From a candidate division KSB1 bacterium (GTDB taxonomy: Bacteria; Zhuqueibacterota; JdFR-76; DREG01): a stretch of 49,529 nucleotides of DNA. The notes under the pieces are model-generated. The model saw nothing but the letters and a program-made list of their open reading frames with translations. It ran no database searches and was not told the origin of the DNA. Positions 1 to 49,529 of this stretch are shown piece by piece. The stretch lies in assembly GCA_022566355.1 (NCBI GenBank), contig JADFJB010000016.1, positions 1-49,529 on the forward strand. The letters are read 5' to 3'. Positions within the stretch are counted from its first letter, which is position 1. Each line of letters starts with the position of its first letter. The position numbers and the translations under genes are program-made.

Positions 1-92
1 AATATCGCACATCTTCTTGTTTTTTTCAAAGAACATTGTCATTTTTTTCTAATAAAATTCAATCGATAAAAAATTGACTTTTAACCGAATAA

Positions 93-120
93 CTTGGTGG
101 CTATGAATTGTCCAGGTTTA
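93..120 (+). repeat. Partial copy of dispersed intergenic repeat
   Basis: About 24 of 28 bases match 48832-48859 in the same orientation, and a similar number match the reverse complement of 13977-14004. The shared core is CTATGAATT followed by CAGGTT. Only the right end of the element seems to be present; the sequence before it is AT-rich and not clearly alignable by eye. Its position puts repeat copies on both sides of the nuo operon. Confidence 0.5.
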
Positions 121-248
121 AATAATATATGTGCATATGAATACTTGGTTCTAAAACTAACCAGTTTGGAGAAAAACAAAAATAGCTCTAAACTTTGGCT
201 GTGTTTTTCATATCCTGCATAGATCAAATTCATTTGCTATAAATATAT

Positions 249-264
249 TGTCCCTGACGGGACA
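249..264. promoter_or_regulatory. Small palindrome upstream of nuo
   Basis: TGTCCC-TGAC-GGGACA is a perfect 6-bp inverted repeat with a 4-base loop, about 180 bases before nuoA. It is not followed by a T run, so it is not a classic terminator. It could be an operator or chance. Confidence 0.25.
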
Positions 265-444
265 TTATCTTGTAGTTTTGTAAAGACCTTCAAAAAAATA
301 TTATTAAGAAAATGTCACAGAAAATAAATTTAATTGGTCTTTTAGAATTGATGAAATAAATGGCATTAAACAGGGGCTGCTATTACATTCATTTCTGTTT
401 TTTATTGAATGGATTACCCATTGATAATTATGGAACGCTAAGTT

Positions 445-810
445 ATGGTAAGCGAGTTATTACCCATTGTTTTTATGATCATAGTTGCTGTAGGACTTGC
501 AGCTGTTATCTTAATTTTAAGCTCTCTTTTAGGTCCCCGGCGTCCGGAAGCAGTTAAACTTAGCCCCTATGAATCAGGCATGGAACCATTTGGTGAGGCG
601 CATCAACGGTTTTCAATTCGGTTTTATATCATTGCCATGTTGTTTGTTATTTTCGACATCGAAATCATTTTTTTCTATCCCTGGGCGATAGTATATAAAG
701 ATTTCCTTTCTCTTGGGAATTTTATTTTATTCGAGATGTTGGTTTTTGTAGCATTGTTGCTGGTAGGATATGTTTATGCATGGAAGAAGGGAGCGTTCGA
801 ATGGGACTAG
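445..810 (+). CDS. nuoA: NADH-quinone oxidoreductase subunit A
   Basis: Small membrane subunit of complex I, part of the quinone-site junction between the hydrophilic arm and the membrane arm. At 121 residues it is of normal length. Three hydrophobic segments are visible at about 5-27, 60-80 and 92-112. The family loop is present: YESG at 42-45, then an RFSIRFY stretch and the acidic DIE at 71-73 before FFYPW. The first in-frame start after a stop is ATG 445; its ribosome site is weak. The last bases overlap the nuoB start by 10 bp, indicating translational coupling. It is the first gene of a 14-gene nuo operon. Confidence 0.95.
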
Positions 811-1280
811 AAAGCAAATTGGGCGATAACATTTTCACCACCCAGCTTGATAAATTTATCAATTGGGGGCGTAAAAATTCTTTATGGCCAATGCCATTTG
901 GAACCGCATGTTGTGGAATTGAGTTAATGGCCGTCCTGGGTCCGAAATATGATTTAGCCCGGTTTGGCGCGGAAGCGATTCGCTTTTCCCCGAGACAATC
1001 TGATTTGATGATCGTTGCCGGCAGAATTAGCATTAAAATGATGCCCGTATTACAGAGAATTTTCCAACAAATGCCGGAGCCGAAATGGGTCATTTCCATG
1101 GGTGCTTGTGCATCGACCGGTGGCGTGTTCGATACCTATTCAACCATACAGGGAGTGGATAATTTTATTCCTGTAGATGTTTACGTTCCCGGATGTCCAC
1201 CTCGTCCCGAGACAGTGATTGATGCCGTGATGAAAATTCAAGCAATGATTGAAAAAGAATCCTCAAAAAAATATAAGTGA
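801..1280 (+). CDS. nuoB: NADH-quinone oxidoreductase subunit B
   Basis: Carries the terminal Fe-S cluster N2, which passes electrons to quinone. The four ligands are visible: the adjacent pair Cys37-Cys38 (ACCGIE), Cys103 (MGACASTGG) and Cys132 (VPGCPPRPE). Length is 159 residues from ATG 801. I prefer this start to the in-frame ATG at 780 because a GAAGGGAG ribosome site lies just before 801 and the protein then begins MGLESK, as is usual in the family. It overlaps nuoA by 10 bp and nuoC by 4 bp. Confidence 0.95.
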
Positions 1281-1810
1281 ACCAGAGAATAGTAGTGGCC
1301 GGCAATCAAGAACTGATAGATTTTGTAAAATCCAAATTTAGCTCCTCCGTTTTAGAAACTAGTAACCAGTTCAACCAGGCTTCTGTTTCTGTGCGCAAAG
1401 AACATTTATTGGAAATCCTGGAATGCCTACGAGACGATCCCGTGACCCAATTTGATTACCTTATGGATGTTTGCGGCGTGGATTATTTGGAGATGGGCGG
1501 AATCGAACGCTTTTGCGTGGTGTACCAATTGTATTCCTCACAACACAATCATCGCCTTCGAATTAAAACATATATCTCTGAGAGTGATTTGACTGTGGAT
1601 ACGGTTAGCCCATTGTGGCTTTCAGCCGAGTGGGCGGAACGTGAAGTCTATGATATGTATGGAATTAAGTTTAATAATCATCCGGATATGAGAAGAATTT
1701 TAAATCCTGATGATTTTGAAGGGTTTCCTCTACGTAAAGAGTTCCCTTGTGAAGGAATTGGATTCCGTGAAAACTTTAAAAAAGTTGAACGAATGACTGG
1801 TTTGGATTAA
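1277..1810 (+). CDS. nuoC: NADH-quinone oxidoreductase subunit C
   Basis: The 30-kDa subunit of the hydrophilic arm, 177 residues and not fused to NuoD. The family signature is near the C-terminus: [19 protein letters not shown], equivalent to the usual DYGFEGHPLRKDFP. The [12 protein letters not shown] element before it is also typical. The start is GTG 1277, which shares GTGA with the nuoB stop codon (4-bp overlap). An 10-bp gap leads to nuoD. Confidence 0.94.
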
Positions 1811-1820
1811 ATAAAAACCA

Positions 1821-3077
1821 ATGGCAGAAACGAAAGAAATCGAAGAACAAATTCATCAGGCTGAACCGGTTGTCGATGACTTCCTTTATGACGCGAAAGA
1901 CAGCCGAATGCTTCTTAACTTTGGGCCCTCACATCCGGCGACCCATGGCACCCTGCGTTTAATACTTGAATTAGAAGGAGAAATTGTTGTCAAATGTACA
2001 CCTGACCTTGGCTTTCTTCATCACGGTTTTGAAAAATTGGGTGAATATAGATCTTACAACCAGGTTGTAACGATTACGGATCGGATGAATTATCTTTCTC
2101 CGATGAACAATAATTTTGCTTATATTTTAGCAATTGAAGAGTTGTTCGAACTTGAAATTCCAAAACGCGCACAATATTTTCGTGTCATTCTTGCCGAGCT
2201 TTCAAGGATCATGGACCATCTGTTGAACATTGCGACCCAGGCCATGGATTTGGGTGCATTCACAGCTCTGCTTTACCTGTTCAGGGAACGGGAAAATATT
2301 TACAATTTATTTGAATTGATTACGGGGACCCGATTGACCATCAGTTATGTAAGACTGGGTGGATTTGCAGTTGATCGGGATATTCCGGAAGAATTCTTTA
2401 CTAATCTGCAAAAATTCCTTACAGGTTTGCCAAACACCCTGGAAGATGTAGATAATCTGCTTTCGCATAATCAAATCTGGTTGAATCGAACCAAAGATGT
2501 TGGCGTCATTACCAAAGAAGACGCTATAAAATATGCGATCACGGGTCCATGTCTCAGGGCTAGCGGCATCCCGCTCGACATTCGAATAACGCAACCCTAT
2601 TCTTCTTATGAAGATTTTGATTTTGACATACCGGTAGGAGAAAGCGGAGATGTTTATGATCGCTATCTTGTTCGAATGGAAGAGATGAAACAAGCTGTTC
2701 GAATTATCCAGCAAGCGGTAGAAAACTTACCAGAGGGAGAAATGAACGTTGATTCCAACAGCAAAGTTACCCTTCCTTCTAAAGATGAAGTGTATGGCTC
2801 TATTGAAGGTTTGATCCATCAATTTGAAATTATAATGGAAAATAGAGGAGCACTAGCCCCGGTTGGTGAATCGTATGTTGCCACCGAATCACCCAACGGT
2901 GAGCTGGGATTTTTCGTGATCAGCAACAAAGGCCGCGGACCTTACAGATTCCGTGTTCGCCCACCCTCTTTTTATCATTACCAGATTCTTCCCAGTTTGG
3001 TGGAAGGATATATGTTGTCGGATTTGGTGGCGGTTTTGAGTAGTTTGAACCTCATTGCCGGTGAGTTAGATCGATGA
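1821..3077 (+). CDS. nuoD: NADH-quinone oxidoreductase subunit D
   Basis: The 49-kDa subunit, related to the large subunit of NiFe hydrogenases, which forms the quinone-binding pocket with NuoB. Visible landmarks are GPSHPATHGTLRL at 35-47, with the loop histidines at 38 and 42, FLHHGFEKL at about 65-73, and the C-terminal LSSLNLIAGELDR ending in the conserved Asp-Arg. Length is 418 residues, within the family range. The nickel-binding cysteines of hydrogenases are absent, as expected for complex I. It lies between nuoC and nuoE with short gaps. Confidence 0.96.
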   Translation: MAETKEIEEQIHQAEPVVDDFLYDAKDSRMLLNFGPSHPATHGTLRLILELEGEIVVKCTPDLGFLHHGFEKLGEYRSYNQVVTITDRMNYLSPMNNNFAYILAIEELFELEIPKRAQYFRVILAELSRIMDHLLNIATQAMDLGAFTALLYLFRERENIYNLFELITGTRLTISYVRLGGFAVDRDIPEEFFTNLQKFLTGLPNTLEDVDNLLSHNQIWLNRTKDVGVITKEDAIKYAITGPCLRASGIPLDIRITQPYSSYEDFDFDIPVGESGDVYDRYLVRMEEMKQAVRIIQQAVENLPEGEMNVDSNSKVTLPSKDEVYGSIEGLIHQFEIIMENRGALAPVGESYVATESPNGELGFFVISNKGRGPYRFRVRPPSFYHYQILPSLVEGYMLSDLVAVLSSLNLIAGELDR

Positions 3078-3105
3078 TTTATCTTTTATTTTCCCTGGAT
3101 TTAGA

Positions 3106-3600
3106 ATGAGTGTTGAAACGGCAACGGATAAGATACAATTTTCTCAAGAAGGTAAAGTTGAAGTAGAAAGAATCCTCGGCAATTATCCCAATAAGGAAGC
3201 CGCAATGCTTCCCGTCCTGCATCTGGCAAAAAAAGAATTTAAAACAATCACACCGGAAGTGATGGAATATGTTGCAAGCTTGCTGGATGTGAGCCCAATA
3301 AATGTTGCAACCGTAGTTTCTTTTTATACACTTTACCCGCGGGAAGAAGAAGGGCGGCATGTGATTCAAGTTTGCGCAACATTATCCTGTGAAATAATGG
3401 GTGCCACATCGGTTGTGGATCACATTGCAAAAAAATTGAAAATCAAAGTGAGTGAAACAACAAAGGATAAGCGTTTTACTCTTAAGAAAGTTGAATGTCT
3501 GGGTTCTTGCGACACTGCCCCGATGATGCAAATTAACGATGATTATTACGAGAACCTGACCATTGAAAGAATTGATGAAATTCTTGATAGTTTGAAATAG
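3106..3600 (+). CDS. nuoE: NADH-quinone oxidoreductase subunit E
   Basis: The 24-kDa subunit of the NADH-oxidising module, with a thioredoxin-like fold and a [2Fe-2S] cluster (N1a). The ligands are visible as Cys90 and Cys95 (QVCATLSCEIMG) and Cys131 and Cys135 (ECLGSCDTAPMMQ). Length is 164 residues, normal for the family. Having nuoE with nuoF and nuoG shows that this enzyme accepts NADH directly, unlike the 11-subunit forms that lack this module. Confidence 0.95.
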   Translation: MSVETATDKIQFSQEGKVEVERILGNYPNKEAAMLPVLHLAKKEFKTITPEVMEYVASLLDVSPINVATVVSFYTLYPREEEGRHVIQVCATLSCEIMGATSVVDHIAKKLKIKVSETTKDKRFTLKKVECLGSCDTAPMMQINDDYYENLTIERIDEILDSLK

Positions 3601-3618
3601 GAATCAAATAGTATACGA

Positions 3619-4923
3619 ATGGCTGAACATTATTTTCTTCAAAACAAAGATGAACCTGATTCAATTAAGATTGACTTTTATTTAAGCAATGGCGGCTACA
3701 AGGCTTTCGAGTCTATTGTTAAGGAAAAATCGCCTGATGAGGTCATCGAGTTCGTTAAGAAATCAGGTTTACGTGGCCGGGGCGGCGCTGGTTTTCCGAC
3801 AGGAGTAAAATGGAGCTTTGTGCCAAAAGATTCTGACAAGCCTAAATATCTTGTCTGTAACGCTGATGAATCTGAGCCCGGTACCTTTAAGGATCGTTAT
3901 CTCATTGAAAAAGAACCTCATATGCTCATCGAAGGAATAGCTATCGCTGCATATGCTATTCAATCGAATATTGCATACAATTACATCCGGGGTGAATTTG
4001 TTTATGGTTCAAATGTTTTTGAGCAAGCTGTAAAAGAAGCTGAAGAAAAGGGAATTTTAGGTACCAATATTTTTGGCAGTGGTTACGATTTAAAAATTGT
4101 TAATCATCGTGGCGCAGGCGCCTATATATGCGGTGAAGAAACAGGCTTATTAGAATCACTAGAAGGCAAGCGCGGATGGCCAAGATTGAAACCGCCGTTC
4201 CCTGCTATTGAAGGCGCTTTTAAATGTCCTACTATTGTTAATAATGTTGAAACATTGGTAAACCTACCTTTGATATTCAACCATGGTATAGAGTGGTTTT
4301 CAAGCATAGGTCCTAATGAAAAAAATTCCGGACCTAAATTATATTGTGTGTCCGGCCATGTGAAAAAACCCGGGTTGTATGAGTTTCCCATGGGGAAGAA
4401 CCTCAAGGAATTAATTTATGAAGATTGTGGCGGTATGCGAAATGGGCACAAATTAAAAGCAGTTATTCCGGGGGGATCTTCGGTTCCGGTGATAACAGCC
4501 GATGAAATTGATGTTAGTATGGACTTTGATTCTATGGCTGAGATAGGGTCCATGCTGGGCTCTACTGGAGTCATTGTAATGGATGAAACTACCTGTATGG
4601 TAGATGCTTTACTCAATATTGAAAGATTTTATGCACATGAATCCTGCGGCCAATGTACTCCTTGCCGTGAAGGTACAACCTGGTTGGTAAAAATCTTACA
4701 GCGGATCGAGAGAGGTGAAGGTCGAATGGAAGATATGGATCTGTTGGATGACATTGCAGACAAAATCAATTTTCGTACAATATGTCCCTTGGGTGACGCC
4801 GCTGCTATGCCTGCAAACAGCTTTATCAATAAGTTCCGGGGGGAATTTGAAGAACACGTACGACGAGGTAAGTGTCCGGTTAAAAAAGACAAAAGTATAA
4901 AGGTTGTAGATGCCCACATTTAA
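3619..4923 (+). CDS. nuoF: NADH-quinone oxidoreductase subunit F
   Basis: The 51-kDa subunit, which binds NADH and FMN and carries a [4Fe-4S] cluster (N3). The nucleotide-binding GRGGAGFPTG is at 53-62, followed by the VCNADESEPGTFKDR flavin region near 90-105. The cluster motif ESCGQCTPCREG is near residue 340, and the fourth cysteine is in RTICPLGD near 388. Length is 434 residues. The 3' end overlaps the start of nuoG by 14 bp. Confidence 0.96.
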   Translation: MAEHYFLQNKDEPDSIKIDFYLSNGGYKAFESIVKEKSPDEVIEFVKKSGLRGRGGAGFPTGVKWSFVPKDSDKPKYLVCNADESEPGTFKDRYLIEKEPHMLIEGIAIAAYAIQSNIAYNYIRGEFVYGSNVFEQAVKEAEEKGILGTNIFGSGYDLKIVNHRGAGAYICGEETGLLESLEGKRGWPRLKPPFPAIEGAFKCPTIVNNVETLVNLPLIFNHGIEWFSSIGPNEKNSGPKLYCVSGHVKKPGLYEFPMGKNLKELIYEDCGGMRNGHKLKAVIPGGSSVPVITADEIDVSMDFDSMAEIGSMLGSTGVIVMDETTCMVDALLNIERFYAHESCGQCTPCREGTTWLVKILQRIERGEGRMEDMDLLDDIADKINFRTICPLGDAAAMPANSFINKFRGEFEEHVRRGKCPVKKDKSIKVVDAHI

Positions 4924-6490
4924 ATTAAACGATAAAGAAATTACAACTGAGCCTGGGAAAAATATTCTTCAGGCCGCGCTTGAAAATGGAATAGAAATAC
5001 CCCATTATTGCTACCATCAATCATTAACAGTAGTGGGAAGCTGTCGGCTGTGTCTTGTTGAACTGAACAATGCGCCCAAATTAATCCCTTCTTGTGCAAC
5101 TACAGTCCAGGATGGCATGGATGTAAAAACCGACACAGATACGGTAAAAGAAGCGATTGAGAGCATGCTGGAGTTTTTCTTAATCAACCATCCGCTTGAC
5201 TGCCCTATTTGCGATAAAGCCGGTGAGTGCGATCTGCAGGATTACACCTTTAAATATGGCTCTTCGCATAGCCGTATGGTTGAAGAAAAACGGGTTCGGC
5301 CTACAAAGGATTTAGGTGGAAATATTCTTTTATATCGCAACAGGTGTGTGATGTGTACTCGTTGTGTTAGATTCTTCGAGGATATAGTGGGAGACCCATA
5401 TCTAACCATTGAACACAGAGGCTATGAAACGGATATCTCGATTTTTCCAGGAAGAGGTTTAACTCATAAAATGACAGGGAATATCGTTGAGATTTGTCCT
5501 GTGGGCTGTTTGATTGATAAAGACTTTCTATTCAACTCAAGAGTATGGAATTTAACATCGACAAAAAGTGTATGCCCGGGTTGCAGCGCCGGTTGTAACA
5601 TAGATATTCAGCATAAAGAAGAAAAGATCTATCGCATACAATCGAGACAGAACATGGAAGTAAACGAACATTGGATTTGTGATGACGGCCGTTATATTTA
5701 TCATCGATTCGAAGACCTGGATCGCATCTCCTATCCGATGAAGAAAGCCAGAAATAAATTAAATAATACGAGTTGGGAAGAAGCATTATCGATTATTCAT
5801 GACCGTTTAGTACTACTTAAGAGATCAAAGGAAACTTCTAAGATCGCCATTGTTGGATCGGCATTTGCCACCAATGAAGAGAACTACCTGCTTCGCAAAG
5901 TTTTTCATGAAGAATTAGGATGCAAAAATTTCTTTGTATATAATAGTCAACCACAGGGCGAAGACATCATTTATAAATCAGGGTTTACCATTTATGCGGA
6001 TAAAAGTCCGAATTACCGCGGAGCAAAGTTGATATTAGGCGAAAAGTCTGATTTTTGGAATGAAATTAAAAACGGCAAAATCGAAGTTCTCTATTTTCTT
6101 AATGGTGATATAGATTTGAAGCTATCCGATAAGCAGAAAGATTTGCTTAAAAAGTTGGATTTTCTGGTTATACAGGATGTAGCTGTTAGTGATTTAACAA
6201 TGGCAGCGGATGTTGTGCTTCCTTCAACCTATTTTGCAGAGCAATCCGGTTCTTACATAAATGCCAAGGGACAGATGCAAAAAATCCAGGCTGCTATTAA
6301 GCCGTCCGGTGATACTCACCAAGGTTGGCAAGTTTTATTAGACCTCTATAAAATGTTTAATGAGAATAGTACCATGGTAACCATTGGCGATGTCATCAAT
6401 GATATGGTGCAAGAGGTAGAGGCTTTAAAAGATGTTTCCTTCTTTAAATTGGGTGATTATGGGATGAAACTGGAAAAGGCGACTGCATGA
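4910..6490 (+). CDS. nuoG: NADH-quinone oxidoreductase subunit G, compact form
   Basis: The electron-wire subunit of the hydrophilic arm. Visible in order: a [2Fe-2S] ferredoxin domain with Cys34, 45, 48 and 62; the His94/Cys98/Cys101/Cys107 cluster; a [4Fe-4S] set at Cys145, 148 and 151 with Cys195 and Cys199 nearby; and four more cysteines (221, 224, 228 and 256) in the positions of the extra N7 cluster known from some bacterial NuoG. After that comes only a short molybdopterin-oxidoreductase-like segment. The total of 526 residues is well below the 700-900 of many NuoG proteins. It overlaps nuoF by 14 bp and nuoH by 4 bp (ATGA). Confidence 0.93.
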   Translation: MPTFKLNDKEITTEPGKNILQAALENGIEIPHYCYHQSLTVVGSCRLCLVELNNAPKLIPSCATTVQDGMDVKTDTDTVKEAIESMLEFFLINHPLDCPICDKAGECDLQDYTFKYGSSHSRMVEEKRVRPTKDLGGNILLYRNRCVMCTRCVRFFEDIVGDPYLTIEHRGYETDISIFPGRGLTHKMTGNIVEICPVGCLIDKDFLFNSRVWNLTSTKSVCPGCSAGCNIDIQHKEEKIYRIQSRQNMEVNEHWICDDGRYIYHRFEDLDRISYPMKKARNKLNNTSWEEALSIIHDRLVLLKRSKETSKIAIVGSAFATNEENYLLRKVFHEELGCKNFFVYNSQPQGEDIIYKSGFTIYADKSPNYRGAKLILGEKSDFWNEIKNGKIEVLYFLNGDIDLKLSDKQKDLLKKLDFLVIQDVAVSDLTMAADVVLPSTYFAEQSGSYINAKGQMQKIQAAIKPSGDTHQGWQVLLDLYKMFNENSTMVTIGDVINDMVQEVEALKDVSFFKLGDYGMKLEKATA

Positions 6491-7542
6491 CAGAAACGGG
6501 TCTTGCCTTGATCGATTTAGTTATTATGATCGCCAAAATTGTGCTTGTTGTGTTCATCAACGTTAATCTGGTTTTGGTTTTAATCCTGGCCGAACGAAAA
6601 ATTAGCGCCTATATGCAAGACAGGATTGGTCCAAACCGGGTTGGACCAGGCGGTTTACTGCAACCGGTTGCAGATGGGATTAAGTTTATTTTCAAGGAAG
6701 ATATAATCCCAAACCACGTAGAAAAAGTGATTTACGTTATTGCCCCAATGATGGTTTTGATCCCATCGATTCTGACATTTGCAGTAATCCCGTTTGGTCA
6801 CAGTTTTTCTGCGTTTGGCAGAGAAGTCAATTTGCAAATAGCAAATCTAAATGTAGGATTGCTTTATATTTTTGCGTTGGTCTCGTTGAGTGTGTATGGT
6901 TTAATTCTCGGTGGCTGGGCATCCAATAGCAAATACCCTTTATTCGGTGCTATTCGTTCTTCTGCCCAGGTGATCAGCTATGAGCTTTCCATGGGACTCG
7001 CCTTAATCGGAGTCCTGATGATAGCCGGAACATTACGTTTGGATGAAATGGTTAAGCAGCAATCACAATTATTGTTTGGTATACTGCCTAATTGGAATAT
7101 TTTTTTACAGCCTGTTGGATTTATCATATTCTTGATTTCAATTTTTGCGGAGACCAATCGTTTGCCTTTCGATTTGTCAGAAGCAGAACCCGAATTGGTC
7201 GCGGGTTATCATACAGAATATAGCAGTATGAAATTTTCCATGTTTTTCATGGGAGAATATATTGCAATGATTACGGCTTCTGCTTTGATCAGTACACTGT
7301 ATTTTGGCGGTTGGGATTTTCCTTATGTGGATGAAAGCCAAATGGGATTATGGGGAGTAGTGCTTTCGTTGGTAGCTTTTGCAGCAAAAACCGGTTTTTT
7401 CCTCTTCTTTTTTATTTGGATTCGCTGGACTATTCCCCGATTCAGATTCGATCAATTAATGCGCTTAGGGTGGAAGGTACTTCTTCCGATTGCCCTGGCG
7501 AATGTTGTTGTAACAGGCATCATTATCAGTTTATTGTATTAA
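6487..7542 (+). CDS. nuoH: NADH-quinone oxidoreductase subunit H
   Basis: Membrane subunit that closes the quinone tunnel. Length is 351 residues with about eight hydrophobic segments. Family signatures are present: [20 protein letters not shown] early, followed by [14 protein letters not shown], and [19 protein letters not shown] with [11 protein letters not shown] near the middle. The ATG overlaps the nuoG stop in ATGA, so translation is probably coupled. Confidence 0.96.
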
Positions 7543-7550
7543 GAGGTTTT

Positions 7551-8060
7551 ATGGCAATTATCAAAGTAGCTTACAAACCAAAATGGACGGATAAATTTTA
7601 TTTTCCTGCAATTGTGAAAGGTATGTTCATTACGTTGAGACATATGTTCAAGAAAAAGTATACCATTCAATATCCTGAAGAAAAATGGATTCCAGCACCT
7701 GGTCATCGGGGCGCCATTCGTCTTAACAGGGATGAGCAGGGTAGAGTCAAATGTGTCAGTTGCGAAATGTGTTCAACAGCATGTCCTGCAAAATGTATTT
7801 CGATGACAGCTGGTGTTGCGCCATGGGATGACAGGGAAAAATATCCGGTTCGATTTGAAATTGATATGCTTCGATGTATCCTGTGCGGAATGTGTGAAGA
7901 AGCCTGTCCGGAGGATGCCATTCAACTCACCGAAATTTATGATTTCTCCGCCTACACGCGTGAGGAACTGATCTGGGATAAAGAGAGATTGCTTAAGAAT
8001 TATGACTTAACAGCAGATGGAAAATATTTTGATCGTTCTAAAGAAGAAACAGGATTTTAA
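7551..8060 (+). CDS. nuoI: NADH-quinone oxidoreductase subunit I
   Basis: Peripheral subunit with two [4Fe-4S] clusters (N6a and N6b) that relay electrons toward N2. The two ferredoxin motifs are visible: Cys68, 71, 74 and 78, and Cys109, 112, 115 and 119. Length is 169 residues from ATG 7551, which has AAGAGG just upstream (7541-7546). The frame stays open back to 7350, but that part lies inside nuoH in another frame and does not look like NuoI, so I chose the ATG at 7551. Confidence 0.95.
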   Translation: MAIIKVAYKPKWTDKFYFPAIVKGMFITLRHMFKKKYTIQYPEEKWIPAPGHRGAIRLNRDEQGRVKCVSCEMCSTACPAKCISMTAGVAPWDDREKYPVRFEIDMLRCILCGMCEEACPEDAIQLTEIYDFSAYTREELIWDKERLLKNYDLTADGKYFDRSKEETGF

Positions 8061-8066
8061 TAAGCA

Positions 8067-8588
8067 ATGATATCGTTTTTCTTTTTCTTTTTTTCTGTGA
8101 TTGTAATAGCATCGGCCATTGTTATGATTTTGCATAAGAATCCGGTTTACAGTGCCTTATTTTTGATCATCACTTTTTTTGGCATTGCAGGATTTTATTT
8201 TCTGTTAGAAGCTCAATTCCTGGCCATTGTTCATATTATTGTTTATGCCGGAGCAATTATGGTGCTTTTTCTTTTCGTGATTATGTTGCTGAATTTACGC
8301 CAGGAAGCCCGAATGCCCATTGGCAAACCATTCCAGGTTTTGTTTGGTTCAGTATTATCTGTTTTATTCTTGTCCCAAATCTTTTTGATTATCTATAAAG
8401 GATCCGTTACGGGTAAAATTGGCAATTTTCCACCGGAGAAAATTAACGAGTTGGGAAGTGTGGAAGTTTTAGGTGGTAAACTTTTTACGGATTATTTATT
8501 TCCTTTTGAAGCAGCGTCCATACTTTTACTGATAGGAATAGTTGGTGCAATTGTATTAGGCAGCAAACACCTTCCAAAAGAAGAATAA
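8067..8588 (+). CDS. nuoJ: NADH-quinone oxidoreductase subunit J
   Basis: Hydrophobic membrane-arm subunit of 173 residues with five predicted helices. The conserved core runs from [20 protein letters not shown] to [20 protein letters not shown], the region that contains the pi-bulge helix TM3 in known structures. It starts 6 bp after nuoI and is followed by nuoK after 20 bp. Confidence 0.94.
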
Positions 8589-8608
8589 GTGAAAGGAATA
8601 TTAAATCA

Positions 8609-8911
8609 ATGATACCTGTCGAGTATTTTCTAATTGTAGCAGCTGTGCTTTTCGCCATTGGTGTACTAGGTGTACTTATGCGAAGAAATGCTCTCGTCAT
8701 TTTTATGAGTATTGAATTAATGTTAAATGCGGTAAATTTAACATTTGTAGCATTGGCGCGTCAACTTAACTCCGTAGATGGTCAAATCTTTGTATTTTTT
8801 ATTATGACTGTCGCAGCAGCAGAGGTTGCCGTTGGGCTTGCTATAATTATTTCGTTATTCCGGCTTAAAGGCACGATTAATGTTGATGAAATTAATCTTT
8901 TGCGTGGATAA
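8609..8911 (+). CDS. nuoK: NADH-quinone oxidoreductase subunit K
   Basis: Three-helix membrane subunit of 100 residues, homologous to MrpC of sodium/proton antiporters. The proton-path glutamate is visible in [17 protein letters not shown], and a second acidic residue in [11 protein letters not shown]. Length and hydrophobic pattern are exactly as expected. Confidence 0.95.
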
Positions 8912-8942
8912 AAGATAATGATTGCGTTCGTCAGGAGATTTG

Positions 8943-10883
8943 ATGCTTGAATATGTATGGTTAGTTCCTCTATTCCCTCTAATTGGCGTTATTATTAATG
9001 GTTTTTTTGGTACAAAATTTAATGAGAAAACAGTTGGCATCGTCGGAAGCTCAGCTATTGGACTTTCCTTTTTAGTCTCGTTATCACTTTTTTCAGGTTT
9101 GTTGGATCTTCCTGAACAATCACGCATTTTTGAATATGATTTGTTTACCTGGATCGCCGCCGGCTCTTTTTCCGTAAAAGTCGGATTTCAGATCGATCCT
9201 TTGTCTATGGTCATGCTTTTAGTGGTTACGGGTGTCTCCACGATCATTCATGTTTATTCAATAGGCTATATGCATGGCGATAAAGGAATCGCACGATACT
9301 TTACCTACCTGAATCTATTTGTCTTTTCCATGCTTCTACTGATTATGGCAAATAATTTTCTGTTAATGTTTGTCGGTTGGGAAGGAGTAGGTCTCTGTTC
9401 TTATTTGTTAATTGGATTCTGGTATGAAAATAAAGATTATGCATATGCCGGTCGCAAGGCTTTTGTCGTAAATAGAATTGGCGATTTCGGTTTCTTGTTG
9501 GCTGTATTTCTAATATTTGTAACGTTCGGTACACTGGATTTTACAGAAGTATTTTCTCAGGCTGCCAGTAATTTTTCGGTTGGCAATGATACTATGACTG
9601 CAATTGCTCTTTTACTTTTTGTCGGTGCGGTTGGCAAATCTGCACAAATTCCACTTTATGTCTGGTTACCCGATGCCATGGCTGGTCCGACACCGGTTAG
9701 CGCTTTGATCCATGCAGCTACAATGGTAACAGCCGGCGTATATATGATAGCCCGTACCAATGTGATTTATACACTATCACCTATAGCCATGGGTGTTGTC
9801 GCGGTTGTTGGAGCATTAACAGCTATTTTTGCCGCAACCATAGGAATCACTCAATTTGATATTAAGCGGGTGTTGGCTTATTCAACCGTAAGCCAATTGG
9901 GATATATGATACTTGGTGTCGGAGTTGGAGCGTTTTCAGCTGGCATATTCCATCTCATGACACATGCATTTTTCAAAGCCCTTCTATTTCTTGGCGCTGG
10001 AAGTGTTATGCATGCCATGTCCAATAATACCGACATGCGCATGATGGGTGGATTAAAAAAACATATGCCCATAACTTTCTGGACAATGTTTCTTGCAACC
10101 CTTGCAATAGCCGGGATTCCCGGCTTTTCCGGTTTTTTTAGTAAAGACGAAATCTTGTGGCAAGCTTTTTCAAGCCCCTACGGAGGTTATTGGTTATGGC
10201 TAATCGGTGCTATTGCTGCCGGCATTACCACTTTCTATATGTTTAGATTGATCTTTATGACATTTTTCGGTAATCTCCGGGCAGATAAGGAAATAGCCCA
10301 TCACGTTCATGAATCGCCAAAAGTGATGACGATTCCTTTAATTCTGTTAGCGGTACTTGCGGTTATTGGTGGTTACGTGGGGATACCGGCTTTACTTGGA
10401 GGAAGTAATCATTTTGAGCATTTCCTGCATCCTGTTTTCGAGCAAAGCAGCAACATTAGAGAGGCATTTTTTAGCCATTCGGCTTCAGAAACTAACCATG
10501 AAATGGAAAAAACACTAATGGGCATCGTTTTGTTGATCAGTTTTGTAAGTATTGGCTTTGCATATCTTTTATATGTCAAAAAAACGGATATCCCGGATAG
10601 CATTGCCAATAGATTGGGTCTTATTTATAAGGCAGTATTCAATAAATACTATGTGGATGAGCTATATGATTTTCTTATTGTTCGGCCAATCCATAAACTG
10701 TCTGATTTAGTATTATGGAAAGTAGTAGATGTGAAAATAGTGGATGGGGCTGTTAATGGAACCGGATTTTTAGTTAGGACAACCAGTAAATATTTACGCA
10801 ATATTCAAACCGGCTTCGTACAGAATTATGCTTTGGTATTTGTTCTTGGTGTTGTTGTAATATTATTTTTCATCATTTTTTGA
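8943..10883 (+). CDS. nuoL: NADH-quinone oxidoreductase subunit L
   Basis: Largest antiporter-like proton-pumping subunit, 646 residues. The conserved helix-5 glutamate is in MFVGWEGVGLCSYLLIGFWY; the TM7 lysine region is in VGAVGKSAQIPLYVWLPDAM, followed by GPTPVSALIHAATMVTAGVY. The long C-terminal part carries the lateral helix and final anchor seen in NuoL. ATG 8943 is chosen over a TTG at 8922 because CAGGAG lies at a proper distance before it (8932-8937). It ends 9 bp before nuoM. Confidence 0.95.
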   Translation: MLEYVWLVPLFPLIGVIINGFFGTKFNEKTVGIVGSSAIGLSFLVSLSLFSGLLDLPEQSRIFEYDLFTWIAAGSFSVKVGFQIDPLSMVMLLVVTGVSTIIHVYSIGYMHGDKGIARYFTYLNLFVFSMLLLIMANNFLLMFVGWEGVGLCSYLLIGFWYENKDYAYAGRKAFVVNRIGDFGFLLAVFLIFVTFGTLDFTEVFSQAASNFSVGNDTMTAIALLLFVGAVGKSAQIPLYVWLPDAMAGPTPVSALIHAATMVTAGVYMIARTNVIYTLSPIAMGVVAVVGALTAIFAATIGITQFDIKRVLAYSTVSQLGYMILGVGVGAFSAGIFHLMTHAFFKALLFLGAGSVMHAMSNNTDMRMMGGLKKHMPITFWTMFLATLAIAGIPGFSGFFSKDEILWQAFSSPYGGYWLWLIGAIAAGITTFYMFRLIFMTFFGNLRADKEIAHHVHESPKVMTIPLILLAVLAVIGGYVGIPALLGGSNHFEHFLHPVFEQSSNIREAFFSHSASETNHEMEKTLMGIVLLISFVSIGFAYLLYVKKTDIPDSIANRLGLIYKAVFNKYYVDELYDFLIVRPIHKLSDLVLWKVVDVKIVDGAVNGTGFLVRTTSKYLRNIQTGFVQNYALVFVLGVVVILFFIIF

Positions 10884-10892
10884 TTTCTGAAT

Positions 10893-12464
10893 ATGGAATT
10901 CTTGAACAATCATTTGCTTTCAATAGTAACTTTTCTGCCCCTGTTAGGAGGTTTTGTTTTATTGTTTATTGATCGGGAAAAGGTCGATTTCATACGAAAT
11001 TTTACTCTTGGACTTACCTCACTTGTATTTTTAATATCTCTTCCATTGTTTATTAATTTTGATGCATCCAACCCTAATTTTCAATTTGAGGAAAAGACAG
11101 TTTGGATTGAATCTCTTGGTATTTCCTATCATTTGGGAATTGATGGAATCAGTATTCTCTTGGTACTGTTAACAACCTTCTTAACTCCGCTTGTAATTCT
11201 ATCTTCCTGGACATCTATTCAAAAACGAGTTAAAGAATACATGATCATGTTCCTCATGTTGGAAACAGGGATGTTGGGCGCTTTTTGTGCTCTTGACCTT
11301 TTCCTGTTTTATATTTTCTGGGAAGGAATGTTAATCCCGATGTATTTCATCATCGGTGTTTGGGGTGGTAGCAGGCGAATTTATGCAACCATAAAATTCT
11401 TTATCTTTACTATGTTCGGTGGAGTTCTCATGCTGGTTGCCATTCTAGTTCTTTATTTTCTACACACCAAACAGTTCGGATTCTATAGTTTTGACTATAT
11501 GGACTTAAAAGAAGTTATTATTTCAAGCAAAAGTCAGGTATGGTTCTTCCTGGCTTTTGCAACGGCATTTGCGATTAAAGTTCCGATGTTTCCTTTTCAT
11601 ACATGGTTGCCTGATGCACATGTTGAGGCTCCAACAGGAGGAAGTGTAATCCTTGCGGGAGTACTACTTAAAATGGGAACCTATGGATTTTTACGTTTTT
11701 GCCTGCCTTTTTTCCCCAATGCCAGTGAATCATTCATTGGATTGTTTTCAATTTTAGCCGTTATCGGTATTATATATGGCGCTCTTGTCGCAATGGTACA
11801 GCCGGATATCAAAAAGCTGGTTGCGTATTCGTCTGTCAGCCACCTTGGATTTGTGATGCTTGGCGTCTTTGCTATGAATACCGAAGCAATGCAAGGAAGC
11901 ATAATTCAAATGGTCAATCATGGTTTGTCTACCGGCGCCCTATTTTTGCTGGTAGGAATGATTTACGAACGCCGTCATACAAGGTTAATTTCCGATTTTG
12001 GCGGACTGGCTAAACAGATGCCAATATTTGTCACTTTTTTTATGATTTTTACCATGTCTTCGATTGGTTTACCCGGACTAAATGGCTTTGTTGGAGAATT
12101 TCTAATATTGCTTGGAACATTTAAAGTCAATAAGGTTCTCGCAATTATTGCCACAAGTGGGGTAATATTAGCTGCGGTTTATATGCTTTGGATGTTTCAA
12201 AGAGTTAATTTTGGCAAGCTGGATAACCCTGAAAATAAAAAGCTCAAAGACCTAAACTGGCGTGAAATAACTATTTTAGTGCCGATTACTATACTTTGTT
12301 TTTGGATCGGCATTTACTCTTCGCCATTCCTCAAAAAAACGGAGGCCACAGTTAATAAGGTTCTTACTGAAGCCCGGGTAAGAAAAGAAAAAATCACCAG
12401 TCTTGAAATAAATGCTACCAAAGAATTGATAGAATTAACCTCTTCTGATCCCGGAGAAAAATAG
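10893..12464 (+). CDS. nuoM: NADH-quinone oxidoreductase subunit M
   Basis: Second antiporter-like membrane subunit, 523 residues. Signatures are [18 protein letters not shown] with the conserved glutamate, [20 protein letters not shown] with the lysine, and [20 protein letters not shown]. The C-terminal 40 residues are hydrophilic and charged, slightly longer than many homologues. Its stop codon directly abuts the nuoN start. Confidence 0.95.
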
Positions 12465-13919
12465 ATGGAATTCACATCACCAAATATTGAAATGAGTTCT
12501 ATTTATCCGCAAATTGTGCTAACGGTTTTTGCCTGTATCCTCTTGTTAGTTCCCCTGTTTTTGAACAAAATCAAAAGAGAAACCCTGGCAATAATTGCAA
12601 TAGCCGGAATCATCATAGCTCTTTGGGCAGTTATCAATTTATGGGATAAAAATGTTTCCGGTTTTAACGGAACAGTTATAGCAGATAATTTTTCACTTGC
12701 ATTTACCATTGTATTTCTCGTTGGGGCCTTGCTTTCTATTCTTCTATCCCTGAATAAAGTAGAAAATGAATACTTGAATTACGGAGATTTTTACGGATTA
12801 TTACTGCTGTCAACCGTCGGAATGATTATGATGGTTTCCACATCTAATTTGCTGGTTGTATTTTTGGGTTTGGAAATATTGTCTATCGCTCTTTATATTC
12901 TCACAGGAATCCGCAAAATGCGAATGGATTCTGTCGAAGCTTCCCTTAAATATTTTTTATTGGGTGCATTTTCTACAGGTTTCTTTTTGTATGGGATCGC
13001 GCTGGTTTATGGTGCTACCGGCACTTTGGATATGGTTGAGATCGGAGCATATATTCAGACTCAAGGCTTTAACGGTATTCTTTTGGTTTCCGGTGTAATT
13101 CTGTTAATGATCGGATTTTCCTTTAAAGCTGCGTTTGTACCTTTTCACATGTGGACTCCGGATGTTTACCAAGGTGCGCCCACACCGGTTACTGCATTTA
13201 TGTCATCAGGGGCCAAAGGAGCTGCGATCGCACCCTTGATACGGATTATCATTGCCGGGTTGCCACTATCGGATTCGGAGTGGATTAGTATTTTATGGGT
13301 CGTGGCAGTTCTAACGATGTCGGTCGGTAATATCGTTGCCATTTCTCAAAATAATATCAAAAGAATGTTAGCATATTCCAGTATCGCTCATGCAGGATAT
13401 TTGCTTATCGGTGTAATTGCAGGAAGCGATTCGGGTCAATCAAGCGTACTTTTTTATCTCCTTGTTTATACATTCATGAACTTAGGCGCTTTTGGTGTGA
13501 TTTCCTACATGGGTTATTCCAATAAACAAGAGAATCTAAATGTTGAAGATTACAGAGGCTTAGGATACCGACATCCTTTTGCCGCGTTAGCAATGGCCAT
13601 ATTTATGTTTAGTTTGGCAGGTATTCCGCCAACGGGTGGTTTCGTCGGTAAATTTTATATCTTTAGCGCTGCCATTCAATCAGGCTATGTTTGGCTGGTT
13701 ATAATCGGAGTTTTGAATTCCGTGATCTCTGTCTATTATTATTTGCGAGTGGTTATTAATTTATATATGCGAGATGCTGAACGTGAAATTAAGGTACCTA
13801 AAGCGAGTTTAGGCCTTTCGTTTGCAATACTTTTGGCAATGCTGGCTGTGCTGCAAATGGGGATAATGCCTTCAGGATTATTTGAATTTTTTCAAGAATC
13901 AATTTTGGTATTACCATAA
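12465..13919 (+). CDS. nuoN: NADH-quinone oxidoreductase subunit N
   Basis: Third antiporter-like subunit, 484 residues and about 14 hydrophobic segments. Recognisable elements are VVFLGLEILSIALYILTGI with the conserved glutamate, GFSFKAAFVPFHMWTPDVYQ with the lysine, and GAPTPVTAFMSSGAKGAA. It begins on the base after the nuoM stop and is the last gene of the operon. An 8-bp AT inverted repeat follows the stop (about 13920-13945), a weak terminator at best. Confidence 0.95.
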   Translation: MEFTSPNIEMSSIYPQIVLTVFACILLLVPLFLNKIKRETLAIIAIAGIIIALWAVINLWDKNVSGFNGTVIADNFSLAFTIVFLVGALLSILLSLNKVENEYLNYGDFYGLLLLSTVGMIMMVSTSNLLVVFLGLEILSIALYILTGIRKMRMDSVEASLKYFLLGAFSTGFFLYGIALVYGATGTLDMVEIGAYIQTQGFNGILLVSGVILLMIGFSFKAAFVPFHMWTPDVYQGAPTPVTAFMSSGAKGAAIAPLIRIIIAGLPLSDSEWISILWVVAVLTMSVGNIVAISQNNIKRMLAYSSIAHAGYLLIGVIAGSDSGQSSVLFYLLVYTFMNLGAFGVISYMGYSNKQENLNVEDYRGLGYRHPFAALAMAIFMFSLAGIPPTGGFVGKFYIFSAAIQSGYVWLVIIGVLNSVISVYYYLRVVINLYMRDAEREIKVPKASLGLSFAILLAMLAVLQMGIMPSGLFEFFQESILVLP

Positions 13920-13975
13920 TTTTTTGACAATATATTTCAAAAAAGGGGATAAGTGTTTTTCTCTTGCATGAATTA

Positions 13976-14164
13976 ATTAACCTGAACAATTCATTGCCAA
14001 AAAGGCTCGAGGCATAATCCAAAAGTTAGTTGAAAAAAAAGAAGGAAATAAGTTTTATAATATAAATCGAAAGAAACTCAGTTTTTAATCGTAGTTCTTC
14101 TAAGTTAGATAATTTTAGTATCTTAGAGTCTTGGCGGCAGAATTTATGAATAATGCAGGTTAAT
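13976..14164 (-). repeat. MITE-like dispersed repeat downstream of nuo
   Basis: An intergenic element of about 189 bp without a gene. Its ends are imperfect terminal inverted repeats: 13976-13994 (ATTAACCTGAACAATTCAT) and 14146-14164, 15 of 19 positions pairing. Bases 13977-14148 match the reverse complement of 48695-48859 along nearly the whole length, including a 35-base identical core (14073-14107 against 48736-48770). Differences are scattered, as between old copies. No open frame is present inside, so any mobility would depend on a transposase elsewhere. Confidence 0.6.
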
Positions 14165-14192
14165 AAAATTAGGAAGTATTTATTATTTAGTT

Positions 14193-15704
14193 ATGAATTA
14201 CAAAATATCCGAAGCGAAATTTAATAAACTTCAAACTGATATTCTAATTTTACCCGTTTTACAAAATGAAAAAATCACTTCATTTGGTTTACCTAAAAAG
14301 ATGAGTGATTCAATCGAAATGCTAACAGGTGGGTTGAGCGATTTCAAAGGGGAAAAACATGAAATTTATAATGTCTCAACTAGAGGCCAAGTAGAGAATC
14401 TCTCTCGTATTATTCTCCTTGGATTAGGAGAAAAGGAAAATTATACTTGTGATATCCTTCGAGATGCTTTCGGAAAACTTGTTAAAACATTAAAGAATTA
14501 TCCAATTCAGCATGCAACAATATGGACAAGAGAAAAATGTGTAGTGAATAAGGATTGGGCTCGTTTTACTCAAACTGTGGTCGAGGGGATTGAGTTGGGA
14601 GCCTATAGTTTCGATGCATACAAAAAAAAATCGAAAGATAAGGAGTCAAAACTCAAATTAAAAAATATCGATTTGATTTCAATTCCGAATAATGTCAAAG
14701 ATCAAGTTTTAAATGGCTTTAAAAAAGGGATGTCAATATCTAAAGCTGTAAATTTTGCCCGTGATTTAGGAAATCATCCTGGAAATGTGGTTACACCTAC
14801 AATGCTGGCGGAAACAGCGGAATCTCTCGCTGAGGAATTTGATTTGAAATGTACCATTCTATCCGAAAAAGAGATGGAACGCCTCAAAATGGGTGCTTTA
14901 TTAGGAGTGTCTAAAGGAAGTAACCAACCGGCAAAAATGATCATTTTGGAACACCAAAAGGGTAAAAAGAAACAATCTCCCATATTATTTGTCGGTAAAG
15001 GGGTCACGTTTGACAGCGGGGGAATTTCCATAAAACCAGGCAAAAGCATGGATGAAATGAAATTTGACATGTCTGGTGGAGGCAATGTTTTGGGGATCAT
15101 GCGAGCAGTCGCTGATCTGAAAATCCCGTTAAATGTTATTGGAATTATACCTGCAGTTGAAAATCTGCTAGGTGGAAGCGCTACTAAACCGGGTGATATT
15201 CTTACTTCAATGTCCGGTACAACCATCGAAGTACTTAATACAGATGCCGAAGGAAGACTCATACTTGCGGATGCTCTTACCTATGCCGAGCGCTACAAAC
15301 CCTCAGCAGTTGTAGATCTAGCCACCTTAACCGGCGCTGTGGTTGTTGCTTTGGGTCCTACCGCTGCAGGCCTTATGGGAAATGATCAATCTCTTATTGA
15401 AGAGATTCAGGAAGCTGGTAAAATTTCCGGTGAAAAAGTGTGGCCATTGCCGCTCTATGACGATTATAAAGATCAAATAAAAAGTGACGTATCAGACATA
15501 AAAAATATCGGCCAATCTGGTGCCGGTTCTTCGGTTGCCGCTGCTTTTTTGGCGGAATTTACACAAAAGTACAAATGGGTTCATTTAGATATTGCCGGCG
15601 TTGCCTGGTCCACAAAAGATTTGCCTATTTCTCCAAAGGGATCGACAGGGTTTGGCATAAGATTGCTGGTAGAGTGGATATTAAAAAGTAAAGCTAATAA
15701 ATAA
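14193..15704 (+). CDS. pepA: Leucyl aminopeptidase, M17 family
   Basis: Cytosolic two-metal aminopeptidase that removes N-terminal residues from peptides. Length is 503 residues, normal for the family. The N-terminal third is the variable macro-like domain; the catalytic domain starts near residue 185. Metal ligands are visible in VGKGVTFDSGGISIKPGKSM and MKFDMSGGGNV (about 268-295), and the family signature NTDAEGRL is near 349. The ATG at 14193 has only a weak, distant AGGAAG. It stands alone after the nuo operon. A role in transcription or recombination, known for E. coli PepA, cannot be judged from sequence. Confidence 0.93.
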   Translation: MNYKISEAKFNKLQTDILILPVLQNEKITSFGLPKKMSDSIEMLTGGLSDFKGEKHEIYNVSTRGQVENLSRIILLGLGEKENYTCDILRDAFGKLVKTLKNYPIQHATIWTREKCVVNKDWARFTQTVVEGIELGAYSFDAYKKKSKDKESKLKLKNIDLISIPNNVKDQVLNGFKKGMSISKAVNFARDLGNHPGNVVTPTMLAETAESLAEEFDLKCTILSEKEMERLKMGALLGVSKGSNQPAKMIILEHQKGKKKQSPILFVGKGVTFDSGGISIKPGKSMDEMKFDMSGGGNVLGIMRAVADLKIPLNVIGIIPAVENLLGGSATKPGDILTSMSGTTIEVLNTDAEGRLILADALTYAERYKPSAVVDLATLTGAVVVALGPTAAGLMGNDQSLIEEIQEAGKISGEKVWPLPLYDDYKDQIKSDVSDIKNIGQSGAGSSVAAAFLAEFTQKYKWVHLDIAGVAWSTKDLPISPKGSTGFGIRLLVEWILKSKANK

Positions 15705-15848
15705 AATTGGCTATTCCTTAAATATTAGAAATCATTGCAAAGCAATTATGATTTTATTACATTAGAGAGCTTATAGATAAATAAAAAAGGTTTTAACTAA
15801 TTGTTCTCAAGGGATTTATAGCTATTACTAGGTTTTCATGGAAGTAGT

Positions 15849-17180
15849 ATGTTTGAAGAGATTTCAAATAAACTTAACAATGTTTTCCGCAAAATAAAAG
15901 GCCAAGGGAAGCTTTCGGAAACGAACATCAAAGATGCTCTTCGTGATATTAGAAGAGTGTTGTTGGAAGCTGATGTAAACTTTAAAGTCGCCAAAAAATT
16001 CATTGAAAAGGTTCAGGAAAAAGCCATTGGTCAGGAAGTTGTAAAAAGTGTAACACCAGGACAGCAGATTGTTAAAATAGTCAATGATGAATTGACTCAT
16101 TTAATGGGACAAACATTTGAAGATTTGCATTTTTCGAATATACCACCAACGATTTTTATGGTGGTGGGGTTGCAAGGGTCTGGAAAAACTACCTTCGTTG
16201 GAAAATTAGCTAAATATTATTCTTCACACGGCCATTTCCCACTCATGGTTGCAGCAGATATTTACCGTCCGGCAGCAGTACAACAGTTACAAACATTAGG
16301 CAATCAAATTAATGTGCCTGTATATTCTGAAGCGGGTAGAACCCCAATTGAATTATGTAAGCAGTCGGTTCCTTTCGCTCGTAAAAACAACAAGGATGTT
16401 ATCATTATAGATACTGCGGGACGACTTCATATCGATCAAAAGATGATGGATGAATTGGTAAAAATTAAAGAGACGGTTACTCCAAACGAAATTTTATTTG
16501 TTGCAGATAGCATGACAGGCCAGGATGCAGTGAATTCGGCATTGGAATTCCAAAACCAACTTGATTATAATGGGGTTGTTCTTACTAAAATGGATGGTGA
16601 TGCCCGGGGTGGAGCGGCTCTTTCGATAAAGGCAGTAACAGGTAAACCTATAAAATTTATCAGTTCCGGCGAAAAATTGGATGCTTTAGAAAGATTTCAT
16701 CCTGATAGAATGGCGTCGCGTATTCTTGGCATGGGTGATATATTAACCTTAGTAGAAAGAGCTCAAGATGTAGTTGATCATGAAAAAGCTAAAAAATTTG
16801 AGAAGAAGTTAAAACATTTTGATTTTACGCTTGAAGATTTTCTTGATCAGATGCAGCAAGTAAAGAAAATGGGACCTTTGCAACAAGTTATGGAAATGAT
16901 CCCGGGTTTAAATATGTCAAAAATGGTTGATCAAATTGATGATTCTGCTTTAATCCAGACTGAAGCTATTATTCAATCAATGACGAGACAGGAAAGGTAT
17001 AAGCCACAAATTATAAATGGAAGTAGAAGAAAAAGAATTGCGAGAGGAAGCGGAACCAGCGTGCAAGAGGTAAATAGATTACTTAATCAATTTACACAAA
17101 TGCAGAAAATGTTTAAACGCATGAGTAAACTAGGGAAAAGAGGATTGCCCAAGGGAGCATTTCCTCTGAACTTATCATAA
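15849..17180 (+). CDS. ffh: Signal recognition particle protein Ffh
   Basis: SRP54 GTPase, which binds signal sequences of nascent membrane proteins and hands the ribosome to FtsY. Length is 443 residues. An N-terminal helical domain is followed by the GTPase: GLQGSGKTTF near 106, DTAGRLH near 187 and LTKMDGDARGGAAL near 246. The methionine-rich M domain runs from about 300 to the end (MQQVKKMGPLQQVMEMIPG), with the RNA-binding RIARGSG near 400. A GGAAG precedes the ATG. It heads a run of translation genes, the common ffh-rpsP-rimM-trmD-rplS order. Confidence 0.95.
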   Translation: MFEEISNKLNNVFRKIKGQGKLSETNIKDALRDIRRVLLEADVNFKVAKKFIEKVQEKAIGQEVVKSVTPGQQIVKIVNDELTHLMGQTFEDLHFSNIPPTIFMVVGLQGSGKTTFVGKLAKYYSSHGHFPLMVAADIYRPAAVQQLQTLGNQINVPVYSEAGRTPIELCKQSVPFARKNNKDVIIIDTAGRLHIDQKMMDELVKIKETVTPNEILFVADSMTGQDAVNSALEFQNQLDYNGVVLTKMDGDARGGAALSIKAVTGKPIKFISSGEKLDALERFHPDRMASRILGMGDILTLVERAQDVVDHEKAKKFEKKLKHFDFTLEDFLDQMQQVKKMGPLQQVMEMIPGLNMSKMVDQIDDSALIQTEAIIQSMTRQERYKPQIINGSRRKRIARGSGTSVQEVNRLLNQFTQMQKMFKRMSKLGKRGLPKGAFPLNLS

Positions 17181-17211
17181 ATGAATAAGCAATAGAAGAA
17201 GGAGAATTGAT

Positions 17212-17856
17212 TTGGCAGTTAAGTTGAGATTAATGAGAATGGGAAGGAAAAAGAGACCTTTTTATAGAGTTATAGCTATAGACTCCAGATCTCCACGGGA
17301 TGGCAAATATCTCGAAAAACTAGGAACATATAATCCCTTGACTGAGCCTTTGGAAGTTTCGATCAATGAGGAAAGGGCACTTTATTGGTTGGGCGTGGGT
17401 GCAATTCCATCTGATACGGTTAAATCTTTGCTGCGGAGGGAAGGGATTCTTTATAAATGGGATTTGATCAGGAAAAAACTTTCTGAAGAAGAGTTGGATG
17501 AAAAAATGAAGCTTTGGGATGTGATCAAATTAGAAAGACAGAAAAAACTCCAGGCTAAACTGGAAGAGAAAAAATCACAAGCAACGAAAAAATCTGAAGA
17601 ACAAAAAGCTAAAATCGAGGAACAAGAAAAAAAGGAAGAGAAAAAAGCAGAAGCAAAAGAAACTGTAGCTGCTGTAGATGCCCAAGTCGATGCTGAGGTT
17701 GCAGAAAAGACTGTTGAAGAGAAGGTAGTACCTGAAGACGTGAATGATGAGGTTGAAGCGGTAGTAGAAGAAAAACCCGCTGTCGAGGATGTTAAAGCGC
17801 AGACACCGGAACCAAAATCGGAAAATGAATCAGAATCTCCAGAGGAAGTTCGATAA
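17212..17856 (+). CDS. rpsP: 30S ribosomal protein S16 with long C-terminal tail
   Basis: Residues 1 to about 90 are ordinary S16 ([20 protein letters not shown], then [15 protein letters not shown]). The start is TTG 17212 with a strong AAGGAG 7 bases upstream. The protein continues to 214 residues with a tail of about 120: first Lys/Glu/Gln-rich and probably coiled or helical, then acidic and rich in Val, Glu and Ala. Typical S16 is 80-90 residues; tails of this style are known in Bacteroidota. The tail could contact another ribosomal component, or be a tolerated low-complexity extension. Confidence 0.93.
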
Positions 17857-18033
17857 GCTTTACCAACAAGGACAATACCTCCATGTCTAGGCAGGAAAAA
17901 TTCATTGATATCTTTTTTTGTTAACCATGGACTGAGTATCTGAAGAATAATGGCGAATTTTTGGAAACGCTTTCAAAAGAGCTCAGAGCCTGGTGCAGGT
18001 AACATTGGCCACAACCAGCAAGGAGGGTCGGAA

Positions 18034-18264
18034 ATGAAGGAATTTGTCGAGTTCATTGCAAAGCATCTGGTCGATAAGCCGGATGAGGTGCGTGTTAGTG
18101 AGATTGATGGCGAGCGCACAGTCGTATATGAGCTTCGTGTTGGAGATGGTGATCTTGGCAAAGTAATTGGAAAAAGAGGCCAAACAGCCAAATCCATTCG
18201 TACATTGCTAGCTGCGGCGTCTGCAAAAACTGGCAGGCGAGCTGTTTTAGAAATTTTAGAATAG
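18034..18264 (+). CDS. khpA: KH-domain RNA-binding protein KhpA
   Basis: Small single-KH-domain RNA-binding protein (YlqC family), 76 residues, the family's usual size. The KH nucleic-acid loop is visible as [21 protein letters not shown] 18034 is chosen because AAGGAGGG lies directly upstream (18020-18026). The frame is open back to 17950, but the extra 28 residues look non-coding. It sits between rpsP and rimM, its standard position, and probably works in RNA processing or ribosome assembly, in other bacteria together with KhpB. Confidence 0.92.
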
Positions 18265-18277
18265 GCTTCTGTCAGCA

Positions 18278-18817
18278 ATGTCAGACAATGCTGACCTGGT
18301 ACGAGTCGGCATAATTATCAAACCCCATGGAATCCGTGGAGAGTTAAAAGTTAAGCCGTTAACGGATAGCCCTAATCGGTTTCATAGTCTGTCTGAAATA
18401 TTCATGATTCCGGTTGACGGGGATAATAGCTTTTCTGCCAAAATTGAAAGTGTAAGATTACATCAAAACAAAGTTCTTATAAAATTAGATTGTATTAACT
18501 CTGTTAATGAAGCTGAAACAGTAATTGGTTACGAAATATGTATAAATCGGGAAGAATGTATTGAATTACCTTCCGATACTTATTTTGCTTTCGATCTAAT
18601 CGGCTTGAAAGTTTTATCCCCGGTAGGAGAGTATGTTGGTACGATTGCTGATGTGTTGTCATCTCCAGGACAGGATTTATTGGTTGTTAAGAAAAAGAAT
18701 AATAAAAAAGTAATGATTCCATTTGTAGCAGAAATAGTTACAGATATTTCAATAGATCAAAAGCGAATCAAAATACAAGATTTGCCAGGACTACTTGATT
18801 TGGAAACGGGACAATAA
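18278..18817 (+). CDS. rimM: Ribosome maturation factor RimM
   Basis: Assists assembly of the 30S head and binds S19. Length is 179 residues with two beta-barrel domains. The N-terminal signature VGIIIKPHGIRGELKVKPLTD is clear apart from small changes, and the C-terminal PRC-barrel has LIGLKVLSPVGEYVGTIADV and VMIPFVAEIV. The stop codon directly abuts the trmD start. Confidence 0.93.
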   Translation: MSDNADLVRVGIIIKPHGIRGELKVKPLTDSPNRFHSLSEIFMIPVDGDNSFSAKIESVRLHQNKVLIKLDCINSVNEAETVIGYEICINREECIELPSDTYFAFDLIGLKVLSPVGEYVGTIADVLSSPGQDLLVVKKKNNKKVMIPFVAEIVTDISIDQKRIKIQDLPGLLDLETGQ

Positions 18818-19510
18818 ATGAGAATAGATCTTGTCACAGCTTTTCCTTATTTAGCCGAAAGCCCCATTGAAGAAAGTATTATTAAACGAGCCCGGCATAA
18901 GAAATTGGTTGATATCAATATTCATGATCTGAGGGAATTCACCTCTGATAAACACCATAAGGTTGATGACTATCCTTATGGGGGTGGGCCGGGTATGGTT
19001 ATAAAGCCTGAGCCTTTTTTTAGATGTGTCGATCATATCTTTAAATCCTTAGATTCTGAATGTAATAGTAAAATAATTTATTTGAGCCCTCAGGGAAGAG
19101 TCTTCAACCAACAGATAGCGAACGAATTGGCTAAGGAATCGCACCTTGTATTTTTGTGTGGGCATTATAAAGGAATTGATGAAAGAATAATTGAAGCATT
19201 GGTGACTGATGAAATATCTTTGGGCGATTATGTGTTAACTGGTGGCGAATTACCGGCGCTTGTGATAATGGATGCCATAATTAGGCTGATCCCAGGTGCA
19301 ATTAGTGATATTGAATCAGCTACCACGGATTCTTTTCAACAAGAGTATCTTGATTGCCCGTATTATACCAGGCCTGAAGAGTATCGTGGAATGAAGGTGC
19401 CGGAGGTGCTGCTATCTGGCCACCATGAAAATATTCAGAAATGGCGGAAAGAACAATCACTGGACCGTACAATGGCAAGACGAAAAGATTTAATAAAGGA
19501 AAAATGTTAA
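18818..19510 (+). CDS. trmD: tRNA (guanine-N1)-methyltransferase TrmD
   Basis: SPOUT-class enzyme that methylates G37 of tRNAs from S-adenosylmethionine, preventing frameshifts. Length is 230 residues. The knotted SAM site is visible in YLSPQGRVF, LCGHYKGIDERI and DEISLGDYVLTGGELPA, including the catalytic-region aspartate. The GGGPGMVIKPEP segment is also typical. It starts on the base after the rimM stop, so the two are probably coupled. Confidence 0.95.
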   Translation: MRIDLVTAFPYLAESPIEESIIKRARHKKLVDINIHDLREFTSDKHHKVDDYPYGGGPGMVIKPEPFFRCVDHIFKSLDSECNSKIIYLSPQGRVFNQQIANELAKESHLVFLCGHYKGIDERIIEALVTDEISLGDYVLTGGELPALVIMDAIIRLIPGAISDIESATTDSFQQEYLDCPYYTRPEEYRGMKVPEVLLSGHHENIQKWRKEQSLDRTMARRKDLIKEKC

Positions 19511-19540
19511 ATAATATGACAATAATTGAGGAGAAGTAAG

Positions 19541-19885
19541 ATGGGAAAGCTTGAAGGTGTTGGGATGGATTTACTTAGAGATGACTTGCCTGAGTTTGCA
19601 CCCGGTGATACAATAGCCGTACACGTAAAAGTAAGAGAGGGTGACAAGGAACGAATCCAAATTTACCAGGGTGTTGTCATTAAAATACGAGGTGCAGGTA
19701 TCAACAAAACTTTTACAGTACGTAAGATATCAAATGGTGTAGGTGTTGAAAGGATATTTCCGCTTCATTCCCCCAATATTGCGAAAATTGATATGATCCG
19801 TCGCGGAAAAGTACGAAGAGCTAAGCTTTATTATTTAAGAAATTTAACAGGAAAAGCTGCACGGATTGAAGAAAAAACGACTTAA
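19541..19885 (+). CDS. rplS: 50S ribosomal protein L19
   Basis: Ribosomal protein at the 30S-50S interface, 114 residues. The signature is [21 protein letters not shown] followed by [21 protein letters not shown] and [17 protein letters not shown] 19541 follows GAGGAG (19529-19534) at good spacing; a TTG at 19526 in the same frame overlaps that ribosome site and is unlikely. It ends the ffh-to-rplS gene run. Confidence 0.95.
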
Positions 19886-19935
19886 TATTTTCTTTAATTT
19901 TTAAAATAATTTATTTTTATAATTTACTTTTACCG

Positions 19936-19960
19936 CCTTTTTTCAGAAAGGGAGTTTTTT
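19936..19960 (+). terminator. Possible weak terminator after rplS
   Basis: CCTTT (19936-19940) pairs with AAAGG (19947-19951), and six T follow at 19955-19960. The stem is short, so this is only a candidate for the end of the ribosomal operon. Confidence 0.3.
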
Positions 19961-20112
19961 ATTAATTTAGTACTTGCTATTATTGAATATAATCGATATA
20001 TTGCCACTTCATTTTGATGTTTAATGGATTCGGGCAATATCCATTTATTCGAAATCAATAAGGATTGGATGTGTTCTTATTGAAATATTTAAAATTCGAT
20101 TCTAAAGGAATT

Positions 20113-21195
20113 ATGAATAACAAAATGATCGATGCAGAAACAATAAAAACAGAACTGGAAACGATCCACTATCCAAATACCGATCAAGGTTTGGTTACAT
20201 ATGGCGCTGTGAAAAATGTCGTTGTAGAGGATTCAATAGCTAAGCTTGTTTTGGAGATTGATAGTAAAGATCAGCAGTTAAGAAAACAAATTTCAAAGAC
20301 AATTCGAGAGAAGATTAAAGGGCTCGATGGAATTAAACAAATTTCTATGGAAATTGGAACTCCCACAGCTAAAGTAAAACCTCAACCGAAACCTTCGCAT
20401 GTTCCATCTGACAAGACAGCTCCAAAACTATTAACTGATATTAAGTATAAAATAGCGGTCGCCAGTGGAAAAGGAGGTGTTGGTAAATCAACGGTTGCTA
20501 CCAATTTAGCCCTTGGGCTTGCACAAAGAGGCGCCCGGGTTGGATTGTTAGATGCTGATATTTATGGCCCAAACATACCAATAATGATGGGCATTAATAA
20601 AAAGCCGGCTGCACGAGGAAACCGGATATTGCCCATTGATCGTTATGGGATCAAACTTATGTCAATTGGATTTTTTTTGGAAGATGATTCACCCGTGGTG
20701 TGGCGTGGACCAATGGTGGGTAAAGCGATTGAACAATTTATGAAAGATGTTTCATGGGAGGATGTTGACTATTTTATAGTGGACATGCCGCCAGGAACAG
20801 GAGATGCCCAGATTAGTTTATCCAGTCTGATAAAGTTGGATGGTTCAATTATTGTTACGACTCCACAGGATGTAGCACTTGCTGATGTGATTAGAGGTGT
20901 CCGTATGTTTCAAAAAGTGGATGTGGATATTATCGGAGTTATTGAAAACATGAGCTATTTTGTTTGCCCTCATTGTCAAGAACGAACAGAGATATTTGAC
21001 CATGGAGGTGGTTTAAAAACAAGTGAAAAGTTAAATGTTCCTTTTCTTGGTTCAATTCCGCTTGATATTGAAGTTAGAATTGCAGGAGATATTGGAAAGC
21101 CCATAGTCATTGGTAAACCGGAGTCACCACAATCTCAAGCATTTCTGGATATTTCTGACAAAATTTTACAACAAATGCCATTATCGGAATTATGA
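20113..21195 (+). CDS. mrp: Mrp/ApbC-type Fe-S cluster carrier ATPase
   Basis: Cytosolic P-loop ATPase of the Mrp/NBP35 family that carries and transfers Fe-S clusters, which fits a chromosome region with the Fe-S-rich complex I. An N-terminal MIP18/DUF59-like domain (about 80 residues) is followed by the ATPase: deviant Walker A ASGKGGVGKSTVATNLA, DADIYGPNIP, VDMPPGTGDAQ and the cluster-binding CPHC in YFVCPHCQERTEIFDHGG. The start is uncertain: ATG 20113 gives 360 residues, but GTG 20071 has a better-spaced AAGGA. Confidence 0.92.
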   Translation: MNNKMIDAETIKTELETIHYPNTDQGLVTYGAVKNVVVEDSIAKLVLEIDSKDQQLRKQISKTIREKIKGLDGIKQISMEIGTPTAKVKPQPKPSHVPSDKTAPKLLTDIKYKIAVASGKGGVGKSTVATNLALGLAQRGARVGLLDADIYGPNIPIMMGINKKPAARGNRILPIDRYGIKLMSIGFFLEDDSPVVWRGPMVGKAIEQFMKDVSWEDVDYFIVDMPPGTGDAQISLSSLIKLDGSIIVTTPQDVALADVIRGVRMFQKVDVDIIGVIENMSYFVCPHCQERTEIFDHGGGLKTSEKLNVPFLGSIPLDIEVRIAGDIGKPIVIGKPESPQSQAFLDISDKILQQMPLSEL

Positions 21196-21348
21196 CAAAA
21201 CAGCTTTTAAAAATCGACAAGGAAGTGTCATGACAAGTCCAAATAATAAAGTACAAATAATGAACAAATTTATGACCTAAGCGTATACAGTTAACTTTGT
21301 AATAAAATAAAATAATTAATCATCATTAAACAATAGGATAACTGGGGT

Positions 21349-22206
21349 ATGGCACAAAAAAGAAATGAAAACTTGATGACCTATAAGGCTTCACTTGCTA
21401 ACTATCTGCAGGATATTCAAAAGACGCCTCTCATAACGCAAGAGAAGGAAATAAAATTAGCTGAAGAGATATCAGAAGGTAGTGAACAGGCATTAAATCA
21501 ACTTGTTGAGGCCAACTTAAGATTTGTAGTCTCTGTTTCAAAAGAGTATCAGAATAGAGGTCTTCCTCTTGAAGATTTAATAAACGAAGGGAATATTGGC
21601 TTGATCAAAGCAGCTCACAAGTTTGATCGAACCAAGGGGTTTCGATTTATTTCCTATGCTGTTTGGTGGATTCGTCAAGCAATTATGGAAGCAATTGTAA
21701 ATCAGTCTAAAATGGTTAGATTACCCTTCAACAAAGTATGGGAAGTTTTTAAGGTTGAAAAAACTTATAATAAACTTCGCAAGAAATTAGCACGAGATCC
21801 GAGCATGGAAGAGGTAACCAAAGAACTTGGAATCTCTATCACTGACCTATCCGGTATAATGAAAAATTTTGGTAAAGATCTCTCATTAGATGAAATGATC
21901 AGTGATGACTATGATTCCACTCTTTTGGATTTTATTCCTGACGATAAATCTCCGCAGCCGGATAATTCTTTGATGGATGAATCATTAAAGATTGAAGTTT
22001 CGAAAGTATTAGATTCTTTGCCGATTCGTGAAGGTGAAATTCTAAAGTTGTATTACGGAATATCAGAAGAAAGAACACTAACTCTAAGTGAAATTGGAGA
22101 TCGATTGAGCCTGAGTCGCGAACGAGTCCGGCAGATCAAGGAATTGGCTTTGCAAAAGCTTCGTAGAACCAGCAAAGGTAAAATGCTCCGCCAATTTCTT
22201 GGCTAG
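21349..22206 (+). CDS. rpoD: RNA polymerase sigma factor, RpoD/SigA family
   Basis: Group 1/2 sigma-70 factor of 285 residues. It lacks region 1.1 and starts almost directly with region 1.2 (ANYLQDIQKTPLITQEKEIK). Region 2 is clear (ANLRFVVSVSKEYQNRGLPL, DLINEGNIGLIKAAHKFD, then FRFISYAVWWIRQAI), as are region 3 and the region 4 helix-turn-helix (LTLSEIGDRLSLSRERVRQI). This compact size is typical of the primary sigma factor of Bacteroidota and relatives, so it is probably the housekeeping factor. A paralogue elsewhere cannot be excluded. Confidence 0.92.
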   Translation: MAQKRNENLMTYKASLANYLQDIQKTPLITQEKEIKLAEEISEGSEQALNQLVEANLRFVVSVSKEYQNRGLPLEDLINEGNIGLIKAAHKFDRTKGFRFISYAVWWIRQAIMEAIVNQSKMVRLPFNKVWEVFKVEKTYNKLRKKLARDPSMEEVTKELGISITDLSGIMKNFGKDLSLDEMISDDYDSTLLDFIPDDKSPQPDNSLMDESLKIEVSKVLDSLPIREGEILKLYYGISEERTLTLSEIGDRLSLSRERVRQIKELALQKLRRTSKGKMLRQFLG

Positions 22207-22240
22207 AAAACTAGTTCTAATAAATCTTTCGAAATAATCT

Positions 22241-22280
22241 AAAGCGATCCTTTATTTATCTAAAAAGGGTCGCTTTAGTT
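22241..22280 (+). terminator. Terminator hairpin after the sigma factor gene
   Basis: AAAGCGATCCTTT (22241-22253) pairs with AAAGGGTCGCTTT (22264-22276), a 13-bp stem with one G-U type pair and a 10-base loop, followed by AGTTTT. It lies 35 bases after the rpoD stop. Confidence 0.75.
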
Positions 22281-22336
22281 TTAGGTGTATATTTCGATAA
22301 TTAAACACTCTATGTAAACCAATCATCAAATCATTT

Positions 22337-22762
22337 ATGGTTCATACACGAGCTTATCCTGAACGGCCTTTTGTTGCTGTCAGTGCAGCCATTTTTAACA
22401 ATTCAAACGAAATTCTAATTATAAAAAGAGCAAAGGAGCCTGGAAAAGGTTTGTGGAGCATTCCCGGTGGTATCGTAAAGACTGGAGAAACATTAGTAGA
22501 AGCTTTACAAAGAGAAATCAGCGAGGAATGTGGAATTAGAGTAGAAAACCATAAATTCAATGCTGTATATGATAGAATACTTTATGACAAATCAGGAAAA
22601 GTGAATTATCACTACATTATTATAAATTATATTTGTAATACAAAATCAAATAAAATAGTACCCGCCAGTGATGCAGATGACTATTCTTGGTTGAAATCGG
22701 ACGAATTGGACCGCTTTAAGTACACTAATGGACTTAAACAGTATCTGAAAAATTTATTTTAG
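22337..22762 (+). CDS. Nudix hydrolase
   Basis: Hydrolase of nucleoside diphosphates linked to another group. Length is 141 residues. The Nudix box fits the consensus exactly: G-x5-E-x7-REUxEExGU, starting at the second Gly of PGGIVKTGE and ending in EECGI (about residues 44-66). The N-terminal RPFVAVSAAIFN and the preceding KGLWSIPGG are typical of the ADP-ribose pyrophosphatase/MutT-like branch; the actual substrate cannot be read from the sequence. It is a single gene between a terminator and convergent minus-strand genes. Confidence 0.88.
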   Translation: MVHTRAYPERPFVAVSAAIFNNSNEILIIKRAKEPGKGLWSIPGGIVKTGETLVEALQREISEECGIRVENHKFNAVYDRILYDKSGKVNYHYIIINYICNTKSNKIVPASDADDYSWLKSDELDRFKYTNGLKQYLKNLF

Positions 22763-22837
22763 CATAATTTATTGGATAATAAAGGGACGTAGACTTCATC
22801 ATGATGCTATTGTGTGAATGACCAGGTAAAAAGTGAA

Positions 22838-23341
22838 TTAAAATTGACGTATACCTGTTAAGAGATCAGTTTTCAGATCATCTGAGACACGATACAAATA
22901 AGATTTTAGCATATTTGTCATAGGAATTTGAATCCATTCGTCACTATCAATTAGCCTTACCAAATTTTCAGCATACATTCTTACGACATTTAAATTCGAA
23001 CCATTTAAAATGGCACGCTTCCGTGGCCTAGCACTTATTACTATCTTGGTTTTTGCTTCTTCAACACCGAGCTGTACTTCATCTTTGAATGGTAACCGGT
23101 ATTTCCAAGATGTTTCGAGATAAAGTTGACTAGGATTACTCTCAAATCGAATTAATTCATAGTGATACTTGATTAAGTGCTGAAATGATTTGTTTGTAAA
23201 ATCATAGCTTGTAGCATTGCCAATCTTTTCTGAAAAGCTAGTTGATTCTATATTAGTATTCCGTAACTGTGAGGAACAGCCCACAAATATCAGTACTGCT
23301 ACAACAAAACCCCCAACTTTACACATCGTCCACTTTCCCAT
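22838..23341 (-). CDS. Small lipoprotein, paralogue of the one beside susD
   Basis: Unknown function. The 167 residues begin with a lipoprotein signal peptide: hydrophobic FVVAVLIFVGC with the lipid-anchored cysteine at about 22. The rest matches the lipoprotein at 41861-42340 in the same order: YHYELIRFESNPSQLYLETSW against KYRYQVSRQEESPRQIYFETAW, then KTKIVISARPR against QTRIILRATAR, then the shared YAEN and DDLKTD/GDLRHE ends. It lies just downstream of an ASPIC-domain fragment on the same strand, which links the lipoprotein family to the propeller proteins. Possibly an assembly or anchoring partner of these; inference only. Confidence 0.75.
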   Translation of the reverse strand: MGKWTMCKVGGFVVAVLIFVGCSSQLRNTNIESTSFSEKIGNATSYDFTNKSFQHLIKYHYELIRFESNPSQLYLETSWKYRLPFKDEVQLGVEEAKTKIVISARPRKRAILNGSNLNVVRMYAENLVRLIDSDEWIQIPMTNMLKSYLYRVSDDLKTDLLTGIRQF

Positions 23342-23787
23342 CTACCGATCCTTCCCTTTGTTATCTGATTTATCTTAATTATCGGAGTATGGCAAAATAA
23401 TAGTTATCAATTTTTTGAAATTAGATATTTTTTGTTTAGATCTGAAACAGAAGGATAAAATAATAGTTCTTATTCCACTCCATGCTTTGAGGCTGTTTGA
23501 AAACTGGGATAGCTGATGAATAAATGGGGCATTACTCAAAAACCAAACCTTTAAAATTCTGGAAAAATCTTGTTAAAAAACAGCACTTTACGCAATGACA
23601 AATAGTTTTCTATTCTTTTGCTTATTAAAAGCAATTAAAAAGTATTATGATTTTGATGCAGGCGAAACTTCGTGGAAATCCCCCAACCAGGAAAGATGAG
23701 ATTTCGGCTCAAACTTGCCCTTGAATGTTATTAGCCGGGAAAGATTATTGGTATTAAACTGCTTGTAGAATTTCCTTCAGGCATTAA
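23342..23787. other. Gene-free stretch in decayed zone
   Basis: I see no gene, RNA or complete repeat here. The DNA is AT-rich except near 23660-23740. All frames are broken by stops. It probably contains the promoter of the small lipoprotein gene (minus strand) and remains of deleted genes too degraded to identify. Confidence 0.4.
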
Positions 23788-24105
23788 TTATAGGTAATTT
23801 ACAATCCTGCCTTCTGAGTTGATGGTTATTTCATTTGATATCTTAACTATTTTAGTCTCTGTAATTATCCCACCGGGCCACCGTATCCAAATACCTTTTA
23901 CCTCCTCTTGCAATCCTAATACCTGGATCATGGAATCTTGTGACCAATAGCCCGAACCGGCATGAATTTCTCGGGCAGGTCCATAATGGTTAGCAAATTT
24001 AATTCGAATTGTTGCACCTATACCGGCGATGTTTCCATTGGAATCTACTAGTTGAATCCATAATCCGGGTTTGGCGCCAATATTATGGTAGGTCCATTTA
24101 CTCAT
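23788..24105 (-). pseudogene. Orphan C-terminal ASPIC/UnbV domain fragment
   Basis: About 100 residues that match only the last domain of the giant FG-GAP/ASPIC proteins at 30-42 kb: YHNIGAKPGLWIQLVDSNGN, then GPAREIHAGSGYWSQDSMIQ and KGIWIRWPGGIITET, ending VNYL like the 38053-41799 protein. There is no signal peptide and no propeller; homology stops abruptly at residue 5-6 (WTYHN). The reading frame is intact and the key residues are conserved, so the break may be recent or the fragment may still be expressed. I read it as the tail of a deleted fourth paralogue. Confidence 0.8.
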
Positions 24106-24282
24106 TTTACCGGGGACTTATTTAAAGGGATAAGTATTTCGGATTTTTGGGGCAGGTGAAGAGAACTTTACCGAGATCACTGACCAGGCATAATTATGTC
24201 TGCAGAAGTTTTAGCCGTAACCTTCCGTAAGGCCAATCACATTGTAAGTACATTCGTTAGCACCACAGAAGCAGACCAGGGA

Positions 24283-26097
24283 TCATTCTCTAAGAGATTT
24301 ATTTTGCCATAATAAACCATCCTTATCAGTTTTCCCTGGGTGGACGACTGAAACTACGTACATACCCTGCACTGAGTTAATCAGGAACACCCTAGAACTG
24401 ATTAAAACCTCCTCAATAGTTAACGATTTTTCTTCGCTCATCCCACATTCCAGCATCCATGCACGGTAAGTGCCTGGAAGAAGGCCACAATGGACCGGTG
24501 GTGTAAACAAAGCTCCATTGATCTCAACGACGAGGTTCGCTATTGTTGATTCTGTAACCTCGCCATTTTCGTTAAACAGAATGACGTCATGGTATCCTGG
24601 GCGGCTTTTTTTGGCGTTTTCGTAAACTTTCCTGTTGGTGGTCTTGTGGAAGAGAAACGGATCAGAACTATTCACCGGCGATTGAGCTATTGCAACTCTC
24701 TTTTTTAAACCGGCTACAGTTGATTTCAATATTTCTGATTCTATCGTGATATTGCCGTCCTTCGCTATTAGTATCCTAACCTTATGTGCTTTTGGAGGTA
24801 GGTGATTTGCATTATGTTTCAAATCATATTTCAAGAGTTCAACTTCAAGGGTATATCTAAAATATGAAGCAGACTGCTCGAGACGATTCAAATGTCTATC
24901 AAGATGGCGATAACCTTCTTTTGGTGTCCATAGCAACGATTCCAGAAGACAAAATGAACGTGGATATCCCTTAAGTACCTGTGCTTTTGTCCGGCACTCT
25001 AACATTTCCCGTGACAAATCCGAATCCCATACAATACCACCGCCTACCCCATATTCCGCTTTGCTATTGTTTTTATTGATTACTATTGTACGGATAGCGA
25101 CGTTGAACTGTGCACGCCGGTTCGGGGTGATAAATCCGATTGACCCTGTGTATACTCGGCGAGGACTGGATTCAAGTTCGGCGATAATCTCCATGGTGCG
25201 TGACTTCGGAGCCCCAGTGATCGAAGCAGGAGGGAACATTGCTTGAAAGATTTTGACAAAATCAGCTTCAGTTTTTGCTCGAACTGTAGATACCATTTGC
25301 CACAAGGTCGGGTATCTTTCGACTTCCCATAAATTAGTGACATTCACGCTACCAGTTTCAGCAATTCGTCCGATGTCGTTTCGCACCATATCCACGATCA
25401 TTATATTCTCAGCTCGATCCTTCTCGGATTTATGCAATAGATTCCCTTGTTTGATATCTTCTTCGTAGGTTAGCCCGCGTTCTGCAGTCCCTTTCATTGG
25501 ACGGGATGTGATTCGATCACCATCAATTTGAAAGAAAAGCTCAGGTGATACACAGCATACAACCCAATTGTCTGTGTTGACAAATGCACCGAATTCAGGA
25601 TCTTGTGCATTTAGCAACTCAAGAAAGAGTACCCATGGATCCGATGAAAACGATGCGTTAAGACGGTGGGTATAGTTAACTTGATATGTATCTCCGCATA
25701 GTATGTACTCCTTGATCCGCTTAAAGGCATCTCGATACTCATGGGAGGTTACCGAAGGGAACCATCGAAATTTTTGAATTGAAGATGGTTTCGTACACGA
25801 TGTTAGAATTTCTGTCTCGCGTGGCTTGTCGTATAGGCCAAACCAGACCAATGGAAATTCCTCATCTCTTTTCACGGTAAGAGCAGGGTCAAAGGCAGGT
25901 GCTGCCTCGTAGGCAACCAATCCAGCAGCGTACAATCCTCGTTCTGCTATAGCTTTTTTTACATAACCGAGCGAATCCAACACATCTTCAACTCGACTTG
26001 TCTCGATGATCTCTCGAGGATGTTCAAAATGAAGCCAACACCCCCTGGCTGTATCGTGCAACACGACTTGATGATAGGAAGCCGGATTATGGTGCAT
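24283..26097 (-). CDS. pabBC: Aminodeoxychorismate synthase/lyase fusion (PabB-PabC)
   Basis: Makes p-aminobenzoate for folate from chorismate. The N-terminal ~370 residues are component I (PabB): QVNYTHRL, FFQIDGDRITSRPMKGTAER and PPASITGAPKSRTMEII are family motifs. The C-terminal ~215 residues are a PLP aminotransferase-fold lyase (PabC): HLDRHLNRLEQSA, the lysine region FHKTTNRKVYENAK, and NGEVTESTIANLVVEI. ATG 26097 (604 residues) gives the usual beginning; the frame is open to 26184. The glutaminase PabA is not nearby. The last codons form one arm of a 22-bp direct repeat, and both flanks are relics, so the gene may have been inserted there. Confidence 0.88.
   Translation of the reverse strand: MHHNPASYHQVVLHDTARGCWLHFEHPREIIETSRVEDVLDSLGYVKKAIAERGLYAAGLVAYEAAPAFDPALTVKRDEEFPLVWFGLYDKPRETEILTSCTKPSSIQKFRWFPSVTSHEYRDAFKRIKEYILCGDTYQVNYTHRLNASFSSDPWVLFLELLNAQDPEFGAFVNTDNWVVCCVSPELFFQIDGDRITSRPMKGTAERGLTYEEDIKQGNLLHKSEKDRAENIMIVDMVRNDIGRIAETGSVNVTNLWEVERYPTLWQMVSTVRAKTEADFVKIFQAMFPPASITGAPKSRTMEIIAELESSPRRVYTGSIGFITPNRRAQFNVAIRTIVINKNNSKAEYGVGGGIVWDSDLSREMLECRTKAQVLKGYPRSFCLLESLLWTPKEGYRHLDRHLNRLEQSASYFRYTLEVELLKYDLKHNANHLPPKAHKVRILIAKDGNITIESEILKSTVAGLKKRVAIAQSPVNSSDPFLFHKTTNRKVYENAKKSRPGYHDVILFNENGEVTESTIANLVVEINGALFTPPVHCGLLPGTYRAWMLECGMSEEKSLTIEEVLISSRVFLINSVQGMYVVSVVHPGKTDKDGLLWQNKSLRE
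24284..24305. repeat. 22-bp direct repeat, downstream copy
   Basis: CATTCTCTAAGAGATTTATT plus TT matches 26240-26261 at 21 of 22 positions, in direct orientation. This copy covers the last seven codons and stop of pabBC. The pair brackets the gene. Confidence 0.6.
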
Positions 26098-26239
26098 TAT
26101 TGTTCTTTTGTCTAGCCAAATTTCTCCATAACGAAATATTATTTGGTAATGGGTAAACAACCATAAATTTAAGTTTACTAACAAACATAACTTCTTTCCA
26201 CTTTAATAGTGAAATCAGTAATGGATTTTTTTTAAGGGG

Positions 26240-26261
26240 CATTCTCTAATAGATTTATTTT
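26240..26261. repeat. 22-bp direct repeat, upstream copy
   Basis: Direct-repeat partner of 24284-24305 with a single G/T difference. It lies between the pabBC start and the end of the TPR-tail pseudogene. Confidence 0.6.
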
Positions 26262-26294
26262 TACAATAGTACTGAAAGCAATTGTTTTGGGAAG

Positions 26295-27019
26295 TCACCA
26301 CTCTCGTCTATAATATGGTTTGCGAGCAAGGTATAGATTGAGTCGGCTTTGAATTTGACTCGCTATTTCTGCTGGTTTGAGAGCGCCAATTGATATGCTT
26401 AGCGGGCAAGTGACACAGTTTTGCTAAGTTCCCTGTTTTCAGCATATGCGGCGGCCAGGACATCCAGAGTTCCTATGTCTGAATGGTCAGTCTGTTCATA
26501 AGCTTACTTAGCCAAGCGAAGGGCCTCAGCACCATCTCTAAAGGTTCCGTCGCCATTGTTACGATATAGAGCATCGAATCCATAATTGGTGATATAGACA
26601 TCAACATAACCGTCGTTATTTATGTCGCCAACTGCCACGCCCATCCCGTAACCGGAATCGCCAAGTCCTGAGGTTTCAGTAACGTCTGAAAACTTTCCGT
26701 AATCATTCTGGAGAAATAGACGATTCGTTGTGAATGTATCAGTCGGGCTTTTTGCATTGTGTTGGTTGCCATTTACCATATAGATGTCGAGATCTCCGTC
26801 GTTGTCATAGTTTAAAAACGCACATCCGGAGCCAATACTTTCCGGCATATAATAGCTGCTGTCCACTCCGGGCTCGTGCAAAAAGTTAAGGTTTACCAGA
26901 TTCGAGACTTCATGAAAACTAAATTTACCAGTTTCTGTTTCTTTCTTGGATTTTTTAGAATTACAGGCAAAAAAGATAAGGCTTAGTATCATTGATATTA
27001 GAAAAACAAATCTTCGCAT
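26295..27019 (-). pseudogene. Decayed chimera: FG-GAP lipoprotein start joined to TPR protein tail
   Basis: The first ~150 residues begin a CRTAC1-like lipoprotein: signal peptide with lipobox FFAC, then FG-GAP units with calcium loops (YDNDGDLDIYMVNGN, INNDGYVDVYITNYG). Directly after NNGDGTF the sequence becomes the tail of a TPR protein: GAEALRLAK, stop, AYEQTDHSDIGTLDVLAAAY, AENRELSKTVSLAR, stop, AYQLALSNQQ, then a frameshift into EIASQIQSRLNLYLARKPYY and RREW with the natural stop at 26295-26297. Such GAEAL...LDTLAAAYAE...RL.LY....PYRE tails are common in TPR proteins. A deletion joining two genes, then decay, explains this. The intact part ends at 26504. Confidence 0.8.
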
Positions 27020-27143
27020 GAATAGAAATATCCAAACTAAACTTAAGCAGAATCGCGATCTCGATCATCCAAATATATCAAATCGATTGCTTTAACAAAT
27101 ACAAATCCGGCTATGTTGGAGGTTCATATAAAACGAGGCAACT

Positions 27144-30050
27144 TTAATTCTGTAGACGCAAAACATGTATCCGAATCTTCTGCGCCATTAAGTTTGCACC
27201 TTCGTCTTTTAGACGGTATGCTCGAGTTATTTCTTTGGCTGATTCATCAATTTGGTAGAATTTGTAGGCTGCTTCAGCGATCTTTGCCATTTCTTCTTTT
27301 CCAATGGCCCGGAAGCATAGCATACGGTGATAGTGTGCAATTGCGTCCTCAGGATCAATCGTCAACACCTGTTCGAAAGCCTGCAAAGCTTCTTCATATT
27401 GTTGATTTAGGTATAGCGTTCGTCCTAAATTGCGCCATGTCGCCCTGTCTTCGGGGAATTGTTCCAGTACTCTTCGATAAGCAGCAGCAGCGTTTTCATA
27501 AAGGCCATCCTCCTGTAATACAACCCCCCAAACCCATGCGACTTGCGCATCACCGGGTTTAATCTTCTCACATTTTTTGAGATACTGATAAGCTTTATCG
27601 ATGTTCCCATCCCTTACGGCTACTTTCGCCAGATTCAGTGATCCGTGTAACAGATCGGGTCTGAGTTTTGCAACTTGTTGAAAAGCAATTGATGCTCCCC
27701 TGGTATCTTCTTCCAGCAATAGTCCGATACCATAATCATTGTAACGCATCCAGTCCGATTTTTCATCTGCTAAAATATTAGTCACAATAGCTTTCCGTGT
27801 TTTACTAATTTCCAGGCTAATCTCATCAGAAGCAATTACAGTAACGGGTAAATCCGGTACAGTGTCATATTGTTTAAACCCTTCACGATTTGCATAGAAA
27901 GCAAATTCAGTATACTTACGATCAAACTTTCGCCACAATAAACGTGCTTTAACTTTAATCGAACCTCCGGTTAATCCGTTTGGCATCGTAAATTCGTAAT
28001 GAGCAATATCCGCAGTTCCAGGGCCAATAACGTTGGCAAAAACCGTAACATGAATATCCTGTGCATTACGACGGTGAATTGGATTACCGTCTTTGTCAAC
28101 GATCAAAGCTTTATAAACGTGTGCCATTGGATCAACATGGCCATCTTTATTTAACTCTCCGCTTTTTGCCAACAGATTGCCATTTTCATCTAAGACACTA
28201 ACCTCAAGCCACGCCTCGTTGGAATCGTTGGTGCCGCCTGGGAAAGTGTGGCCGACACCTTTATTGCGAACGACAACATCAAAGGTGACATTCTCCCCTG
28301 CACTCAAAACCGGTTTTTTCCGATTGATGGCCATTACTGGTTTTTTCATACTTTCTGTCTTTAAAGCAAAAATATCGACGCTTAATTTTTCGTCTTGTAA
28401 GAACGATTCTATCTTGTTGATGGTCTCTGTGTCACCTCGTAAAAATGGCAGAGCAGTGTTTACTGCCAGGAAACGATGTGAACGGACAAAGCCGTTTTTC
28501 GCGGCAACATCACCGAGAATCGCAGGTTCCGGTGGCATGTGGCAATCCTGGCACAGACGTTTTTGGGCAGGCAGGTAAAAAGTCCTGGAAGCATTAAGCG
28601 CAACTCCACTGTCATGCCAATTGTCGAATTCATCCTGCCCACGGAGCCATCGGTAATTATTGACAGGTTCAGTCAAACTGACCTTATGACAGGTCGCACA
28701 ATATTCACTTTTCTTAAAAAACGGTTTCAGCATCTGACGTTTATGGACAGTAGGTTTGGCTTTGATAATAGCATCATGAATAAAAGCTCCCATACTTCCT
28801 TCTTTGGCATTTGCAAATAGGTAAGGGTCCTCTTGCTCATCGGCGATGTTATAATTGCCATTTCCCGTTTGATTGTGGATTTGATCGATAGCATGACAAG
28901 CCAAACAGGTTAATCCTGCTTGAGCTTCCGGTGAATTACGGTTGATCGGTTTATCCATAGCTCCGGCCAGCATAAGGGCTGGATCATGGCAACCGCTGCA
29001 CCACTTACTTTTAACCATCCCGACTCTGTCTTTAGTCTCGGGAAAACTTTTGATATGTTTTTCTACCCAGACATTTGGCTGAGTCGCATTTCTTCGCAAA
29101 TCTTCAATTGTTGCTTCATAAAAAGGATTATTAAAAGATGCAAATCGATGTGCAGATGTAGCCCATTGGTCTACAATATCTGCATGACAACGGTTGCATG
29201 TTTCTGCTCCTATCCGGGTGTCTTTGACAAAACCGAATTCTTTTATTTCATCCTCATGTATTGTCATCGACCCCAAATCGTCCCGGGTGATAATTCTCGA
29301 AGGTAAATAACCGCCCGAAGTTGTAGTTGCTGCAGATGGGAAGAAAGGACTACCCGGAGGAACAAATCCGGTGGGAACAAACGGCGATTCGGAGAATTTG
29401 GTCACATCGCGGTTTTTTGCACCCGGTCCATCATACAATCCCTTATCAAGGGCAATTTGAGCTTCCTGGGTTCTGATAATCCCACGGTTAGTAAACCCGT
29501 GCCAGGTTACTAAAACCAAAACGAGAGCAACTACGGTTAAGAAGAATCTCTTATATTTTATTCCAGTCGGTCGTGTATAACTCACAAATCGATGGGTAAT
29601 ATAACCGGCTATGGCAAGTGTACCACAAACAACGTGAGCCCACCATGCCCATTGGTTATCCCGACTGGCTGATTCAGTCAGAATGAATAGTCCGGTCACA
29701 GCCAGAACTATACCTGTGGCAACAAAAGAAATCCCGGAAAAAATGCTGGCATTATGGCGTCGGCGCCAAACTTTGCGTAAATGGGCAATTGCGAAACCCG
29801 CCATCAGGGTAATCAAGAGTAGTCCTACGCCAGTGTGAGTCAATACCATAATTTGGAATAATTGCGGAAGGGAGGTTTTTCCTGCTGAAAAGAAACGCCA
29901 ATTGAGAGAATCGGCGATTCGGTTGATAAGCAAGTAGGACGTATTGGCTATAATAAAACCTGCCAGAACCAGGCTGATCACCAGAGTGTTTTTTAAGTTA
30001 ACCGTCAATATAGACGGTAGAAATTGTCTTTTCTTCTTTTTACGAGCCAT
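27144..30050 (-). CDS. Membrane multihaem cytochrome c with TPR domain
   Basis: 968 residues in three parts. Residues 1-185: about five membrane helices with histidines at 72, 90, 139, 153 and 184; the pairs 72/139 and 90/153 could hold two b-haems in helices 2 and 4. Residues 280-510: five CxxCH c-haem sites at 285 (CNRCH), 351 (CSGCH), 382 (CLACH), 451 (CATCH) and 500 (CQDCH), resembling the cytochrome c554/c' group. About 550-720 is a beta-rich segment, and about 780-930 is TPR repeats. The likely role is moving electrons between the quinone pool and the periplasm or surface. It begins 10 bp after an FG-GAP/ASPIC gene on the same strand, so it is probably co-transcribed. Confidence 0.85.
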   Translation of the reverse strand: MARKKKKRQFLPSILTVNLKNTLVISLVLAGFIIANTSYLLINRIADSLNWRFFSAGKTSLPQLFQIMVLTHTGVGLLLITLMAGFAIAHLRKVWRRRHNASIFSGISFVATGIVLAVTGLFILTESASRDNQWAWWAHVVCGTLAIAGYITHRFVSYTRPTGIKYKRFFLTVVALVLVLVTWHGFTNRGIIRTQEAQIALDKGLYDGPGAKNRDVTKFSESPFVPTGFVPPGSPFFPSAATTTSGGYLPSRIITRDDLGSMTIHEDEIKEFGFVKDTRIGAETCNRCHADIVDQWATSAHRFASFNNPFYEATIEDLRRNATQPNVWVEKHIKSFPETKDRVGMVKSKWCSGCHDPALMLAGAMDKPINRNSPEAQAGLTCLACHAIDQIHNQTGNGNYNIADEQEDPYLFANAKEGSMGAFIHDAIIKAKPTVHKRQMLKPFFKKSEYCATCHKVSLTEPVNNYRWLRGQDEFDNWHDSGVALNASRTFYLPAQKRLCQDCHMPPEPAILGDVAAKNGFVRSHRFLAVNTALPFLRGDTETINKIESFLQDEKLSVDIFALKTESMKKPVMAINRKKPVLSAGENVTFDVVVRNKGVGHTFPGGTNDSNEAWLEVSVLDENGNLLAKSGELNKDGHVDPMAHVYKALIVDKDGNPIHRRNAQDIHVTVFANVIGPGTADIAHYEFTMPNGLTGGSIKVKARLLWRKFDRKYTEFAFYANREGFKQYDTVPDLPVTVIASDEISLEISKTRKAIVTNILADEKSDWMRYNDYGIGLLLEEDTRGASIAFQQVAKLRPDLLHGSLNLAKVAVRDGNIDKAYQYLKKCEKIKPGDAQVAWVWGVVLQEDGLYENAAAAYRRVLEQFPEDRATWRNLGRTLYLNQQYEEALQAFEQVLTIDPEDAIAHYHRMLCFRAIGKEEMAKIAEAAYKFYQIDESAKEITRAYRLKDEGANLMAQKIRIHVLRLQN

Positions 30051-30060
30051 TTAAATTTTA

Positions 30061-33000
30061 TTATAATTTATAACTAATTAAAATCTCAGTCGGATTTCCT
30101 ATTAATGGAGTTTGTGTTATTTTCCCATTCGGCCAGCGTACCCACACACCTTTAGGATTATCACGCAAGCCCATAACCTGAACAACAGAATTTTGAGAAA
30201 GATAACCCGAGCCTGCGTGAATCTCTCTTGCAGGACCAAAACCATTAATATATTCCATTCGGATAATAGACCCAATACCATAGGGATTTCCTTTCGGACC
30301 ATTTAACCTCACTCGCAATCCCGGTTTTGCTCCAATGTTTCGGTATAGTTTTGTTTCAGCGCCATTCTGTGTTATAACCAGATCTACACGACCATCGTGA
30401 TTAAAATCACCTAATGCAGCGCCCCTTTGTTCGCCATAAACCTTAATGCCGGAAACCTGGCCTGGAACCACTTCGAGTTTTCCAGTACCATCGCCTTTTA
30501 GCCACAGTCCTCGCCCAGCATCGCCCCTGTCTTTTTCTAATATCGTTGGAAAGAAGTTTTGGCTTATAAAAACATCATCATGGCCGTCTCCATTAAAATC
30601 TGCAACCCCTACATAAAAAGCTGGCGTAAACTGCGCCTCAATGGGTAATGCCACTGCTTCGAAGTGATCTTTTCGATTTAAAAAGACCATATGTCGCAGT
30701 TCACTGGCGATTAGTTGATGTGCTTGTTTTAAAGATTCACCTATGATATCATCCACACTGGCTGCAGAAAAACGCTTGTAATTTGGTGTTCGTGGACGAA
30801 CATAAGGGATAGCTTGAGAAAGCGTTGTTAAGTCTCGCCTGGGAATCACCTGATTCATCACTGGATCAAAATGCGCCTCGATGATATCAAGAGTGCCATT
30901 GCCGTCGAAATCGTCATAGTAAATTCGCAATGGATGTTCAAAGCTAGCAGAATATTCATTGTTTAAGCCCCAATTTGTAGCGATAATATCCAGGTAACCA
31001 TCCTCATCCAAATCACCTGTCGTAACACCATTCCACCACCCCTTATATCGATCCAATCCTAAATCATTTGTCGCGTTCGTGAAATGACCATTTTGGTTAC
31101 GAAAAACCATAACTGACCCCCATTCAACAGCCAAAATCAAATCTGAGCTGCCGTTGCCATCAATATCACTAAAAACGGCGCCAGAAACCATACCTAAAAA
31201 CTTAAATTGTTTTGAATTTTTTTCATCGATTGTAAAGCGGCCATTGTCATTTTTATACAATATGGAGGAGGCTGGTTCAGGATAGCGCCCTGGTACTGTT
31301 CGTCCTCCGACAAATAAATCCAGATCTCCATCATCATCATAATCGGCCATGGCCATGGGGCCCAGGCTAGAACCATTTCCTATTACTTTTGTTGAGTTTG
31401 CAAATGTTTTACGCTCAAAATCGTACGACATAATAAATGAGTTGGCGGGCTGTAAACTCTCATAGTTTGAGAAACCAACTAACACGAATGTCGAACTATT
31501 ATCCTTTGTCCAACCGAGAACGGAGGTTTGATCAAATTGAGTCTTTTGAACCAAACGAGTATCTTGAATCCGAGTAAATCCTTGTTTACCATCGTTACGA
31601 TAAAAAGCAAGCTGACCGCCTTTTCCACTAGAGATGATTAAATCGTCATCTTTATCTCCATCGATATCGTACCAGGCGACACCCGGTCCGACCTGGCTGA
31701 GTCTTTTAGGAAGTAATGGTTGGCGGGAAAAGTCATCAAAAGTATCTTCGTGATGCTTATGATTAATTAGATTGCTGACGTCTTCAAAATAAAAGGAAGG
31801 TGCAATTGATGAATCCGGGCTTGACGAATCATCTATTTTGGCATATGCCTCAAAGATTTCATAAATGCAGTTTGGCTTGACGTTCTTAATCTCACTTACT
31901 TTACCACTCCGCCAGACTACCTCGATTGTGAGCAAATTTTCAGCGCTACCTGCAGCAAATGTAACCATTGGATCTGAACTAGAGAGATAGATTCCACCAC
32001 AGGTAACTTCTTTAGCCTGGGGAACAGGACCGCCCAAGACTCGAATTTTTGCACCGATGCCCTGTGTGTTTGGGCTCAAGCCTCTCAGGCGTACAGCAAT
32101 TCGCGGCGCACCAGACTTGTTTCGATAAATACCTGCGACTTCATTTAGTCTGTTTGTGGCTAAATCCAAATCTCCATCATTATCAAAATCAGCAAGGGCC
32201 ATACCCCAGGTTAAATCAGGATTTGTAAAACCCCAACTTGAGCTCACATCTTCAAAGGTTAAATCGCCTTTATTTCGAAAAGCAACATTGGGAGTTAGAT
32301 AACTTGGGTATAATGCTGTCATCTGGCGATAATCATAACCGAATGCAGAAAGTCCCTGAACTCGATTATTTGTGTCTGTATCTTCGAAGTCATACAACTG
32401 ACCATTTGTTGTAATAATATCCTCATACCCATCAAGGTCGACATCAACAAAAATAACAGACCATGTCCACTCGGAAGCTTGAACGCCGCTCAACTGACCA
32501 ATTTCTGCATAAGTATTATCCCCCCGATTTACAAACAAGGTATTCCGCTTTATCTGCGGTCTATTATTGATTTGTCCAATTGCTGTAGGAGGTGTTTTAG
32601 TAGTATTTGTTTGTTGCATTCGCCGTTGATAATTCCTTGCTAACATATCTATTAGTATAAAATCTAAATCTCCATCCCTATCGATGTCAGAAAAATTCAT
32701 AGCCATGGTAAATTTACTGGTGTGGCGAATTGCTAGCTTTTCGATAGCTTGAAAACGTCCAGTTCCATCATTAATCCAAATTCGGTCAGGGCTGGAGTAG
32801 TCGTTACAGACATAGATGTCTGGATCTCCATCATTATCCATATCTTGGAATCTCGGCAAAAGTCCCCAATCTTTCAGCTCAGATATGGGATTTCCAGATT
32901 CGTCGAGAAATCGTCCATCCGTAAATGAAGCTTTTTCAAAGTGGCCTTTACCATCGTTGAGATATAAGAAATCAGGCTCGGCGTTCTCAATAAGTATGTG

Positions 33001-33801
33001 CCGGTCCCCATTTGTTTCGACGCGATAATGCTCTTTAAACTTTGGTGTGATCTCATATGTACCGCCCACTTTTTTAGCAACCAGGTTTTGGGTTCTTTCC
33101 TGGGGTGAATAAAGATTTTCTACAGATTTCTTTTTGAAGTTGGTCATATAAAGGTCAATATCTCCATCACCATCAATGTCTGCATAAGCCATTGAAGTAC
33201 TACCACCGCTCGATTTCAATCCTGCAGCATCGGTTACCTCGGTGAAATTTCCAAAACCATCATTTACATAACAGGCATTTGGCCCTCCAAGTGATGTGAC
33301 GATTAGATCGAGGTCAAAGTCTCCATCTATATCTACAAGTGCGACACCAGTTGAAAAACGATCTGGACAAGCAACTCCGGCTTGCTTTGTAATATCTTTA
33401 AACTTCCAATCACCAAGATTTTTATACAAAACGTTTGGACAATCGAGACAATTAAAATACACATCTATCAAACCATCACCATCGACATCTCCAGTGGCCA
33501 CACCAGATCCACCCAGGAGAAACCGATTATCTGCAATTTGTTCAGGAGTTAGCTTGTTTGAAAAAGTGATTTCTGTTTTGGATGATGGTAATAATTCAAA
33601 CCCAGGTTGGCCCGACTCAAGGCTCGGAAGTTCTGACCAACGATATCCAGCGCCTTCGTGCCATTCTATGGATTTATCTGGCCAGATTAGTACTATTAGG
33701 CAAAGAGCAGCAACCAAACCAGCAATAATAGCAATTTTAGATATGGAATTTAAATTTATGAGTTTAATATTTAACCACCTTCCTGTTCTTAGACCATCCA
33801 T
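30061..33801 (-). CDS. Giant FG-GAP/ASPIC (CRTAC1-like) protein, copy 3
   Basis: 1246 residues. An N-terminal hydrophobic anchor or signal (about 22-42) is followed by a conserved IEWHEGAGYRWSEL motif. Then two similar units: FG-GAP/VCBS propeller with calcium loops such as DVDGDGLIDVYF and DIDGDGDIDLYM, closed by an ASPIC/UnbV domain at about 563-650; and a second propeller that starts with HHEDTFDDFSRQPLLPKRLS and ends in a second ASPIC domain at about 1159-1246. No catalytic motif is visible. By family it should be exported and act in adhesion or protein contacts at the envelope. It is 21 bp after its paralogue and 10 bp before the cytochrome gene. Confidence 0.85.
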   Translation of the reverse strand: MDGLRTGRWLNIKLINLNSISKIAIIAGLVAALCLIVLIWPDKSIEWHEGAGYRWSELPSLESGQPGFELLPSSKTEITFSNKLTPEQIADNRFLLGGSGVATGDVDGDGLIDVYFNCLDCPNVLYKNLGDWKFKDITKQAGVACPDRFSTGVALVDIDGDFDLDLIVTSLGGPNACYVNDGFGNFTEVTDAAGLKSSGGSTSMAYADIDGDGDIDLYMTNFKKKSVENLYSPQERTQNLVAKKVGGTYEITPKFKEHYRVETNGDRHILIENAEPDFLYLNDGKGHFEKASFTDGRFLDESGNPISELKDWGLLPRFQDMDNDGDPDIYVCNDYSSPDRIWINDGTGRFQAIEKLAIRHTSKFTMAMNFSDIDRDGDLDFILIDMLARNYQRRMQQTNTTKTPPTAIGQINNRPQIKRNTLFVNRGDNTYAEIGQLSGVQASEWTWSVIFVDVDLDGYEDIITTNGQLYDFEDTDTNNRVQGLSAFGYDYRQMTALYPSYLTPNVAFRNKGDLTFEDVSSSWGFTNPDLTWGMALADFDNDGDLDLATNRLNEVAGIYRNKSGAPRIAVRLRGLSPNTQGIGAKIRVLGGPVPQAKEVTCGGIYLSSSDPMVTFAAGSAENLLTIEVVWRSGKVSEIKNVKPNCIYEIFEAYAKIDDSSSPDSSIAPSFYFEDVSNLINHKHHEDTFDDFSRQPLLPKRLSQVGPGVAWYDIDGDKDDDLIISSGKGGQLAFYRNDGKQGFTRIQDTRLVQKTQFDQTSVLGWTKDNSSTFVLVGFSNYESLQPANSFIMSYDFERKTFANSTKVIGNGSSLGPMAMADYDDDGDLDLFVGGRTVPGRYPEPASSILYKNDNGRFTIDEKNSKQFKFLGMVSGAVFSDIDGNGSSDLILAVEWGSVMVFRNQNGHFTNATNDLGLDRYKGWWNGVTTGDLDEDGYLDIIATNWGLNNEYSASFEHPLRIYYDDFDGNGTLDIIEAHFDPVMNQVIPRRDLTTLSQAIPYVRPRTPNYKRFSAASVDDIIGESLKQAHQLIASELRHMVFLNRKDHFEAVALPIEAQFTPAFYVGVADFNGDGHDDVFISQNFFPTILEKDRGDAGRGLWLKGDGTGKLEVVPGQVSGIKVYGEQRGAALGDFNHDGRVDLVITQNGAETKLYRNIGAKPGLRVRLNGPKGNPYGIGSIIRMEYINGFGPAREIHAGSGYLSQNSVVQVMGLRDNPKGVWVRWPNGKITQTPLIGNPTEILISYKL

Positions 33802-33822
33802 TTTGTCAGATTGGAAAAGACT

Positions 33823-36800
33823 TTATTCAACTAAAATCTTACCGTCCAACTTGACAGTGATTTCGCTAGCGCCATCAGAAATTTCTGATTCTGTGACATG
33901 ACCTCCTGGCCAACGTACCCAGATTCCCTTCACAACATCACGATAACCCATAACCTGAATCATCGAATCTTGCGACCAGTAGCCGGAACCTGAATGAATC
34001 TCCCGTGCAGGACCGTAACCGTCTTTGTAAATCAGCCGAATTGTAGCTCCAACTGCAGATGGATTACCTTTTGGTCCAGCCAATTTTATTCGTAGACCAG
34101 GCTTTGCTCCTACATTATGATAAAGTTTCGTTTCTGCTCCATTTTGTGTTACAACCAGGTCTATACGACCATCGCGATCATAATCTCCCAGGGCGGCGCC
34201 ACGCTGTTCTCCATATACTTTGATGCCTGACTCCTGACCGGAGACCGGCGTCACACTACCGTTACCATTTCCCTTCAACCAAAGACCACGTCCAGCATCG
34301 GAGCGAGCAGTTTCAACAGGAGAAGCAAAAAAGTTCTGACTGATGAAAATATCTTCATGACCGTCCCCGTCAAAATCTGCGACACTGGCATGAAAAGCAG
34401 GTGCATATTGTGCTTCCACAGGTAATTCGATTGCTTTAAATCGATTCCCCTGGTTAAGAAATACCATATGAGAAAGAGTGTTGGCTTGTAATTTTCCGGC
34501 TTGTTTGAGTTTAGGCCCGATAATTTCTTGGATCGTGGAGTAACTATATTTTCTGTTATTTGGCATCCGCATGCGTAGGTAGGGTATGGCTGGGATTACC
34601 CAGTTACGAGAACGTACTGGAAAAAGTCTTTGGGTAGGACTATCAAAATACGTTTCAAGAATATCTAGCGTACCATTGTTGTCAAAGTCATAATAGAAAA
34701 GCTGTAAAGGATGTTCATCATCAAATCGATTCTGATACTTGTTATTCAAGCCCCAATTGGTAGCGATAATGTCAAGTTTCCCGTCTTCGTTGAGGTCGCC
34801 TGTCGTCACACCATGCCACCAACCATTGTATTTAGTCAATCCAAGTTCTTCTGTAGCATCACTGAAGCGACCTTTGTCATTTCTAAAAACGGTAACCGGT
34901 CCCCATTCGATCGCTAAAATTAAATCTGGATCACCATCCCCATCAAAATCACTAAAAACAGCTCCGGACACCAATCCGAGCTCCTTAAACTGAGCGGTAT
35001 TTAAAGAATCAAGTACAAATTTATCGCCCTGATTTCGGTATAACCTTGAAGAAGCCGGCTCAGGATAGCGGGCAGGTATGCTCCTTCCTCCAACAAAGAG
35101 ATCCAGGTCGCCATCGTTGTCATAATCTGCCATGGTCATGGGGCCGTTACTGGATTCATCGCTCATTATTTCTTTACCTGAATCTACCTGGCCATTTATG
35201 AAATCATATTGTAAAACAAATGAGTTCCCAGGTTCAGTATTTTCATAGTTGGAATTTCCCACGAGAAAGGAGGTTGAGCCATTTTCTTTCGTCCAGCCCA
35301 GAACAGTGGTCTGATCGAATTGACTTTGTTTTGGCAATACCGAATTTTTCATTTGGTGAAATCCATCTTTTTGATCATTACGAAATGTAGCTAAATGTCC
35401 ACCTTTGCCACTGCCAATGATTAGATCGTCATCACCATCGCCATCGAAATCAAACCAGGCAACACCTGGACCGAGACTGCTAAGGCGATAGGGCAATAGA
35501 GGTTGTCGTTGGAAGTCGTCAAATGGATCTTCATGATGTTTGTGATTGATTAAATGGCTCACATCTTCAAAAAGAGGTTGCAGATTAGAACCAGAGTTTA
35601 CCTCTAAGTTATCGCTTGAATGTGATTCTGATTCATAAATTTCATATATTCGGTTGGGTTTTACATCATTGATTATACTAATCTTACCGTTCCGCCATTT
35701 GACTTTGATAGTAAGGTTTTCGTCATTAGCCGCAAATACTACCAACGGATCTGAGCTAGAGAGATAGCTGCCGCCAGAGATGACTTCTTTGCTTTGAGGC
35801 ACTTTTCCGCCAATAAGCTGAACCTTAGCTCCAATCCCCTGGGTATTGGGAGGAGATCCTTTCAGGCGAACGGCGATTCTAGGCGCGGTTGTCTCGTTAC
35901 GATAAATGGCCGCCGGAAAGTTTAACCGGTTATTGACCATATCCAAATCACCATCATTATCCAGATCACCAAGCGCCATCCCATGGCTAATATCTTTGTC
36001 GGTGAAGCCCCACTCCTTTCCGACTTCTTCAAACGTTAAATCACCGCGATTACGAAAAGCAATATTTCGCAATTTTAGTTCGGGAAACATAAAAATGGTG
36101 TTTAGTCTATCATTCTCTCGTGTCTTTTCGCCAGTTTTCGAAGCTATTGTTGCAGCCATTGAACCCATCCTGATGCGAGAGCTGGCTTTCATTATCGTAT
36201 CCATATCCTGGGCATCATAATAATGGCCTGTTGCAACAAGCATATCTTCATAACCATCGAGGTCTACATCGAGAAAGATATTTGACCACGACCATTCAGA
36301 TGCCTGAATACCGCTGAACTGAGCGATTTCTGCATAGGTATTATCACCCCTGTTCAAAAAAAGTGTGTTCTTCATATATTGCGGGCGGTTCTCTATTAAC
36401 CCGATAGGGTGAGGCAACGGTACTTCGGTGTTCTTTTGGGTCATACGCCACCTATGGCGTAAGCTCAACATATCGGTGACTATAAAATCTAAATCACCAT
36501 CTCTATCGACATCTGAAAAATCAATTGACATCGATGAATTGCTGGTGTTACGAATGGCAAGTTTAGGTATCGCCTGGAAATATCCTTTGCCATCATTGAT
36601 CCATATTCGGTCGGGGCTTTCAAAATCGTTACAAATATAAATATCAGGGTCTCCATCATTATCCATATCTTGAAATCGTGCCATCAATCCCCAGTCTTTT
36701 AATTGTTTGACGGGATTACCATTTTCATCTAAAAATCTTCCATCTGAGAGGGAAGTCTTTTCAAAATTGCCTTTGCCATCATTCAAGAATAACATATCCG

Positions 36801-37575
36801 GCTCGCCGGTCTCAAAATAAAAGACCCATGGATCTCGAACCTCCAGCACAAAATGTTCCTGGTATTTTGAAGCGATTCGATGAGAATCTCCTATCTTTTC
36901 CACGACGAAATTAAAGACCAATTCACCTGGGTCCCAGATATCTTTAGCGCTTTTCCTTTTATAATTCGCTATATATAAGTCTAAATCACCATCTCCGTCA
37001 ATATCGGCGAGCGCCATAGTTGAGGCGCCTGTTTCCGAAGAAAACCCTGCGGCGTCCTTAATCTCAGTAAACTTGCCTGTCCCATCGTTGAGAAAACAAG
37101 CATTTGGGCCTTCTATTGAAATTACCAAAAGATCGAGATCATTATCGCCATCAATATCAGCGAACGCCGTACCGCCTGAAAATTGCCCGGGGCAGGCAAC
37201 TCCAGCATAAGCAGTGATATCTTCGAATTTCCAATTTCCAAGGTTTTTAAACAGGGCATTGGGGCCATCGAGACGACAAAAATAAATGTCGGCTAATCCA
37301 TCCCCATTTACATCTCCTATAGCTACTCCAGATCCATTTAACAAAATTCGATTGTTAATAATCTGATCCTTTGTCAAACGATTGCTAAATGTAATTCCAT
37401 GATCAGCTTCTGAAAGCAGCTTAAATCCAACCTTGCCAGAGCGTGGCACAGAGAGTTTTGCCCACCTATGCCCTTCTCCATCATTCCATATGATTGTATT
37501 ATCTATAGTACAATGCTGGGTCAACACCAACAATAGTGTTAACAATCTACCTGTGCTAGAGATTTTCTTAAGCAT
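33823..37575 (-). CDS. Giant FG-GAP/ASPIC (CRTAC1-like) protein, copy 2
   Basis: 1250 residues with the same plan as its neighbours: signal peptide (LLTLLLVLTQHC, not a standard lipobox), IIWNDGEGHRWAKL motif, first propeller, ASPIC domain at about 562-645 (APRIAVRLKGSPPNTQGIGA), second propeller from HHEDPFDDFQRQPLLPYRLS, and final ASPIC domain at about 1158-1250 (GPAREIHSGSGYWSQDSMIQ). Many Asp/Asn-rich loops (DIDGDGDLDLYI, DVDRDGDLDFIV, DFDGDGDPDLIL) suggest calcium binding in both propellers. GGAGG precedes ATG 37575. A 250-bp gap separates it from the small lipoprotein gene, so a second promoter could lie there. Confidence 0.85.
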   Translation of the reverse strand: MLKKISSTGRLLTLLLVLTQHCTIDNTIIWNDGEGHRWAKLSVPRSGKVGFKLLSEADHGITFSNRLTKDQIINNRILLNGSGVAIGDVNGDGLADIYFCRLDGPNALFKNLGNWKFEDITAYAGVACPGQFSGGTAFADIDGDNDLDLLVISIEGPNACFLNDGTGKFTEIKDAAGFSSETGASTMALADIDGDGDLDLYIANYKRKSAKDIWDPGELVFNFVVEKIGDSHRIASKYQEHFVLEVRDPWVFYFETGEPDMLFLNDGKGNFEKTSLSDGRFLDENGNPVKQLKDWGLMARFQDMDNDGDPDIYICNDFESPDRIWINDGKGYFQAIPKLAIRNTSNSSMSIDFSDVDRDGDLDFIVTDMLSLRHRWRMTQKNTEVPLPHPIGLIENRPQYMKNTLFLNRGDNTYAEIAQFSGIQASEWSWSNIFLDVDLDGYEDMLVATGHYYDAQDMDTIMKASSRIRMGSMAATIASKTGEKTRENDRLNTIFMFPELKLRNIAFRNRGDLTFEEVGKEWGFTDKDISHGMALGDLDNDGDLDMVNNRLNFPAAIYRNETTAPRIAVRLKGSPPNTQGIGAKVQLIGGKVPQSKEVISGGSYLSSSDPLVVFAANDENLTIKVKWRNGKISIINDVKPNRIYEIYESESHSSDNLEVNSGSNLQPLFEDVSHLINHKHHEDPFDDFQRQPLLPYRLSSLGPGVAWFDFDGDGDDDLIIGSGKGGHLATFRNDQKDGFHQMKNSVLPKQSQFDQTTVLGWTKENGSTSFLVGNSNYENTEPGNSFVLQYDFINGQVDSGKEIMSDESSNGPMTMADYDNDGDLDLFVGGRSIPARYPEPASSRLYRNQGDKFVLDSLNTAQFKELGLVSGAVFSDFDGDGDPDLILAIEWGPVTVFRNDKGRFSDATEELGLTKYNGWWHGVTTGDLNEDGKLDIIATNWGLNNKYQNRFDDEHPLQLFYYDFDNNGTLDILETYFDSPTQRLFPVRSRNWVIPAIPYLRMRMPNNRKYSYSTIQEIIGPKLKQAGKLQANTLSHMVFLNQGNRFKAIELPVEAQYAPAFHASVADFDGDGHEDIFISQNFFASPVETARSDAGRGLWLKGNGNGSVTPVSGQESGIKVYGEQRGAALGDYDRDGRIDLVVTQNGAETKLYHNVGAKPGLRIKLAGPKGNPSAVGATIRLIYKDGYGPAREIHSGSGYWSQDSMIQVMGYRDVVKGIWVRWPGGHVTESEISDGASEITVKLDGKILVE

Positions 37576-37825
37576 TCTGCCTCCGTCATGGTTCTAAGTG
37601 GGGAGTATGGTTACATTCTCGCAATCCAAGATTTATTAATTACGCCTCTTTAAAAGCTATATAAATGGATATTATGTAACGTGTTGTATGGCGAGCTTCC
37701 AGAAGATTTTAGATATTGGGAGAAAATTTACCATTAATCCGAAATCCGCAACCTTATTACAATTATTCTACTATAAGAGAAGAATGTGACCGATGGTCGA
37801 TACAACCTTATACTTGACTTAGCAG

Positions 37826-38047
37826 TTATACGATTGCTACCTCACTCTTAATCATCATGTGGCTAGTGTTAGAGCCACTACCTTCAACTGGATCCACTTC
37901 TTCAGGTCTTTCGTCGGGATTTTCCTTATCTCGGAGTTTAGGGTCAACAAGATCACCGCCACACGAAATGAAAGTGGTGAGCAAAAGGAGTGTGAGTCCT
38001 AATACCAATAGCCATTTAAGTTTTTTCAATTTATTAATTTTAATCAT
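37826..38047 (-). CDS. Small lipoprotein of 73 residues
   Basis: Not recognised. The sequence shows a basic start (IKINKLKKLKW), a hydrophobic stretch (LLVLGLTLLLLTTF) and a lipobox ending ISCGG, with the lipidated cysteine near 29. The mature part is about 45 residues, very acidic and proline-rich (NPDERPEEVDPVEGSGS), and probably unstructured. The gene starts 5 bp after the stop of the giant protein at 38053, which argues that it is real and translated in the same operon. It may anchor or space a partner at the membrane. It is small enough that a chance frame is possible, but the signal peptide is convincing. Confidence 0.65.
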   Translation of the reverse strand: MIKINKLKKLKWLLVLGLTLLLLTTFISCGGDLVDPKLRDKENPDERPEEVDPVEGSGSNTSHMMIKSEVAIV

Positions 38048-38052
38048 GAAGC

Positions 38053-41000
38053 TTACTCCTTTTCATCAACACTATTCTGAGATTCTTTTAAATAATTTAC
38101 TTTTAATTTACCATGATAATCAACTGTTATTTCATTTACTTTGTTATTGATGGAAAGGATTGTAATCTTTCCACCAGGCCAGCGCACCCAGACTCCCTTA
38201 ACTTGATCAAATCGTCCCATGACTTGAACCATCGAATCTTGCGACCAGTATCCGGAACCTAGGTGAACCTCCCGTGCAGGACCGAAGCCATCCTCGTAGA
38301 CTAATCGGATCGTTGCGCCTACGCCATTACGATTCCCCTTTGGCCCAGCTAGTCGAACACGTAATCCTGGCTTAGCGCCAATATTATGATATAGTTTCGT
38401 GGGCGCGCCATTTTGCGAAACCACCAAATCAACCCGGCCATCGCCATCATAATCAGAAAGTCCGGCGCCGCGTTGTTCTCCATATATTTTAATTCCGGAA
38501 ACTTGACCAGCAATTGGTTCCAACGCGCCACTGCCATCACCTTTCAACCAGAGTCCCAAGCCTGCATCAGAACGTGAAGTCTCTACATGTGTTGAAAAAA
38601 AATTCTGACTTATGAAAACATCCTCATGGCCGTCACCATCGAAATCTGATACACCAACGTAAAACGCCGGCGAAAATTGAGCTTCTCTCGGCATTTCAAA
38701 TGCTTCAAATCGATCGCCTCGATTCATAAAAACAGTGTGAGCAAGTGTATTTGCGCTAAGGTTGCCAGCTAGCTTAAGTCTAGGACCAAATATTTCCTTG
38801 ACACTTAAGCGGCTGTACATCTCATGATTCAACCTCCGTCTGCGGGCTATTGGCATGGTTCTTTGCATCCAAAATAAATTGCGTTCAGGAACCAGTTTTT
38901 GCATGTCTGGAGCAAAGTAAGCTTCCACGATATCCAGTGTTCCATTATTTTCAAAGTCACGGTAGAAAATCTGCAAAGGGTAGGTATCATTATATCGATT
39001 TTGATACCTACTATTTAAGCCCCAATTCGTCGCGATAATATCCAGTTTGCCATCTTCATTAAGATCTCCGGTGGTTACACCATGCCACCACCCAAGCAAT
39101 TCACTTAATCCTAGCTCTTCTGTTGCATCTGAGAAGAGCCCATTCTCATTACGAAAAATCATCACAGGACCCCATTCAACCGCTAAAATAAGGTCCGCGT
39201 CTCCATCTCCATCAAAATCACTAAATATACTTCCCGATACCAAACCAAGTTCCTTGAATAGTGAATTATTTGTTGTATCTAATTTAAACTCACCGTTCTC
39301 ATTTAGATATAACCTTGATGAAGCCGGTTCCGGATAACGTCCAGGTATAACTCTTCCGCCAACAAATAGATCCAGGTCACCATCCAAATCATAATCTGCC
39401 ATTGACATTGGACCCGTACTAGAAATATCCCCTTTTAATTGATTACTATTCTCCATTCGCATGCTAATAGAATTATGCTGAGAAACATAGGAGTTACTCA
39501 CCCTGAGTTGTTCCAAATTTGAATGACCCACAAACAGGTGATTCTTACCATCTGCACCGGACCAAACCAGCAAAGTGCTTTGATCATCTTGACTTTTCCC
39601 GCGTAAAGACGGGTCTTCTATTCTATCAAATCCGCCTTTCCCATTATTCCGGAAATAGGCCATATTGCCCCCTTTGCCAGTACCTATCAATAAATCATCA
39701 TCACCATCTTGGTCGAAGTCAAACCATGTAACTCCGGGCCCTAACCGGCTTAATTTATTCGGCAACAATGGTTGTTGACGAAAATCATCATACTCGTCCT
39801 CATGGTGCACGTGATCGATCAAATGACTTACATCTTCAAAGAATGGTTTTGAAGGCACTAGAGTCGCCTTTGTACTGTCAGTTAGATGGGTGCTGTATTC
39901 GAATATTTCATAGATTCGGTTAGCTTTAACATGGTCTATCACACTGAGTTTACCACTGCGCCATTTCACCTCAATAGACAAGCTATTTTCAGTTCCACCA
40001 GTTGCAAACATGGATAAAGGATCGGAGCTTGAAAGATATCTACCAGCACAGATGACTTCTTTGCTCTGGGGAACCGGTCCACCTAAAACCCTGATCTTGG
40101 CGCCGATACCCTGTGTATTTGGGGGAAGACCGCGCAAACGTACTGCCAGGCGTGGCGCAACAGATTCATTGCGGTACACACCCGCCGGGGCATCCAATCT
40201 GTTGATAACAACATCCAGATCACCGTCGTTGTCAAAATCTCCGGTCGCCATTCCATGGCTGATATCTATAGAAGAAAATCCCCATTTCTCACCAACCTCT
40301 TCGAAGGTTAGATCTCCACGATTGCGAAAGGCTACATTTGGAACTTTAAGACTGGGGAACGTGAAGATTTTTCTGCGCCACGTATCTAAGCTGAGATATC
40401 TTGTTAATCTTATTCGATCTAGGGTGTCACCGTCAAGGGCGTCATAATAATGGCCGGTTGTAATGAGGACGTCTTCGTAGCCATCAAGATCAACGTCGAG
40501 GAATAGTGGCGACCAAGACCACTCCGAAGCCTCAATGCCGCTGAACTGGGCTATTTCCGCATACGTACCATCTCCTCTATTCATAAACAGGGTGTTACGT
40601 GAGTACTGGGGACGATTGTCTATTGAACCGATGGGATGCGGTATGGGCTCTCTGTTGACCATCTGTGTTTGACGTCGTTGATGATCCCGGCTAAGCATAT
40701 CCAAAAGCAAGAAATCCAGATCGCCATCGCGGTCACCATCAGCAAAGTCAACACCCATGGTTGACCAACTAGTGTTTCGAATCGCTAGCCTAGCAATGGC
40801 TTGAAAATTTCCGCTTCCGTCATTCATCCAGATTCGGTCCGGACTCTTAAAATCATTGCAAACATAAATGTCCGGGTCGCCGTCTTCGTCAATGTCTTGG
40901 AAACGAACCGTTAAGCCCCAATCTTTCGGCTCCGATATTGGTTTACCTTTTTCATTCAAGAACCTTCCATCTGTGAAGGAAACGGCGCTAAAATTCCCGC

Positions 41001-41799
41001 TCCCATCATTGAGATAAAGTCTATCGGGCTCGCCGGTTTCGAAACGAGTAAGAATATTATTATTCAAAAAACTGAGAGCATAGTGCTCCCGAAATTCCGG
41101 CACGATTTCATAATCGTTGCCTACCTTTTTTACAATTCGATCGAATTGGAGGTCTTGGGGAAGGTACTCATCGGTAATCGTGCTTTTCTTGTAGTTGGTG
41201 ATGTACAGATCAAGATCGTTGTCGCCATCTATGTCGGCAAGTGCAAGTGTGGTAGCGCCGGAATTGCCTATCAGTCCGGCCGTCTTGGTAACGTCTGTAA
41301 AATTGCCTTGACCATCGTTTAAAAAGCAGCTGTTCGGTCCGCCCAAAGTCGTTACCAGGAGATCAAGATCTCCGTCACCGTCAATGTCGGCAAGCGCCGT
41401 GCCGGTTGAAAACTGCCCTGGACACGCAACACCGGATACTATTGCGATATCTTCAAACTTCCAGTTTCCGAGATTCTTATATAAGGCGTTGGGACCGTTG
41501 AGTCGGCATAGGTAAATATCTGCCAAACCATCACCATCCACGTCTCCAACCGCAACTCCGGAGCCATTCAGGAGATGCTGGTTATCAGTGATTTGTTCCT
41601 TGGTCAGATTGTTGGCAAAGTTGATTCCTGTTTCTGAGGGTGTTAGCTGCTTGAAGCCGTCTCGGCCAAACCATGGAATAGAAAGCTCAGCCCATCGGAA
41701 TCCGTCTTCTTCATGCCATGTGATTTTTTGCGTGGGCCAAAAATAAATGACAACCAGCACTGCCAATACCAAAATCGCAACAACTGAGAACTTCTTCAT
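38053..41799 (-). CDS. Giant FG-GAP/ASPIC (CRTAC1-like) protein, copy 1
   Basis: 1248 residues from ATG 41799 (MKKFSVVAILVLAVLVVIYF), a good signal peptide or anchor; the frame is open to 41883 but the extra part overlaps the upstream gene and does not look like a protein start. Same architecture as the two paralogues: ITWHEEDGFRWAEL motif, propeller, ASPIC domain at about 546-630 (APRLAVRLRGLPPNTQGIGA), second propeller from EDEYDDFRQQPLLPNKLSRL, and final ASPIC domain from about 1143. The second-half motif resembles long VCBS-repeat proteins found next to SusCD pairs in Bacteroidota. It follows susC, susD and a small lipoprotein on the same strand. Confidence 0.85.
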   Translation of the reverse strand: MKKFSVVAILVLAVLVVIYFWPTQKITWHEEDGFRWAELSIPWFGRDGFKQLTPSETGINFANNLTKEQITDNQHLLNGSGVAVGDVDGDGLADIYLCRLNGPNALYKNLGNWKFEDIAIVSGVACPGQFSTGTALADIDGDGDLDLLVTTLGGPNSCFLNDGQGNFTDVTKTAGLIGNSGATTLALADIDGDNDLDLYITNYKKSTITDEYLPQDLQFDRIVKKVGNDYEIVPEFREHYALSFLNNNILTRFETGEPDRLYLNDGSGNFSAVSFTDGRFLNEKGKPISEPKDWGLTVRFQDIDEDGDPDIYVCNDFKSPDRIWMNDGSGNFQAIARLAIRNTSWSTMGVDFADGDRDGDLDFLLLDMLSRDHQRRQTQMVNREPIPHPIGSIDNRPQYSRNTLFMNRGDGTYAEIAQFSGIEASEWSWSPLFLDVDLDGYEDVLITTGHYYDALDGDTLDRIRLTRYLSLDTWRRKIFTFPSLKVPNVAFRNRGDLTFEEVGEKWGFSSIDISHGMATGDFDNDGDLDVVINRLDAPAGVYRNESVAPRLAVRLRGLPPNTQGIGAKIRVLGGPVPQSKEVICAGRYLSSSDPLSMFATGGTENSLSIEVKWRSGKLSVIDHVKANRIYEIFEYSTHLTDSTKATLVPSKPFFEDVSHLIDHVHHEDEYDDFRQQPLLPNKLSRLGPGVTWFDFDQDGDDDLLIGTGKGGNMAYFRNNGKGGFDRIEDPSLRGKSQDDQSTLLVWSGADGKNHLFVGHSNLEQLRVSNSYVSQHNSISMRMENSNQLKGDISSTGPMSMADYDLDGDLDLFVGGRVIPGRYPEPASSRLYLNENGEFKLDTTNNSLFKELGLVSGSIFSDFDGDGDADLILAVEWGPVMIFRNENGLFSDATEELGLSELLGWWHGVTTGDLNEDGKLDIIATNWGLNSRYQNRYNDTYPLQIFYRDFENNGTLDIVEAYFAPDMQKLVPERNLFWMQRTMPIARRRRLNHEMYSRLSVKEIFGPRLKLAGNLSANTLAHTVFMNRGDRFEAFEMPREAQFSPAFYVGVSDFDGDGHEDVFISQNFFSTHVETSRSDAGLGLWLKGDGSGALEPIAGQVSGIKIYGEQRGAGLSDYDGDGRVDLVVSQNGAPTKLYHNIGAKPGLRVRLAGPKGNRNGVGATIRLVYEDGFGPAREVHLGSGYWSQDSMVQVMGRFDQVKGVWVRWPGGKITILSINNKVNEITVDYHGKLKVNYLKESQNSVDEKE

Positions 41800-41860
41800 A
41801 ATCTGTTTTGTCTGGAGGTCGGTGGCTTTTGTGACGGATGTGGGAGCAGTGCGAGGTCCG

Positions 41861-42340
41861 TCAGTACAGTAATCTGAACTCATGCCTTAGGTCGCCGGCA
41901 ATCCGGTCAAAATATTGCTTTAGCTCTTTACTCATAAGGCCAGGACGCCATCCCTCACTTTCTTCATATTGAAACTCATTTTCTGCATAAAGGTGAATTT
42001 TGTACTGGCCGATATGGCGGGCGGTGGCTCGCAGAATAATTCGCGTTTGGGCCGCCATGATTCGCATCTCAACTTCATCGGCAAACAGTGACCGTTCTTT
42101 CCATGCCGTTTCGAAGTAAATCTGCCGGGGACTCTCTTCTTGGCGACTCACCTGGTATCGATATTTATTAAGCAGAATATGTTCGGTGACCCCAAAAATT
42201 TCGGCGCGATACGAAATGCCTATTTGGGCGGAATAACTCTTTGTACCCGAGCTGCTTTTTCCGGGACCTGAACCGGCACACCCGGTAGACAACACGATTA
42301 AAAATAAAAAAGACCATCGACAAATTATGGATTTACTCAT
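41861..42340 (-). CDS. Small lipoprotein beside susD, paralogue of 22838-23341
   Basis: Unknown function. From the ATG at 42340 it has 159 residues, with signal peptide SFLFLIVLSTGC and the anchored cysteine near 21. I prefer this start to one at 42424 because the signal peptide then begins properly. The mature part aligns with the lipoprotein at 22838-23341 (IYFETAWKERSLFADEVEM, TRIILRATAR, YAENEF, and a C-terminal GDLRHEF). It lies between susD and the first giant FG-GAP/ASPIC gene, 61 bp before the latter, and probably belongs to that envelope system. Confidence 0.75.
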   Translation of the reverse strand: MSKSIICRWSFLFLIVLSTGCAGSGPGKSSSGTKSYSAQIGISYRAEIFGVTEHILLNKYRYQVSRQEESPRQIYFETAWKERSLFADEVEMRIMAAQTRIILRATARHIGQYKIHLYAENEFQYEESEGWRPGLMSKELKQYFDRIAGDLRHEFRLLY

Positions 42341-42472
42341 CGTTTTATCCCATGAGTTATACGGTTGAGCAAATTTAACAAAAAATACTGAAAACGTAAA
42401 GTTGAAAACAAGAAAGGCCACCATGAATATGATGGCCTTTCTGTTACACTTATGAACTGTTGAAGCACTTTT

Positions 42473-44086
42473 TTAGCGCCTCAGCCTCCATTCTTTCGGG
42501 TCTTCGCCAGCCGGACGAACGGCGATCTTCGGAGCCCCGCCGGTCTGTCCAACACCACCGAAGCTGTAAAGCATTAGCTGCAGTGTTTCCAAATCCTTGG
42601 CCGGAACCGGAAACTGGATCGGATTTCCGGGTGTCAGCTCGCCCCAGCCTCTTTTTTCCCAGTATTCCCGGCCGGAAAAGGTGCCTAATAAATCTACCAG
42701 CTTTTCGTATTTTAGGACCGACCACAGCGTCGCACCCTTATCGTGCTGTGGCTGCAGTGGATCACTTATGCTGCCTGCTGCTAAGGATGCAGCAGAGTCA
42801 TAGCCGCCATCGATAACATGCGTCCTATCCAAAAGTGCGGCTATCTCGGCCGTACTGCCTCCTGTATTTAGTAGTGCCTCGGCTCGTATAAAATCGAGCT
42901 CGCTCGGGCGGAAAAGAACGATGTCCGATGCATTGTTACTTGCGCTGATATGGTCAAAACGGGTATGTCCATAGCGTGAAAACCCATAACGTTCACGAAT
43001 GAATGTGGTATTACCGGTCTGCCCGAACTGTGTACCGGGATTTTGTGTACCATCAGGAGAAAGGGTACCATCCCAAATGCGCTTGTCGGAGCTTTGAAAG
43101 ATAAACTCATCTCGATCGTTGATGTTTAAGTTAATCCAGTCATCGTAGTCAGTCCCCGTATCCGACGGTCCGATGAGTTTATAGTCGACGCGTTGCCAGG
43201 TGCCCCAATTGATAGGGCCGGAATACCAATGCGTGCCGCTATACCAGGTCGAACTGCGACCGGCACCATCGCCAAGGATTGAGAAGTCCTCGGTTATTCC
43301 CATGTCTAAGTGCGTCATAACCGTGTTCCAGGCCACGTTTGAGCGTTCGGTTCTATCGCGTGCCACCAGAACCATATAACGTGCAATAAAGGAATGCGCG
43401 ACTTGCGCTAATTCCGCGAAGGTCCACGCTTTCTTATTGATCCAGGTATCCGGCAGTGTGAAAGCAGGGTTTGCCCTAAAAATGACAATGGCTGCCTCTA
43501 GCTGTTCGATTGCTGCAGCCATGACTTCAGTGTAAGGTTGCAGCACCAGTTCGTCAGTATTGAGATCAACATTTTCATCCAGAATGAATCCCTGGTCGAA
43601 CATGAGGGCTAACCAGCCGTGCGCCAGTCCCTGTACAAATTTCCCGAACCCTATAGCGCGTGTGTCTTTGTCGGCGCCAAGAGTTACATTCCCAGCCTGA
43701 ATATTGCGAATGCCGTCACTGGCGGCCGATATAGCGCCATACAAATCGAACCAGGGTTGTTCTACAACGCCCCTGGTGCTCGAAGTTGATGTATTGTTGA
43801 ACTCTATACGCGGCTCCTCAGACATCACACCCATACCGAAGTTCCCCCAACCACAAGTATAAACATCGGCAGGCATGGCCAGTGACATGTTCGGCGTTGA
43901 ACTTTGAATAGCGTCGAACCAGGATAGAAACGAGCCCGCGATCAGCGATTCGATATCGCTTGGTGTGGCCAGAGCCCTTGCCTCGTCAGGATTATTTTGG
44001 TTTACCACATCAAGACTCTGGCAGCTTGAAAGTAGTACAGTTACAGTAAGCAGTGCGATCATACTGCTTGAAATTAACTTTTTCAT
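42473..44086 (-). CDS. SusD/RagB-family outer membrane lipoprotein
   Basis: Surface lipoprotein that caps a SusC-type transporter and binds its substrate. Length is 537 residues from ATG 44086, which has GGAGG at 44092-44096; the frame is open to 44200 but that overlaps susC. The signal peptide ends in the lipobox LLSSCQS, then LDVVNQNNPDEARALATPSD, the usual SusD beginning. Helical TPR-like blocks follow, and the C-terminal half has FRPSELDFIRAEALLNTGG, the typical substrate-cap region. The substrate cannot be read from sequence; no glycoside hydrolase, sulfatase or peptidase is nearby. Confidence 0.88.
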   Translation of the reverse strand: MKKLISSSMIALLTVTVLLSSCQSLDVVNQNNPDEARALATPSDIESLIAGSFLSWFDAIQSSTPNMSLAMPADVYTCGWGNFGMGVMSEEPRIEFNNTSTSSTRGVVEQPWFDLYGAISAASDGIRNIQAGNVTLGADKDTRAIGFGKFVQGLAHGWLALMFDQGFILDENVDLNTDELVLQPYTEVMAAAIEQLEAAIVIFRANPAFTLPDTWINKKAWTFAELAQVAHSFIARYMVLVARDRTERSNVAWNTVMTHLDMGITEDFSILGDGAGRSSTWYSGTHWYSGPINWGTWQRVDYKLIGPSDTGTDYDDWINLNINDRDEFIFQSSDKRIWDGTLSPDGTQNPGTQFGQTGNTTFIRERYGFSRYGHTRFDHISASNNASDIVLFRPSELDFIRAEALLNTGGSTAEIAALLDRTHVIDGGYDSAASLAAGSISDPLQPQHDKGATLWSVLKYEKLVDLLGTFSGREYWEKRGWGELTPGNPIQFPVPAKDLETLQLMLYSFGGVGQTGGAPKIAVRPAGEDPKEWRLRR

Positions 44087-44140
44087 AATTCCTCCATGGG
44101 GTTGATACCGAAAAAGTCGAGATTTTTTCGCCTCGCCCAC

Positions 44141-44169
44141 CTTGTTCCCAAGTTTAACTTGGGAACAAG
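44141..44169 (-). promoter_or_regulatory. Perfect hairpin between susC and susD
   Basis: CTTGTTCCCAAG (44141-44152) and CTTGGGAACAAG (44158-44169) form a perfect 12-bp stem with a 5-base loop, in the 97-bp gap after the susC stop. On the minus strand it is not directly followed by a T run. It could be a processing or stabilising structure setting different levels of SusC and SusD, or an intrinsic attenuator. A weaker 4-bp stem with A-rich loop follows it. Confidence 0.7.
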
Positions 44170-44183
44170 ATAGCGCGCTTCCT

Positions 44184-47100
44184 TTAAAGTACAATCTCAA
44201 TAAATCCGGTTAAGGTTCTAAAATTTGGATAATTAAAGGCATCGTATCTTGTTACAACGGCCGAGCCTCCTTGGTCGTTACTTGAACTGACACCAACTTC
44301 TGGATCAGTGCCCCTATCGTAGTTATCAATTGAGAACAAGTTGCGGCCCACAACGCCTATAGAGAGCTTATCCAAAAGTCCGCCGAAAATACCGCTCAAC
44401 TGATTTCGTTTAAAGGTGTATTTAACGGATAGCTCTCGCAGCTTAATGAAGCTGCCGTCAAATACAAAGGAGTCTTCAGCATCTTGCACCCAATCGTAGT
44501 AGCGTGTGGGTTTTTTGAGCTCATCCGATTTGCCGGTTTGATCGACGTTAGCCGACCTTTGTTCTATGCCATAGCCCCACTGTTCAGTCAGACTCCAGAC
44601 GTCACCGCCCACTTGTGATTCCAGCAGACCATAAATGGAGAATCCTTTCCATTTAAAGTTGGAGTAAAAGCTCCAGTTGAAGTCTGGCACGGTGCTGCCC
44701 ATAAGAAATTGCTTTGTACCCTCCGCATCTTCGAATAAAACCGGCATACCCCACTCGTAGACGTCACCGTCTGAAAGGGTAGTCGAGGTACCCCACAGGG
44801 TCTTACTGATGCCGTCCCTGAAGGTGTTGCCATCACCCACCCAGACGGCATAGCCTTCGTCATTGACATCAAACTGGGAGAGCTCAGATTCGTTGAGGCC
44901 TCGTGGAAGCAAATCCTGTACGTTACGAGTCATAGTTTCTCCGAAAAGCGCGCCAAAATCTTCTCCTTCTTCGATACGAAATACGGATACGCTTTGAAAA
45001 GGCGGGTTATAGATGTAGGGGGCGACATCCAGTTTGGAAATTATTTGACGCGTGCGATCGAAGTTAATGCCAAAAGTTAAGCCCATGTTTTTCTTCTGAA
45101 TAAGCACGCCTTGCAAGCTCACTTCCCAAGTGCTTGTTTCCAGGGTGCCGGCATTTTGCCATTGAGTGGTATAGCCCACGTAGGAGGCTAACGGCACATC
45201 TAACAACTGGTTCTCGATGGTGGTTTCCGCGCGGGTTAACTCCAGGGAGAACCTATCCAGAAATGCCAGATCCACGCCAAGCTCCAGCTCTTTTGCAAAC
45301 TCCGGCTTCAGATTCGAATTGCCAAGGGTGTTTTTTACGACATTGCCTCCGCTTATTGTCCAGGTTTCAAACCTTGCGAAGAAATTAGGCCGTCCGCCGG
45401 CGGTGCCATAGGAGCCACGTATTTTGAATTCCTGGATACCGGAAAATGGCCACCATCCTTCTTGAGATAGACGATAAGCTCCACTAGCACGATAGTATGT
45501 ATGCCATCTTTCATCCGGACCGAACAGTGAACTGCCGTCACGACGAACAAGAAAATCCCCGATATAGCGATCCTTATAGTCAAAGCTAGTGATATTGGAG
45601 TAACCTTGAGATCGAACTTCCCGTATCTGGGAATTGATATTGGACTTCAGTGGATCCGCCGCGGCCAGATCAATCACACCTCTGACAACAAAATCGTTAC
45701 CCTCTACAAAGGTGTCCTGGAATTCCGTCCTCTCGAATAGCCCTGTTACTTTCGATCTGATCCGGAGATTGTCATTGAGGAAAGAATAATGCATAAAGGC
45801 TGTAGCGCTGCCGTTAAGGGCCTCATCAAATGCCGGGAACTTCTGAAAACGGCCCTGGCCGACATCCAAATCAAAACCGTCTTGGTAACCTATCCGGAAG
45901 AAACGGTTTCGCTCCCTGTTGGAACGATCATAACTGAAATTGCCGTCTATTTCAAGCCAATCAAATGGTTCATAGGTCAGGGTCCCACCGCCCATAACAC
46001 GAGTTTGTGAATTTTTCCGACTCGCTGTCGCGGGCTCATAAAGAGGATTATCCCTGGCGGCATAGGGGTCCGGTTGAATGAAGAGTTCACCAGCCACATC
46101 CAGCGGAATGCCATCTGGGAAATTATTTTGTGCATTGTATACAGATGTTAGCGTCCCCACTTCCAGATGCCTTGCCGTCAGGTCGGCATCTGCGGAGATA
46201 AAGGCTATGCCGAAGAAGGCGGAACCGGGGCCGGTTGTAATGTCGTCTCGATCGACATTGGCGAAGAAGGCACTGATCGAGATGTTCAGATTATTGCGAA
46301 ACCGGTGATCCACGCCGAGACGCACTGTTTGACGTTTATAGCCGTCCAGCCCTTCGATCAGGCCTTGTTGCCCTAGATTGCCAAGAGAAATGCTGAAATT
46401 GGTATCTCCCATGTTGCGACTAATGGACACTGAATTGCTGACGAATGTGCCGGGCTCGAAAAACTGGTTAAAGTTATCGACGAAGTTGGCGCCACCGCTT
46501 ATCCTTTGCAGACCCACAGGCTGACCTGTTGCCGGATCCAGTACGGAACTAAGCATTTCATTGAAGACGACATCTCCCGTGGAAACCCACTTATAGGGAT
46601 TGTCAGAGAAAAATATCTGGCCTATTCTATCATCGCTCGGATTATCCTTATCGTAGTTACCATCATACCTATCTCCAACACGAAGGCCGCCTCTCCTGGG
46701 ATCGACAAAGTCACCCTCGTTATCGATAAAGTCACCTGGAGTAACTTTGATGCCATTTGCGTCAGTATAGTTATTTGTTCCTTCATGGATGCGGAACCAG
46801 TGGCTCCTGTTCAAAGGGTATTCTTTCTGGAGAAAGTTAAAGCCGAACTCGTTCCGTATTCTAATTCTGGTTTGATTTAAAGCCAGGTTTTTGCCTCGGT
46901 TCATGGTAATGTTGACTACGCCGTTGGCTGCCCGTGATCCGTAAAGGGAAGCCCCGGCTGCGCCCTTGATCACTTCGATACTGGCAATGTCATCTGCGTT
47001 AATATCGGAAAGCGGGCTGCCGGAAATCGAAGGGTCAATTATTACACCATCTATAATGTAAAGAGGATCCTGAGACCTGCCTTCGGAATTGATGCTGGTT

Positions 47101-47639
47101 GGGGCTCTTAGCATAACCGACGCGTCCACTCCGGGTTCACCACTGCCTTGAATAACTTTTACTCCGGCAATCTTTCCCCGAAGTGCATGTTCCGGAGAGG
47201 AGGCAGAAACATGCTCCAGAAGCTCCCGGTCGATTCGTCCAACCGAAAAGGCTAGTTTTGTTTTCGGAGTTTCATCTACCAGGCCGGTGACGATTATCGC
47301 ATCCATATTCAGTGCATCGATAACCAGTGAAAAGTCAATATTGTGGGTTCCGGGTGATAATGTGAACTTTTCTACTTTAGTTCGGTAGCCTATGAACCTG
47401 ACTTCTAACCGCACCTCCTGGCTTCGAACTCCGCGAGCAGGTACCGTAAAGCTGTATTCACCATTAACATCGGCTGCTGTACCCAGGTTGGTTAACTGGA
47501 TGAAAATATTTGCGCCCGGTAATGCTTCTCCGGTTTCGTCTGTTATCTTACCAGAGATTACAGCCTCTCCTTGGGCCAAAACTGCGCCCGGAAGAAGCAC
47601 CAGACAAAGAAAAAATGCTAAATAGTTTTTTATTCGCAT
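44184..47639 (-). CDS. SusC/RagA-family TonB-dependent outer membrane transporter
   Basis: 22-strand beta-barrel transporter that imports a substrate captured with SusD, energised by TonB. Length is 1151 residues. Visible in order: signal peptide (AFFLCLVLLPGAVLAQ), CarboxypepD-regulatory-like domain (ISGKITDETGEALPGANIFI), plug with the SusC signature (DPLYIIDGVIIDPSIS, then ASIEVIKGAAGASLYGSRA and ANGVVNIT), and a long barrel ending in an aromatic-type strand (FRTLTGFIEIVL). AAGGAG lies 7 bases before the ATG. No N-terminal STN domain or anti-sigma partner is visible, so regulation by a FecIR-type system is not evident. First gene of the minus-strand locus. Confidence 0.92.
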   Translation of the reverse strand: MRIKNYLAFFLCLVLLPGAVLAQGEAVISGKITDETGEALPGANIFIQLTNLGTAADVNGEYSFTVPARGVRSQEVRLEVRFIGYRTKVEKFTLSPGTHNIDFSLVIDALNMDAIIVTGLVDETPKTKLAFSVGRIDRELLEHVSASSPEHALRGKIAGVKVIQGSGEPGVDASVMLRAPTSINSEGRSQDPLYIIDGVIIDPSISGSPLSDINADDIASIEVIKGAAGASLYGSRAANGVVNITMNRGKNLALNQTRIRIRNEFGFNFLQKEYPLNRSHWFRIHEGTNNYTDANGIKVTPGDFIDNEGDFVDPRRGGLRVGDRYDGNYDKDNPSDDRIGQIFFSDNPYKWVSTGDVVFNEMLSSVLDPATGQPVGLQRISGGANFVDNFNQFFEPGTFVSNSVSISRNMGDTNFSISLGNLGQQGLIEGLDGYKRQTVRLGVDHRFRNNLNISISAFFANVDRDDITTGPGSAFFGIAFISADADLTARHLEVGTLTSVYNAQNNFPDGIPLDVAGELFIQPDPYAARDNPLYEPATASRKNSQTRVMGGGTLTYEPFDWLEIDGNFSYDRSNRERNRFFRIGYQDGFDLDVGQGRFQKFPAFDEALNGSATAFMHYSFLNDNLRIRSKVTGLFERTEFQDTFVEGNDFVVRGVIDLAAADPLKSNINSQIREVRSQGYSNITSFDYKDRYIGDFLVRRDGSSLFGPDERWHTYYRASGAYRLSQEGWWPFSGIQEFKIRGSYGTAGGRPNFFARFETWTISGGNVVKNTLGNSNLKPEFAKELELGVDLAFLDRFSLELTRAETTIENQLLDVPLASYVGYTTQWQNAGTLETSTWEVSLQGVLIQKKNMGLTFGINFDRTRQIISKLDVAPYIYNPPFQSVSVFRIEEGEDFGALFGETMTRNVQDLLPRGLNESELSQFDVNDEGYAVWVGDGNTFRDGISKTLWGTSTTLSDGDVYEWGMPVLFEDAEGTKQFLMGSTVPDFNWSFYSNFKWKGFSIYGLLESQVGGDVWSLTEQWGYGIEQRSANVDQTGKSDELKKPTRYYDWVQDAEDSFVFDGSFIKLRELSVKYTFKRNQLSGIFGGLLDKLSIGVVGRNLFSIDNYDRGTDPEVGVSSSNDQGGSAVVTRYDAFNYPNFRTLTGFIEIVL

Positions 47640-48034
47640 TATCCATTCTCCTTATTATTATGAACAGTTACTTAATTAACTAACATTGTAGCACACTAAA
47701 TCTTTCCTCACCTCCTTTGCTAGGATTAGTTTTAATAGTTTATTTAGTTTCTTATAGATTTGCATTGCTGAAATTTCTAATTTAATCCATGAGTAGACAA
47801 AGCCTCACATGCAATGGCATAGATTTTTCTCATTACCTATTTTGCATAGCATAATCATGAGAAAATGAAGTGTAGAGAGATATATTTTTTGGAATAATCT
47901 AATGGATTCTAGTAACAAATTTGATATAATCTAATCTCCAGGGTTAGTATATATAAGATATATCTTACGCAGAACACCACATTTTATTAATTATATTAAA
48001 TAAATGCAAGATTTTTTTTAAGTAAAAATTATTA
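47640..48034. promoter_or_regulatory. AT-rich leader region upstream of susC
   Basis: No gene is seen in about 395 bases. It should contain the susC promoter. On the minus strand at 47708-47718 there is a perfect ribosome-binding sequence, AAAGGAGGTGA, about 70 bases before the susC start and not placed before any sensible start codon. It may be the trace of a deleted gene or of a leader peptide. Runs of A and T dominate the rest. Confidence 0.4.
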
Positions 48035-48255
48035 TTTAACTTGGATAATTCATGGATCAGGTTTTTAAGCTTAAAACTTCCAATTTTGTCATCCCGTCGC
48101 GCAGGATGCTGCAGAGTGTAGTTCCCGAATGCTTTCAGGGTGTCCGAGTGCTACCCAAAAATGTCATGCCCAAGTGCTTACCCGTTAAAAACGTAAGGGC
48201 ACAAGTTTATCGGGGGTCTGTGGGCCTGTGTAACAAGATTCCCGATAATCCCGCC
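48035..48255. repeat. Composite intergenic repeat region
   Basis: Begins with TTTAACTTGGATAATTCAT (48035-48053), a form of the terminal repeat also found at 49433-49451 and 13976-13994. About 35 bases later comes TTTGTCATCCCG, close to TTGTCATCCTGAACGGAGCG at the window end, where it also follows the terminal repeat. A 69-codon open frame at 48052-48261 covers this DNA, but its sequence is not protein-like and I treat it as chance. Confidence 0.45.
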
Positions 48256-48259
48256 CAGT

Positions 48260-48534
48260 AACAAAGGAGTGGGTATTCATTTAGAGGAAGGCTCCAATGC
48301 CGTTATCTCCGGAAATAATATCTTCGGCAACGAAACATTTGGAATCAACAATGCCGATCCCTCCGTATCTATGATTTATCCGGCCGCGAAGTTCTGATCC
48401 TTGTGGACGAGGATCATGATCCGGGCCAATACGATGTGGTGTTCGATGCCGATAGATTTGCTTCGGGACTTTACTTCTACAAAATTCAAATGGGTGATTT
48501 TAAGACTACGAAGAAGATGGTTCTTTTGAAGTGA
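48260..48534 (+). pseudogene. Relic of beta-helix protein with T9SS C-terminal sorting domain
   Basis: Two joined coding remnants. Bases 48260 to about 48365 read NKGVGIHLEEGSNAVISGNN then IFGNETFGINNADPSV, a right-handed beta-helix repeat of the NosD type. In another frame, 48370-48534 reads YDLSGREVLILVDEDHDPGQ then YDVVFDADRFASGLYFYKIQ and MGDFKTTKKMVLLK with a stop: a typical type A T9SS C-terminal sorting domain (SGLYFYK...KKMVLLK). There is no start codon or upstream gene, and a frameshift separates the halves, so this is a dead 3' end. It indicates that the lineage uses, or used, type IX secretion. Confidence 0.75.
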
Positions 48535-48580
48535 GCGTGGTCTGAACCATGATTCTCTTGATTTTAGATGTTCATTTTTA

Positions 48581-48636
48581 GACAGGATAAACAGGATTAT
48601 CAGGATAAAAATCCAGCATATCTTGTTAATCCTGTC
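48581..48636. repeat. Inverted repeat of GACAGGATAAACAGGAT type
   Basis: GACAGGATAAACAGGAT (48581-48597) pairs with ATCTTGTTAATCCTGTC (48620-48636) at 15 of 17 positions. It is followed by A-rich sequence. Similar CAGGATTAACAGGAT / AATCCTGTC elements are common intergenic repeats in many environmental bacterial genomes. It may also act as a bidirectional terminator. Confidence 0.6.
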
Positions 48637-48694
48637 AAAAAAGAAAAATCGGCTATTCATAAGTTTGTTCAAACAAAGTTTTACAACGTAATAG

Positions 48695-48860
48695 CATAAA
48701 TTCCGCCTCCAAGGCTCTAAGACACTAAGATTATATAACTTAGAAGAACTACGATTAAAAACTGAGTTTCTACACGATTCATTTTATAAAACTTATTTTC
48801 TTCTTTTTTTCAATACTTTGTGCCTTTGTGGCTTTGTGGCTATGAATTATTCAGGTTAAT
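48695..48860 (+). repeat. Second long copy of the dispersed repeat
   Basis: Aligns along its whole length with the reverse complement of 13977-14148, roughly 90% identical by eye over the first 118 bases, with a 35-base identical core at 48736-48770. It ends with CTTTGTGGCTATGAATTATT and CAGGTTAA, the same right end seen at 93-120. It contains no gene and lies between the T9SS relic and the PrcB-like gene. Confidence 0.65.
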
Positions 48861-48879
48861 CACTTCAATCCGGCATTCA

Positions 48880-49368
48880 TTAATCCGGAACATCTCCTAT
48901 AAACATAACAGGCAAATCCGATTTTTCCACTTTCAGCATGATCGACGGCCAGGAAATAGCATCACAGGGTCCTTCAAGATTAACTACACCGAGTTCAACC
49001 TCTAATCGATCTGACTTTTTGCTAACTGATCTAATAATGTCATCAAGATTCTGGCAGGCAGAGGACTGTTTCCCATAGAATATGGCTATCACCATATTCT
49101 CGGAAAAATCTATTGATGGCGGTGATGTTTTTTCTCCCGAACTATTGAAAATACTCCAATTTTTTTCCCAAAGTAGGGTCCATTCTCCTTGATCTCTATA
49201 AATTTGAGTCCCGGAGCTATCCACATGGAAACCATCTGACCCAATTATTTCATATTGCAGTGGAGTTTCTTGCATGTTGTCAGTTTCAAATTGAAGTGGA
49301 GTCTTATTCGTATTGCATGACCCCGAAATGGCTGCTAACACTAAGAATATAAGGTACTGTGATTTCAT
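48880..49368 (-). CDS. Lipoprotein with PrcB-like C-terminal domain
   Basis: 162 residues with a lipoprotein signal (LIFLVLAAISGSC, anchored Cys near 18). The C-terminal ~75 residues (DFSENMVIAIFYGKQSSACQ, then a polar strand and a final ISWPSIMLKVEKSDLPVMFI) resemble the PrcB C-terminal domain (PF14343), found in small envelope lipoproteins; PrcB itself binds the dentilisin protease complex of Treponema. A link to a protease here is not shown. The gene stands alone, separated from the susC locus by repeats. The domain assignment is from memory of the pattern and should be confirmed. Confidence 0.6.
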   Translation of the reverse strand: MKSQYLIFLVLAAISGSCNTNKTPLQFETDNMQETPLQYEIIGSDGFHVDSSGTQIYRDQGEWTLLWEKNWSIFNSSGEKTSPPSIDFSENMVIAIFYGKQSSACQNLDDIIRSVSKKSDRLEVELGVVNLEGPCDAISWPSIMLKVEKSDLPVMFIGDVPD

Positions 49369-49432
49369 TGTTTTTCTCCTGGCTTTTGTTTAATCTCCCG
49401 AAATCAAAAGGCAATAAACGTTCCAAATCTCA

Positions 49433-49529
49433 GTTAACCTGGATAATTCACAAACTTACGCTTGATAGCAGGCTGTTGCAGAATAGGCAAAAACCTGGAA
49501 TTGTCATCCTGAACGGAGCGAAGCGAAGT
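49433..49529 (-). repeat. Repeat end entering from the right edge
   Basis: GTTAACCTGGATAATTCAC (49433-49451) matches the terminal repeat of the dispersed element in the orientation of 13976-13994 and 48035-48053. About 50 bases on, TTGTCATCCTGAACGGAGCG leads to GAAGCGAAG at the window end, a palindromic type of intergenic repeat common in related genomes. The element is cut by the window edge. Confidence 0.45.

What the first reader, a model, noticed from the sequence alone, without database searches (positions are those of the whole stretch)
27144..47639. A probable operon joining SusCD, three giant ASPIC propeller proteins, lipoproteins and a multihaem cytochrome
Eight genes run in one direction: susC, susD, lipoprotein, giant 1, mini-lipoprotein, giant 2, giant 3, cytochrome. 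Gaps of 61, 5, 250, 21 and 10 bp after the lipoprotein point to joint expression. Seen: the gene order and domains. Known: SusCD pairs import surface-bound substrates, long VCBS/FG-GAP proteins often neighbour SusCD in Bacteroidota, and multihaem cytochromes move electrons. Inferred: a cell-surface machine that binds a polymer, metal complex or partner through calcium propellers, takes material in through SusCD, and couples this to electron transfer. No carbohydrate enzyme is present, so a standard polysaccharide-use locus is unlikely. I do not know a named system with exactly this set.
Basis: partly seen in the sequence, partly recalled or inferred. Interest (0 to 1): 0.78.

Follow-up and report, generated by a model that had tools for sequence, protein, structure and literature searches.

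The report
Redox-propeller gene cluster beside SusCD importer
The genes are really there and recur together in other bacteria, but the widely conserved unit is a membrane electron-carrying cytochrome paired with a CRTAC1-type propeller protein, while the SusCD importer next to it appears to be a separate, optional unit.

Summary
The eight genes exist as described (SusC passes TIGR04056; SusD, missed by Pfam, matches SusD folds; three tandem double-CRTAC1 giants; pentahaem cytochrome). "One operon" is unlikely: a strong intrinsic terminator follows susD, and similar hairpins with compensatory changes stand there in six genomes from two phyla. The set is no accident: susC–susD–lipoprotein–giants–cytochrome recurs in two KSB1-type relatives and, with strands rearranged, in a Gemmatimonadales genome.

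The broad core is different. In 65 of 70 assessable cytochrome loci, from about ten phyla by record title, the cytochrome gene is followed by a single-propeller CRTAC1 protein, often with a 4-bp overlap. No such partner was found in the window's own genome; downstream lies the relic of another CRTAC1 gene. The cytochrome has five predicted transmembrane helices with four near-invariant histidines (two pairs, as in dihaem b), five haem-c sites, a beta domain and TPRs. That fits an inner-membrane quinol-linked cytochrome resembling Geobacter CbcL, not a surface protein. I infer that it passes electrons to a periplasmic partner held by CRTAC1 propellers. I found no description of this pair in the searched library. 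Coupling of import to electron flow is undemonstrated.

The parts
44184..47639 (-). susC: SusC/RagA TonB-linked outer-membrane transporter
   Evidence: TIGR04056 466 bits, cut-off 368; Plug and CarbopepD_reg_2; orthologues 49-51% identical in G035 and G081
42473..44086 (-). susD-like lipoprotein of a divergent family (start corrected from 44200)
   Evidence: no Pfam/NCBIfam match; family alignment A5; Foldseek: all listed matches SusD-like or glycan-binding proteins
42411..42442 (-). strong intrinsic terminator directly after susD, AGAAAGGCC...GGCCTTTCT then a T-rich tail
   Evidence: dG -24.9, z -5.2; hairpin at the same position in six genomes, 7 of 14 pairs with compensatory change
41861..42340 (-). 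small lipoprotein (LIP family, 159 aa; start corrected from 42424)
   Evidence: lipobox STGC; six-member family alignment A4; follows susCD in G035, G081, G060, G032, G002, G008
38053..41799 (-). giant 1: tandem double CRTAC1 (FG-GAP propeller + ASPIC) with N-terminal membrane anchor and no lipobox
   Evidence: 60-64% identical relatives in G035 and G081
37826..38047 (-). mini-lipoprotein, 73 aa
   Evidence: lipobox FISC; 49% identical homologue just upstream of the matching giant in G033 (L073 45-209)
33823..37575 (-). giant 2: double CRTAC1, lipoprotein-like N-terminus
   Evidence: 70% identical to G033
30061..33801 (-). giant 3: double CRTAC1 with N-terminal membrane anchor
   Evidence: 65-66% identical to G033 and G056 copies next to the cytochrome
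27144..30050 (-). inner-membrane pentahaem cytochrome: five TM helices with four conserved His, five haem-c sites, beta domain, TPR domain
26300..27019 (-). relic: N-terminal third of a CRTAC1 protein joined to the C-terminal end of a TPR protein, with further stops
   Evidence: blastx 51% to CRTAC_a then 47% to the TPR protein of G035, which are neighbours there; stops visible
23788..24105 (-). C-terminal (ASPIC) stub of a fourth giant
   Evidence: 59% identical to residues 1151-1248 of giant 2; UnbV_ASPIC 35.5 bits
22838..23341 (-). second copy of the small lipoprotein family (167 aa)
   Evidence: alignment A4

Best explanation
The locus is two neighbouring modules. Module 1 is susC-susD, closed by its own terminator, with the small LIP lipoprotein just beyond: an outer-membrane importer of unknown substrate. 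Module 2 is a redox module. The cytochrome sits in the inner membrane; a b-type dihaem anchor (His 72/139 and 90/153) would take electrons from the quinol pool and pass them to five periplasmic c-haems. Its TPR domain would dock CRTAC1-type calcium propellers, which hold or position the terminal acceptor or substrate in the periplasm or at the outer membrane. In most relatives that propeller is the single-domain CRTAC1 protein encoded directly after the cytochrome; in this locus the large double-CRTAC1 giants are present and the usual partner is missing. Shown: gene order, family membership, conservation of haem ligands, terminator sequence, distribution. Predicted: membrane topology, fold. 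Inferred: quinol oxidation, direction of electrons, TPR docking, role of the propellers and any functional link to SusCD.
For: CRTAC1 follows the cytochrome in 65 of 80 loci; 10 of the other 15 are contig ends; about half the pairs overlap by 4 bp. Five CxxCH in 41 of 42 aligned relatives, the 42nd having four plus a CX4CH; H72, H139 and H153 invariant and H90 98%; their places in helices 2 and 4 give two matched pairs (model pLDDT 85; alignment A10). Weak cytochrome b561 matches in 7 of 26 TM domains; haem part weakly matches PDB 5ze8, a cytochrome c552. Two separate units: hairpin after susD in six genomes, divergent susCD in L238, each module found without the other. A second, different pairing of CRTAC1 with multihaem subunits is reported for hydrazine-synthase-like clusters (PMC12758564) and seen here in G002. 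A tree of the cytochrome largely follows phyla (10 label changes, 7 the minimum, shuffled mean 21.4), so it looks old.
Against: No redox activity, quinone binding or CRTAC1 contact has been measured. The b-haem assignment rests on four conserved histidines and weak profile matches; no solved homologue of the TM domain was found. In this genome the usual CRTAC1 partner was not found and the downstream end is decayed, so the module may be partly broken here; the assembly is a 213-contig draft. The repeated presence of this SusCD family beside the module suggests some functional link that I cannot explain.
Confidence: 0.5

Rival explanations
1. One reading: one operon encodes a cell-surface machine that binds a substrate by propellers, imports it by SusCD and couples this to electron transfer.
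For: Same gene set and order in G035 and G081, and the same set in a Gemmatimonadales genome; short gaps from the lipoprotein to the cytochrome.
Against: Terminator after susD with hairpins in six genomes; divergent susCD in L238; cytochrome predicted inner-membrane; modules occur apart.
Confidence: 0.1
2. The giants are surface glycan-binding proteins of a polysaccharide-use locus that has lost its enzymes, and the cytochrome is a chance neighbour.
For: Distant giants (31-35% identity) are lipoproteins beside Pfam-positive SusCD with GH31, GH97, GH4 or GH3 enzymes in G002, G042 and G040 (in G042 the enzyme was placed by size and synteny only).
Against: The close giants form their own class, two of the three here lack a lipobox, and they flank the same cytochrome in G033, G035, G056, G081 and some Gemmatimonadota, so the cytochrome is not a chance neighbour.
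Confidence: 0.15
3. The cytochrome is itself a periplasmic enzyme (nitrogen or metal redox chemistry, c554/HAO-like), with CRTAC1 as a structural subunit, comparable to the hydrazine-synthase-like clusters.
For: Cytochrome_C554 match; CRTAC1 gene between hydrazine-synthase-like subunits (PMC12758564; L082 with HZS_alpha Pfam 94 bits).
Against: Seven further highly conserved His (301, 392, 425, 436, 525, 601, 644) outside the CxxCH motifs and TM helices are enough for bis-His ligation of all five haems; no catalytic haem motif was identified; the cytochrome has no HZS domain match.
Confidence: 0.15
4. In this particular genome the module is decaying and no longer works.
For: CRTAC1/TPR fusion relic with stops, stub of a fourth giant, no intact CRTAC1b found in the genome.
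Against: The cytochrome and three giants are full-length, 57-72% identical to close relatives and keep all haem sites.
Confidence: 0.1

Closest known systems
Geobacter sulfurreducens CbcL (inner-membrane quinone oxidoreductase; PMC9129911)
   Same: One polypeptide with a transmembrane, here putatively dihaem-b, domain joined to a periplasmic multihaem-c domain with conserved additional histidines.
   Different: CbcL has six TM helices and nine c-haems. Here five TM helices, five c-haems, plus a beta domain and TPR repeats and a CRTAC1 partner gene. Homology was not tested directly; the b561 profile match is weak.
Hydrazine-synthase-like alpha / CRTAC1 / beta-gamma clusters (PMC12758564)
   Same: A CRTAC1 FG-GAP protein encoded with multihaem subunits that carry cytochrome c554 domains.
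   Different: The subunits are different: HZS_alpha and a cytochrome-propeller fusion, no TM-TPR pentahaem cytochrome.
SusCD-type importers of Bacteroidota
   Same: SusC passes TIGR04056; SusD fold recovered.
   Different: SusD family not recognised by Pfam, no carbohydrate enzymes, its own recurrent lipoprotein and terminator.
CRTAC1/ASPIC-UnbV propeller proteins (cartilage acidic protein 1, PDB 9etn)
   Same: FG-GAP propeller followed by an ASPIC domain; sequence match E 2.9e-21.
   Different: The giants are two such units in tandem, with membrane anchors or lipoprotein-like signals.

Membership tests
SusCD importer | SusC/RagA TonB-dependent transporter | tested here: met
   TIGR04056 466.3 bits, cut-off 368.25
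SusCD importer | Adjacent SusD-fold lipoprotein | tested here: met
   Foldseek of the model returns SusD-like or glycan-binding proteins in all 50 listed rows, model pLDDT only 57; lipobox LSSC
Polysaccharide utilisation locus | Carbohydrate-active enzymes beside SusCD | tested here: not met
   No CAZyme domain among the window genes scanned; the contig ends 1.9 kb upstream of susC
Single operon of eight genes | No internal terminator; common transcript | tested here: not met
   Terminator after susD with hairpins at that place in six genomes; the transcript itself is not testable here
CbcL-type inner-membrane b/c cytochrome | Transmembrane dihaem-b domain | tested here: inconclusive
   Five predicted helices, four near-invariant His in two matched pairs; weak b561 profile match only
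CbcL-type inner-membrane b/c cytochrome | Periplasmic multihaem c domain, bis-His | tested here: inconclusive
   Five CxxCH and enough conserved His; number of haems differs from nine; ligation not measured
CbcL-type inner-membrane b/c cytochrome | Quinone oxidoreductase activity | not testable with these tools
   Needs biochemistry
Outer-membrane MtrC/OmcA-type surface cytochrome | Lipoprotein or secreted, no TM bundle, about ten haems | tested here: not met
   Five TM helices, five haems; MtrC/F domain match just above cut-off, 32 against 30 bits
CRTAC1 family (giants) | FG-GAP propeller plus ASPIC/UnbV domain | tested here: met
   Two ASPIC stretches per giant, FG-GAP_3 at E 1.8e-74 or better

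The most novel reading that the evidence does not exclude
The cytochrome and its CRTAC1 partner are an undescribed, old and widespread respiratory complex: a quinol-linked b2-c5-TPR cytochrome handing electrons to, or through, a calcium-propeller protein, present in about ten phyla, which in KSB1 and some Gemmatimonadota has gained giant double propellers and sits beside a dedicated SusCD importer.
Probability: 0.4. Interest if true: 0.8.

Novelty: new variant of a known kind. Interest (0 to 1): 0.6.

Why it matters
CRTAC1/ASPIC-UnbV proteins are numerous in environmental bacteria and have no assigned bacterial function that I could find. A conserved, often overlapping gene pair with a membrane pentahaem cytochrome gives this family a testable role in periplasmic electron transfer, and gives an unnamed cytochrome architecture a candidate partner. 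It also shows that this SusCD family and the giant propellers are add-ons, which narrows what should be tested in the laboratory.

Tried and rejected
Single-operon reading: rejected because of the terminator after susD and the divergent arrangement in L238. An apparent cytochrome-CRTAC1 fusion of 1557 aa in L195: rejected, the N-terminal part is an out-of-frame reading in GC-rich DNA. SusD by profile-profile comparison against a Pfam-positive SusD alignment: only 53% probability over 60 columns, replaced by structure comparison. Sequence search of the TM domain against solved structures: nothing useful. Foldseek of the whole cytochrome: the listed matches are TPR proteins, uninformative for the haem part. 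Upstream neighbours of the cytochrome as a clue to function: variable (tRNA synthetase, FGE-sulfatase domain, GMC oxidoreductase, FecCD and others), so the pair is a stand-alone unit. Literature: no paper in the library holds both UnbV and multiheme; only one holds the phrase 'CRTAC1 family protein'.
Full report
What is there. The eight genes are present in the order and spacing given. Better starts are ATG 44086 for susD, 42340 for the lipoprotein and 41799 for giant 1. SusC is over the TIGR04056 cut-off. SusD is invisible to Pfam, NCBIfam and PDB sequence search, but its predicted structure, though of low confidence (pLDDT 57), matches SusD-like or surface glycan-binding proteins in all 50 rows listed. 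Each giant is two CRTAC1 units in tandem. The cytochrome has five CxxCH and C-terminal TPRs.

Is it one operon? Directly after susD stands a 14-pair hairpin followed by a T-rich tail (dG -24.9 kcal/mol, z -5.2). Hairpins at the same place were found in G035, G081, G060 and G032 (same phylum) and G100 (Gemmatimonadales); half of the 14 pairs show compensatory changes. G002 and G008 showed no match in a simple pattern scan. The susCD genes are thus most likely a separate transcript. From the lipoprotein to the cytochrome the gaps are short except for 250 bp before giant 2; transcripts were not testable.

Does the set recur? Yes. G035 (another family of the phylum) has susC, susD, lipoprotein, CRTAC1, TPR protein, giant, giant, cytochrome, CRTAC1, ASPIC-TPR. 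G081 has susC, susD, two lipoproteins, giant, a thioredoxin-like gene (ResA/TlpA-like), giant, CRTAC1, a 650-aa protein, cytochrome, a transposase-like gene, CRTAC1, ASPIC-TPR. G060 has susD-lipoprotein-giant on a short contig. G033 and G056 have giants and cytochrome; in G033 they lie at the ends of two contigs, and neither genome gave a SusD-family match at E 0.001. In L238/L159, one Gemmatimonadales contig, susC and susD of this family (38-44% identical) point away from giant-CRTAC1-giant, which converge on ASPIC-TPR, CRTAC1b and the cytochrome.

The wider core. A CRTAC1b gene follows in 65; ten contigs end first; five lack it within the limit used, of which two have it further along. About half of the 61 gene-called pairs overlap by 4 bp. 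ASPIC-TPR genes are near 20 of the 80, giants near 6, and this SusD family near none within the 10-kb flanks at the thresholds used; the susCD of the L159 contig lie beyond its stored flank. The cytochrome is in 18 of 200 Gemmatimonadota species sampled. Its tree mostly follows phyla.

In the window's own genome no intact CRTAC1b was found. Just downstream of the cytochrome is a relic in which the N-terminal part of a CRTAC1_a gene runs into the end of the TPR gene; these two are neighbours in G035 and, by homology, in G056. Further down are a stub of a fourth giant and a second lipoprotein copy.

The cytochrome. The model (pLDDT 85) has helices 17-48, 63-97, 100-126, 130-156 and 163-187, then the haem region, a beta domain (556-749) and TPRs (764-956). 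A basic N-terminus and five helices put the haem domain in the periplasm (inference). In 42 sequences H72, H139 and H153 are invariant and H90 is 98% conserved. H72 and H139 lie the same distance into helices 2 and 4, H90 and H153 near the other ends: two likely haem-b sites. TM domains of 7 of 26 relatives hit cytochrome b561 weakly (best E 2e-4), so the assignment is probable, not shown. Additional conserved His (301, 392, 425, 436, 525, 601, 644) are enough for bis-His ligation of five c-haems. CbcL of Geobacter is the nearest described architecture I know (PMC9129911).

The giants. Giants 1 and 3 start with a hydrophobic anchor and no lipobox, giant 2 looks like a lipoprotein; both types recur in relatives. 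The distantly related giants (31-35%) are lipoproteins, and in G002 and G040 they sit in real polysaccharide loci with GH31, GH97, GH4 or GH3 genes. Close giants also occur away from the cytochrome in Gemmatimonadota, and in G045 without a close cytochrome, so the association is frequent but not obligatory.

Mechanism and limits. I propose quinol to b-haems to c-haems to a periplasmic acceptor held by CRTAC1 propellers, with TPR docking. Only the anatomy and conservation are shown. A parallel pairing of CRTAC1 with multihaem subunits in hydrazine-synthase-like clusters (PMC12758564), found also in G002 of the same family as the window, supports CRTAC1 as a recurrent partner of multihaem proteins. 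Why SusCD sits here repeatedly is unexplained.

Noticed in passing
window 26300-27019: Relic gene: N-terminal part of a CRTAC1 gene joined to the C-terminal end of a neighbouring TPR gene, with stops; apparently an internal deletion across two genes.
   Followed up: yes
window 22838-24105: C-terminal stub of a fourth giant beside a second copy of the small lipoprotein, separated from the main cluster by an intact gene for a chorismate-binding enzyme/aminotransferase IV fusion (24283-26184).
   Followed up: partly
L082 4470-11104 (G002:C21, same family as the window genome): Hydrazine-synthase-like cluster: HZS_alpha protein (Pfam 94 bits), CRTAC1 protein, and a 10-CxxCH cytochrome-propeller protein, followed by a periplasmic binding protein gene.
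   Followed up: partly
L083, L084, L079, L080, L085: Distant double-CRTAC1 lipoproteins beside SusCD, in G002 and G040 with glycoside hydrolases; a class of giant putative surface proteins apparently without a name.
   Followed up: partly
L202 5136-5597 (G081): ResA/TlpA-like thiol-disulfide oxidoreductase encoded between the two giants, a type of protein also used in cytochrome c maturation.
   Followed up: no
window 1-13919: nuoA-N-like complex I gene run on the plus strand with an apparently short NuoG (526 aa); then aminopeptidase, ffh, rpsP, rimM, trmD, Mrp-type ATPase, a sigma-70 factor and a NUDIX gene up to 22.8 kb.
   Followed up: no
window 37576-37825: 250-bp gap between the mini-lipoprotein and giant 2, the only long gap downstream of the terminator; could hold a promoter.
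   Followed up: no
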